Source: Xanthobacteraceae bacterium (GTDB taxonomy: Bacteria; Pseudomonadota; Alphaproteobacteria; Rhizobiales; Xanthobacteraceae). Taken from it: a stretch of DNA of 39,049 nt. The stretch's first letter is position 1. Each line of letters opens with the position of its first letter. The stretch lies in contig JAFAXD010000644.1 in NCBI GenBank assembly GCA_019241285.1, positions 1 to 39,049 on the forward strand, in the 5' to 3' direction. Shown here one piece after another: positions 1 through 39,049 of this stretch. A program made the position numbers and the translations under genes. A model generated the notes under the pieces. It was not told where the DNA came from. It made no database searches and saw only the letters and a list, made by a program, of their open reading frames with translations.

Positions 1-1065
1 TGGAATACGCTCATCTACAATTTCGGCCGTACCGAGATCGCAAACTTCCTGCTGGCGAACGGACTGTTCTGGCTTGACCGTTACGGCATCGATGGATTGC
101 GTGTCGATGCGGTCGCCTCGATGCTCTACCTCGATTACAGCCGACCGGAAGGAGGATGGGTTCCCAACAAATATGGCGGGCGCGAAAATCTGGATGCAAT
201 CGCTTTCCTGCGCCGGGTCAACACCGAGGTGTTCGGTCACTATCCCAATGCGACCACCGCTGCCGAGGAGTCGACCGCCTGGCCGATGGTGTCACGACCG
301 GTGGACTGGGGCGGGCTCGGGTTCGGTTACAAATGGAACATGGGCTGGATGCACGATACGCTCAACTACATGAGCAAAGATCCGATTTATCGGAGACATC
401 ACCACGGCGACATTCTATTCGGGCTGCATTACGCGTTCTCGGAAAACTTCATCCTGCCGCTATCGCATGACGAAGTCGTGCATGGCAAGCGCTCGGTCCT
501 TGGCCGCATGCCGGGAGATCGGTGGCAACGGTTCGCAAATCTGCGCGCCTACTACGGTTTCATGTTTGGACATCCGGGCAAGAAGCTTCTGTTCATGGGC
601 AACGAATTCGGCCAGGAGCACGAATGGACACACGACCATTCGCTCGACTGGCATCTGCTGCATGAACCGCGACACGCCGGCATCCAAACACTGGTCCGCG
701 ACCTCAATCACCTCTACCGCAGCCTGCCTGCCCTGCATGAGCTCGATTGCGACAGCGCCGGTTTCGAGTGGCTGATCACCGATGATCGCGATCGCAGCGT
801 CTTTGCCTGGCTGCGCAAGGGCCGCGACGGACGTGCTCGCTGTCTCGTCGTCATCAACTTCACGCCAGAGGTCTACCGGAACTATCGTATCCGCGTGCCG
901 TTCCTCGGCTATTGGCGCGAGGTGCTCAATACCGATTCTGCACGTTATGGCGGCACCAACGTCGGCAACGACGGAGGCGTGCAGGCGTTCGAGGACCGGC
1001 TGCTTCCCGAAGTCAGTCTTGTCATTCCGCCCCTGGCGGCGCTTTTCTTCGTTCCAGAGCTCTAA
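1..1065 (+). CDS. glgB: 1,4-alpha-glucan branching enzyme, C-terminal part (5' end outside window)
   Basis: Glycogen branching enzyme of family GH13, which cuts alpha-1,4-glucan chains and rejoins them as alpha-1,6 branches. The frame is open from base 1 and ends with TAA at 1063-1065, giving the last 354 residues; bacterial GlgB is usually about 730. All three catalytic regions are present: DGLRVDAV with the nucleophile Asp codon at 106-108, TAAEES with the acid/base Glu around 262-270, and [10 protein letters not shown] with the transition-state Asp at 469-471. The C-terminal beta-sandwich follows ([15 protein letters not shown], then a hydrophobic end). The gene leads a same-strand series into glgX after 53 bases, so it is probably part of a glycogen/trehalose operon that begins upstream. 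Nothing looks damaged; the truncation is only the window edge. Confidence 0.97.
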
Positions 1066-1118
1066 GGCTGCGGGTTTCAACTACTTTGATTCCGAAGTTC
1101 GCTTCAGAGAGTGGGGCG

Positions 1119-3221
1119 ATGTATCAGGAGCGTCGTAATCGGGGTACGACAGTGCGATTGGCAGCGGGACTGCCCTATCCGCTTGGCGCAACGTGGGACG
1201 GCCGCGGGACGAACTTCGCGCTATTCTCCGCGCATGCTCAGGCGGTGGAGCTCTGTCTGTTCGACAAATCCGGCCGGCGCGAGCTCGAGCGTGTGCCGCT
1301 GCCGGAGCACACCGAGGACATCTGGCACGGCTATTTGCCCGACGTAGCGCCCGGCCAGCTCTATGGCTACCGAGTGCATGGTCGGTACGATCCGGAAAGC
1401 GGCTTTCGCTTCAACCCCTACAAGCTCCTGCTCGATCCTTATGCCAAAGCGCTGGCCGGGCGGCTTGTGTGGAGCGATGCCCACTACTCCTTTCGTGCCG
1501 GTGGCCCACGCAGCGACCTGACCATGGATCGCCGCGACAATGCTCGCGGAATGCCGAAGGCCGTTGTTGTTGATGAAGCGTTCAGTTGGGGCAATGAACG
1601 ACGCCCAGGAACCGCGTGGGAAGACACCATCATCTACGAGGCGCATGTCAAGGGCCTCACCCGCCTGCGTGATGACGTGCCTCCGGGGTGGCGAGGCTTC
1701 TTCAGCGGATTGGCAGCGCCGGCCATGGTCGACCATCTCCAACGGCTTGGCGTCACCGCCATCGAGTTGATGCCGATCCACGCCTTCGTGGATGATCGCT
1801 ATCTGATTGAGCGCGGGCTCGTAAACTATTGGGGCTACAGCACGCTTGCGTTCTTTGCACCGGAGCCGCGCTATGCCCCGGACAATCCGCTCGACGCGTT
1901 TCGCTCGACCGTCTCCCGCTTGCACGACGCCGGCATCGAGGTCCTTCTCGACGTCGTCTACAACCACACCGCGGAAGGCAACCACCTGGGTCCAACGCTC
2001 AGCTTTCGCGGGATCGATAATACGTCCTATTACTGGCTGGTTCCGGGAAGCCCTCGTCACTACGACGACTTCACCGGCTGCGGCAACGCACTCAACCTCA
2101 CGCATCCGCGCGTGTTGCAGCTAGTTATGGATTCGCTGCGCTATTGGGTCGAGGTCTGCCATGTCGATGGATTCCGTTTTGACCTCGCAAGCACGCTCGG
2201 ACGTGGCCCGCAAGGATTTGACCGCGGTTCCTGGTTCTTCGCGGCGGTGCGCCAGGACCCCGTGCTGGCCACAACCAAGTTGATCGCCGAGCCCTGGGAC
2301 CTTGGACTGGGCGGCTATCAGGTCGGCGGCTTCCCGCCCGGCTGGTCGGAATGGAACGATCACTATCGCCGCACGCTGCGGCGCTATTGGGCAGGCGAAG
2401 GCAGCTTGATCGGCGATGTCGGCGGGCGCATGACGGGCTCAAGCGACTTGTTTCGCCACAACGGCCGCGGGCCGCGCGCCAGCATCAATCATGTCACCGT
2501 GCACGACGGATTCACGCTCGCCGATCTGGTCAGTTACGAGCGCAAACACAACCGAGTTAACGGCGAGGACAATCGCGATGGCTCGGACGACAACCAAAGC
2601 ACCAATTGCGGGCACGAAGGCCCGACGCGCGATCCGACGATCATCGCCCTGCGCCAGCAACTGCGAAGGAATCAGCTCGCTTGCCTCATGCTGGCGCACG
2701 GCGTGCCGCTGCTGCTCGCCGGAGATGAAGTCGGCAACAGTCAGAAGGGCAACAACAACGCCTATTGTCAGGACAACGAGACCGGTTGGACTGATTGGTC
2801 AGGGATCAATCGCACGGGCGAGGATCTGACTGAGCTGATTGCGCGGCTCACCGCGATACGACGAACATATCCGCAGCTGCGCCCTCGTCGCTGGGTTGAC
2901 GGCCGCCGAACTGACGGATCCTACGGCGTGCTGTGGCTTACCCCTCACGCCACCGAGATGCACGAGAAGGACTGGAACTTTCCCGAAGGCCGCTTCCTCT
3001 CGTACTTGCTCGGACCCTTACGGCGCGGATCACCACACCTCTTCGTGGTCCTCAACGCTGCGCCGCAGGCGATCGAGTTCAAACTGCCGATCATTGCGGA
3101 CTACGACCGCTGGGAGATGCTGCTCGACACCACGCACCCGTCCGGGGTGCCGAGCCATGCGGCCTATCGTTTCACCCACGCGCCTGCGCGTTCCGTCCTC
3201 GTGTTTGCGGCCACGGCATGA
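1119..3221 (+). CDS. glgX: glycogen debranching enzyme GlgX (first copy)
   Basis: Debranching enzyme (GH13_11, isoamylase type) that hydrolyses alpha-1,6 branches in limit glycogen and frees maltooligosaccharides for TreY. The frame is open upstream of 1119, but the ATG at 1119 gives a 700-residue protein starting MYQERRN, with the N-terminal CBM48-like module (PYPLGATWDGRGTNFALFS) about 20 residues in; longer versions would overlap glgB. GH13 regions in order are [11 protein letters not shown] (about 278), GFRFDLAS with nucleophile D355, AEPWDLG with acid/base E391, and HDGFTLADL with D463. The C-terminal domain is complete. Its TGA overlaps the treZ start as ATGA, indicating translational coupling. 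A second glgX at 8049-10232 differs at many positions and is not a recent duplicate. Confidence 0.96.
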   Translation: MYQERRNRGTTVRLAAGLPYPLGATWDGRGTNFALFSAHAQAVELCLFDKSGRRELERVPLPEHTEDIWHGYLPDVAPGQLYGYRVHGRYDPESGFRFNPYKLLLDPYAKALAGRLVWSDAHYSFRAGGPRSDLTMDRRDNARGMPKAVVVDEAFSWGNERRPGTAWEDTIIYEAHVKGLTRLRDDVPPGWRGFFSGLAAPAMVDHLQRLGVTAIELMPIHAFVDDRYLIERGLVNYWGYSTLAFFAPEPRYAPDNPLDAFRSTVSRLHDAGIEVLLDVVYNHTAEGNHLGPTLSFRGIDNTSYYWLVPGSPRHYDDFTGCGNALNLTHPRVLQLVMDSLRYWVEVCHVDGFRFDLASTLGRGPQGFDRGSWFFAAVRQDPVLATTKLIAEPWDLGLGGYQVGGFPPGWSEWNDHYRRTLRRYWAGEGSLIGDVGGRMTGSSDLFRHNGRGPRASINHVTVHDGFTLADLVSYERKHNRVNGEDNRDGSDDNQSTNCGHEGPTRDPTIIALRQQLRRNQLACLMLAHGVPLLLAGDEVGNSQKGNNNAYCQDNETGWTDWSGINRTGEDLTELIARLTAIRRTYPQLRPRRWVDGRRTDGSYGVLWLTPHATEMHEKDWNFPEGRFLSYLLGPLRRGSPHLFVVLNAAPQAIEFKLPIIADYDRWEMLLDTTHPSGVPSHAAYRFTHAPARSVLVFAATA

Positions 3222-4981
3222 ACAATTTCCATTTCGGACCGGACTTGACCAGCTCCGGTGTGCAATTTCGCCTATGGGCACCGGCCGCAAAACAGGTCGA
3301 GCTCGTGCTCGAACGGCCACGACGCATGGAAGTGCACGACGACGGCTGGCACACGTTGATGGTGCCAGAAGCGCGCGCCGGCACGCGCTACAAATTCCGC
3401 ATCGACGGCGAGCTCGACGTGCCCGACCCCGCGTCCGCGTTCCAGCCCGAGGATGTATCGGGCCCAAGCGAAATCATCGATCATGCGGCTTATCCCTGGC
3501 GCGAGACCGATTGGCGCGGGCGGCCCTGGGAGAGCGCAGCGATCCTCGAACTGCATGTCGGCACGTTCACGCCGGACGGCACGTTCCGCGCCGCGATCGA
3601 CAAGCTCGATCACGTGGTGGACGCCGGCTTCACCGCGATCGAGTTGATGCCGGTGGCCGATTTTTCCGGACGCCGCAACTGGGGCTATGACGGTGTCCTG
3701 CTGTTTGCTCCCGATAGCGCCTATGGCCGGCCCGAGGACCTCAAGGCACTTATCGACGCGGCGCATCGGCGCGGCCTGATGGTGTTTCTTGACGTTGTTT
3801 ACAATCACTTCGGCCCGGAGGGAAATTACCTCGGCCGCTATGCGCCTCAATTCTTTGCGGAGGCACGCACACCTTGGGGCAGCGCGATCGACTATCGTGT
3901 TGCGCAGGTACGCGCTTTCGCAATCGACAACGCACTGCACTGGATCAGCAACTACTCCTTCGATGGTCTGCGGCTCGACGCCGTGCATGCGATCACGCAA
4001 CCGGGCGAGCCGCACATGCTCGCCGATTTGAGCCGGGCGGTGGGTGCCCGCGCCGAGGAGTTGGGCCGCCAGGTCCACCTGGTGCTGGAGAACGACGACA
4101 ACCGCGCGAGCTTGCTCGACCCGCGGAGCAACCCGCCGCACGGGAAATACCGCGCCCAGTGGAACGACGATTATCACCACGCTTGGCACGTGAAGCTCAC
4201 GGGGGAAATCCACGGCTACTACACGGATTATCGCGAGCAGCCCGTCCAGCAGATTGCACGCGCCCTCGGCTCAGGCTTCATTTATCAGGGCGAGGCCTCC
4301 GCGCATCGCAGCGGCGAGCGCCGCGGCGAACCGAGCGGCCATCTGTCGCCCGAGGCATTCATCAACTTTTTGCAGAACCATGATCAGATCGGCAATCGGC
4401 CCTTCGGCGACCGGCTGACCAAACGGGCGGACCCGCATGCACTGGAAGCCGCGGTCGCCATTATGCTGCTCGCGCCCATGCCGCCCCTCATGTTCATGGG
4501 CGAGGAATGGGGCGCCACCACGCCCTTTCCCTTCTTCTGCGATTTTACCGGAGACCTTGCGGAGGCCGTACGCAAAGGCCGGCGCGAGGAGTTCAAGGCC
4601 GCTTATGCGGCCCACGCCGACGAAGTGCCCGATCCGCTGACAGAAGAAACATTTCGATCTGCCGTGCTGAATTGGGGCGCGTGTCGCGAGCCCGATGGCA
4701 GGCGCCGCTTGGACTTGGTGCGCGAGTTGCTGACAGTGCGCCGCCAAGAGATTGTGCCCCGCATCGCCAAGAGTTCCTTCGCAAGCGCCAGTGCCGACGG
4801 CGATTTGCTCGAAGCGAGCTGGTCCCTCGGCCGTGGCGAAACTCTTTCACTGCAGGCAAACCTCGGCGGGACCAGCATCGGCAACCCGCGTCTCGCCCCT
4901 GGCGCGCGGCCGATCTGGGGAGGCTCCGCGCCTGCCCGGCTGCGCCCATGGTCGGTATTCTGGGCGATTGGAGCGCCATGA
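3218..4981 (+). CDS. treZ: malto-oligosyltrehalose trehalohydrolase
   Basis: TreZ (GH13_10) hydrolyses the alpha-1,4 bond next to the terminal trehalosyl unit made by TreY and so releases free trehalose in the cytoplasm. The ATG at 3218 gives 587 residues, the usual family length, and overlaps the glgX stop by four bases. An N-terminal beta-sandwich (FGPDLTSSGVQFRLWAPAA) precedes the barrel. Catalytic regions are DVVYNHFGPEGNYLG, GLRLDAVHAI with nucleophile D254, VLENDDNRAS with E291 and QNHDQIGNRPFG with D389. The MFMGEEWGATTPF segment, typical of TreZ, is present. The stop codon sits inside the treY start region, so treZ and treY are also coupled. There is no sign of damage. Confidence 0.97.
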   Translation: MNNFHFGPDLTSSGVQFRLWAPAAKQVELVLERPRRMEVHDDGWHTLMVPEARAGTRYKFRIDGELDVPDPASAFQPEDVSGPSEIIDHAAYPWRETDWRGRPWESAAILELHVGTFTPDGTFRAAIDKLDHVVDAGFTAIELMPVADFSGRRNWGYDGVLLFAPDSAYGRPEDLKALIDAAHRRGLMVFLDVVYNHFGPEGNYLGRYAPQFFAEARTPWGSAIDYRVAQVRAFAIDNALHWISNYSFDGLRLDAVHAITQPGEPHMLADLSRAVGARAEELGRQVHLVLENDDNRASLLDPRSNPPHGKYRAQWNDDYHHAWHVKLTGEIHGYYTDYREQPVQQIARALGSGFIYQGEASAHRSGERRGEPSGHLSPEAFINFLQNHDQIGNRPFGDRLTKRADPHALEAAVAIMLLAPMPPLMFMGEEWGATTPFPFFCDFTGDLAEAVRKGRREEFKAAYAAHADEVPDPLTEETFRSAVLNWGACREPDGRRRLDLVRELLTVRRQEIVPRIAKSSFASASADGDLLEASWSLGRGETLSLQANLGGTSIGNPRLAPGARPIWGGSAPARLRPWSVFWAIGAP

Positions 4982-7734
4982 TGCCGCGCTCGCTTCCGCT
5001 CGCTACCTACCGCCTGCAACTGACGTCCAAGTTCACTTTCGATGATGCGGCGGCCGTCGTTCCCTATCTGGCCGAGCTTGGGATCAGCCACGTCTATGCG
5101 TCGCCATTCATGTGGGCACGCGCCGGCAGCACCCATGGGTACGATGTCATCAACCATGCAGCGCTCAATCCAGATCTCGGCGGCGAGGATGGCTTTGCCC
5201 GGCTAAGCCAAGCCTTGGCGCGCGCTAACCTCGGCCTCATTCTCGATTTCGTGCCCAATCATATGGCGGTCAACGGCGCCGACAACGCCTGGTGGCTCGA
5301 TGTGTTGGAATGGGGACCCGCCTCTCCTTACGCCCCGTTCTTCGATATCGACTGGGCGCGCATTCCCCACCGGCCGAAACCGGGAGTGCTGCTCCCCCTG
5401 CTCGGCCGGCCTTATGCTGAAGCGCTCACTGCGGGCGAGATCGATTTGCGCTTCGATCCGCACGACGGCAGTTTCTCAGCCTGGTACTTCGATCACCGCT
5501 TGCCCATCGCGCCACAATGCTATGCCGGAATCCTGCGGCGCGTTGCCGGATGCGTGCAATCACGCGATGCAACGCTTGCCGCAGCGCTGCGCACGCTTGC
5601 GCACGAACGTGCGGACACTCCCGAACACGCCCGTGCGCTCAAAAGCGCTTTGGCGCAACTCTCCGGCGGGGCCGACCTCATCCAATCGGGTCTGCGAGCT
5701 TACCGCCCCGACCGGCAGCAGCCGGCCGCCACCGCGACGTTGCATCGGCTGGTGGAGCGCCAGAATTATCGGCTCGCGCACTGGCAGCTAGCGTCAAGCA
5801 ACATCAATTATCGGCGCTTTTTCGACATCAACAACTTGGCGGCATTACGCGTCGAGTACCCGCCGGCCTTCGCGGCGATCCATCCGCTCGTACTGCGGCT
5901 GATCAGCGATGGTCGTCTGCACGGCTTGCGGCTCGATCACATCGATGGCCTCTGGGACCCCGACCAGTACTGCGCTCGGCTGCGAGACGCGATCGCCGAG
6001 GCTCAGCCCGACCGCAGCCAGCATTTCTACACGGTCGTCGAAAAAATCCTCGAGCCACATGAATCATTGCCGCCCTTCCCCGGCGTGGCCGGGACAACCG
6101 GTTACGAGTGGTTGAACGCGATCTCGCGTGTATTGATCGAGCCGCGGGGTCTTTCTCCGCTTGCGCAGACCTGGCGCGACTTCACCGGCGAGCAGCGCAT
6201 CTTTGCCGATGTCCTGACCGAGGCCAAGCGGTACGTGATCGCCAACCTGCTTGCGAGCGAGTTCACGACGCTGGTTCAGTTATTGGGCCGTATCGCCGCC
6301 GGCCATTGTGGCACGCGCGATTTTGCCCCGTCGCGCCTGCGCGATGCGCTCGAGGCCTTCGTGCTGCAATTCCCGATCTATCGCACGTACATCGCGGCTG
6401 ATCGGGTCAGTGAGGCCGATCAGCACATCATCACCGAAACGATCGCGGCAGCGCGCGGGCAAGAGACGCAGGATCAGGAGATCTTCGCGTTTCTCGAAGC
6501 CCTGCTGACCCTTGACCTGATCGCTCCCGGGCGCCGCACTCACAGTCGCCGCCGCGTGCTGCAATTCGTCGGCAAGCTGCAGCAGTTGACCGGCCCGTTA
6601 ATGGCGAAATCACTGGAGGACACCGCCTTCTATCGCGATCACGCGATCCTCGCCCTCAACGAGGTCGGCGGAAGGCCCGACGCCGGCGCGCTGGCGCCTA
6701 GCCAATTTCATGAGGCGATGGCAGAGCGCGCCAGCAGCTGGCCACACGGCCTCACCGCGACCGCGACCCACGACACCAAGCGCGGCGAGGATGCGCGCAT
6801 GCGCCTGCTGGCGATGTCGGAACTCGCGCCGGACTGGGCAGCCGCGGCGCCGGAGTGGCACCGCCTCAACGACAGCTTGGCGCAGAGCACGTGCGGTTCG
6901 CGCGCGCCGTCGCTCGCGCATGAGTATCTGTTCTATGAGGTGCTGCTTGGGGCTTGGCCGTCAGGCAAGATCGATGTGACGTTCACTGAACGGATGCAGG
7001 CCTTCATGTTGAAGGCCGCGCGCGAGGGCAAGCAGCAGACAAGCTGGCTCAATCCCAATCCCGAGTATGAGCGTTCCCTGCAGGCCTTCGTCGCTGGTGC
7101 ACTCGAACCGGGGAGCGCGTTTCTGGCTGCGGCCAAGCCGCTGGCGGACCGCATCGCGCGCCTGGGCGCGCTCAATTCTCTGTCCCAGCTTACACTTAAG
7201 GCCATGATGCCGGGTGTGCCTGACTTCTATCAGGGCAGCGAATTCTGGGATCTCTCCCTGGTTGATCCGGACAACCGTCGCCCCGTCGATTTCGCCGCGC
7301 GTGCCGGCACGTTGGCTCAAGTTGAAGCAATAGTCGATTGGGAGAAGCTCGCGCACAGCTGGCAGGATGGCGTGATCAAACTCGCTCTGACCCACCAACT
7401 GCTGCGCATCCGCCGGCAGTACCAACAATTATTCGAGGCCGCAGACTATCGGCCTGTTCTCGTCAACGGCCCACACCAAGACCATGTCATCGCATTCGCG
7501 CGCATCCATGCCGGCAACGCAGTCATCGTTGTTGTCGGCCGGCGGTTCGCACAGCTGACCGACGGCGGCCGCCGTTGGCCGCGCGCCGCCGACTGGAACG
7601 CCGAACTCGACATAACCGGATTTGATCAGATTGAGATTCTGGCGCCGAACAGAGCGCCGGTCGCTCAGGCGCGTCTTTCGGCTCTATTCGCAACCATTCC
7701 TGTCGCGATCCTGCGCGCAGAAGTTCGCCAATAG
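4978..7734 (+). CDS. treY: malto-oligosyltrehalose synthase
   Basis: TreY (GH13_26) isomerises the reducing-end alpha-1,4 bond of maltooligosaccharides to an alpha,alpha-1,1 bond, producing the substrate of TreZ. Two ATG codons in tandem (4978 and 4981) are possible starts, both overlapping or abutting the treZ stop; the first gives 918 residues. The N-terminus LPLATYRLQLTSKFTFDDAA is characteristic of the family. Motifs are DFVPNHMAVNG, GLRLDHIDGLWDPDQY with nucleophile D320, VVEKILEPHE with acid/base E355, and TATHDTKRGEDARMR with D599. The late PGVPDFYQGSEFWDLSLVDP segment is also typical. It is the last gene of the series; a 314-base convergent gap follows. Confidence 0.97.
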   Translation: MMPRSLPLATYRLQLTSKFTFDDAAAVVPYLAELGISHVYASPFMWARAGSTHGYDVINHAALNPDLGGEDGFARLSQALARANLGLILDFVPNHMAVNGADNAWWLDVLEWGPASPYAPFFDIDWARIPHRPKPGVLLPLLGRPYAEALTAGEIDLRFDPHDGSFSAWYFDHRLPIAPQCYAGILRRVAGCVQSRDATLAAALRTLAHERADTPEHARALKSALAQLSGGADLIQSGLRAYRPDRQQPAATATLHRLVERQNYRLAHWQLASSNINYRRFFDINNLAALRVEYPPAFAAIHPLVLRLISDGRLHGLRLDHIDGLWDPDQYCARLRDAIAEAQPDRSQHFYTVVEKILEPHESLPPFPGVAGTTGYEWLNAISRVLIEPRGLSPLAQTWRDFTGEQRIFADVLTEAKRYVIANLLASEFTTLVQLLGRIAAGHCGTRDFAPSRLRDALEAFVLQFPIYRTYIAADRVSEADQHIITETIAAARGQETQDQEIFAFLEALLTLDLIAPGRRTHSRRRVLQFVGKLQQLTGPLMAKSLEDTAFYRDHAILALNEVGGRPDAGALAPSQFHEAMAERASSWPHGLTATATHDTKRGEDARMRLLAMSELAPDWAAAAPEWHRLNDSLAQSTCGSRAPSLAHEYLFYEVLLGAWPSGKIDVTFTERMQAFMLKAAREGKQQTSWLNPNPEYERSLQAFVAGALEPGSAFLAAAKPLADRIARLGALNSLSQLTLKAMMPGVPDFYQGSEFWDLSLVDPDNRRPVDFAARAGTLAQVEAIVDWEKLAHSWQDGVIKLALTHQLLRIRRQYQQLFEAADYRPVLVNGPHQDHVIAFARIHAGNAVIVVVGRRFAQLTDGGRRWPRAADWNAELDITGFDQIEILAPNRAPVAQARLSALFATIPVAILRAEVRQ

Positions 7735-8048
7735 GGCAGCTATGCTTTCAAGCCGGATGATCGCTCATCGTTCGCGTCGTCTGGCGCGACGAGCCGGCGC
7801 TCCGCCGACCATGAGCCTCAACTTTCGGATGGTCGCCCTCCGGATCGGCGCCGGGCGCCAGTGACGGAGACGCATTCACTTGGCTAACCTGACGATTCCG
7901 GGAGACCTTTTCCCACCACTCGGCCGAGTATTTTCCACTCATGTCGCAACCCCACTGATACCCACGCTGGGGAACTCTAGAGCTAATTCTGGCAAAATTA
8001 GCTCCGTCCGACACTATCAAATGATAAAGTTCGGCACTCAGTGCGCTA
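7735..8048. other. convergent intergenic region between treY and the second glgX
   Basis: This 314-base stretch separates two converging genes. It holds one clear inverted repeat (7980-8004, listed separately). An open frame on the minus strand encodes a possible 64-residue product starting MSGKYSAEWWEKVS (ATG about 7943) that I do not recognise. It has no convincing ribosome site and a low-complexity, charged C-terminus, so I do not annotate it as a gene. No promoter stands out. Confidence 0.6.
7980..8004. repeat. 9-bp perfect inverted repeat, possible bidirectional terminator hairpin
   Basis: The arms GAGCTAATT and AATTAGCTC are perfect complements separated by the 7-base loop CTGGCAA. The hairpin lies 44 bases past the stop of the minus-strand glgX and about 245 bases past treY. 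Neither strand shows a following run of T, so it is not a classical Rho-independent terminator; it could be a 3'-end stabilising stem. Confidence 0.45.
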
Positions 8049-10232
8049 TCACCGCCGTGCGCGATCGGTGACCAGACGGAACACCACGACGGAACGGCCT
8101 GCTACTTCGTAGAGATGGCCCGGGCGTCTCGGAGCACCAGCATCCTCCTCGGGATTGTTGGTGTCAATCAGCGCCAGCCAGGCACGGCCGCCTGTTACCT
8201 TCGGTAGCTTGAATTGCACGACCTCGTGATGGGCATTCACGATAATCAGGAGGGTCGCATCACTACCGCGGCGTGCGATGCCACTCGTCTGACCACGCCC
8301 GTCCAGCACGACCCCGACGCAGCGCGCCATCGGGTCCTTCCACTGCTCGGGACGCATCTCTTCGCCGGCCGGCGTCAGCCAGGTCGCATCTTTGACTTCA
8401 AGAGCTTCGTTCCAATCGCCGGTCAAGAACCTGTTCCGGTGCAGCACGGGATAGGCGTGGCGCAGCCCGATCAGCCGGCGCGTGAACTGGATCAGAGCTT
8501 CCGCATCCGGCCCGAGATTCCAATCAAACCAGCTGATCTCATTGTCCTGGCAATAGGCATTGTTGTTGCCCCGCTGCGTGCGGCCGAACTCGTCGCCGCC
8601 GAGGATCATCGGCGTGCCCTGCGACAGCATCAGCGTGGCCAGCATATTGCGTTGCTGGCGCAGCCGGGTCTCACGAATGCCCGCATCGTCGGTCGGCCCC
8701 TCGGCACCATAATTGTTGCTATGGTTGTCGTTGTGACCGTCGCGGTTGTCCTCGCCGTTCGCTTCGTTGTGCTTCTCGTTGTAGCTCACCAGATCGGCGA
8801 GGGTGAAGCCGTCATGCGCGGTGATGAAGTTGACACTGGCCCAAGGCTTGCGGCCGCGCCGGTTGAACAAATCGGCCGAGCCGGTCAATCGCATCGCCAA
8901 CTCCGCCAACTGGCTCTCGTCGCCCCTCCAATAACTCCGGACACAATCGCGATAACGATCGTTCCACTCCGCCCAACCGGGCGGGAAACGGCCGACCTGA
9001 TAGCCGCCTGGCCCGAGGTCCCATGGCTCGGTGATGAGCTTGACCGAGGAGAGCACCGGATCCTGGCGACACGAATCGAGAAAGCCCCCGCCTTCGTCGA
9101 ACCCATAGGGTTCACGTGCCAGGATCGTGCCCAGATCGAAGCGGAACCCATCGATATGCATCTCCTGCACCCAATAGCGCAGGCTGTCGGTCACCATCTG
9201 CAGGACGCGTTGATGTGAGAGGTTCAGCGTGTTCCCGGTGCCGGTGTCGTTGATGTAGTAACGCTTCTGATCCTTCGGCTGACGATAATACGCCCAGTTG
9301 TCGATGCCTTTGAACAGCAGCGTTGGGCCGCGCTCATTCCCCTCGGCCGTGTGGTTATAGACAACGTCGAGGATCACCTCGATGCCGGCGTCGTGCAACC
9401 GGGCAACCATCTCCTTGAATTCGGCGAACGCAAAATCAGGGACGCTCGCGTAGCGGCGCGCCGGCGCGAAGAAGCCGATCGTGTTGTAGCCCCAGTAATT
9501 CCGTAATTTCTTGTCGAGCAGGTAGCTGTCGTCGAGAAACGTGTGCACCGGAAGCAACTCGACGGCGGTGACGCCGAGGCGGCGCAGGTGATCGAGCAAG
9601 CCTGGCTCGATAAGTCCACGGAAAGTGCCCCGAAGGTGCTCGGGCACATCCTCGCGCAGCATGCTGAAGCCGCGCACATGCATCTCGTAGATGATGGTGC
9701 GCTCCCAGGCCGTTCCGGGGGGGCGGTCATTCCCCCATGTGAAGGCCGGATCAACAACACGGCACTTGAGCATCGCAGGCCCGCTGTCGCGGTCGTCAAA
9801 GGTCAGATCGTCGCCGGTCTCCAGTTTGTAGCCGAACAGACTCGGCCCCCACTGCAACTGCCCGACGATCGCCTTGGCATAAGGGTCGAGCACCAACTTG
9901 TTCGGATTGAAACGATGCCCTGCATCCGGCTCGTACGGGCCGTGGACCCGATAACCATAGATCGTGCCGGGGCGCGCATCGGGGAAGAACCCGTGCCACA
10001 CCTCGTCTGTATATTCAGGCAGAGGTACACGCTCGAGCTCTCTCTCGCCGTTATCGTCGAAGATGCACAGTTCGACCTTTGTGGCATTGGCGGAAAACAG
10101 CGCAAAATTGACGCCAAGCCCGGTCCAGGTTGCTCCCAGGGGATGCGGAGAACCTTCCTGCAGGCGCGACGCAAAGAGCGACGTCTTGCGCGCTGCCTGC
10201 GCGCGTGAGTTCGCAATGGAATCGTGCATCAA
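8049..10232 (-). CDS. glgX: glycogen debranching enzyme GlgX (second copy)
   Basis: A second GH13_11 debranching enzyme of 727 residues, transcribed toward treY. Start choices are two adjacent Met codons at 10232 and 10229. The N-terminal module begins [19 protein letters not shown]. The barrel carries [36 protein letters not shown] with nucleophile D366, [13 protein letters not shown] with E402, and [11 protein letters not shown] with D474. The YGFDEGGGF segment matches the mainstream bacterial GlgX pattern more closely than the corresponding YGFD-less segment of the first copy (LGRGPQGFDRGSW), so the two may differ in branch-length preference; that is inference. It stands alone on this strand: the ketopantoate reductase-like gene upstream ends 114 bases before its start. 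Confidence 0.95.
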
Positions 10233-10346
10233 GTGCCCCTGAGGTCGTGCCGCTCTATGTCGGACACGCGCCAGATAAAGGTCTGGCGAGCCTTAACGGG
10301 CGAAGCAGCCGAATGTTCCTCAGTATAGCCCGGATGTGGTCGGAGG

Positions 10347-11270
10347 CTACTGAGTTCGTCCGAGGCGATAAGGCTTGAGGATCGCGTAGACAGCTTCCTG
10401 CGCCGGCGTGGGCAGGGCGTATTTGCGCCCGAGCGCGACGACCTTGCCGGCGAGCCAGTCGAGCTCCAGGCGGTTGCCCGCCGCGAGGTCGTTTGCCATC
10501 GAGGCGCGCATGGTCGGCGGGAATGCCGCAACCGAGCGATCGATGTCGGCCGTAAGGTCCGGCGGAAGCTCCACGCCGGCGGCACGACCCACGGCGATGG
10601 TCTCGAACATCAACTTGTAGAACAGCGCCCGCATATCCTCATCGTCGCGGACGACGCCGAGCGGCTGACGCGTGCTGGCGGTGATGCCGGATGTGCCCGT
10701 GAGCACGATGAACTTCTTCCAGAGGTCAACGAGCATATGGTCCGACAGTGTGGCGTCGATCTTCGCCGCTTTCATTTGCATCACGTAGTCAGCAAGGATC
10801 GGATCAGGACGCCGGTCGAGGCGACCGCAAATGATCTTGGCCGTTGTGCCGGTATGGCGGATGACGCCCGGCCGTACGATTGTCGAAACCACATATGTGG
10901 TACCGGCAATGGTGACGTCCTCACCAAGCATCGGGGCGAGGCGCTCAACGCTGTCAACACCGTTCTGCAACGTGATGACGCGGGTGCTGGGGCCGATAAG
11001 GGGGCGTGTCTGCTCGCCCGCGATCTCTGTGTCCCAAAGCTTGACGGCGAACAGCACCACGTCGACCGGCCCAACCTGCTTTGGGTCATCCCTGACGTTG
11101 ACGCTCTTGAGGTGAAGATCACCAAGGCCGCTCTCGATCTTGAGCCCATCCCGGCGCAAGGCATCCCGGTGCACGCCGCGCGCAATGAACGCTACATCGT
11201 GCCCCGCCGCAGCCAATCGTCCGCCGAAATAGCCCCCCACGGCCCCCGCCGCCATCACCGCAACCCGCAT
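10347..11270 (-). CDS. ketopantoate reductase family protein (PanE/ApbA)
   Basis: Member of the 2-dehydropantoate 2-reductase family, which uses NADPH to reduce ketopantoate to pantoate for coenzyme A, although many paralogues act on other 2-keto acids. The ATG at 11270 (MRVAVMAAGAVGGYFGG) gives 307 residues, a normal family length, and places the Rossmann motif at the N-terminus; the open frame extends 36 residues upstream but that part is unlike the family. Further family marks are VVLFAVKLWDTE, TLQNGVDSVE and the WKKFIVLTGTSGITA region with the conserved Lys. The first Gly of the usual GxGxxG is Ala here (AAGAVGG). No pantothenate genes are nearby, so the substrate is uncertain and I give no symbol. 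Confidence 0.88.
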   Translation of the reverse strand: MRVAVMAAGAVGGYFGGRLAAAGHDVAFIARGVHRDALRRDGLKIESGLGDLHLKSVNVRDDPKQVGPVDVVLFAVKLWDTEIAGEQTRPLIGPSTRVITLQNGVDSVERLAPMLGEDVTIAGTTYVVSTIVRPGVIRHTGTTAKIICGRLDRRPDPILADYVMQMKAAKIDATLSDHMLVDLWKKFIVLTGTSGITASTRQPLGVVRDDEDMRALFYKLMFETIAVGRAAGVELPPDLTADIDRSVAAFPPTMRASMANDLAAGNRLELDWLAGKVVALGRKYALPTPAQEAVYAILKPYRLGRTQ

Positions 11271-11515
11271 ATCGACCCTCCCAATATACGACAGCCGTTG
11301 TGACATATCGCGACGGTTTCGGCGAGAAAACCAATCGGAATGGCCCCGGACCGGCTGCCACTTGCGGCAATTCCTCAACGGTGCTGCGGATCAGGGAACT
11401 CCATGCGAGGCACCGCGTTGCCACCAGTTGTGTGCGGGGCCTATGACTCGTTTCCAAGAATACCGCTCTCGTGACGTGCTTTAGGCTGACTTGGTTGGCG
11501 ATGGTGGGGGTTCAG

Positions 11516-11722
11516 ATGTCCTACGAAGACACGATTCAAGCCATTACACGCGAGCTTCGCGAAGCATTTCCCAACGATCCACGCGTAACAAAACAAACTG
11601 CCCCGAAGCGTCGCACACGACGGAAAAAGACCACAGATAACGCGGACCGTTTGCTGTGGCTTGTTGCAACACTGATCACCATTTTCATGGGGCTTGCAGC
11701 GACCGCGCTCTTCGCCAGGTAA
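11516..11722 (+). CDS. small hypothetical protein with one C-terminal membrane segment
   Basis: A 68-residue protein starting MSYEDTIQAITRELRE at an ATG preceded by GGTGGGGGTT, a usable ribosome site. The first 20 residues form a likely amphipathic helix. Residues of about 30-45 are very basic (PKRRTRRKKTTDN). The last 20 or so form a hydrophobic span (LLWLVATLITIFMGLAATALF) ending in AR. This layout suggests a tail-anchored inner-membrane protein. I do not recognise the family. An upstream in-frame start at 11471 would add 15 residues but lacks a ribosome site. It overlaps no other convincing gene and converges with the DUF1428 gene. Confidence 0.55.
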   Translation: MSYEDTIQAITRELREAFPNDPRVTKQTAPKRRTRRKKTTDNADRLLWLVATLITIFMGLAATALFAR

Positions 11723-11762
11723 GTTCTTTCGCTTGCTGTTCCGCCGGATGTATTCGGTAGTC

Positions 11763-12119
11763 TCAATCGCGCCCCATCGCGTGGATTGGCGTGAAGCAGC
11801 CAAAGATGAGGCGTTTGGCGTCGAATGGAATTTCCCCGGAAACCTCGAAGCGTGTGTCCGTTTGCATCCTTTGCTCAGCGGCTTCGAGAGTCGCCTTGTC
11901 CGGCCACACTTGCCAGGTGAAGACAATCTTCTCTCCATCCTTGGCATCGACCGCGCGCCGGAAGTCCGTGTGCTTGCCAATCGGGACGTTGTCCTCCCAA
12001 GACTCGACGATCTCGACGCATCCATATTCTTTGAAGAGCTTCGCGCCGTTCTCGGCCCATTTTCGATAGGCCTCCATTTTTTCCGCAGGCACGGGAATCA
12101 CAAATCCGGCGATGTACAT
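11763..12119 (-). CDS. DUF1428 family protein (YbaA-like)
   Basis: A 118-residue protein matching the DUF1428 family, small ferredoxin-like dimeric alpha/beta barrel proteins of unknown function. The N-terminus MYIAGFVIPVPAEKMEAYRK, the central WEDNVPIGKHTDFRRAV and the later VFTWQVWPDKATLEAAE are the family's hallmarks. It ends close to GCFTPI, again typical. The ATG at 12119 was chosen because AGGAG lies 7 bases upstream on the coding strand; a TTG two codons earlier has no such support. It is a lone gene with no functional link to its neighbours. Confidence 0.9.
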   Translation of the reverse strand: MYIAGFVIPVPAEKMEAYRKWAENGAKLFKEYGCVEIVESWEDNVPIGKHTDFRRAVDAKDGEKIVFTWQVWPDKATLEAAEQRMQTDTRFEVSGEIPFDAKRLIFGCFTPIHAMGRD

Positions 12120-12265
12120 CGTCAACTCCTACACGGTGCGTGCGCGAGTTCATGGTAAGGAATTTCAGCCGCGCAAGCTGGCGCAGATCGAATAGGACTT
12201 GCTCGCAACGATTCGAGTCGTTGGCCCATGCCTACCTGACCCTGGGGCCGTCGACGTCGCGCGGA

Positions 12266-12628
12266 TCAGGACATCATCTCGCCGGTGAATCGGTCGCGCC
12301 CGCGCCAGAAATCGCAAACCGGACACCACTCGCCTTCATAGTCGATGCCCTCCTGGTGCGGGCAGCCGATGATGCCGTCGGTCATGGCTACGATAAGAAC
12401 GCCATGGTCCGCAATAAATTCGAGGACCTCTTCGATAACGGCGGGGCTATTGCGGATATCGCCTTTCTCCACCTGCCAATCGCGCATTTCGCTCACGCCG
12501 GCATCCTCCGTCAACACGATGCCGACTGCCACCTTGGTCGCCTGGCTGAGGTTTGGGCCATAGAAGGCGATCGTTGCAGCCGGCCAGCCACGCATGCCCT
12601 TGCGCGACTTCTTCTGCAATCGCTTCAT
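12266..12628 (-). CDS. conserved hypothetical protein with a Cys/His cluster
   Basis: A protein of 120 residues if started at the ATG at 12628 (MKRLQKKSRKGMRGWP), or 109 from the internal ATG at 12595 (MRGWPAATIAFYGP), which has AAGGG just upstream. The body looks like a compact alpha/beta domain (ATIAFYGPNLSQATKVAVGI, VIEEVLEFIADHGVLIVAMT). It ends in GCPHQEGIDYEGEWCPVCDFW, whose three Cys and one His could bind a metal such as zinc. I believe similar proteins are common in Bradyrhizobium-type genomes, but I cannot name a family or function. The longer open frame upstream of 12628 is low-quality sequence and was left out. Confidence 0.7.
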   Translation of the reverse strand: MKRLQKKSRKGMRGWPAATIAFYGPNLSQATKVAVGIVLTEDAGVSEMRDWQVEKGDIRNSPAVIEEVLEFIADHGVLIVAMTDGIIGCPHQEGIDYEGEWCPVCDFWRGRDRFTGEMMS

Positions 12629-12801
12629 GAACCGAGCTTCTAGCGACTTCAATCGCCCCTCCGACTCGTTACCACTGCGTTCGCCTCGAGGATGACGGCC
12701 GCTGCTAGAAAGCGCCTCAGCGGTCCAACGTGGGGACGGGCCGTAACGGTGTAGCGAATGGGTCCGGGTGAGAACCCGGCCCCATTCGGCCTCTTCAACT
12801 A

Positions 12802-13050
12802 CTACTCGGTCTCGATCACAAACCGCCGATCTGCCTTCGGAGAGTCCTTTGATTTGGCGAAGTTGATAGCCGCCTCCGCATTGGGCCACTCCACGATGCC
12901 AACGTGCGCGGGTGCGGTGCCCTCGATCGCGGTCACTTTGCCATTGGCTGTATTGAAGGCGTGGCCGCCCGCCGCTGTGATTTTCGCCCTGACATCAGCT
13001 AAATTCCAATTCACCGCCGAGTATTCGCTCACGGTGTACGCTTTCTTGCC
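12802..13050 (-). pseudogene. DUF1330-like gene remnant, N-terminus missing
   Basis: On the minus strand the frame just after a TGA at 13054-13056 reads AGKKAYTVSEYSAVNWN and continues through GGHAFNTANGKVTAIEG, VGIVEWPNAEAAINFAKS and RRFVIETE. This is the order of a DUF1330 domain (small ferredoxin-like fold, unknown function). The family is normally about 95 residues, or about 130 with a signal peptide. Here only about 80 residues are open, no signal peptide or good start codon precedes them (the only candidate is a GTG at 13032, inside the first strand), and the middle appears shortened between YSAVN and LADVRAKI. I read it as a decayed copy; a short functional protein from the GTG is the alternative. 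Confidence 0.5.
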
Positions 13051-13056
13051 AGCTCA

Positions 13057-13463
13057 GGAGAGGATCGTCGCCTTGCACAAAATCCACCCTGGCCGGCCAG
13101 GCGGGCCCATCCTCAAGGGGACTCCGTTCGTCTCAAGCGCCCGCCAAGGCATCTTACGGCCCTCCGCATGCACTGCGTTCGACCTTCTCTCGCTCACTTC
13201 ACTACCAGTAAGTATTTGCGTTCCACGCACGGCGTGACGGGTTTGTTGCACTGTTACAGCACTGCCCTTTCGTAAACCCGCTTTACCGACATGTCCGACC
13301 ACTCGCCTTTGCCACTCAGTGTCGGAGCACCTTCCTGATTCAAGGTGCGGGCAATTACAGACGAACTCCCTAAGCACAGTAACAGGGAATTTTCAGGGGC
13401 ATATCAGGGAAGCGAGCCGAAGGGAACAGGGAATGGGGCCTACCAAGGCAGGATCGCTCAACC
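13057..13463. other. gene-free stretch with short repeats
   Basis: About 400 bases between the DUF1330 remnant and the system A ATPase. Open frames on both strands give arginine-rich, family-less translations. The only structure I see is the CAGGGAA repeat at 13383-13433. The stretch resembles decayed accessory DNA that could mark the left edge of the sulfur island; no integrase or transposase domain can be read in it. Confidence 0.5.
13383..13433. repeat. three CAGGGAA copies at exact 22-base spacing
   Basis: CAGGGAA occurs at 13383-13389, 13405-13411 and 13427-13433, each start 22 bases after the last. CTCCCT at 13366-13371 is a partial inverted copy just upstream. A 22-base period is not a multiple of three, so the repeat is not protein-driven. 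From memory, similar CAGGGAA-rich non-coding segments occur beside integrase-like sequences in Bradyrhizobium-group genomes. Confidence 0.5.
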
Positions 13464-14231
13464 CTATTGCTGTGCAATCGCGCTCCAATCGAAAAGGGAT
13501 AGGATCTCGTTACGAAGCGCCGCGAGCCGAAGATCATCGCGTCGGCGTGGTCGCTCAAGGTCGATGTCGATCGATTTCTTAATGCGTCCGGGCCGGGAAG
13601 ACATGACGATGACGCGATCCCCCAAATACACGGCTTCATCAATATCGTGCGTGACCATGATGACGGTAGGCCGCTCCGCCTGCCAGACGCGCAGCAACTC
13701 GTCTTGCAGATAGTGGCGTGTCAGCGCATCGAGCGCGCCGAGTGGCTCGTCCAGGAGCAGCACCTTCGGACCGGCAACGAGCGCCCGTGCGATAGCGGCG
13801 CGCTGCGCCATGCCGCCGGAAATCTGGTCCGGCAGTGCGTCGCCAAATCGACCGAGACCGACGAGATCAATATGCTCCCGCACCCGGCGCCTACGTTCGC
13901 TTGCGTCCCAATCGCTGGCATGGAGCGCCAAAGCAATGTTCTCGGAGACGGTGAGCCAAGGAAACAGTCGGTGATCCTGGAACACGATCCCACGATCGGG
14001 ACCGGGCGCCGTAACTGGCTTGCCGTCGATCGAGACGCGTCCCGCATCGGCGTGATCGAGCCCCAAAATCAACCGCAGCAAGGTCGACTTGCCGCACCCG
14101 CTGGCGCCGACCACACACACGAACTCACCGGGTCTGGCGAACAGATCAATGGAGCGCAGCGCGTCTATGCGCTCACCGTTGAGCGCGAAGCTCTTATTGA
14201 CACCGTTTAACTCGATTGACGCGGCGATCAC
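13464..14231 (-). CDS. ABC importer ATPase, SsuB/TauB family (system A)
   Basis: Cytoplasmic ATPase that would power the two permeases encoded just upstream. The 255-residue protein starts at a GTG (14231), 24 bases after the preceding permease stop. It has Walker A GASGCGKST (residues 42-50), Q-loop VFQDHRLFPW (Q85), signature ISGGMAQRAAIARAL (137 on), Walker B VLLLDEPLGALD (157 on) and the switch His in VTHDIDEA (H195). SGGMAQR in place of SGGQRQR is common in the SsuB/TauB/NrtD group. It is the last gene of the minus-strand operon that starts with the SsuD-like gene. The substrate cannot be read from an ATPase; sulfonate is inferred from the operon. Confidence 0.92.
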   Translation of the reverse strand: MIAASIELNGVNKSFALNGERIDALRSIDLFARPGEFVCVVGASGCGKSTLLRLILGLDHADAGRVSIDGKPVTAPGPDRGIVFQDHRLFPWLTVSENIALALHASDWDASERRRRVREHIDLVGLGRFGDALPDQISGGMAQRAAIARALVAGPKVLLLDEPLGALDALTRHYLQDELLRVWQAERPTVIMVTHDIDEAVYLGDRVIVMSSRPGRIKKSIDIDLERPRRRDDLRLAALRNEILSLFDWSAIAQQ

Positions 14232-14255
14232 GATAGATTCTGCAGCCCAGCGGGG

Positions 14256-15008
14256 TCAACGATAGTAGCGGTGTAGAACGCGCTGTTCGAAGGACCGCAG
14301 CCCAGCATTGCTCAGGGCGCCCAGGACTCCCACAACAACACTCCCGGCGACGACGATCTCCGGCCGACCGACTTCGCGCGCTCCCCAGATCAGCGCTCCC
14401 AGTCCGGGCGCCGCGGCCATCAAGATTTCGGCGCCGACAACGGCACTCCACCCCGCCGCAAGGGCGATCCTGACGCCAGCAAGGAGAGCAGGTGTGACCG
14501 AGGGGATAACAAGAACCCGTAGCTTGGTGAGCGGATCCAACCCAAGGGCGCGGGATACCTCGGTAAGGCGCGGCGAAATCGAGCGGATTGCCTCATGCGC
14601 GGACAACACCATCACGTATGCGACCGCCAGAGCCACAAACGTGACCTTCGACGGCTCGCCCAGTCCAGCCCACAGCCCGATCAGCGGAATCCAACCAAAC
14701 AACGGGACTTGTCGGAGCGCGTGGATGGGAGGCGATAGCAACCGATCGAGAATTGGAACAGCCCCCATCGCGGTGCCAAGCAGAGAACCAGCTGTGATGC
14801 CAACAAACAGACCTGCCAGCAGACGTCGCAATGTGTCCAATGTGGCCGCGGCAATCTCGCCAATGAGCCCCCTGCCCGGCACCGCCAGGCTGACTTGCGA
14901 CACCGAAATCTCCGCGATCACGATGGTCAACACGATCGTGGAAGCCACTAGCCACAAGTAGGATCGCCATTTGAAGTGGTGCGGGCCGCCGACGACACCA
15001 ACGCTCAT
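14256..15008 (-). CDS. ABC importer permease, SsuC/TauC family, second permease of system A
   Basis: Inner-membrane permease of the BPD_transp_1 family, 250 residues from the ATG at 15008 (MSVGVVGGPHHFKW). That start overlaps the stop of the upstream permease as ATGA, so the two are translationally coupled. Hydrophobic spans fit about six membrane helices. The ATPase-coupling loop is recognisable in EVSRALGLDPLTKLRVLVIPSVTPALLAGVRIALAAGW, which occupies roughly residues 150-190 and follows the EAA-loop pattern. The open frame upstream of 15008 belongs to the other permease's reading region. Because most Ssu systems have one permease gene acting as a homodimer, a tandem pair here suggests a heterodimer. 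Confidence 0.92.
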   Translation of the reverse strand: MSVGVVGGPHHFKWRSYLWLVASTIVLTIVIAEISVSQVSLAVPGRGLIGEIAAATLDTLRRLLAGLFVGITAGSLLGTAMGAVPILDRLLSPPIHALRQVPLFGWIPLIGLWAGLGEPSKVTFVALAVAYVMVLSAHEAIRSISPRLTEVSRALGLDPLTKLRVLVIPSVTPALLAGVRIALAAGWSAVVGAEILMAAAPGLGALIWGAREVGRPEIVVAGSVVVGVLGALSNAGLRSFEQRVLHRYYR

Positions 15009-15790
15009 GCGGCGGCCCTTCCGGAACCAAATCGCTCGAACCGCAGCAGCATGCGGTCCATCGCAAACCCGAGCCCGCCAGTGACCAGAACAGCAGTTAG
15101 AACCAGATCCATCTGGAATTGGGTGCGACCCACATCCATCAAATGGCCGAGCCCGACATTGGCGCAAAACAGTTCGGCGAAGACCAGAACCATCCAGCCC
15201 TTGGACAATCCAATGCGGAGACCCCCGACAATGCGTGGCAGGGTCGCCGGCAAGAGGACGCGGCGAAACCGAAGTCCGGCAGGCAGCGCGAGCGCCGCCG
15301 CAACCTCGAGATAACGCTGGGGAATGCCGCGAATGGCCTCCTGGGTGCCGATCGTTACCGGAACGAATACAGCGAGCCCGATCACTGCGACCTTGAATTC
15401 CTCGCCAATGCCCAACAACAAGATCGCAATGGGCGCCCAGGCCACAGCAGGCATCTGTGCGAAAGCGTAGAATAACGGTCCGGCATAACGATCGAGCCGC
15501 GGAGACACGGCAACGAGCGTGCCGAAGGCGACGCCGCACGCCGCGCCACTGGCAAAGCCGGCGAGAACCCGGAACAGACTAGCCAGCGCCGCCTCCTCCA
15601 GTTCCCCGTCCGCGAGCATCGCGCGCGCCGTCTCGAACACCTCGTGCGGGGGTACAAGAATTTGGATGGGGACCAACTCTCGCTCGGTCAGCCACCACCA
15701 TAAGACGAGCAGCAACACGGGCGACGCAAGCCATGTGGCCACTTGCCCAAGTCGAGCGACAGCATCGAGCGGCTGAGATTTCGTCGTCAC
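15005..15790 (-). CDS. ABC importer permease, SsuC/TauC family, first permease of system A
   Basis: A 261-residue BPD_transp_1 permease that starts at a GTG (15790), three bases after the stop of the binding-protein gene. The N-terminus has one long hydrophobic helix (LASPVLLLVLWWWLTE) followed by ILVPPHEVFETARAM, the usual SsuC-type beginning, and then further helices. The EAA loop is visible as EAIRGIPQRYLEVAAALALP with the conserved Gly before the next helix (GLRIGLSKGWMV). It ends four bases inside the next permease gene. With that gene and the ATPase it would form the membrane complex of system A. Confidence 0.92.
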   Translation of the reverse strand: MTTKSQPLDAVARLGQVATWLASPVLLLVLWWWLTERELVPIQILVPPHEVFETARAMLADGELEEAALASLFRVLAGFASGAACGVAFGTLVAVSPRLDRYAGPLFYAFAQMPAVAWAPIAILLLGIGEEFKVAVIGLAVFVPVTIGTQEAIRGIPQRYLEVAAALALPAGLRFRRVLLPATLPRIVGGLRIGLSKGWMVLVFAELFCANVGLGHLMDVGRTQFQMDLVLTAVLVTGGLGFAMDRMLLRFERFGSGRAAA

Positions 15791-15793
15791 TCG

Positions 15794-16884
15794 TCAGTTA
15801 CTCGCCTTCGTGATTTTGGCGGTGCCGTCCTGATCGTATTCAGGCCAGAAGCCAATCAAGCCGAGTTGTTTGATAGCTGCATCCACGAAGCTGCGATCCA
15901 CCCAGGTGTCGACGTCAACGGGACGGCGGATAAGTTTGTTGTCATACATGTAGGCCGAGGCCTTTTTATAGTGGGTGATCAGGAATTCGTCCGGAATGGG
16001 TGAAAAGCGAAACTTGAGATCAGTTCCCTCATACTCACGGCGGAAGTTTTCGAGCGGAAAGCCGGTCTGCGCCCACGTCTCGTACACCGCCGGCGCATTG
16101 GCCGGGTCGCTCGCCCATTGGCTGGTTCGCACAATCGCCTTGAGGAACCTGGTCACCGCCGTGGGATAGGTCTTGGCGAACTCGTCGGCCACAAAGAAAT
16201 CCGCCACATAGAGCCAATCCCGGGGCGCATCGCGGGTCGACCAGATGATCTTGGCGACGCCGTCCGTGGTGAAATTGAACGAGCTCGAGGTGTCGTAGAA
16301 TGCGTCAATATCGCCACGCTCCAGGGCGGTCCGGGCATCGGGCACGCTCAGATTGAGGACCTGGACATCAGATTGCTTGAGCCCGCGGCTGCGCAACAGG
16401 TTGTCGAAGCCGTACTCCCAGGGCTGCCCTTTGCGGATTGCGATCTTGCGGCCCTTGAGTTCAGCGATGTCCTTCACGGTCGAACTCGGCGCTACGTAAA
16501 GATAGGCGTTGTTGCCGCGGAAGCCGCCGCCGATGAACCGCGTCTTCAAACCGCCGGCACGACCAAATATGGCCGGAAACTCGCCCGCGTAGCCGATATC
16601 GACGGAGCGATTGGCCAGCGCCTCGTTGGAGGCCGGACCGCCGCCTTTGAGGTGTTGCCAAGTGACCGTTACACCGTCATTTGCGAACTCTTGCTCAACC
16701 GCCTCACGGGCGGCGGCCAATCCCGAATTGGCGCTGGAGAACGGCTTGCCGATGGTGAACCCGCGCCCGTGGAGATCCGAATCTCCTTGGGCAGGTCCTC
16801 TGCGACGGCAGAGAGCGGCATTCCGCCAACCCAACAAAACGCCAGCGCGCCGGCGATACCAATACGACCAAGGGTCTTGTTCAC
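15794..16884 (-). pseudogene. sulfonate-type substrate-binding protein of system A, split by a -1 frameshift
   Basis: Periplasmic binding protein of the SsuA/NMT1 type, in two frames. The first runs from a GTG at 16884 (GGAG upstream): MNKTLGRIGIAGALAF, signal peptide ending SAVA-ED near residue 28, then LPKEIRIST. The second continues as GRGFTIGKPFSSANSGLAA and reads to the stop at 15794 with the whole domain (WQHLKGGGPASNEALAN, FYDTSSSFNFT, FFVADEFAKTYP). The frames join at 16761-16770, where one base is missing: the coding strand reads ACGGGCGCGGG, whereas ACGGGCCGCGGG would give T-G-R-G in one frame. As read, translation leaves the correct frame after about 40 residues and stops at 16669. 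It could be a true mutation or an assembly error in a G/C run. The rest of the operon is intact. Confidence 0.88.
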
Positions 16885-16908
16885 GAGAGCTCCAGTTGTT
16901 GATTGCAG

Positions 16909-18081
16909 TTACTCGGCGGCGTCGACGAAGGCGGCGCGCGACGCGAGGCGCTCACGTACCAAAGGCAGCACGTTTTCGCCGATGCGGTAGGCCTCTTCGA
17001 GGTGCGGATACCCGGACAGGATGAACATATCGACGCCCGCATCGTGAAACTCGAGGATGCGATCGGCCACGTTTTCGAAGCTACCGACAAGAGCGGTGCC
17101 TGGCGGGATGCCAATGTAGCCGTAACCACTCCAGACATTCGCGTGATTGAACAACCGTTCGAACCCTTCGTCGCCCTCGGCTTGCAATCGCACTTGCCGG
17201 CTCTGTCCAACGGACGTCGAGGCGCGAGCCAAGGCTTTGGCCGCGTTCGCCGCGCCACGCGCCACCCCTTCGTTGTAGATTCGCTGGGCCTCGGCGCGCG
17301 CTTCTTCCTCCGTGCGGCGCGCCAGCGTGTCGACTGACATGCCGAAGCGAAGCGAACGTCCCTCACGGGCGGCAAGCGCACGCATCTCCGCGATAGCTGC
17401 GCCGGTTAATGCCGGTGTTTCAGCACGCAACAGATAGATATCGGCATGCCGCGCCGCCACCAGCTTGCCACCGTCCGACGACCCGACGGTGCATATCGGA
17501 GGAACGGGTGCTTGCAGGTGCGGTCCGCGCAGGCCACCGTTACGGATATTGTAGTACTTGCCTGCGAAACTGAATGGTTCCCCTGACCAGAGCCCGCGCA
17601 CGATTTCGATATACTCGGCCGTGCGCTCGTAACGAGCATCGGGGCTCTCCCAATCGCCGTAGCCGTTCTGCAAGCCGTCATTCGATCCGTTGATGATATT
17701 CCACATCAGCCGTCCGCCGCTGAGCCGCTGAAAGGTCGCAGCCATCAGGGCCGCGTAGGATGGCGGCACATGGAATGGCTGAAAGGCAACGATGTACTTG
17801 AGCAATCGCGTGCGTTGCGCGAGCGCGCTGGAGACGACCCAGGGCTCGTCGCAGGCCGGACCGCCCACCATGAGCACGCCCTGAAACGCGTTGATCTCAG
17901 CTGCCTGTGCCACCTGCGCCAAATAGTCGATGTAAGTCAGTGGATCGCCGATCCGTGTGTTCGACAGTGCGCCAGTCGAATGCGCCGGATCGTCGTTCCA
18001 ATCCCCCCGTCGTCGATTGTCCCCCGGGGGATGATGTCCGTCGCCTTGAGTCGGCAGGCGCCAAAAGAAATCGATGCTCAT
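16909..18081 (-). CDS. SsuD-like FMNH2-dependent alkanesulfonate monooxygenase (LLM class)
   Basis: Luciferase-like monooxygenase of 390 residues. SsuD uses FMNH2 and O2 to cleave the C-S bond of alkanesulfonates, giving sulfite and an aldehyde. The start MSIDFFWRLPTQGDG is the usual SsuD opening. Other family marks are FQGVLMVGGPACDEPWV, LLKYIVAFQPFHVPPS, GGRLMWNIINGSNDG, the P-YERTAEYIEIVRGLW segment and the C-terminal GYGYIGIPPGTALVGS and ILSGYPHLEEAYR. It is the first gene of the minus operon, 24 bases ahead of the binding protein. A GGDG-like linker region (HHPPGDNRRRGDWNDD) is longer than usual. FMNH2 must come from a reductase that is not encoded here. Substrate range is unknown, so no symbol is given. 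Confidence 0.93.
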   Translation of the reverse strand: MSIDFFWRLPTQGDGHHPPGDNRRRGDWNDDPAHSTGALSNTRIGDPLTYIDYLAQVAQAAEINAFQGVLMVGGPACDEPWVVSSALAQRTRLLKYIVAFQPFHVPPSYAALMAATFQRLSGGRLMWNIINGSNDGLQNGYGDWESPDARYERTAEYIEIVRGLWSGEPFSFAGKYYNIRNGGLRGPHLQAPVPPICTVGSSDGGKLVAARHADIYLLRAETPALTGAAIAEMRALAAREGRSLRFGMSVDTLARRTEEEARAEAQRIYNEGVARGAANAAKALARASTSVGQSRQVRLQAEGDEGFERLFNHANVWSGYGYIGIPPGTALVGSFENVADRILEFHDAGVDMFILSGYPHLEEAYRIGENVLPLVRERLASRAAFVDAAE

Positions 18082-18310
18082 CGCATGCTCGTGTCGTCAA
18101 AATCCATCAGCTCAAGCAGGGACCGTGTTCGGACGGCGCATGTTCCAGCCAAGATCACCGCCTATCACCCCGATCTCCAATTGTCTATATATTTAATGGA
18201 CTACTGTCATGGCGGCTGCAGTTCCGTAGTGACCGCCTTGCCAAAACGATTTGTGCTCGCAACGCACGCGCCGGTGGGGCATCTCCTGCCGATTATTGCC
18301 GGAAAAACAA

Positions 18311-18362
18311 TTTGCCCAAACATCCATAAGAGCGGAGTTCAACCGCATCGAGTTTGGGCAAA
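18311..18362. repeat. nested inverted repeat, 11-bp arms
   Basis: TTTGCCCAAAC (18311-18321) is perfectly complementary to GTTTGGGCAAA (18352-18362). The 30-base spacer contains a second, smaller inverted pair, GCGG and CCGC, flanking AGTTCAA. It could form a two-tier hairpin in RNA or serve as two half-sites for a regulator. No T-run follows, so a terminator is unlikely. Confidence 0.6.
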
Positions 18363-18408
18363 ACTTGGGTTGTTTAACTCCATTCAAGCGGTTGATTTTC
18401 TACTACAT

Positions 18409-18424
18409 TTATAGACTTATAGAC
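18409..18424 (+). repeat. tandem direct repeat TTATAGAC x2 next to the desaturase start
   Basis: TTATAGAC is repeated without a gap at 18409-18416 and 18417-18424, ending 14 bases before the GTG start codon and directly followed by the ribosome site GAGG (18425-18428). Each copy contains a -10-like TATAGA. It could be a promoter with a very short leader or a regulator site overlapping it. Confidence 0.45.
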
Positions 18425-18438
18425 GAGGTGCGGGTCCC

Positions 18439-19467
18439 GTGATCATCTTGAACGAACACCCTGTGCAGCAAGGAGCTGATGCGACCGTCGAACGACTCTT
18501 GCGTTCGACCGACCTCGAGGGCGAGACATGGTTCGAGCGCCATGATGGCCCAACCGTGCTGGTTGCATTTGCTATTTATACGAGCTGGATCGCGCTGCTC
18601 CTGTTTCATCAGCGCATCCCTTGGTGGCTGTTGGCGGTCGCCGGTGGCTATGTCATTCAATGGCATTTTTCGCTGCAACACGAAGCGATCCACGGGATGC
18701 GCGGCCTGCCCAAATGGCTGCGGATCGCGTTGGTTTATCCGCCGATCGGAGCCTGGTTTCCGTTTGAGCTTTATCGCCGCTCGCATTTGCAACACCACCG
18801 CAACAGCTTTCTCACCTATCCCGGTCAGGATACCGAATCCTACTATCACGAGGATGAGGATTGGGAGGATTTCGGCCGGCCCTGGCGCGGCCTACTGATC
18901 GTCAATCAAACATTTTTGGGGCGCCTTTTCCTCGGCCCTTTTCTTCGCACGCCCCAGCTCTACTTGAAGGAGGGTGGCAAGATCCTGTCTGGGGACGCCA
19001 AAAATCTGGGGATATGGCTGCGCCATATCGCGGCGTTTGCGCTCGTCCTCCTCGCCGTCACGACGGTGTTCGGCATGCCGGTCTGGGCCTATTTCGCAAC
19101 CTTCCTGTATCCAGGCCTCGTGTTTGGAATGATGCGCAGCTATACCGAGCACCGGTGGGGCGAGCGGCCAAGCGAGCGTACGGCAGTCGTCGAATCAAAC
19201 TGGGTGTTCGGTCTCCTCTTTCTGTGGAATAACCTCCACGCCGTCCATCACATTTATCCCACCGCGCCCTGGTATAGGGTGCCGCGGATCTGGCGCGAGC
19301 ATCGTGATCGCATCATCGCCCATAATGGCGGGTTCGTATTCAAGGGTTATGGCGAGATCGCCTGGCGGTGGCTGGTCAGACCAAATTTCATCCCGGTCCA
19401 TCCCCTGGCCACGGGTCGAGATGCAACGACAGCGAGGGTGACCCCAGCAATCCAAGGGGGCCGTTGA
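18439..19467 (+). CDS. membrane fatty acid desaturase family protein
   Basis: Integral membrane di-iron desaturase or hydroxylase of 342 residues. The GTG at 18439 was chosen because GAGG lies 10 bases upstream. The three histidine boxes that bind the iron pair are HEAIH (81-85), HLQHH (116-120) and HAVHH (267-271), with a further His in YTEHRW (H238). Hydrophobic spans before the first box (about 40-75) and around 195-230 fit the usual four-helix topology. Family members insert double bonds into, or hydroxylate, acyl chains or related hydrocarbons; the substrate here is unknown. It is followed after 65 bases by the PhnD-like gene on the same strand, so the two are probably co-transcribed. 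Its place in a sulfur island is unusual. Confidence 0.9.
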   Translation: MIILNEHPVQQGADATVERLLRSTDLEGETWFERHDGPTVLVAFAIYTSWIALLLFHQRIPWWLLAVAGGYVIQWHFSLQHEAIHGMRGLPKWLRIALVYPPIGAWFPFELYRRSHLQHHRNSFLTYPGQDTESYYHEDEDWEDFGRPWRGLLIVNQTFLGRLFLGPFLRTPQLYLKEGGKILSGDAKNLGIWLRHIAAFALVLLAVTTVFGMPVWAYFATFLYPGLVFGMMRSYTEHRWGERPSERTAVVESNWVFGLLFLWNNLHAVHHIYPTAPWYRVPRIWREHRDRIIAHNGGFVFKGYGEIAWRWLVRPNFIPVHPLATGRDATTARVTPAIQGGR

Positions 19468-19532
19468 CAGGATTCCTATAGGTCCTTACGCGATGCACCG
19501 ACCGTCCCGGCAAAGCTCGAATCCCGGACATC

Positions 19533-20342
19533 ATGATGCGCTCGGCAAGTCTGCCCATGTATCGGCTTCCAGAGGTGGCAGCGGCGACTGCTGCGCTCTG
19601 GGATGCGCTACGGGTGCGTCTGGTCGCGCGTGGACTAGCGATTGACGATGTCATCTTTGCGGATGCTGCGGCGCCCGTGCCGGAAGGTATCGGTCCGCAC
19701 GTTTTCTTCACGCAGGTCTGCGGCTATCCGTTGTTCAAGGTTTTCCGCGACCAAGGCGCTATTCTGGCGACACCATCTTACGCATTTGCCGGATGCGAAG
19801 GCCCCAATCATTGTGCTTTCTTTATCGTCCGGGCAAACGATCCGGCGCGGCGGCTTGAGGAGTTGCGCGGACGTGTGTTCGGCTGCAACAGCCGGCTCTC
19901 CAATTCCGGCATGAACCTGCCGCGGCTCGCGCTGGCTCGGATCGCTAGGGGCAAGCCTTTCTTCCAGCAGGTGGTGATGACGGGTGGACACTTGGCCAGC
20001 CTCGATCATCTGCATCGGGCAACGATCGACCTCTGCGCCATTGACTGCGTCACGTGGGGCCTGGTGCAAAAGTTTCGCCCGGATCAAGCCGCGCGATATC
20101 GGATTTTGGCGCAGACGGCGCCGAGCCCGTCGCTGCCCTTCGTGACCAGTACAACAACGAATGCGCCGACCATCACGACGCTTCGGGATGCCCTTAGCGC
20201 GCTATTCGCGGATGCAGAAACAGCCAGCATTCGAGAAACCCTCGGCCTGACCGCCGTGTCGAACGTAGATTCGGCAGCCTACGAACGGCTGGCTGACTAT
20301 GAGCAAGAAGCCAATGATCTTGGCTATCCAATCCTCGAATAG
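19533..20342 (+). CDS. PhnD-like substrate-binding-fold protein without a signal peptide
   Basis: A 269-residue protein resembling the phosphonate-binding-protein-like family (PF12974 type). It begins directly with the first strand of the fold (ASLPMYRLPEVAAATAALWDALRVRL), with no signal peptide or membrane anchor, so it should be cytoplasmic. Family-type segments are VFFTQVCGYPLFKV, the FGCNSRLSNSGMNLPRL region where PhnD proteins contact the ligand oxyanion, and ATIDLCAIDCVTWGLV. Start codons at 19533 and 19536 are adjacent; GGA is upstream. There is no permease or ATPase partner for it. It could sense or sequester an anion in the cytoplasm, or be an enzyme on a binding-protein fold; both are inference. 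It is likely co-transcribed with the desaturase. Confidence 0.8.
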   Translation: MMRSASLPMYRLPEVAAATAALWDALRVRLVARGLAIDDVIFADAAAPVPEGIGPHVFFTQVCGYPLFKVFRDQGAILATPSYAFAGCEGPNHCAFFIVRANDPARRLEELRGRVFGCNSRLSNSGMNLPRLALARIARGKPFFQQVVMTGGHLASLDHLHRATIDLCAIDCVTWGLVQKFRPDQAARYRILAQTAPSPSLPFVTSTTTNAPTITTLRDALSALFADAETASIRETLGLTAVSNVDSAAYERLADYEQEANDLGYPILE

Positions 20343-20369
20343 GCGTGCGTGACATGCTGGCGCTCGAGT

Positions 20370-21584
20370 TTAATCACACCCGAAGGCTCCGGCCGTCTCG
20401 CCATGGCAGGGACAGCTCACTTGCAAATGCAGCTTGAAACGCGACGGCGGCGTCTGTTCGCTGCGGCCATTAACGACAATCTTTCCATCAATGAAGGCAA
20501 AGGCGATTCCCGGAAGATCTCCGTGTGCGATCGCATCGCTGAGTGTTCGTCCCGAAGACCCTTCAACCGGCCCGCAGATCAGGAAATCGGCGGGGGCACC
20601 CAACTTGAGAACGCCGACGTCGAGCCCATGCGCCCGCGCCGTATTGCCGGTTGCGATGGCAACAGCTTCGCCCGGCGTCAAACCGCAAACGGATGCAAGG
20701 TACAGAATGTTCCTGAGCATGGCGCGTGGCCCGACACCTGTCCCTCCCGGAGTATCGGTGCCCAAGTTGACACGTGCGAGCTGCCCGTGTTGCTTTAGCC
20801 TTTTCGCGGCAAGCAAAGTTGATCGGTAATTCCCGGATGTGCATATCTCAAGCCAGAAATCGGTGTTGTCGATAACGCGCTCCAAATCGCCATCGCTCAT
20901 GGGGATCGGTCCACCCGAGACATGCGCCGCGATGTCCGGTTGCAACCATGACAAAATCTCGTAACCGCACATCTGGCTGACGCCGGACCGGGACACCCCG
21001 CCGGTATGTATCTTGGTTCGGATGCCACGCTCCCGACAGAGCCGCACATAGCGTTTGGCTTCCTCCGGATCGGCCGTCAGCGGGTAGAACAGAAATTTCG
21101 CGAGGATGGCGCCGACTTTCGCCAGGCAGTCGAAATGTGCCTCCGTCATGCCGGGCACGAGCAAAACCGTTCCGGCATGCAGTTTCACGTTGCTCCATCG
21201 CACTCGGCCGGTGGTTTGCCGTGTCACCTCAGCAAGCGACGTAACCAGCTCCGGCGTCAGATTTTTGTAATCGAGACCCGGCGTGTGGAGCTCGCCGGCC
21301 GAGACCATTGTTGTCGTGCCACCATGAAGGTAAGCCCCAACCCATCCGATGGTGTTTTGCGTCGGTGTCCATTCGCCCAGCACCGGATGGACATGACCGT
21401 CGACCAACCCCGGAAGAATGGCGCTCCCCTTGGCATCGATGACGGCACCAGGAGCACTCCCGGACGGCGGATCGAACGACACGATCCGTCCATCTTCCAC
21501 ATAGAGGCTCTTTACCTGTGCGGTGGGTGCAGCAATGTCGCCGGTAAAGAATTCGCCAATGTTGTGAACCAAGAGGCCTGACAT
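20370..21584 (-). CDS. enamidase-like amidohydrolase
   Basis: Amidohydrolase-superfamily enzyme of 404 residues from the ATG at 21584 (MSGLLVHNIGEFFTGD). It follows the pattern of enamidase, which in anaerobic nicotinate breakdown opens 6-oxo-tetrahydronicotinate to 2-formylglutarate with release of ammonia. Metal-site segments are VDGHVHP (His 64 and 66), KIHTGGVSRSG, AHVSGGPIPMSDGD and LGTDTPGGTGVGPRAMLRN with the conserved Asp. The end GDLPGIAFAFIDGKIVV with QTPPSRF also matches enamidase. The rest of the nicotinate pathway is absent, so the substrate is probably another cyclic amide or enamide. The C-terminal tail has three Cys and a His (SCPCHGETAGAFGC). Its start codon overlaps the stop of the upstream small gene (TGATG). 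Confidence 0.88.
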   Translation of the reverse strand: MSGLLVHNIGEFFTGDIAAPTAQVKSLYVEDGRIVSFDPPSGSAPGAVIDAKGSAILPGLVDGHVHPVLGEWTPTQNTIGWVGAYLHGGTTTMVSAGELHTPGLDYKNLTPELVTSLAEVTRQTTGRVRWSNVKLHAGTVLLVPGMTEAHFDCLAKVGAILAKFLFYPLTADPEEAKRYVRLCRERGIRTKIHTGGVSRSGVSQMCGYEILSWLQPDIAAHVSGGPIPMSDGDLERVIDNTDFWLEICTSGNYRSTLLAAKRLKQHGQLARVNLGTDTPGGTGVGPRAMLRNILYLASVCGLTPGEAVAIATGNTARAHGLDVGVLKLGAPADFLICGPVEGSSGRTLSDAIAHGDLPGIAFAFIDGKIVVNGRSEQTPPSRFKLHLQVSCPCHGETAGAFGCD

Positions 21585-21904
21585 CAATGCTCTTTCAGCT
21601 TGACGGGTCGCCGGCAGACGTCCCCGGAAACTTTCACGGCGAGCCAATCATGGCGTAAGCTTAGCGGGAAATATTTCTTGATCAACGCACGAGGGTCTGG
21701 AGCGCGATCATTCACAGCCCTCACTATTGCGAATGCACCAAGGGCTCGGCGGCGACAAACGACGGCAAATACGGCAATCCGGCCACCACCGAGCGAACCG
21801 AGATAGATCGTGGTGATGTCGGGGCCGCCGATGTCACGCTTGCGATGTTCCGCAGTACCCTGCTCAGGCGTGATGAATGGTCTCGTCGTGCACGGGTGCC
21901 TCAT
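21584..21904 (-). CDS. small protein translationally coupled to the enamidase-like gene
   Basis: A frame of 106 residues from the ATG at 21904 (MRHPCTTRPFITPEQG), whose TGA shares its last base with the enamidase ATG. That coupling, and the ordered look of the middle (DIGGPDITTIYLGSLGGGRIAVFAVV, about 30-55), favour a real gene. The remainder is basic, with KKYFPLSLRHDWLAVKVSGDV and KLKEH at the end. I do not recognise the family. No strong ribosome site precedes the ATG, and a TTG six codons earlier is the alternative start. It may be an accessory subunit of the amidohydrolase or a chance frame; I lean toward real. Confidence 0.45.
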   Translation of the reverse strand: MRHPCTTRPFITPEQGTAEHRKRDIGGPDITTIYLGSLGGGRIAVFAVVCRRRALGAFAIVRAVNDRAPDPRALIKKYFPLSLRHDWLAVKVSGDVCRRPVKLKEH

Positions 21905-22199
21905 CTTTGCCGTGCACGCCAAGACGGAGAGTGGCGATTGATATAGAGAGCCATTTTGCTCGCCAGTAGATTTACAGTATTTTTTTCTAGATTGCGCAAC
22001 ATCACATCAGTCGTATTGCTTTCCTAAACGGCATCAACCGATCTATTGACTTAATCTATTAATTTTCTCGATAATGCCTCACAGTTGTCGCGGATGGCCA
22101 TAGAGGATTGTTCGCGCGAGTCTATCGAGCGCAGCTCCCTTCGTCACAATGTACGACGCGGCAGCGCGATCATCGAAGTCGACCTAATTCACTGAGTGC
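21905..22199. promoter_or_regulatory. divergent AT-rich intergenic region
   Basis: About 295 bases between the minus-strand enamidase pair and the plus-strand LLM monooxygenase. It is the most AT-rich stretch of this part, with a run of seven T and the best promoter-like sequence of the window (22046-22075). TATAGAG occurs at 21942-21948 and TCTATT at 22042-22047 and 22055-22060. No ORF worth naming lies in it. Confidence 0.6.
22046..22075 (+). promoter_or_regulatory. candidate sigma-70 promoter for the LLM monooxygenase gene
   Basis: TTGACT (22046-22051) and GATAAT (22070-22075) are separated by 18 bases. Each hexamer matches five of six consensus positions. The start codon is about 125 bases downstream, leaving a leader of roughly 115 bases. 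The -35 box lies between two copies of TCTATT, which could be part of an operator. Confidence 0.55.
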
Positions 22200-23264
22200 A
22201 TGACGATGTCTCTTATTCACCCTCGCTTCGGTGTCTGGGCGCTTGTCCAGGGGACCTGGGCTTCGCGTTTCCATCCTGAAGATCCGCCGGACGCGTCTTG
22301 GGACCGCAACAAGCGATTAATCGTGGAGGCAGAAGCGCTCGGATACGACAGTACGCTGGTAGCCCAACACACGATTAACCCGAGTGGTCATCAACTCGAT
22401 CAACTTGAGGCCTGGACGGCGTCCGCCGCATTGGCTGCGGTGACCGAGCGCATTGAAATCATTACTGCCATCAAGCCGTATCTGTTCCATCCGGTCGTCC
22501 TCGCAAAGATGGCGCTACAAATCGAAGAGATCAGCCGCGGGCGTTTTGCGATCAATCTGGTCAATGCCTGGTACAAGCCGGAGCTCGAGAAATCCGGCAT
22601 CGGGTTTGCGCCGCACGATCAACGCTACTCTTACGGCCAGGAATGGCTGCAGGTCGCCCGTGCCCTGATGCAGGGGGAACGGGTATCCTTCAGAGGGCAG
22701 TATTTCCAGGTCGATGATTATCAGCTTTCGCCGAAAGATGCGTTCCGCAACCGACCGTTGATCTATGCTGGTGGTGAGTCCGAAGCGGCACGTAATCTCA
22801 TCGCCGCCGAGGCCGATACCTGGTTCATCAACGGGCAACCACCCGATGATGTGCGCGCCATGATCAGCGACATCCGCTCGCGTCCGCGGCGGGGCGCCCC
22901 GTTGCGGTTCGGATTGTCGGCCTTCGTCATCGCGCGCGCGACCGACGCGGAGGCGGAGCAGGCCTTGTCCGATGCTTTCGAAATCGCCCGCAAAGACGTG
23001 CCGTTGCGCTCCGGCCTTCTCGCCAACGTGGATCCGGACGTAATCATGTTCAAGACGGCCGCCAAGTCGCCGCGCATCGGTACCAATGGCGGAACCTCTG
23101 CTGGACTCGTCGGCAGCTACGACACCGTGGCTGACCGCATCCGCCACTTCGCCGCACTCGGCATCGACCTGTTCATGCTGCAATTCCAGCCGGTCGAGCG
23201 CGAGATGCGGCGCTTCGCTGCCGAGGTACTCCCGCGCGTGCGCCAGCTCGAAGCCGCCGAATAG
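22200..23264 (+). CDS. LLM-class flavin-dependent monooxygenase (SsuD-related, second copy)
   Basis: Luciferase-like monooxygenase of 354 residues, distinct from the SsuD-like protein of system A. Diagnostic stretches are FGVWALVQGTWASRFHPED near the start, AEALGYDSTLVAQHTINPSG, RIEIITAIKPYLFHPVV, ISRGRFAINLVNAWYKPE, LIYAGGESEAARNLIA and the C-terminal GSYDTVADRIRHFAALGIDLFM. The last segment is typical of SsuD-type enzymes that handle sulfonates or sulfones. It needs reduced FMN from a partner not seen here. The ATG at 22200 is used; a second ATG two codons later is equally possible, and no strong ribosome site distinguishes them. It leads a plus-strand group with two binding-protein-fold genes but no permease or ATPase. 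Confidence 0.9.
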   Translation: MTMSLIHPRFGVWALVQGTWASRFHPEDPPDASWDRNKRLIVEAEALGYDSTLVAQHTINPSGHQLDQLEAWTASAALAAVTERIEIITAIKPYLFHPVVLAKMALQIEEISRGRFAINLVNAWYKPELEKSGIGFAPHDQRYSYGQEWLQVARALMQGERVSFRGQYFQVDDYQLSPKDAFRNRPLIYAGGESEAARNLIAAEADTWFINGQPPDDVRAMISDIRSRPRRGAPLRFGLSAFVIARATDAEAEQALSDAFEIARKDVPLRSGLLANVDPDVIMFKTAAKSPRIGTNGGTSAGLVGSYDTVADRIRHFAALGIDLFMLQFQPVEREMRRFAAEVLPRVRQLEAAE

Positions 23265-23294
23265 CGCACACCTGATCCGCAGAAGGGCATCAAC

Positions 23295-23399
23295 TTGAGC
23301 GCGGCAATCGTCGCAATTCAGCTGGCAACAACTGCTGTGCAGGCCGAGGAGTCAAGATCGGCGTATTACACAAGATGCAAGCCAAGCATCTGTTGGTAG
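23295..23399 (+). CDS. possible short leader-type ORF with two cysteine codons
   Basis: A 34-codon frame from a TTG preceded by AGAAGGG. It reads LSAAIVAIQLATTAVQAEES, which looks like the end of a secretion signal with an AxA-type site, then ends RCKPSICW and stops 61 bases before the next gene. It lies in the gap between the LLM gene and the signal-less binding-protein-like gene and is in a different frame from the latter. It could be a cysteine-responsive leader peptide, the stranded signal peptide of a lost binding protein, or chance. Small size and a TTG start keep confidence low. Confidence 0.25.
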   Translation: MSAAIVAIQLATTAVQAEESRSAYYTRCKPSICW

Positions 23400-23460
23400 C
23401 GCCGGCATCAACCATCGCACGATCAGTAGCGATCGCGTAAGCGTCAGAGAGAGGTTCACG

Positions 23461-24357
23461 ATGCGTCTTGAATTTGGGGTGCCCACAGACAAGAGCGCCG
23501 CCGAGGTGCGTCTCGGAATCGAAAAGGGCTTCTTTCGCGACGAGGGAATCGATCTCTCTGTCCGCATTGTGTTCGGCGGACCACCATTGGCCGCCGCCTA
23601 TGATCGCGGCGAACTCGTGTTCGGCGAGATTGGCTCACCACCGGCAATCACGGCCATTGCCGCCGGAGCGCGCTTTCGTATCATTGGCAGCGGCACTCGC
23701 CGGAAGGCGCATATGTACCTCGGCGTTCGGCCCGGAATCCGCAGCTTTGCCGAACTCAAGGGCCAACGCATCGGCCTACTGTCGATTGGCAGCTGTCCCG
23801 ACTGGTTCCTGCGCCGGATCCTGGCCGTTGAAGGGCTCGACCCGGCGCGCGACGTCACATTCGTCCCGCTCCTCGAGAACTATCCGCGCGTCATTGCCTT
23901 GATCAAGGAGGGCGTGATCGACGCTTGTCTGGCGACCGAGCCGGCAATTTCCGAGGGTGAAGCCAAAGGGCTGATCAATGTTTGGAGGGCGGTCTACGAT
24001 GCGCGCTACGTTCCCGACTTTCAGTGGGTGGTTTTGGTTGCGAACACCGATTTCATTGCCCGTGATCCAGCGCTGATCCAAGCCGCGTTGCGCGCGTTGC
24101 GTCGAGCAAACCACTACGCGCTGGCGCATGTGGACGAGTTTGCCGACCTCGTTGCGCGCCACAATCGGATAGAGCTGGCAATTGCTCGGCGCTCGATTGT
24201 CCGTGAGCTGTCGCATCTGCATCCCGACACGGAACTCGATCGTGCGGGCCTGGAGAAGGCCATCGACCTGCAGTTTGCGCTGGGCGGAATCCCGGCTCGC
24301 GCCGGCATCGAAGCCTTTACCGATTTACGCTTTCAGCAAGACCGAGCATTCGCGTGA
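23461..24357 (+). CDS. NMT1/SsuA-fold protein without a signal peptide
   Basis: A 298-residue protein with the fold of SsuA/THI5-type binding proteins: LEFGVPTDKSAAEVRLGIEKGFFRDEGID, then VFGEIGSPPAITAIAAG, FAELKGQRIGLLSIGS and LIKEGVIDACLATEPAIS. It starts directly at the first beta-strand at an ATG with GAGAGAGG eight bases upstream, so it should stay in the cytoplasm. Binding-protein-fold enzymes exist, such as the desulfinase DszB and 4,5-dihydroxyphthalate decarboxylase. By my unaided alignment the DszB active-site Cys position is Asp here; the only Cys are C112 and C156. It may be an enzyme of another type or a cytoplasmic ligand sensor. It is 14 bases ahead of an exported binding-protein gene. 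Confidence 0.85.
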   Translation: MRLEFGVPTDKSAAEVRLGIEKGFFRDEGIDLSVRIVFGGPPLAAAYDRGELVFGEIGSPPAITAIAAGARFRIIGSGTRRKAHMYLGVRPGIRSFAELKGQRIGLLSIGSCPDWFLRRILAVEGLDPARDVTFVPLLENYPRVIALIKEGVIDACLATEPAISEGEAKGLINVWRAVYDARYVPDFQWVVLVANTDFIARDPALIQAALRALRRANHYALAHVDEFADLVARHNRIELAIARRSIVRELSHLHPDTELDRAGLEKAIDLQFALGGIPARAGIEAFTDLRFQQDRAFA

Positions 24358-24371
24358 AGAGGGTATAGACG

Positions 24372-25343
24372 ATGGGTCTTGCAGCTGCGCACCGTATCAT
24401 CCGCGTCCTTGGCATTCTGGCATTGCTGATAAGTGGCGCTTCTGCGCAGCCGTCCCGTACTGACCTGCGGCTCGGTTTTCAGCGCTCCTCAACACTCACC
24501 GCGCTGCTAAAAGAGACCGGTGAGCTAGAGCGCGCGCTGGCCCCCCTTAACTTGCGCATCAGCTGGCACGAATTCACGAGTGGACTGCCGCTGCTGGAAG
24601 CGCTGAACCTCGGCAAGCTCGACTTCAGTGCCGACGTTGCCGACACCGTACCGGTCTTTGCCCAAGCCGCAGGGGCCCGCCTGGTTTACGTGGCGGAGGA
24701 AGCCCCTTCTCCGGCTGCGCAGGCAATCCTGGTGCCGAACAATTCATCGATCAGATCACTCGCCGATCTACGAGGCAAGAGAATCGCCGTGACAAAAGGC
24801 GCGGGCAGCCACTATCTGCTCGTTGTTGCGCTCAACAGCGTCGGACTGTCATTCAAGAACATCTCTCCCGCCTATTTGACGCCGGCCGATGCTCGCGCTG
24901 CATTTGTCGGGGGCGCCGTGGATGCATGGGTTGCGTGGGATCCCTTTCTCTCAAGCGCGGAGCAGCAGTCGGGCGCCCGGGTTGTGGCGGACGGCAATGG
25001 TCTCGCCAATTACAAGCGATACTATTTGTCGACCGAGAGCTTTGCCAAAGACCCCAGCGACATCCTGCAAATCATTTTCGACAAGCTCGGCCAGACCGGG
25101 ACGTGGGTGAAACAGAATCCGCAACCCGCGGCTGATCTGCTCGCCAAAGCATGGGGGATCGAAGCTCCCGTCATCATTCAGGCGAACAGCCATCGCAGTT
25201 ACAAGGTCAATCTGGTTACCGCCCAGGGTCTATCCGAGCAGCAAAAGATTGCCGATGTGTTTCTTGCCGAAGGCGTGCTCCCCGGCAAAGTGAACACCGG
25301 CGACGTCGCGATCTGGCATCCTCAATCAGAAGCCGCAAGGTAA
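24372..25343 (+). CDS. aliphatic sulfonate-type ABC substrate-binding protein (SsuA family)
   Basis: Periplasmic binding protein of 323 residues. A signal peptide (RIIRVLGILALLISGASA) is followed by QPSRTDLRLGFQRSS, with cleavage expected after residue 25. The SsuA pattern is clear: LLEALNLGKLDFSADVADTVPVFA, LADLRGKRIAVTKGAGSHYLLV, AAFVGGAVDAWVAWDPFLS, and a late VFLAEGVLPGKVN. It lies 14 bases after the signal-less protein and probably shares its transcript. No permease or ATPase follows; its stop is only six bases from the converging amidohydrolase stop. It must therefore feed one of the other importers in the island or one elsewhere. Confidence 0.92.
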   Translation: MGLAAAHRIIRVLGILALLISGASAQPSRTDLRLGFQRSSTLTALLKETGELERALAPLNLRISWHEFTSGLPLLEALNLGKLDFSADVADTVPVFAQAAGARLVYVAEEAPSPAAQAILVPNNSSIRSLADLRGKRIAVTKGAGSHYLLVVALNSVGLSFKNISPAYLTPADARAAFVGGAVDAWVAWDPFLSSAEQQSGARVVADGNGLANYKRYYLSTESFAKDPSDILQIIFDKLGQTGTWVKQNPQPAADLLAKAWGIEAPVIIQANSHRSYKVNLVTAQGLSEQQKIADVFLAEGVLPGKVNTGDVAIWHPQSEAAR

Positions 25344-25349
25344 GCTGAA

Positions 25350-26318
25350 TCACGCCGCCTTAGCGGCGGGTACCAACTGCAACAAGCGCCGGACGTTGCC
25401 GCCTGCAATCAGCTGCTGCTCGGCGGGTGTGACCCCGGCCACGTGCAGCGCGTCGGCGAGACGCGATGCGATCGGACCATCGCTGACGATTGGCCAGTCG
25501 CTGCCGGCCAGCACATGGTCGGCCCCGACGAGATCGATAGAGGCGCGGATAAGCGCCGGATGAAAGCCCATGGTATCAATATAGACATGGCGGCGTCGAT
25601 CGGTCGGGGTATCACGACGCAACCTTGCGCCGTCGGCGAATCCGCCGGCCAGCATCAGGCCACCGATTGCCAACGTGGTCACGATAACGTGCAGGCCACG
25701 GTTCTCCTCGAATACACCGCCTTCCAAGAGAGCAATCAAAGCCGCGGCGTTGATCGTTCCCCGCGCCAGAAATGTTCCGAGTCGACCGTAGGGCGCGAGC
25801 TTCTCCGTCAATCCTTCCGGATTGACCGGGTGGAGAAACACCGGAACCCCGAGTTCAGCAGCCGCCGCGAGCGTCGGACGCGCTTGCGCGCAATCGATCA
25901 GCAGATCCCGCTTGGCGCTCTCGACGAATACCCCGCGCAGGCCGCGCTCCTTGACGGCCCGAATGAGCTCGGTTGCGGCACGCTCGCCATCATACGCGTC
26001 GACGGTGGCCAACCCGTGCAGCGAGCCCGGGTGCCGTGCCACCAGTTCCGCCAGCGCATCGTTGACCCGCCTCACAGTGTCAGGCGCGACATCGCCGTTC
26101 GCATTGGCAATCAGCGCGGGCGGCGTGTTGATCACGCGACCCGCGAGGTCGCCGTCGTCAACCGACGCGAGCAAAGCGTCTACGCTGGGCAGGAGCCGGT
26201 TGATCGCCGTTCCGCGTTGCTGCTGCTCCGGACTGTCACCCCAATGCGCGGTGATCGGAAATGGCGCGGGGATATGATGCGAATGAAAGTCGATGACGTC
26301 ATAGGTCGCGGCGAGCAT
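25350..26318 (-). CDS. ACMSD-like amidohydrolase (amidohydrolase 2 family)
   Basis: Metal-dependent TIM-barrel enzyme of 322 residues from the ATG at 26318 (MLAATYDVIDFHSHHIPAP), with AAGGA 11 bases upstream. A GTG at 26372 overlapping the previous stop is an alternative but would add 18 residues unlike the family. Metal-site segments are DFHSHH at the start, PVFLHPV in the middle and the late LAGSDWP with the conserved Asp. The family contains decarboxylases and hydrolases such as aminocarboxymuconate-semialdehyde decarboxylase and isoorotate decarboxylase. The substrate is unknown. It is the second gene of a two-gene minus-strand operon after the RBBP9-like hydrolase. Confidence 0.88.
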   Translation of the reverse strand: MLAATYDVIDFHSHHIPAPFPITAHWGDSPEQQQRGTAINRLLPSVDALLASVDDGDLAGRVINTPPALIANANGDVAPDTVRRVNDALAELVARHPGSLHGLATVDAYDGERAATELIRAVKERGLRGVFVESAKRDLLIDCAQARPTLAAAAELGVPVFLHPVNPEGLTEKLAPYGRLGTFLARGTINAAALIALLEGGVFEENRGLHVIVTTLAIGGLMLAGGFADGARLRRDTPTDRRRHVYIDTMGFHPALIRASIDLVGADHVLAGSDWPIVSDGPIASRLADALHVAGVTPAEQQLIAGGNVRRLLQLVPAAKAA

Positions 26319-26368
26319 CGGGCGTCTGTTCCTTGTGGATCGAGATTGCGCGTATGAATCCGCCGCCG

Positions 26369-26950
26369 TCACTGCGCGGCATACGCGTCCGCAACTTTCG
26401 GTCGGCCTGACGTGCGCACCTCGCGCCGGAGAGCGTCCAGCAGCTTTTCACCGGCGGGCCACGGACCGAAGCCAGACTTGACGTTGATATGACCAACAGG
26501 GCCGAGATTAATGAAATTTGCGCGCCAGGCGATGGCAAGAACATGCGCGCGCTCGAGGCTCATGTAGGGATCGTTGCTGCTCGCCACGACCGTGGCTGGA
26601 AACGGAAGCGCGGTGCGCGGAAACGGCCCGAATTCCCACGTGTGACGCGGCGTACGCTGCGGTGACTCGACATCGGCCGGCGCGACAAGCAGTGCCCCGC
26701 CGATGCGCAAGTCTCGCCACGCGAGTGCAACGCGCAGAATCAACGCACAACCGAGACTGTGGCCAACCAGAATGGCGCCCGGCCGCTGCTCGACCGCGTG
26801 CGCCAGTCGATAGCTCCATTCGGTCAAGTTGGGATGATCCCAATCGCGCTGCTGAACGCGGTGCGAGTCGCTGAGCGCACGCTCCCAATGCGACTGCCAG
26901 TGTTCTTGTCCGGATCCGCCAAGGCCCGGGACGATCAGAACGGATGTCAT
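26369..26950 (-). CDS. RBBP9/YdeN-family serine hydrolase
   Basis: Small alpha/beta hydrolase of 193 residues from the ATG at 26950 (MTSVLIVPGLGGSGQEHWQ). The nucleophile elbow GHSLG gives Ser65, the acid is Asp127 in SSNDPYM and the base is His154 in VGHIN, so the catalytic triad is complete. Length and order match PF06821 (RBBP9/YdeN-like). These are esterase-type enzymes of unclear physiological substrate. The longer frame starting at 27001 would run into the promoter palindrome and was not used. It is divergent from the SfnB-like gene and precedes the ACMSD-like gene by about 50 bases. A role in hydrolysing an ester or thioester in organosulfur breakdown is inference. Confidence 0.9.
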   Translation of the reverse strand: MTSVLIVPGLGGSGQEHWQSHWERALSDSHRVQQRDWDHPNLTEWSYRLAHAVEQRPGAILVGHSLGCALILRVALAWRDLRIGGALLVAPADVESPQRTPRHTWEFGPFPRTALPFPATVVASSNDPYMSLERAHVLAIAWRANFINLGPVGHINVKSGFGPWPAGEKLLDALRREVRTSGRPKVADAYAAQ

Positions 26951-27014
26951 CTGGTCTCCATCGTCGCGCTGGGGCGACGCGCTGCAGGTAAGGGCTTGCA
27001 TGCGAATAGTATAT

Positions 27015-27024
27015 TAGTTAACTA
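27015..27024. promoter_or_regulatory. palindrome TAGTTAACTA in a divergent promoter gap
   Basis: A perfect 10-base palindrome lies in the 101-base gap between the minus-strand hydrolase (start 26950) and the plus-strand SfnB-like gene (start 27052). It is flanked by AT-rich sequence, with GATAAT at 27025-27030 as a possible -10 for the plus strand. The position suits a dimeric repressor or activator controlling both directions. Confidence 0.4.
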
Positions 27025-27051
27025 GATAATATCAACTACCGGAACGCGTCA

Positions 27052-28275
27052 ATGAGCCTGCATTCTGTCTCCACCCGTCGATCTGCCAAGGCGCCCCGTC
27101 CGGCTGCGCGCGTCATCACCTCGGATGCAGAGGCGATTGCAGTCACCACCAAGCTCGCGGCGTCCTTTCGGGATGGCGCGCGCGAGCGCGACCGCGACCG
27201 GATATTGCCTTGGCACCAGATTGAGCAATTAACGGACGCCGGCTTTTTCGGTGTCAGCGTTCCGCGCCAATATGGGGGCGCGGAGGTCTCTGCGGTCACC
27301 GTCGCGGAGGTGTTCCGCATTCTTTCGGCCGCCGATCCAAGCATAGGCCAGATTCCGCAGAACCATTTCTGCTGGCTCCCGCTGATCAGCAACGGGACCG
27401 AGGCGCAGGCGCAAAGCTTTTACGCCCGCATTCTGCGGGGCGCACGTATCGGCAATGCCCACTCCGAAGCAACTCTGCGCCGCCAGAACGACTATGAGCA
27501 CCGGCTGGAAAAAGTCGAAGGTGGTTTCCTCATTACTGGACGTAAGTTCTATTCGACTGGAGCCATTTTCGCTGATCTTGTTCCCTTCATTGATAACAAT
27601 GGACCGGACGGGCCGCGTATCTTTTTTGCCGAAGCCGATGCTGAAGGCTTGACCATTCTCGACGATTGGCGAGGAATGGGTCAGCGTACCACGGCCAGCG
27701 GCACGACGGTGTTCGAGCGCGTCTTTGTTCCTGACGCGAACGTGTTTGCCATTGGCGAGACCTCTCGGAACCCGATCCCGTTCGGGCTGCTTGCCAGCCT
27801 CATCCATGTCGCGATCGATGTCGGAATTGCCGAGGACGTCCTCACCGACGCCGCGCGCTACATCCACACCCAGAATCGGCCGTGGATCGACAATCCGGAA
27901 GAGCATTTCAAAGAGCCGTTCGTGATCGCTCAATTCGGAGAGTATGGGGTGCAGGTGCGCAGTGCCGCGGTCATGCTTCGACACGCCGCCCAGGCTATTG
28001 ACGCGGCACGTTTGGACCCCACACCGGACCGGATTCTCACGGCTCGGCTGGCGGTGGCGGATGCGCGCATCCTCGCCAGTGAAGCGGCAACGCGAGTTGC
28101 CAACGAATTCTTCCTGCTGACCGGAGCTCGCGCCACGCTTGAGCAACATGGGCTTGATCGTCATTGGCGCAACGCTCGCACCCATTCGCTACACGATCCG
28201 CTGCGTTGGAAACGCTACTATCTCGGCAACTATTACCTCAATGGTGTTGTCCCGGGGCGCGGCGTGTACATCTAG
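27052..28275 (+). CDS. SfnB/DszC-like flavin-dependent oxidoreductase (acyl-CoA dehydrogenase fold)
   Basis: A 407-residue protein of the acyl-CoA dehydrogenase fold in the SfnB/DszC branch, whose members use reduced flavin and O2 on sulfur compounds (DszC oxidises dibenzothiophene; SfnB is tied to dimethylsulfone use). Branch marks are FFGVSVPRQYGGAEVS, IPQNHFCWLPLI, GRKFYSTGAIFAD, DDWRGMGQRTTASGTTVFE and the C-terminal HWRNARTHSLHDPLRWK with NYYLNG. The start is ATG with GGA nearby. It leads the plus-strand transcript containing importer B, whose binding-protein gene begins 68 bases later. This supports a role on the sulfur compound imported by that system. True SfnB and DszC substrates cannot be told apart from sequence alone. 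Confidence 0.9.
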   Translation: MSLHSVSTRRSAKAPRPAARVITSDAEAIAVTTKLAASFRDGARERDRDRILPWHQIEQLTDAGFFGVSVPRQYGGAEVSAVTVAEVFRILSAADPSIGQIPQNHFCWLPLISNGTEAQAQSFYARILRGARIGNAHSEATLRRQNDYEHRLEKVEGGFLITGRKFYSTGAIFADLVPFIDNNGPDGPRIFFAEADAEGLTILDDWRGMGQRTTASGTTVFERVFVPDANVFAIGETSRNPIPFGLLASLIHVAIDVGIAEDVLTDAARYIHTQNRPWIDNPEEHFKEPFVIAQFGEYGVQVRSAAVMLRHAAQAIDAARLDPTPDRILTARLAVADARILASEAATRVANEFFLLTGARATLEQHGLDRHWRNARTHSLHDPLRWKRYYLGNYYLNGVVPGRGVYI

Positions 28276-28343
28276 GAAACATCGGACACGGCGCGGATAT
28301 TTCAAACTATACGTCCTATCGGCGATCAAACACGGAGCTGAGC

Positions 28344-29429
28344 ATGAAACAGTTCACAAGCCTTTCGCGGGTTCCCCAGGCAGCCCTCGCCGCCCTGATC
28401 CTCGGCGCGGTGCTCCTGCCGTCGTCGTCTTCCCCGGCGCAGGCCGACCAACCGCTGCCGTCCATTAACTTGCCAATCGAAGGTTGGACCGTGGTGGCCC
28501 TCAAAAAGGGCTTCCTCCAGGAGGAGTACAACAAGCTTGGCACAAAGGTGAACCTTGTCGATCCCGGCACAACCCAGCTCATCGGCGCCGAATCGGCGCT
28601 GCTCGATCGTGGCGGCCTCGCCATCGCACAGCGGATGATCTATCCGGCGACCGTGCACAAGGCCAACGGCATCGATGCCTCGATTGTTTGGCTCTCGACC
28701 AAGTCGTCGGAATACCGGACGCCGGTTCTTGCCCTGAAAAGCTCCGGACTCAACAGCATTGCCGATCTCAAAGACAAAAACTTCGGATCAAGCCGCGTCG
28801 CCTGCGGCTGGACCTCGCCAACTGAAATCTTCACCGCCGCCGGACTGCCCCTCGACAATGCGCGTGAGCGCGGCCAGGTGCGCTATACCAATATTTCCAA
28901 TACCGTCGCGACGTCCGCCGCGCTACTCAGCGGGCGCATCGACGCGACGTCGACGCATGTTGCGCTCCCGGATGTCGCCGCCTTGATCGAAACCGATGAG
29001 GTCAAGGTCATTGGCCGCAGTCCGGCAGACGGCGTCTATGTCAACAATGCCGGCCGTGTCGCTTATTTCGTGATGCGCGAGTTCGTGGACGCACACCCGC
29101 AGGCAATCGTCGCATTTCTGCGCGCGCGCGAGAAAACCGATGCCTGGATCAATGCCAATGTGGATGAGGCGGCCGCGATCATCGCCAAAGAGACCCGCAT
29201 CCCGGTCGCGATCGCGCGCTTTGGCATCACCGATCCGTCCTCGTTCCAATACATGCAGGGCGAGCCTTCATCGCAGGTTGCTGTCGACGCCATCAAGACA
29301 TTCCAGAAATGGTATATCGACCATGGCGACGATATTCTGAGCTCGCGCCATCTCTCCGATGACACAATCGAGTCGTTCGTCGACAAGCGATTTTTCAAGG
29401 GCGGAGAATATTCGGTCTATCAGGACTGA
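28344..29429 (+). CDS. ABC substrate-binding protein of system B
   Basis: Exported binding protein of 361 residues from the ATG at 28344, with GGAG upstream. The signal peptide ends SSSPAQA-DQ at about residue 34. The mature part reads LPSINLPIEGWTVVALKKGF, then LIGAESALLDRGGLAIAQRM, SIADLKDKNFGSSRVACGW, and a late KTFQKWYIDHGDDILSSRHL. This matches the NMT1/SsuA-type family but is more divergent than the other binding proteins here, so the ligand may not be a simple alkanesulfonate. It is followed by the permease after 46 bases and the ATPase after a further two. An upstream in-frame start would overlap the SfnB-like gene and was rejected. Confidence 0.9.
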   Translation: MKQFTSLSRVPQAALAALILGAVLLPSSSSPAQADQPLPSINLPIEGWTVVALKKGFLQEEYNKLGTKVNLVDPGTTQLIGAESALLDRGGLAIAQRMIYPATVHKANGIDASIVWLSTKSSEYRTPVLALKSSGLNSIADLKDKNFGSSRVACGWTSPTEIFTAAGLPLDNARERGQVRYTNISNTVATSAALLSGRIDATSTHVALPDVAALIETDEVKVIGRSPADGVYVNNAGRVAYFVMREFVDAHPQAIVAFLRAREKTDAWINANVDEAAAIIAKETRIPVAIARFGITDPSSFQYMQGEPSSQVAVDAIKTFQKWYIDHGDDILSSRHLSDDTIESFVDKRFFKGGEYSVYQD

Positions 29430-29475
29430 TCTGCGTGCCGCGTCTGCGGCTCACTGAGCAACACCGCGAGCTGTC

Positions 29476-30321
29476 ATGAGCAACACAAGCGTTACACTGC
29501 CCGGTGCGATCGCTGGAGATCGGGCCGGGCAGCCCGCCACCGCGGCGCGGCGTCGCCGCGTCGCCCTGAGCTCGCTGATCGGCTTGCTGCTGCCGCTCGC
29601 AATCCTGGGTGCCTGGGAAATCGCGTCGCACCTGCACTGGGTGTCCAAGGTCTTCTTGCCGACGCCGGAGCGAACCGTCGCCTCGTTCTTCGACCTGCTG
29701 TTCAACGAGGGCTTTTATTTCGATCTTATCGCCAGCCTGTCCATCGTCGGCCAGGCCTTCTTCTACGGCACCGCGCTCGGCTTGCTGCTGGGCGCGGGAG
29801 CCGGGATGTCGAAAGTGATCGAACGCGTCTTCGGCCCGACACTTGACGGCATCAGACACATCCCGCCCATCGCTTGGCTGCCGCTTGTCGTATTGTGGGC
29901 CGGGGTTGGTCCGCTGGGCAAAGTCATCGTCATCAGCAAGGTCGTTTTCTTCCCGGTCTTTCTCAACACCCTGCAGGGCATTCGCAATGTCCCGCAGAAA
30001 TACGTGGATCTTGCCAAAGTGCTGACGCTCACACGCTGGCAGTTCACGCGCCGCATCATCATTCCGGGCGCATTGCCCAGCATCCTCGTCGGTATCCGCT
30101 ATGGCGCGAGTCTGGCCTGGGCTCTGGTCGTAGTCGCGGAGGGACTGAGCGGAATGAAGGGAATCGGATTTCTGATCTTCCGCGCCCAGGCGCTGCTGAT
30201 GACCGATCAGCTCTTGGTCTGCATGGTCGTGATTGGTCTTATCGGCTTCCTGATCGACTATGGAATGCGCCGTCTTGAGGGGCGCCTGCTGCGCTGGAAG
30301 CAGGGCTTCGAAGGTCACTGA
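29476..30321 (+). CDS. ABC importer permease of system B (SsuC family)
   Basis: Inner-membrane permease of 281 residues. A basic cytoplasmic N-terminus (ARRRRVALSS) precedes the first membrane helix (LIGLLLPLAILGAWEIAS), followed by the SsuC-type FLPTPERTVASF. Helices continue through GTALGLLLGAGAG, IPPIAWLPLVVLWAGVGPLGK and VVFFPVFLNTLQGIRNVP. The coupling loop is YVDLAKVLTLTRWQFTRRI, followed by the Gly-rich GALPSILVGIRYG. It would form a homodimer with the next ATPase. Its stop is two bases before the ATPase start. Confidence 0.94.
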   Translation: MSNTSVTLPGAIAGDRAGQPATAARRRRVALSSLIGLLLPLAILGAWEIASHLHWVSKVFLPTPERTVASFFDLLFNEGFYFDLIASLSIVGQAFFYGTALGLLLGAGAGMSKVIERVFGPTLDGIRHIPPIAWLPLVVLWAGVGPLGKVIVISKVVFFPVFLNTLQGIRNVPQKYVDLAKVLTLTRWQFTRRIIIPGALPSILVGIRYGASLAWALVVVAEGLSGMKGIGFLIFRAQALLMTDQLLVCMVVIGLIGFLIDYGMRRLEGRLLRWKQGFEGH

Positions 30322-30323
30322 CG

Positions 30324-31151
30324 ATGCCGCAGTCAATCGAAACGAAACCGGCCGGACAACGCGGCCAGCTTGATCTACGCCACGTCAGCAAGACCTACGA
30401 CGTCGATGGCCGCACCCTGCAGGTGCTGCGCGACGTCAATCTCATGGTGGAGCCGGGTGAGTTTATCAGCATCGTCGGCGCCAGCGGCTGCGGCAAGTCC
30501 ACGCTGCTGCGGCTGATCATTGGTCTTGATGCGGACTACCAAGGCCACATTCTGCTCGATGATCGACCGATCTCAGGCACGAGCCTCGCGCGCGGCATCG
30601 TATTTCAGGATCCCTGCCTGCTGCCCTGGCTCACCCTGCAGGACAATGTCGCCCTCGCGCTTGCGAGTGTGCCGTTGTCCGAGCGCGAAAAAACTGACCT
30701 GGTGCGCACGCACATCGAGCTGGTCGGGCTTACGGGTTTCGAGCGCGCCTATCCGCACCAGCTGTCAGGCGGCATGGCGCAACGCGCCGCAATCGCCCGC
30801 GGACTCGTCACCCGGCCCGAGATTTTGTTGCTTGATGAACCGCTTGGCGCGCTCGATGCGCTCACCCGTATGCGCCTGCAGGACGAACTGCTGCGGATCT
30901 GGGAAACCGAAAAGATCACCATGATTCTCGTCACCCACGACGTCGAGGAGGCGATCTATCTCGGTGACCGGATCGTAGTCATGCAGGCCAATCCGGGCCG
31001 GATCAGCCGTGACATCAACGTTGAGTTGCCGCCAGTGCGCCAGCGGACCGACGCGGCGTTTATCGCGCTTCGTCAAGAGGTCCTCGCCGATATGGGCGCT
31101 CTCTCCCAGTCTGATCGAGGAGGTCCCGCGCGTTTGCGGCGAGTGTCTTGA
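30324..31151 (+). CDS. ABC importer ATPase of system B (SsuB family)
   Basis: ATPase of 275 residues. It has Walker A GASGCGKST (52-60), Q-loop VFQDPCLLPW, signature LSGGMAQRAAIARGL (148 on), Walker B EILLLDEPLGALD (166 on) and the switch His in VTHDVEEA (H205). SGGMAQR is shared with the system A ATPase, whereas system C has SGGQRQR, so A and B are probably closer relatives. The C-terminal 25 residues (ADMGALSQSDRGGP onward) extend past the usual domain end. Its TGA shares one base with the ATG of the beta-propeller gene. Confidence 0.94.
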   Translation: MPQSIETKPAGQRGQLDLRHVSKTYDVDGRTLQVLRDVNLMVEPGEFISIVGASGCGKSTLLRLIIGLDADYQGHILLDDRPISGTSLARGIVFQDPCLLPWLTLQDNVALALASVPLSEREKTDLVRTHIELVGLTGFERAYPHQLSGGMAQRAAIARGLVTRPEILLLDEPLGALDALTRMRLQDELLRIWETEKITMILVTHDVEEAIYLGDRIVVMQANPGRISRDINVELPPVRQRTDAAFIALRQEVLADMGALSQSDRGGPARLRRVS

Positions 31152-32245
31152 TGCTGCGCCGGCTGACGGGTTTGATCCTGCTGTCCACCTGCCTGGCAAC
31201 GACACCGGCAGCATCGGCGGCGGAACTTTGGAACGACGTCTTCATAGCCGCACGCGGCGCGACAAAAGTCACCGTCCTCGATCCGGATACTCGCGAATTC
31301 GCCGCCACTTTGGATGTTGGCTTGGTGCCAGCAGCGCTTGCAGTCTCGGTCCCGCTCAAACTGCTGGTCATCGCCGACGGAATTTCACCGCGCATCGCAT
31401 TCTTTGACCTCGGCGATCGCGAACTGCATATGCTTGCCCTTGATTTCGTACCACAGCGGATTCTATTCGCCCCCAGCGGCACGGTCCTGGTGGCGATCGA
31501 TACCATCGGCGGGAGCGTAGCATTCATCGACGCGGCCGCGCGCTCCGTGACCGGGCGGATTGCCGATCTCGGGCCGATACGGGAAGCTCTGTTCAGTGAT
31601 GACGGACGTATGTTCTACGTGTCGACCGACACGGTCGGCCTCACGCCTTTCGACGCATCGCACGTTACAATCGCAAAGCGGCCGGTCAGCACCGCGCCAT
31701 TCTCCGCATTCGCACGCTCACCGAACGGGCGCGAGGGCTTTGGACTGCGCGCGGGCGGAATGATTGACGTGTTCGACCTTCGCCGCGGCGAGCGGCTCGA
31801 CCGCCTGCGCGACGCATCATCGGCCGACGCGGTCTTCGTCACCGGCACCGGCCGCTTTCTGGTGCTGCTCGACAACGCTCATCAGCAAATCGCGATCGCT
31901 GCCGTCGAGGGATTGCGAAGCGTCGCAGCCGTTCCCGCGAAACCTGGAATGACTTGGGTCTACAGCGCCTGGTTCGATATGGTTGCGTTCGTGACCCTTA
32001 CTGCTGAACGCGAATTGCTGGTCTATGACCTCGATCACGCGCAATCGCGAGGCTCGATTGCGCTTGACGGAACGCCCGGTCCGGGCGCGGTGACGCCCGA
32101 CGGCAGCAAATTATTCCTGCCGGTTGCAGATCCCAGTGCCGTTCTGGTGATCGATGCTCCTACGGGACAGATCGTTAGCCGCGTACCGCTTTCGGCAGCG
32201 CCGATACTGGCCGTGATGGCGGGCAGTTACGGACTTTGCCACTGA
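31151..32245 (+). CDS. secreted beta-propeller (YVTN-type) protein coupled to importer B
   Basis: A 364-residue protein from the ATG at 31151, which overlaps the ATPase stop (TGATG). A signal peptide (MLRRLTGLILLSTCLATTPA, site ASA-AEL near 23) sends it to the periplasm; LSTC resembles but does not meet the usual lipoprotein motif. The rest is a series of blade-like repeats: VTVLDPDTREFAATLDVG, VAFIDAAARSVTGRIADLG, MIDVFDLRRGERLDRL, LLVYDLDHAQSRGSIALDG, VLVIDAPTGQIVSRVPL. This fits a six- or seven-bladed propeller of the YVTN/lactonase type. No catalytic residues are evident. Such a protein is not a known part of Ssu systems; it may bind or process the ligand outside the cell membrane. Confidence 0.85.
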   Translation: MLRRLTGLILLSTCLATTPAASAAELWNDVFIAARGATKVTVLDPDTREFAATLDVGLVPAALAVSVPLKLLVIADGISPRIAFFDLGDRELHMLALDFVPQRILFAPSGTVLVAIDTIGGSVAFIDAAARSVTGRIADLGPIREALFSDDGRMFYVSTDTVGLTPFDASHVTIAKRPVSTAPFSAFARSPNGREGFGLRAGGMIDVFDLRRGERLDRLRDASSADAVFVTGTGRFLVLLDNAHQQIAIAAVEGLRSVAAVPAKPGMTWVYSAWFDMVAFVTLTAERELLVYDLDHAQSRGSIALDGTPGPGAVTPDGSKLFLPVADPSAVLVIDAPTGQIVSRVPLSAAPILAVMAGSYGLCH

Positions 32246-32299
32246 GACAGTTCAGGTCGGCCGATTAATGCTGAACCCGGTCCGATAGCAATGTCCTGA

Positions 32300-33580
32300 C
32301 TAGGAAACAGCCTGTCTGGGTGATGCCACGACGGAATAGGCATCGGCCACCGCTGGACTGAGACCGACATCGTTGCCGGCGATGAAGATCGGCGGCGGTC
32401 TTCCGTTCAGGTAAAACTCGCCGATTTGGCGGGCTTTGTAGAGATAGGGGTTGTGCGAGGACACGGCGCGTGCGTTGCGCCAATGGCGGTCCAAGGCCAC
32501 TTTCGCGTCGATTGCCGAAGCGCTGAGCGCATCGAAGAGCTGCGAAGTGGCGCCGAGGACCAGCGGAACGAGCACGACCTGTGCCGAGGCAATGGCAATA
32601 TCGGATTTGACATAGGCCTCGTCCGTCGTGGGCGCGTGTTCCCCGTCTTCATTCCATCTATTCCAGGCTTCTTGGAGCGCTGCAGCCGCTCCCAGCACGA
32701 TCGAACGCGCAGCACTCGCGGCAGCGGCGATCTTGCCAACTTCAGTTTGAATGATGGGATCGTTCCGGGCTAAATCACCTGATCCGGTTGAATAGATGCG
32801 GCGGCGCGCGACGACCCTCTCCGTCACATCGCGCGCCGCGGCGGCAGCGATCCCCGCCAGGGTCGCAAGATGCACCAGTTGCGGAAAGCCGCTTCCGATT
32901 CTTGTGATCGGTTTGTCCCGCCCCGAAATTTCATTGGCGTAGACAATGACATCCTCGAAAATCGAGGTTCCCGTCGCCGTCAGCCGTTGACCAAACCCGC
33001 CCCAGTCATCGACGAGGGTGACGCCTTTGCGATCAGAGGGAACAATCACCGTAATGCGCCTGCCGATGTGGTCGACGGCAACAACAGGAATCCATTGTGC
33101 GTACAGGCTCCCGGTCCCATACATCTTCCTGCCATTGAGCCGGTAATTCCCATCCGCATGCGGCACGACTCTGGTGCGAACCTCGCTGATCGGCGTGTCG
33201 GACGGTTCGGTCGTCGCATTTCCGAACAGATCGCCCTTCGCGACGCGCTCAAGCCAGAGCTTTTGCTTCTCCCTCTCTGAATGCACGATTAGGTGCTCGA
33301 CTCGATGGAAATGCAGCCGCAACGACTGTGGCAAATTGGAATCGGCAGCCCCGAGCTCGATCAGCAAGCCAAAGAGTTGCACGAGCGACGCGCCGTAGCC
33401 GCCCAGCGCGACGGGAACGCGCAGCGCACCGAACCTCTGCTCCCGCAACCATCCCACCTCTTCAAAAAGCAGAGTCCGGTCAAGCTCTCGCGATACGGCA
33501 TTGCGCCTAATTCGTTCGAATATTGGTTGGAATATCGCGAGTAGTTCGGCATCTCTCGGCCGCTTGTCGATTGAACTCAT
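32300..33580 (-). CDS. DszC/SfnB-like acyl-CoA dehydrogenase-fold oxidoreductase (system C)
   Basis: A 426-residue protein from the ATG at 33580 (MSSIDKRPRD), with GGAGAG upstream. It shares the layout of the SfnB/DszC branch: RVPVALGGYGASLVQLF, SLRLHFHRVEHL, NGRKMYGTGSLYAQW, DDWGGFGQRLTATGTSIFE and a C-terminal RHWRNARAVSSHNPYLYK with EFYLNG. The HNPYLYK end replaces HDPLRWK of the other copy, so the two are distant paralogues. It would be a flavin-dependent monooxygenase on a sulfur compound. It is the last gene of the six-gene minus operon and converges on the beta-propeller gene with a 54-base gap. Confidence 0.88.
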   Translation of the reverse strand: MSSIDKRPRDAELLAIFQPIFERIRRNAVSRELDRTLLFEEVGWLREQRFGALRVPVALGGYGASLVQLFGLLIELGAADSNLPQSLRLHFHRVEHLIVHSEREKQKLWLERVAKGDLFGNATTEPSDTPISEVRTRVVPHADGNYRLNGRKMYGTGSLYAQWIPVVAVDHIGRRITVIVPSDRKGVTLVDDWGGFGQRLTATGTSIFEDVIVYANEISGRDKPITRIGSGFPQLVHLATLAGIAAAAARDVTERVVARRRIYSTGSGDLARNDPIIQTEVGKIAAAASAARSIVLGAAAALQEAWNRWNEDGEHAPTTDEAYVKSDIAIASAQVVLVPLVLGATSQLFDALSASAIDAKVALDRHWRNARAVSSHNPYLYKARQIGEFYLNGRPPPIFIAGNDVGLSPAVADAYSVVASPRQAVS

Positions 33581-33627
33581 CCAGTCTCTCCAACGCACGA
33601 GAGCGCTGCTTGAAGGCGTAAATTACC

Positions 33628-34083
33628 TCAAGCCGCAATCGCTATGTCTTCCAGCTCCACCCCGATATTTCCGCCGCGTGCAAGCGTGTTGTAGATCGGG
33701 CAGGTATCGGTGAATTCTTTGACAAGCGCCGCACTTGTCCGACTGTCGACGCCATTGAGCCGCACGCGCAGACGAATGTATTCATAGCGGGTCACGTCAC
33801 TCGGATCTCGCTTGAACGAGACGTTCACACGACCGGATTCCAAACGCACCCCGAGTGTATCGGCATGGCGCTGGATCACGGCCAGCGCGCAGGAAGCAAG
33901 CGCAGACAGGAGCAGCTGACCAGCCTGGACAGCTTCACCCGGGCCGCCGGTCGACACTTTCGCATCGGACACAAAGTGATTTGCGTCGGCGTCGATCAGA
34001 TATCGTCCGCGGACGCCGGTCGTGGTGCCGACGACGGTCACGATCTCACCGTCCGCCGCGCTGACTTGATTGAGTTGGGTCAT
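33628..34083 (-). CDS. OsmC-family peroxiredoxin-like protein
   Basis: A 151-residue OsmC/Ohr-family protein. The two catalytic Cys are C65 in ALASCALAV and C128 in TDTCPIYNT, the usual positions for thiol-dependent reduction of organic peroxides. The N-terminal strands (VTVVGTTTGVRGRYLIDAD) and the central helix entry GGPGEAVQAGQLLLSAL also match. Its ATG overlaps the stop of the DszA-like monooxygenase gene as ATGA, so the two are co-translated. A protective role against peroxides leaked by flavin monooxygenases is a reasonable inference. A gap of 47 bases separates it from the DszC-like gene. Confidence 0.93.
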   Translation of the reverse strand: MTQLNQVSAADGEIVTVVGTTTGVRGRYLIDADANHFVSDAKVSTGGPGEAVQAGQLLLSALASCALAVIQRHADTLGVRLESGRVNVSFKRDPSDVTRYEYIRLRVRLNGVDSRTSAALVKEFTDTCPIYNTLARGGNIGVELEDIAIAA

Positions 34084-35456
34084 GCGCTCCTCTTGAGCTT
34101 TGCTGTTGCGCGACGCGATCGCCAGGCACCGGACGCCGGACGTTCGAGGCCGAGATTGTCGCGTAGCGTCGTGCCGGTGTAGCCCGTCCGGTAAATGCCG
34201 CGCTGCTGCAGTTCGGGCACCACCAGACGGACGAAATCCTCAAAGCCCCCGGGCTGATACGGCGCGGCAACCGTAAAGCCGTCGGCCGCGCCGTTGCGAA
34301 ACCAGTGCTCCATGCCGTCCGCAACATGCTGCGCGGTTCCGACAAAATCGCCCTCGTAGCGGCTGCCATAGCGCTTGCCGAGATCTCGCAACGTCAAGCC
34401 CTCGCGCGCTGTGGCCTCGCGCACTTCCTGATAGTGGCCTTGGACGCCCGGCACATCCACGTCCGGCAGCGGAGCGTCGAGCGAAAAGGCACCGAGGTCC
34501 ACATCAAGATGATAGGACAACGTCGAGAGCCCGGCGTGGGGATCGACGAGGTCGCGCAGAAGCTTGCTTTTGTGCTCGGCGATGGCCGGGGTCTCGCCCA
34601 CAAGCGGCGTTGCGGCGGGCAGAATCTTCAACGAGTCGGGGTGGCGACCGTAAGCTTTCGTTCTCGCTTTCATCTCCGCGTAGAAGGCTTTGGCGCTGTC
34701 GAACGAATCGTGACTGACGAAAATCACGTCGGCCCATTGCGCGGCGAAATCTCGCCCCCGATCGGACGGCCCGGCCTGGATGATGACCGGATATCCCTGC
34801 GGCGGGCGGGCGACGTTGAGCGGCCCTTTGACCTTGAACCACTCCCCCTCGTGATCGATGTAGTGGACCTTTGCGGGGTCAGCGAACAGCGGCGTGCGGC
34901 GATCCAACACCAACGCATCGTCATCCCAGCTGTCCCAGAGCTGGAACACGACCTCGAGAAATTCGTCGGCGCGATCGTAACGTCGATGGCGCGGGATCTG
35001 CTCCCGCTTGGAGAAGTTCCTGGCTTCGGCATCCTGAAAGGATGTAACCACGTTCCAGGCGGCCCGGCCCGCGCTCAGATGATCGAGAGTGGCGAAGGAA
35101 CGAGCCACCTCGAAGGGTTCGTAATGACTGGTGGAACGCGTTGAAGCGAGCCCGAGATTCCGGGTGACGCCCGCCATGACGGTGAGCACGACCACAGGGT
35201 CGAGGCGCAGCGACCCGAGCGCGCCGTAGCGCAACTGCGTGTCATTGGTCCCCTGATAGCGGTCCGGCACCGCGAGGATATCGGCGAAGAACGCCAAGTC
35301 GAACAGCCCACGCTCGAGCACCCGGGCAATGTGTTGATAATAGGCTGCATCGAGCCAGCCGGATTCGGACGCCGGATAACGCCAGCCGCCGGGGCGACCC
35401 GGGCCGGCCGTCACGAAAGCGGCAAGGTGAAGTTGGCGGTCCGTGGTGTTCGGCAT
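34080..35456 (-). CDS. NtaA/SnaA/DszA-family FMN-dependent monooxygenase
   Basis: LLM-class monooxygenase of 458 residues in the NtaA/SnaA/DszA branch, whose members use FMNH2 to cleave nitrilotriacetate, pristinamycin precursors or dibenzothiophene sulfone. Branch marks are GPGRPGGWRYP, FFADILAVPDRYQG, STSHYEPFEVARSFATLD, GRAAWNVVTSFQDAEARNF, YDRADEFLEVVFQLWDSW, VIIQAGPSDRGRDFAAQWAD and the late VVPELQQRGIYRTGYTGTTL. The ATG at 35456 lies five bases after the binding-protein stop; a TTG three codons earlier is the alternative. It sits in the operon after importer C and before OsmC. A sulfone, sulfonate or similar substrate is inferred from the operon. Confidence 0.94.
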   Translation of the reverse strand: MPNTTDRQLHLAAFVTAGPGRPGGWRYPASESGWLDAAYYQHIARVLERGLFDLAFFADILAVPDRYQGTNDTQLRYGALGSLRLDPVVVLTVMAGVTRNLGLASTRSTSHYEPFEVARSFATLDHLSAGRAAWNVVTSFQDAEARNFSKREQIPRHRRYDRADEFLEVVFQLWDSWDDDALVLDRRTPLFADPAKVHYIDHEGEWFKVKGPLNVARPPQGYPVIIQAGPSDRGRDFAAQWADVIFVSHDSFDSAKAFYAEMKARTKAYGRHPDSLKILPAATPLVGETPAIAEHKSKLLRDLVDPHAGLSTLSYHLDVDLGAFSLDAPLPDVDVPGVQGHYQEVREATAREGLTLRDLGKRYGSRYEGDFVGTAQHVADGMEHWFRNGAADGFTVAAPYQPGGFEDFVRLVVPELQQRGIYRTGYTGTTLRDNLGLERPASGAWRSRRATAKLKRSA

Positions 35457-35461
35457 GGTGA

Positions 35462-36541
35462 TCAAGCTCCCAGCTCGGCGGCAACGATGCTCTTGATCTG
35501 GTCGAACCTCGGAGACAGCAGAAAGGCGCGGACATCAACTTTGTTTGGTAGAACGCCGAGTGCCTGGAAGTTGTCCGCGAGGTCCTGGGTGGACGCGGCA
35601 GCGGCCGCATCGACGGGACCGAGACCGGCGGCCGGCGATTCAGACAGGCGCTTGTCGATTATCAATTGCCGGTAGACGCTCTGTTCGGGGCTGTTGGGGG
35701 CGAAGCCGCCCTTGGACGCCCAAAGCGCGACCGTCTCATCCGGATGCGCGTTGATGTAAGCCTGCGTATCGCGGATGCTGCGCACGAGCTTGGCCGCAGC
35801 GACAGTATGTTTCTCGGCGAGCTTGGGATGCGCGACGTAGAAGGCGTAATCATAGGTCTTCACGCCCGGCAACACGCGCGCCTTCTCGCCGAGCTTGGCA
35901 AGAGCGAGGGCGGTGGCTGGCTGCCAATGAATCCAGGCGTCAACGCTGCCCTGGGCGAATGCCGTGAAGGCGTCAGCCCCGCTGAGGCTGACGGCCTGCA
36001 CATCGGGCAATCGAAGGCCGCCGCTCTCCAGGAACTTGATCAGGCTGTAAGTCCCGGTGGTGCCGTTCTGGTGGGCCACCTTTTTGCCTTTGAGATCGGC
36101 GGCGGATTTGATCGGCGAGTTGGCCGCAACGATCAGATCCACTTCGTCGACCGGTAGAGGAAAGGCCGCGAGCGGAACGATCGGCACACCTGCACCTACG
36201 GCGTTGACGATGGCAGTCGCTGTGGCGAAGGTGAAATCGACTCCGCCGGCTCTTACCGCTTCCATGACGGGCAATGAGGCCGTGAATCCGGGCTGCCAGA
36301 TCACTTTGGTCCCAAGCTCCGCATCGAGCGGGCGTCCGGTCACGGACGCGCGCAACGATGCCCAGGTGCCGGTATTGGCGTCACCAATGATCGCGATCGT
36401 GATTTGCGGGGGAGCTGCTTCCTCGGCGAAGGCGCGGCCAATTTTGAGACCGCCGGCGGCCGTCAGGATGGCGAGCCCCGAGACACGCAAAACATCTCGC
36501 CGCGAGCGCGCATTTGAACCCTTGGTATCAGCCGGCAACAT
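35462..36541 (-). CDS. Tat-exported ABC substrate-binding protein of system C
   Basis: Binding protein of 359 residues with a twin-arginine signal (SRRDVLRV, Arg 14 and 15), a hydrophobic stretch (SGLAILTAAGGLKIG) and a likely cut after AFA near 39. The mature part follows the SsuA pattern: GTWASLRASVTGRPLDAEL, PVMEAVRAGGVDFTFATATAIV, AADLKGKKVAHQNGTTGTYSLI, AFAQGSVDAWIHWQPATA and a final LGVLPNKVDVRAFL. Tat export implies folding before secretion, unlike the Sec-type binding proteins of systems A and B. Its start overlaps the ATPase gene by 14 bases. Confidence 0.93.
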   Translation of the reverse strand: MLPADTKGSNARSRRDVLRVSGLAILTAAGGLKIGRAFAEEAAPPQITIAIIGDANTGTWASLRASVTGRPLDAELGTKVIWQPGFTASLPVMEAVRAGGVDFTFATATAIVNAVGAGVPIVPLAAFPLPVDEVDLIVAANSPIKSAADLKGKKVAHQNGTTGTYSLIKFLESGGLRLPDVQAVSLSGADAFTAFAQGSVDAWIHWQPATALALAKLGEKARVLPGVKTYDYAFYVAHPKLAEKHTVAAAKLVRSIRDTQAYINAHPDETVALWASKGGFAPNSPEQSVYRQLIIDKRLSESPAAGLGPVDAAAAASTQDLADNFQALGVLPNKVDVRAFLLSPRFDQIKSIVAAELGA

Positions 36542-37298
36542 TGGTTACTTCCTTGAGTGGGAGACTACGAACAGGAGGAAGGCGCCCGGATCCGCCCAGC
36601 AGCAGTCCGTCGAGCAGCTCTTCCTTGAGAGTGGCAAGCTTGGGGTCACCGCGATGGCGCGGACGCGGTTGCTCGATCGGCAGATCGCGCGCGATACCGC
36701 TCCCGCTCATGAGCAGGACGCGATCCGACAGCAGAAGCGCCTCCTCAACGTCGTGAGTGACGAGCACGACCGTACGGGGGCGGCGCGACAGCAACTCCTC
36801 GAGCAGCAACTGCATCGTGGCCCGCGTGATCGCGTCCAGTGCGCCGAAGGGCTCGTCGAGCAACAGCAGATCGGGCTCGTGGATGAGCGCGCGAGCAAGG
36901 GCGACGCGCTGACGTTGGCCACCCGAGAGCACCAGTGGAAAGTCGTCCTCGCGGCCGGCAAGGCCGACAGCTGACAGCATCCGGCGTGCATCATTCTCGC
37001 GGCGCTTCAGGCCGAGGGTGACGTTTCGCAGCACGGTGCGCCACGGCATCAGCCGATCTTCCTGAAACATCATCCTGACGTCAGGACGACCGTCGCGCGA
37101 TTGCAGCTCGATGCGGCCCATGGTCGGTGGTTCGAGCCCGGCAATGATCCGCAACAGAGTCGATTTGCCGACACCGCTCGGGCCGATGAGCGACACGAAT
37201 TTGCCGGCTGGAATTTCAAGATCGATCTCGCGCAATATCTCGCGATCCCCGAACGATTTTCCGACGGATTGGAGCAGCAGCCCGGCACCCGCGGTCAT
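36528..37298 (-). CDS. ABC importer ATPase of system C (SsuB family)
   Basis: ATPase of 256 residues. Walker A is GPSGVGKST (39-47), the Q-loop MFQEDRLMPW, the signature LSGGQRQRVALARAL (124 on), Walker B DLLLLDEPFGALD (143 on), and the switch His lies in VTHDVEEALLL (H182). The DRLMPW segment is typical of SsuB. Its ATG overlaps the permease stop as ATGA, and its own end overlaps the binding-protein start by 14 bases. The canonical SGGQRQR distinguishes it from the ATPases of systems A and B. Confidence 0.95.
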   Translation of the reverse strand: MTAGAGLLLQSVGKSFGDREILREIDLEIPAGKFVSLIGPSGVGKSTLLRIIAGLEPPTMGRIELQSRDGRPDVRMMFQEDRLMPWRTVLRNVTLGLKRRENDARRMLSAVGLAGREDDFPLVLSGGQRQRVALARALIHEPDLLLLDEPFGALDAITRATMQLLLEELLSRRPRTVVLVTHDVEEALLLSDRVLLMSGSGIARDLPIEQPRPRHRGDPKLATLKEELLDGLLLGGSGRLPPVRSLPLKEVTNVAG

Positions 37299-38203
37299 GG
37301 CTGCGTCTTTCCGGCATAATTCGGATGCCAGCGCAGCACGCGGCGTTCGATCAGTCGGGCAAGCAGATCGGCAAGCCAGCCGGCGATGGCATACAGAACG
37401 ATAGCCAGCAGGATGACGTCGGTGCGCAGAAGCTCCCTCGCGTTTTGCACGAGGTACCCAATCCCGTCGCGTGAGGCGATGGTCTCGCCAACAACAAGAG
37501 TGAGCCAGGCGACGCCGAGAGCGTAGCGTAATCCGACGAGAATTGGCTGCAGTGCGCCGGGAAACACGACGTCACGCACGAGTTGCAGCGGACCAAGGCC
37601 ATAGGATCGGCCGAGTTCGACCAACTTGGGATCGACGTTGCGCACCCCGCTCATTGTGTTGAGGTAGACCGGAAACAGCGATCCCAGCGCGACCAGAATG
37701 ATCCTCGGCTCCTCGCCAATGCCAAACCACAGGATCATCAGCGGAACGAGGGCGAGATGCGGAATGGTCCGTACCATCTGCAGGGAGCGATCGATCAGCC
37801 CGCGCGCGAACGCCGAAAGACCGACCAGAAAACCGAGCACGAGTCCTGTCCCGGCTCCAACCGAAAAGCCGATTGCGACGCGACGTAGGCTCACCAGAAC
37901 GTCGTTGACCAGTGATCCTTGCGCAGCGAGTTGCCACGCCGTCCGGAACACGTCGGATGGGCTCGGCAACACACCGGCAGGGATGCGCCCCGTTGCTCCC
38001 AGTGCTTGCCAAACCGCGATCAAGCCTGCTGGCACCAGCCACGGCAGAGCGAGTAACCATCCCGCCCCGCCCGTGCGTTCGCGCGCCGCTAATTCTGTAC
38101 GTAGTACCGTCGCGTCCGCCACGCCAATGCGATGGACCGGGGCATCCACCGTCGCTGCCACGGCGGATCGGCGAGCACCAAGATCCACGAATGTCGCGGT
38201 CAT
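37295..38203 (-). CDS. ABC importer permease of system C (SsuC family)
   Basis: Permease of 302 residues from the ATG at 38203 (MTATFVDLGARRS), with AGGA close upstream. The N-terminal 45 residues are hydrophilic and longer than usual. Helices then begin at WLLALPWLVPAGLIAVWQAL, followed by GVLPSPSDVFRTAW, LALVPLMILWFGIGEEPRI and LFPVYLNTMSGVRNVDPK. The coupling loop is LVELGRSYGLGPLQLVRDV, then GALQPILVGLRYALGVAW. It is the first gene of the six-gene minus operon of system C. A longer open frame upstream of 38203 is unlike any permease and was not used. Confidence 0.94.
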   Translation of the reverse strand: MTATFVDLGARRSAVAATVDAPVHRIGVADATVLRTELAARERTGGAGWLLALPWLVPAGLIAVWQALGATGRIPAGVLPSPSDVFRTAWQLAAQGSLVNDVLVSLRRVAIGFSVGAGTGLVLGFLVGLSAFARGLIDRSLQMVRTIPHLALVPLMILWFGIGEEPRIILVALGSLFPVYLNTMSGVRNVDPKLVELGRSYGLGPLQLVRDVVFPGALQPILVGLRYALGVAWLTLVVGETIASRDGIGYLVQNARELLRTDVILLAIVLYAIAGWLADLLARLIERRVLRWHPNYAGKTQP

Positions 38204-38861
38204 CGTCCTGGTGCCGACGAGAATTGACGTCCGACTTGCCCGCCATTGAGCGAGGCCAACACGCCAGAATGATCGCTCTGCGCGAGCGTCGAACCGCCAG
38301 CTGGGCCAGCGTGGCACTGCGCACGACGCCTCAGATCCGCGACCGGGATGCCCATTCCGGAACTGGCAATGACCAGTGCCGCGTCTGCGGGCCCAAGGCG
38401 TGACGTTGAAACTGAAATCATTATGAATGCCGTGAGGCCGGCAGCGCCGATGATGAACCAAACAATCGGCGGACCGATGTTCCGCCGCGAGAAGCGCACC
38501 TCAGCTCGCGCTTTATGCTGATATCGGGCAGCCCAGATAAGCGTGTGGTTCACACAAACATCCATCGCTAGCGTATTATTCGACCGCACAGACTTTAGCC
38601 TGACCCTTGTGAAATTCGGTTTCGATCTTCCGCCCACCAGGAGGATTCTAGTTCACTTATATTTTATCTATAGAAATACTATTCTTTTTTCGCAGCTCTG
38701 CATTGTTTTCATGCGGCACGTCTGTCACGCTCGACGAGCGCTCAATCCTCCGCTCGGGACATCACGCCGGCGGGCAGCCGCTGTTGCCTAGTCGTCACAG
38801 GTGATCACGGAGTGATGTTCGTTTGAGCTCTGTCCAGGTATTTCGAAGATACGCTGCTCCG
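38204..38861. promoter_or_regulatory. divergent intergenic region at the right end
   Basis: About 660 bases between the system C operon (minus) and the last gene (plus). The central part, roughly 38640-38700, is strongly AT-rich and contains the palindrome TCTATAGA at 38666-38673. This is a likely promoter zone, though I cannot assign clear -35 and -10 boxes. The part nearest the permease is open on the minus strand and encodes a hydrophobic stretch (IVWFIIGAAGLTAFIMISVS, near 38410-38470) followed by sequence unlike any family I know. It has no usable start, so I treat it as non-coding or a remnant. Confidence 0.45.
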
Positions 38862-39049
38862 ATGAGTGATCTGGCTTCTGACGGTATCGCAACATTTTCC
38901 CCAGGCGCCGTTGCCGAGGAAGCTCGATTGAATCGGGCCCTCAGCCCGCCCGCACGGCGGCAACTTCAGCTAGGCGGGCCTGCGCGCCGGATGCTGCTGG
39001 TCGTGCTGCTGATGATGTTGTGGCAGTGCGCGTCCTGGCTGGGCTGGGT
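38862..39049 (+). CDS. N-terminal part of a membrane protein, probably another SsuC-type permease (runs off window)
   Basis: From the ATG at 38862 the frame stays open to the last base, giving 62 residues with no stop. A hydrophilic start (MSDLASDGIATFSPGAVAEE), then a basic PPARRQLQLGGPARR, precedes one membrane helix, MLLVVLLMMLWQCASWLGW. A first helix ending WQ-x-ASWLGW is what SsuC-type permeases show at this point. Its setting, divergent from system C, fits a fourth importer. With only one helix visible this is a guess at family level. Confidence 0.5.
   Translation, partial: MSDLASDGIATFSPGAVAEEARLNRALSPPARRQLQLGGPARRMLLVVLLMMLWQCASWLGW

Follow-up and report, generated by a model that had tools for sequence, protein, structure and literature searches.

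A putative organosulfur-acquisition island in a Xanthobacteraceae bacterium combines Ssu-type importers, flavin enzymes and a conserved DszA-like/OsmC cassette

Introduction

Does a locus that brings DszA-like and DszC-like genes together with sulfonate-type importers and a protein of the DszB fold encode a 4S-like desulfurization route, or a set of more ordinary sulfur-scavenging systems? We addressed this question for a stretch of 39,049 nt (the window; forward strand) from contig JAFAXD010000644.1 of the Xanthobacteraceae bacterium assembly GCA_019241285.1. The original prediction, made for positions 16909-35456, had envisaged an undescribed route in which DszC-, DszA- and DszB-type proteins from separate operons would act on an imported organosulfur compound. 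As judged from sequence, the region is an organosulfur-acquisition island of several separate operons with Ssu-type importer sets and flavin enzymes, and it is probably used when sulfate is scarce. Its novelty is modest, the cytoplasmic binding-fold protein being the least explained part. The analysis sets fold resemblance apart from function in a field where the names DszA and DszC spread widely by homology.

Gene content and organization of the region

Since the simple GC-based gene caller yields shadow ORFs in high-GC loci, gene calls were limited to genes backed by BLAST or HMM matches. The ORF map and profile scores (Table 1) confirmed the predicted coordinates and families. The operon set reaches past 16909-35456 on both sides: to its left, 13464-16884 holds an SsuA/SsuC/SsuC/SsuB set, and to its right SsuA-SsuB-SsuC follow at 35462-38461.

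Table 1. Genes of the window with their coordinates, strands and supporting evidence.
Feature	Position	Strand	Evidence
SsuB-type ABC ATPase, operon I	13464..14231	-	PF00005
SsuC-type permease	14256..14963	-	PF00528; SsuC match, own-genome search
Second SsuC-type permease, operon I	15005..15790	-	ORF; SsuC match, own-genome search
SsuA-type binding protein, periplasmic type	15794..16884	-	NMT1
SsuD/MsuD-like FMNH2 monooxygenase, first gene of operon I	16909..18081	-	PRK00719, TIGR03565
SfnG/SsuD-like luciferase-fold monooxygenase	22200..23264	+	TIGR04021; best solved relative 3rao
Cytoplasmic binding-protein-fold protein, no signal peptide	23461..24357	+	Fold model, alignment
SsuA sulfonate-binding protein with signal peptide	24372..25343	+	TIGR01728 191 bits, above cut-off 163.5
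SfnB-family flavin monooxygenase	27052..28275	+	TIGR04022
SsuA-type binding protein with signal peptide	28344..29429	+	TIGR01728 72 bits, below cut-off
SsuC/TauC-type permease	29476..30321	+	PF00528; PRK11365 161 bits
SsuB/TauB-type ATPase	30324..31151	+	PF00005
Divergent SfnB-like (ACAD-fold) flavoenzyme, last gene of right-hand operon	32300..33580	-	TIGR04022
OsmC-family protein	33628..34083	-	PF02566
DszA-like FMN monooxygenase, OsmC-linked subclade	34080..35456	-	TIGR03860, tree, residue alignment
SsuA-type binding protein, right-hand operon	35462..36541	-	TIGR01728 141 bits, below cut-off 163.5
SsuB ATPase, right-hand operon	36528..37298	-	PRK11247 277 bits
SsuC permease, first gene of right-hand operon	37295..38191	-	PRK11365 294 bits

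By family, three of the island enzymes are monooxygenases of the FMNH2 type, and two are flavoenzymes of the SfnB branch. Both proteins predicted to be SsuD-like are indeed luciferase-fold enzymes of the SsuD/SfnG type. The one from operon I, whose closest solved relatives are MsuD and SsuD, scores 294 bits with PRK00719, below the cut-off, and 287 bits with TIGR03565 (cut-off 518), while the SfnG-like enzyme reaches 228 bits with TIGR04021 (cut-off 383). Because both lie well below the equivalog cut-offs, their substrates may differ. The predicted pair of DszC/SfnB-branch genes was likewise recovered: 27052-28275 passes the SfnB equivalog cut-off (TIGR04022, 472 vs 431 bits), and 32300-33580 is SfnB-like below it (271 vs 431 bits). 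In the tree, both fall on long branches outside the DszC/TdsC clade (support 95/96).

The window yielded no sulfur-type regulator, no flavin reductase and no desulfinase; genes of the flavin-reductase family are present elsewhere in the genome. A few gene boundaries call for comment. The ORF of the permease at 14256-14963 continues further upstream, its 5' end being approximate, and the mechanical ORF of the right-hand SsuC extends to 38461. The binding protein at 15794-16884 was considered as a cytoplasmic DszB and rejected, since it does have a signal peptide, which a frameshift or a sequencing error has put out of frame with the rest of the protein, and it is of the ordinary SsuA type.

The DszA-like enzyme and its conserved cassette

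The predicted DszA/NtaA-family monooxygenase clearly belongs to this family, with 524 bits against the NtaA/SnaA/DszA cut-off of 280 (TIGR03860), and among solved structures it comes closest to the DBT-sulfone monooxygenase BdsA/DszA (E 3e-124). It keeps the FMN-site residues V137, S139, R159 and Y160 as well as F12, F56, F246 and H316, most of which are essential in BdsA (PMC5819316). Phylogenetic placement, proposed together with the original prediction, put the enzyme in a 25-row clade that contains DszA (support 100/100), yet in a separate OsmC-linked subclade (99/97) and not in the DszA subclade. Throughout this OsmC-linked subclade, the window enzyme included, His20 is replaced by Gly and Gln80 by Leu, and both residues are retained in the DszA-side relatives L010 and L021. 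His20 and Gln80 contact DBT sulfone in DszA/BdsA (PMC5819316, PMC11134501), and an H20F exchange costs BdsA over 90% of its activity (PMC5819316). To judge by the titles of solved relatives, other enzymes of the NtaA/DszA family act on EDTA, riboflavin or hexachlorobenzene, compounds whose conversion involves no sulfur; it is therefore in part the Ssu importer that ties the right-hand operon to sulfur.

On the minus strand, the right-hand operon runs ssuC-ssuB-ssuA-dszA-like-osmC-sfnB-like, with osmC overlapping the dszA-like gene by 4 bases. Its first five genes recur as a cassette in Variovorax and Xenophilus (81-83% identity of the DszA-like protein), Streptomyces radicis (69%) and a genome of the same order, G742 (68%). 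The sfnB-like gene was not found in the related cassettes, and no DszB or DszC-like neighbours were detected beside them. Both OsmC cysteines are conserved in an alignment of 11 homologues. The occurrence of this cassette in Variovorax and Streptomyces strains makes its substrate directly testable.

We consider it fairly likely that the island consists of separate operons, each joining an Ssu importer or binding protein to reduced-flavin monooxygenases, and that the right-hand one imports and cleaves an organosulfur compound. The direct basis for this reading is the gene families, their order, the conserved cassette, the FMN-site residues and the loss of the sulfone-contact residues. The Ssu importer would bring in a small anionic organosulfur compound, the C-S bond of which the DszA-like enzyme would split using FMNH2 and O2, with FMNH2 presumably supplied by a reductase encoded outside the window. 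OsmC may handle a reactive by-product at the level of a thiol, persulfide or peroxide; either ahead of C-S cleavage or following it, the SfnB-like flavoenzyme might oxidise a sulfide or sulfoxide. The SfnB, SfnG-like and SsuD-like enzymes fit the known sulfide to sulfoxide to sulfone to sulfinate to sulfonate to sulfite scheme, and sulfate starvation would be expected to induce the operons. The predicted combination of organosulfur oxidation with sulfonate-type import is supported by gene families and precedent.

A variant of this chemistry is suggested by the sister subclade, where the gene immediately following the dszA-like one encodes a rhodanese instead of OsmC, two of the three members lie near a hydroxyethylthiazole kinase gene, and the sulfone-contact residues are missing as well. 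The DszA-like/OsmC operon could then convert a sulfur heterocycle or thioether to a thiol-, thiocarboxylate- or persulfide-level product instead of a sulfinate, to be processed by OsmC or, in the sister subclade, by the rhodanese. We regard this as unlikely, as it relies on guilt by association with a sister subclade of three members here, and it partly overlaps with the importer and C-S cleavage reading favoured above. Moreover, peroxide reduction is the better-known activity of OsmC, and among the ten papers listed by a literature search for a link between OsmC and sulfane sulfur, none mentions OsmC.

The cytoplasmic binding-fold protein and a DszB homologue elsewhere in the genome

The protein encoded at 23461-24357 had been predicted to be cytoplasmic with the fold of the desulfinase DszB. 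Its fold is indeed that of type-2 periplasmic-binding proteins (predicted model, pLDDT 82), and a search for an upstream in-frame start and a signal peptide revealed neither. The kinship with DszB, however, did not hold: Thi5 (Z 25.5) and SsuA (Z 24.9) are structurally closer than DszB (Z 20.3), and blastp against DszB gave no significant similarity (E 0.04). Cys27, His60 and Arg70, which we take to be the DszB catalytic triad, are kept in all DszB rows of the alignment and are all missing here (0/3 aligned). Conserved within the family is a GSCxxW motif of its own (Cys112), and homologues of the protein are rare, occurring in four other genomes among those sampled. In one relative (G052), an ssu operon contains a DszB homologue immediately followed by the homologue of this protein. 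Despite the resemblance in fold to the HMP-phosphate synthase Thi5 and to further cytoplasmic enzymes built on the binding-protein fold, identity to Thi5 is about 20%, the CCCFC motif of Thi5 was not found in the sequence, and no thiamine gene was recognised beside it in the window. We tentatively suggest, while deeming it rather unlikely, that this rare cytoplasmic enzyme family uses Cys112, placed unlike Cys27 of DszB, to release sulfur from an organosulfur intermediate or otherwise transform it. In any case, the protein deserves attention.

On contig C354, the same genome encodes a DszB homologue retaining Cys, His and Arg (YTRCP, AHFSH and FREGG aligned to DszB). It belongs to another ssu operon, where its neighbours are an SsuD-like monooxygenase and Ssu genes. 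That operon runs on into contig C604 via a split ssuC; a junction of C354 with the right end of the window by a split permease was ruled out, as the C354 fragment continues that of C604 at the residue level. Within this bacterial family, DszB homologues that keep the triad and have ssu genes close by also merit notice. Since the window protein is devoid of the DszB catalytic residues and a real DszB homologue lies elsewhere, the region is not a copy of the 4S pathway.

A dispersed 4S-like route, with SfnB-type enzymes making a sulfone, the DszA-like enzyme opening it to a sulfinate and the C354 homologue freeing sulfite, would draw on this intact triad, on its Ssu and SsuD-like neighbours and on the placement of the DszA-like enzyme in the DszA-containing clade. 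Nevertheless, we hold it to be very unlikely, because the DszB homologue belongs to another ssu operon, His20 and Gln80 are gone, the DszC-like proteins lie outside the DszC clade, and no DszB/DszC-like neighbour was detected beside the recurring cassette. The predicted DszC-DszA-DszB sequence within the window is not supported, and the accompanying caveat, that individual enzymes may have ordinary Ssu/Sfn functions, agrees better with what was observed.

With 53 luciferase-fold matches across the 6.63 Mb genome and several TIGR03860 members acting on other substrates, the enzymes might be NtaA/SsuD-like monooxygenases of general catabolism that came together by chance rather than a sulfur system, which is just as improbable given that their clustering exceeds chance (3 in the window vs 0.31 expected, Poisson P ~0.004), one SfnB is over its cut-off, Ssu-type importer sets are repeated within 25 kb, and the Ssu-DszA-like cassette is conserved across phyla.

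Comparison with known systems

By family and gene context, the island resembles the DMS/DMSO2 pathway of Acinetobacter and Pseudomonas, where flavin monooxygenases of group D (ACAD fold) and group C (luciferase fold) also lie beside ssuABC and act stepwise from sulfide via sulfone, sulfinate and sulfonate to sulfite (PMC13352529). In Acinetobacter, the group D enzymes Dms1-3 take DMS to DMSO and DMSO2, with SfnG, MsuC and SsuD downstream (PMC13352529). In contrast, the window enzymes do not reach the equivalog cut-offs for SfnG and SsuD, and the window adds the DszA-like/OsmC operon and the cytoplasmic binding-fold protein.

The 4S dszABC genes (pMyong1, L032) represent the same three fold families, and the DszA-like enzyme is 48.5% identical to pMyong1 DszA; however, they share one operon, whereas the window has no common dszA/dszB/dszC operon, lacks the sulfone-contact residues and the DszB triad, and carries DszC-like proteins from outside the DszC clade. 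In Gordonia terrae C-6, DszA-like and DszC-like genes likewise lie by sulfonate-type ABC genes, but the bdsABC enzymes, which include a desulfinase, share one operon with demonstrated benzothiophene activity (PMC3868597), as opposed to the separate operons of the window, without a desulfinase. For the Rhodoferax sulfolane locus, the function of which is a proposal, the part of the description available to us makes no mention of OsmC; by gene order it is similar to the window in that a dszA homologue ends an ssu operon (PMC6395730).

Organization of the probable sulfur gene cluster

The evidence favours a reading of this region of the window, at the level of sequence, as several putative organosulfur-scavenging operons acting in parallel, and several short operons span positions 13464-38461 (see table). 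The nearest parallels in the literature are the pathway for DMS assimilation (PMC13352529), a Gordonia terrae locus in which bdsABC flanks sulfonate transporters (PMC3868597), and a Rhodoferax ssu operon ending in a dszA homologue (PMC6395730). For Gordonia, a route has also been discussed that relies on dszA- and dszC-like genes, lacks dszB, and is completed by Ssu-type enzymes (PMC11852219). Relatives were drawn from the sampled genomes, and the homologues reported here are among the matches listed.

Genes and operons of the sulfur region in the window
Product	Position	Strand	Context
SsuD/MsuD-like monooxygenase	16909-18081	-	operon I, first gene
SsuA type, then two permeases and an ATPase		-	operon I, after the SsuD/MsuD-like gene
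SfnG/SsuD-like monooxygenase	22200-23264	+	first plus-strand set
Cytoplasmic binding-fold protein	23461-24357	+	first plus-strand set
SsuA	24372-25343	+	first plus-strand set
SfnB	27052-28275	+	second plus-strand operon
SsuA-type, SsuC, SsuB, beta-propeller protein		+	second plus-strand operon, after SfnB
SsuC, SsuB, SsuA, DszA-like, OsmC, SfnB-like		-	order of the right-hand operon
DszA-like	34080-35456	-	right-hand operon
OsmC	33628-34083	-	right-hand operon
SfnB-like	32300-33580	-	right-hand operon

Three luciferase-fold genes were found in the 39 kb, compared with 0.31 expected (P ~0.004). The host genome is fragmented (6.6 Mb in 680 contigs), and the window is its contig C602. The SsuA-type gene of operon I (15794-16884, minus strand) has its signal peptide and body in different frames, which reflects either a frameshift or an error in the assembly. 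Positions 19533-20342 (plus strand) encode another protein with the binding-protein fold; it is PhnD-like, has no obvious signal peptide, and adjoins a fatty-acid-desaturase-family gene (18439-19467). The beta-propeller protein that closes the SfnB operon (31148-32245, plus strand) is of the YncE/PQQ-associated type. The left end (1-10232) is filled by alpha-amylase/isoamylase-family genes of the glycogen metabolism type, and at about 38860-39049 (plus strand) a gene for a membrane protein, which may be a permease, begins and is truncated by the contig end.

The DszA-like and SfnB-branch enzymes

The DszA-like protein scored 524 bits against TIGR03860 and shares 48.5% identity with DszA from plasmid pMyong1, which carries a complete dszABC set. 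A maximum-likelihood tree of 39 rows placed it with DszA/BdsA in a 25-row clade (100/100), apart from YtnJ and 7e36, and within this clade in an 11-row subclade (99/97) that comprises the window, Variovorax, Xenophilus, Streptomyces radicis, the same-order relative G742, and one MAG each from Pseudomonas and Alcaligenaceae. An OsmC gene lies close downstream of the dszA-like gene in all 11 rows, and the order ssuC-ssuB-ssuA-dszA-like-osmC is complete in every row except the two MAG contigs, both short. In the sister group, a three-row subclade, a rhodanese gene comes after the dszA-like gene. That DszA-like enzymes are repeatedly paired with OsmC, or in the sister group with rhodanese, suggests that a reactive sulfur or peroxide product may be formed. 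At two loci of the sister subclade (L014 and L015), a hydroxyethylthiazole kinase gene is also found near the dszA-like and rhodanese genes, and these may be thiazole breakdown loci.

Alignment with BdsA, whose residues have been tested experimentally (PMC5819316, PMC11134501), revealed that V137, S139, R159, Y160, F12, F56, F246, and H316 are kept in the window protein, and that His20, Gln80, Val372, and His156 are replaced by Gly, Leu, Tyr, and Arg, respectively. The 11-row subclade shows the same pattern, with position 372 being variable. From these kept and lost residues we infer that the protein should be a functional FMNH2 monooxygenase, and that a DBT-sulfone-like ligand is probably not its substrate.

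SfnB lies above the SfnB cut-off (472 vs 431 bits) and the SfnB-like protein below it (271 vs 431 bits), and the two are 28% identical. Both fall outside a supported DszC/TdsC clade, albeit on long branches and in a small SfnB tree. Acinetobacter enzymes of DszC-like fold oxidise DMS and DMSO (PMC13352529).

The cytoplasmic binding-fold protein and DszB homologues

Neither an in-frame start codon nor a signal peptide was found upstream of the binding-fold gene, in agreement with the original prediction that its product lacks a signal peptide. At least four homologues (40-55% identity) occur in the sampled genomes; they start at or near the same residue, and G110-S111-C112-x-x-W115 is common to the window protein and its four homologues. 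The prediction had also assigned it the fold of the desulfinase DszB. Its AlphaFold model (pLDDT 82) does match DszB (Z 20.3), but Thi5 (25.5) and SsuA (24.9) score higher, and none of DszB Cys27, His60, and Arg70 could be aligned in the protein. The modelled fold is one common to many proteins.

DszB homologues were detected in 5 of 200 sampled genomes. In the relative G052, a homologue of the binding-fold gene lies directly 3' of a DszB homologue that is itself preceded by SsuA, SsuC, and SsuB; this DszB homologue has an intact triad and a match to solved DszB with an E value of 2e-15. The DszB homologue at L033:8212-9279 keeps Cys, His, and Arg and lies among ssu genes. The window's own genome also carries a DszB homologue (contig C354, 14766-15758, L048) in which Cys, His, and Arg are conserved. 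It too is surrounded by ssu genes and adjoins those for an SsuD-like monooxygenase, SsuB, and a pair of SsuA-type proteins. One part of a split permease ends C354 and the rest ends contig C604, the two joining at a matching residue, and on C604 the permease fragment is preceded by a pair of SsuA-type genes together with one that is SsuD-like. Given this continuity and these neighbours, the candidate desulfinase is a predicted member of a separate ssu operon.

Follow-up and report, generated by a model that had tools for sequence, protein, structure and literature searches.

The open reading frame at 23461–24357 of the window (the whole stretch of Xanthobacteraceae DNA analysed here, 39,049 nucleotides long) encodes a protein, called protein X below, that has the fold of SsuA/NMT1-type transport receptors, lacks an export signal, and carries a cysteine, Cys112, that is invariant in a single clade of signal-less relatives. 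Judged from its sequence, protein X is almost certainly cytosolic and a member of a family of its own. We tentatively propose that it may be a cytosolic enzyme that uses Cys112 as an acid or nucleophile. The preliminary description of this DNA had named an enzyme or a sensor as the two alternatives, and these are still the right pair; its focus on Asp10 does not stand, and orthology to DszB is contradicted by the aligned residues. The features discussed are collected in Table 1.

Table 1. Features of the window that relate to protein X
Feature	Coordinates	Strand	Basis or remark
Protein X (NMT1/SsuA fold, signal-less, 298 aa)	23461..24357	+	ORF, Pfam profiles, AlphaFold2; one of 14 members of the signal-less clade
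Shine-Dalgarno-like AGAGAGG	23448..23454	+	Read from sequence; 6 nt 5′ of the protein X ATG
Asp10 codon	23488..23490	+	Position of DszB Cys27 and TauA Gln30 by alignment; not conserved in the clade
Cys112 codon (TGT), in invariant Gly-Ser-Cys motif; proposed catalytic thiol	23794..23796	+	Clade alignment, SsuA/TauA alignments
Invariant Gln188-Trp189	24022..24027	+	Gln188 aligns with TauA Asp205 (ligand-specificity residue)
LLM flavin monooxygenase, SfnG-like	22200..23264	+	228 bits, below the SfnG cut-off of 383
SsuA-like binding protein with leader, 14 bp downstream of protein X	24372..25343	+	TIGR01728, 191 bits, above cut-off
SfnB-family oxidoreductase	27052..28275	+	TIGR04022, 472 bits, above cut-off; DszC model, 186 bits, below cut-off
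Second SfnB/DszC-like oxidoreductase	32300..33598	-	271 and 132 bits, below cut-offs
NtaA/DmoA-family LLM monooxygenase	34080..35465	-	524 bits, above cut-off

Reading-frame analysis gives protein X an ATG start and a single ORF. The protein scores above the cut-offs of two Pfam profiles, PF09084 (NMT1; 1.2e-17, 64.9 bits, curated cut-off 20.5) and PF13379 (3.9e-12, 47 bits), and below that of the SsuA_fam model TIGR01728 (101.2 bits, cut-off 163.5). Its AlphaFold2 model (pLDDT 92.5, pTM 0.89) has 3QSL as the top structural match (VIA Z 30.3), and SsuA (3KSJ) is matched with a VIA Z of 29.0; both alignments begin at model residue 1, and the first beta-strand comprises residues 2–7. The binding-protein fold, the start at the first beta-strand, the ribosome site and the spacing of 14 bases to the exported SsuA-like ORF at 24372, all claimed in the preliminary description, are thus borne out. 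The same is true of the missing export signal. The protein X frame is open in the 5′ direction as far as a TGA at 23296–23298, and between this stop and the ATG it contains no ATG, GTG or TTG codon and no hydrophobic stretch, so that the sequence leaves no room for an overlooked signal peptide.

Protein X belongs to a clade of 14 members, itself included, the others being 39–54% identical to it. In a tree of 67 rows, with remoter homologues and paralogues included, the 14 members lie on one side of a single branch with support of 100/99, and the stem of the clade is long (0.79). All of them begin at the first beta-strand, with at most five residues preceding the stretch that aligns with protein X when the nearest start is taken. 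Starts farther upstream are present in the open frames of loci L044, L048, L050, L059 and L061, and the residues that these would add are not leader-like by eye. Signal peptides in the close homologues, together with a misplaced start here, had been set beforehand as the finding that would speak against an intracellular protein; none of the 14 members has one.

The distribution of the clade is sparse and scattered. In the large genome searches, where the best five or six candidates were scored in most genomes, so that counts are lower bounds and absences are not proof, there were at least five members in 391 genomes of the same family and at least three in 385 of the class, and no extra member among the best five or six candidates of most genomes in 397 of the order and 398 of the phylum. 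At least four members were found in 15 genomes of one other family, and no extra one in 61 relatives or in two sets of genomes (13 and 39) chosen around two of the hits. A scan of genome contigs yielded 22 loci, of which the clade member L009 is 52% identical to protein X (its contig terminates within the 3′ end of the gene) and the remaining 21 are 21–31% identical. Mobile spread of the clade was considered and rejected, plasmids giving no clade match at E 1e-15 and viral contigs no relative. The family is not described in the literature searched, which covered few subscription journals.

The source genome contains 37 NMT1-type matches, protein X among them, and these serve as a control. By a leader rule that is a simple hydrophobicity threshold rather than a trained predictor, 31 of the 36 scored paralogues have a leader; two binding proteins of the window, those at 24372 and 28344, lie below the search threshold and are not among the 36. 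The five not classed as leader-bearing are L079 and L093, which have no identifiable start or leader, L086 and L088, which are signal-less proteins outside the protein X clade, and a frameshifted window protein at 15794–16837. In the latter, a leader-like start and the mature protein lie in different frames (N-terminus within 16600–16909, minus strand), and this is a frameshift, due either to assembly error or to decay. Signal-less NMT1-type proteins outside the clade were also seen at L040 and at L098 (3495–4427); by eye, the L098 gene sits between two genes resembling TctC-type receptors, a setting comparable to that of some clade members (see below).

Clade members also differ from the leader-bearing paralogues in cysteine content. 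Each of the 14 members has one to six cysteines, 4.6 on average, whereas the 31 paralogues with a leader average 0.77 (Mann-Whitney p 6e-7). Both the contrast and the p value are indicative only, because protein X itself has two cysteines in total, 11 of the 31 paralogues have at least one (the other 20 have none) and the rows are related to one another. In member L048 the sole cysteine is the equivalent of Cys112. A high cysteine content is what the reducing cytosol would allow. Protein X thus appears to be located in the cytosol: the intracellular placement in the preliminary description is well supported at this level by the lack of a leader or other start, by the same condition in all 14 members and by the cysteine-rich clade.

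Cys112 is kept in all 14 clade members, as part of Gly110-Ser111-Cys112; also never varying in the 14 rows are Gly40, Gly58, Trp115, Arg118, Glu167, Pro185, Gln188-Trp189, Glu249 and others. None of the 36 paralogues that were scored has a cysteine at position 112, nor does any of 28 frames of more distant homologues (25 rows, four of them gapped there, plus L037, L038 and L040). In alignments counted by hand, Gly40, Gly58 and Cys112 correspond to Gly68, Gly86 and Ser141 of X. citri SsuA (chain numbering), and Asp10, Gly40, Gly58, Cys112 and Gln188 correspond to Gln30, Gly61, Gly79, Thr132 and Asp205 of TauA (chain index plus 21). All three of the SsuA residues contact the sulfonate (accessible part of PMC3839906), and the five TauA residues are taurine contacts (accessible part of PMC6906117). 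In the AlphaFold model, Cys112 opens helix 112–123 as its first residue. We infer from the alignments with SsuA and TauA, which are at about 20% identity, that Cys112 lies in the binding cleft on a ligand-contact position. At the place of the receptor Ser/Thr that meets the ligand, then, protein X has an invariant cysteine; the glutamine that contacts sulfonate (Gln30 in TauA, Gln36 in SsuA) is also lost from position 10, as compared through TauA Gln30. Protein X therefore resembles the SsuA/TauA receptors (3KSJ/3KSX/3E4R, 2X26, 6SSY) in its full-length fold, in the anion-binding backbone at Gly40 and Gly58 and in the position of the Ser/Thr loop, but differs from them in having no leader, a replaced Gln, an invariant Cys for Ser/Thr and a score below the SsuA_fam cut-off.

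The residue singled out in the preliminary description was instead the Asp that occupies the position of the DszB catalytic cysteine. The correspondence between Asp10 and DszB Cys27 was obtained by eye, from an alignment on the DszB sequence anchored at the Gly-Phe of helix 1, and the separate mapping of Asp10 to TauA Gln30 is consistent with it. The observation is correct for protein X and fails as a feature of the family, because position 10 is Asp in 7 of the 14 members, Gly in five, Asn in one and Ser in one. Such variability makes Asp10 an unlikely catalytic residue of the family, and it was rejected as such. Cys112, in the lobe opposite the DszB Cys27 position, would be the better catalytic candidate.

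If protein X is an enzyme, an SsuA/NMT1-fold transport receptor would have been turned into an intracellular catalyst. A substrate, anionic or polar, would still be held in the two-lobe cleft by the main-chain amides of Gly40, Gly58 and residue 112, and the Ser/Thr contact of the receptor would have become the invariant Cys112 at a helix N-terminus. Its thiol might then protonate or attack the bound group, leading to desulfination or, by analogy, to decarboxylation or hydrolysis, much as DszB Cys27 does but from the opposite lobe. The enzyme reading draws on the 14 leaderless members in one well-supported clade, on the invariant Cys112 at a ligand contact and on the cysteine-rich composition; on fold relatives that include the enzymes Thi5 and DszB, the latter doing chemistry with a cleft thiol; and on gene context, namely the LLM and SfnB-type oxidase genes of the window, a DszB relative beside member L048, and phosphoesterase and oxygenase genes near L060–L062. 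We know of no activity for any clade member, and Cys112 could be a simple ligand contact.

In the window, the LLM gene (22200), the protein X gene and the SsuA-like gene (24372) follow one another; two minus-strand genes then precede the SfnB-family gene (27052), which is accompanied on its own strand by binding protein, permease and ATPase genes. A gap of 196 bp separates the end of the LLM gene at 23264 from the start of protein X, and a simple scan of 23150–23600 showed no sigma-70-like promoter and no terminator pattern; that the two genes form one operon is unproven. A further ORF of binding-protein fold, of the PhnD type (19533–20342; PF12974, 3e-19), has a leaderless start by eye and is a candidate cytosolic member of the fold. 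DszA is an LLM protein, and a resemblance of DszC to SfnB would rest on the match of the DszC model to the 27052 gene. The 4S pathway combines the flavin-dependent monooxygenases DszC and DszA with the desulfinase DszB, and bdsABC of Gordonia follows the same scheme at low homology, with sulfonate transporter genes of neighbouring locus tags being co-induced (accessible part of PMC3868597). The window cluster of LLM gene, protein X and SfnB-type oxidase may be seen, by analogy, as recalling DszA/DszB/DszC and bdsABC. The likely substrate of protein X here would be a sulfinate or another product of the nearby LLM and SfnB-type flavin monooxygenases. For sulfinate chemistry this is guilt by association, as the LLM protein scores under the SfnG cut-off and an LLM gene was seen beside only two of the 14 clade members, those of the window and of L049.

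The genes around the other members, and around L096 and L097 (see below), were called with a crude codon-usage gene finder, and some of them were then identified by profile. A conserved operon partner for the 14-member clade was sought and not found. At L048, the clade gene begins 19 bp past a DszB relative (7212–8279) that adjoins transporter genes and retains the CPVP cysteine, the His and the Arg, and it lies behind an NMT1-type transporter set; at L049 it stands tail to tail with an LLM gene. TctC-type receptor genes adjoin the members L044 (by profile), L045 and L046 (about 82% identity to the L044 gene). Regulator genes of LysR-, GntR- or IclR-type are near three of the 14 members (L047, L051 and L009), and a LigXa-like Rieske oxygenase gene is near that of L051. 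At L060 (6255–8017), L061 (6678–8428) and L062 (6526–8288) there is a conserved arrangement in which the stop of the clade gene overlaps the start of a calcineurin-like metallophosphoesterase gene, recognised by profile at L060 and by similarity at L061 and L062. Genes for 2-oxoglutarate oxygenases of PhyH, 2OG-Fe(II) or TauD type are also near these three, with PhyH upstream at L060 and L062, not L061. Because the neighbours vary, a single reaction common to the clade is not obvious. A role in sulfur metabolism is thus a best guess for the protein X of this window, where organosulfur use may be served, and not for the whole clade; other members may take part in other oxygenase-dependent catabolism.

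A second signal-less SsuA-like lineage is found in the same genome. Two proteins, at L096 (5699–6604) and L097 (6250–7110), are each directly adjoined by an SsuD-like LLM gene. The first is divergent from a DszB relative (L096, 6557–7759), and the second is followed by an apparent TRAP transporter, so named by analogy with the annotated L105. The two are 33% identical to each other. Relatives of the L096 protein occur in four others of 248 genomes (L100–L103) and are leaderless in all four; an LLM gene is adjacent at L100 and divergent about 1.2 kb away at L101 and L102, and was not found within the 1.5 kb flanks of L103. The chromosomal and contig finds of this lineage come from the bacterial family of the window; the SsuA-like/LLM pair is adjacent again on one Streptomyces and one Terrarubrum plasmid (L104, L105). 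Like protein X, proteins of this type are SsuA-like, have no leader, adjoin an LLM gene and are encoded in the same genome, but their similarity to protein X is low, they have GSW or GSF where protein X has GSC, and so no equivalent of Cys112, and their first loop reads HSNN or HPNN. LLM monooxygenases thus have a cytosolic SsuA-like neighbour time and again, and the recurrence makes the reading of protein X as a working cytosolic protein firmer. At the same time, the L096-type proteins, L088 and L040 are signal-less without this cysteine, which indicates that a protein without a leader is not necessarily a thiol enzyme.

In the main alternative, protein X is a cytosolic sensor or carrier that would bind a sulfonate, sulfinate or similar compound and would signal to, or deliver it to, a partner, in the manner in which the SBP-like domain of NrtC or CmpC serves its transporter, with Cys112 as a contact or redox switch. 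We consider this a genuine if somewhat doubtful possibility. The cleft glycines are retained, a second signal-less lineage beside LLM genes has no such cysteine, which suits binding or delivery, and three of the clade members have a regulator gene nearby. The regulatory domains of CmpC and NrtC are cytosolic. Their fold is that of protein X (9UAI, 9UAK, 8WM7), the C-terminal regulatory domains of Cmp/Nrt transporters matching its model with Z 26.4 (9UAI) and Z 25.4 (8WM7). These domains are, however, parts of larger transporter subunits, whereas protein X is a single ORF fused to no ATPase or other effector domain. Further points against a sensor or carrier are that no partner gene is common to the whole clade, that the Gln with which the receptors contact the ligand is gone, and that the anion site has invariably gained a thiol.

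It is improbable that protein X decarboxylates an aromatic acid in the way of 4,5-dihydroxyphthalate decarboxylase. The decarboxylase structure 9JP7 can be superimposed on protein X (Z 17.3), and the Rieske oxygenase gene near L051 would suit such a substrate, but the rmsd is 5.0 over 264 residues, the sequence match is weak (E 1.9) and the context in the window is one of organosulfur. We know of no catalytic residues of this decarboxylase that could be compared; the accessible part of PMC6362003 contains nothing on decarboxylases of this fold.

Orthology to DszB, that is, a desulfinase with the Cys27/His60/Arg70 site, is very unlikely. The comparison with DszB called for in the preliminary description confirms a common fold (VIA Z 19.1, 278 aligned, 19% identity; profile comparison, probability 91%, E 1e-6) and contradicts orthology. 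Roles in the mechanism are assigned to Cys27, His60 and Arg70 of DszB (accessible part of PMC12168087); for Cys27, a DFT study prefers the part of proton donor to that of nucleophile, which others proposed (accessible part of PMC6100217). Besides the substitutions at the Cys27 position, when two DszB relatives are aligned by profile, His60 falls on Tyr47 of protein X and Arg70 on the invariant Gly55. DszB (2DE2/2DE3) and protein X thus have in common the binding-protein fold, a cleft thiol (a proposed one in protein X) and neighbours of the LLM and SfnB/DszC types, but the thiol is in the other lobe, the three active-site residues of DszB are absent and DszB has 365 residues against 298. Moreover, a closer DszB relative, in which the cysteine of CPVP and the His and Arg are retained, is encoded on another contig of the source genome (the L096 gene mentioned above).

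There is scarcely any likelihood that protein X is a normal receptor of a transporter and that its leader was overlooked or has been lost: its similarity to SsuA and the adjoining exported SsuA-like gene speak for a receptor, but there is no upstream start or hydrophobic segment, all 14 members are signal-less, the clade is cysteine-rich, and a leader-bearing SsuA-like protein is already provided at 24372. A mis-called start was rejected on the same grounds. Least credible is a Thi5-type HMP synthase, or another pyrimidine- or PLP-linked enzyme; the Thi5 enzymes (4ESX, 4H65) share the fold of protein X with a high structural score (4ESX, VIA Z 27.5; profile E 2e-9), but Thi5 His66 falls on Pro61, the segment aligned with CCCFC has no cysteine, and membership was rejected. 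Since the active-site residues of both DszB and Thi5 are missing, protein X is neither of these, despite the common fold.

Finally, we note what an enzymatic protein X would imply. It is conceivable, though on balance unlikely, that the clade is an unrecognised family of cytosolic enzymes in which the receptor Ser/Thr was converted to a catalytic thiol, giving a second, independent desulfinase-like cleavage (of C–S, possibly C–C bonds) beside LLM/SfnB monooxygenases. Proteins of this kind are easily labelled as ABC transporter substrate-binding proteins, and possible enzymes may be hidden in this way; in the second lineage, for example, both plasmid-borne proteins are annotated just as 'ABC transporter substrate-binding protein', with 'LLM class flavin-dependent oxidoreductase' for their partners. 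Even if protein X serves for sensing or carriage, flavin monooxygenases that repeatedly have a cytosolic SsuA-like protein as neighbour would represent a part of sulfur metabolism not met in the literature searched. If it is catalytic, it would be a further case, after DszB and Thi5, of a receptor fold used as an enzyme, with the thiol placed elsewhere, and would be a candidate for a missing step in bacterial organosulfur assimilation.
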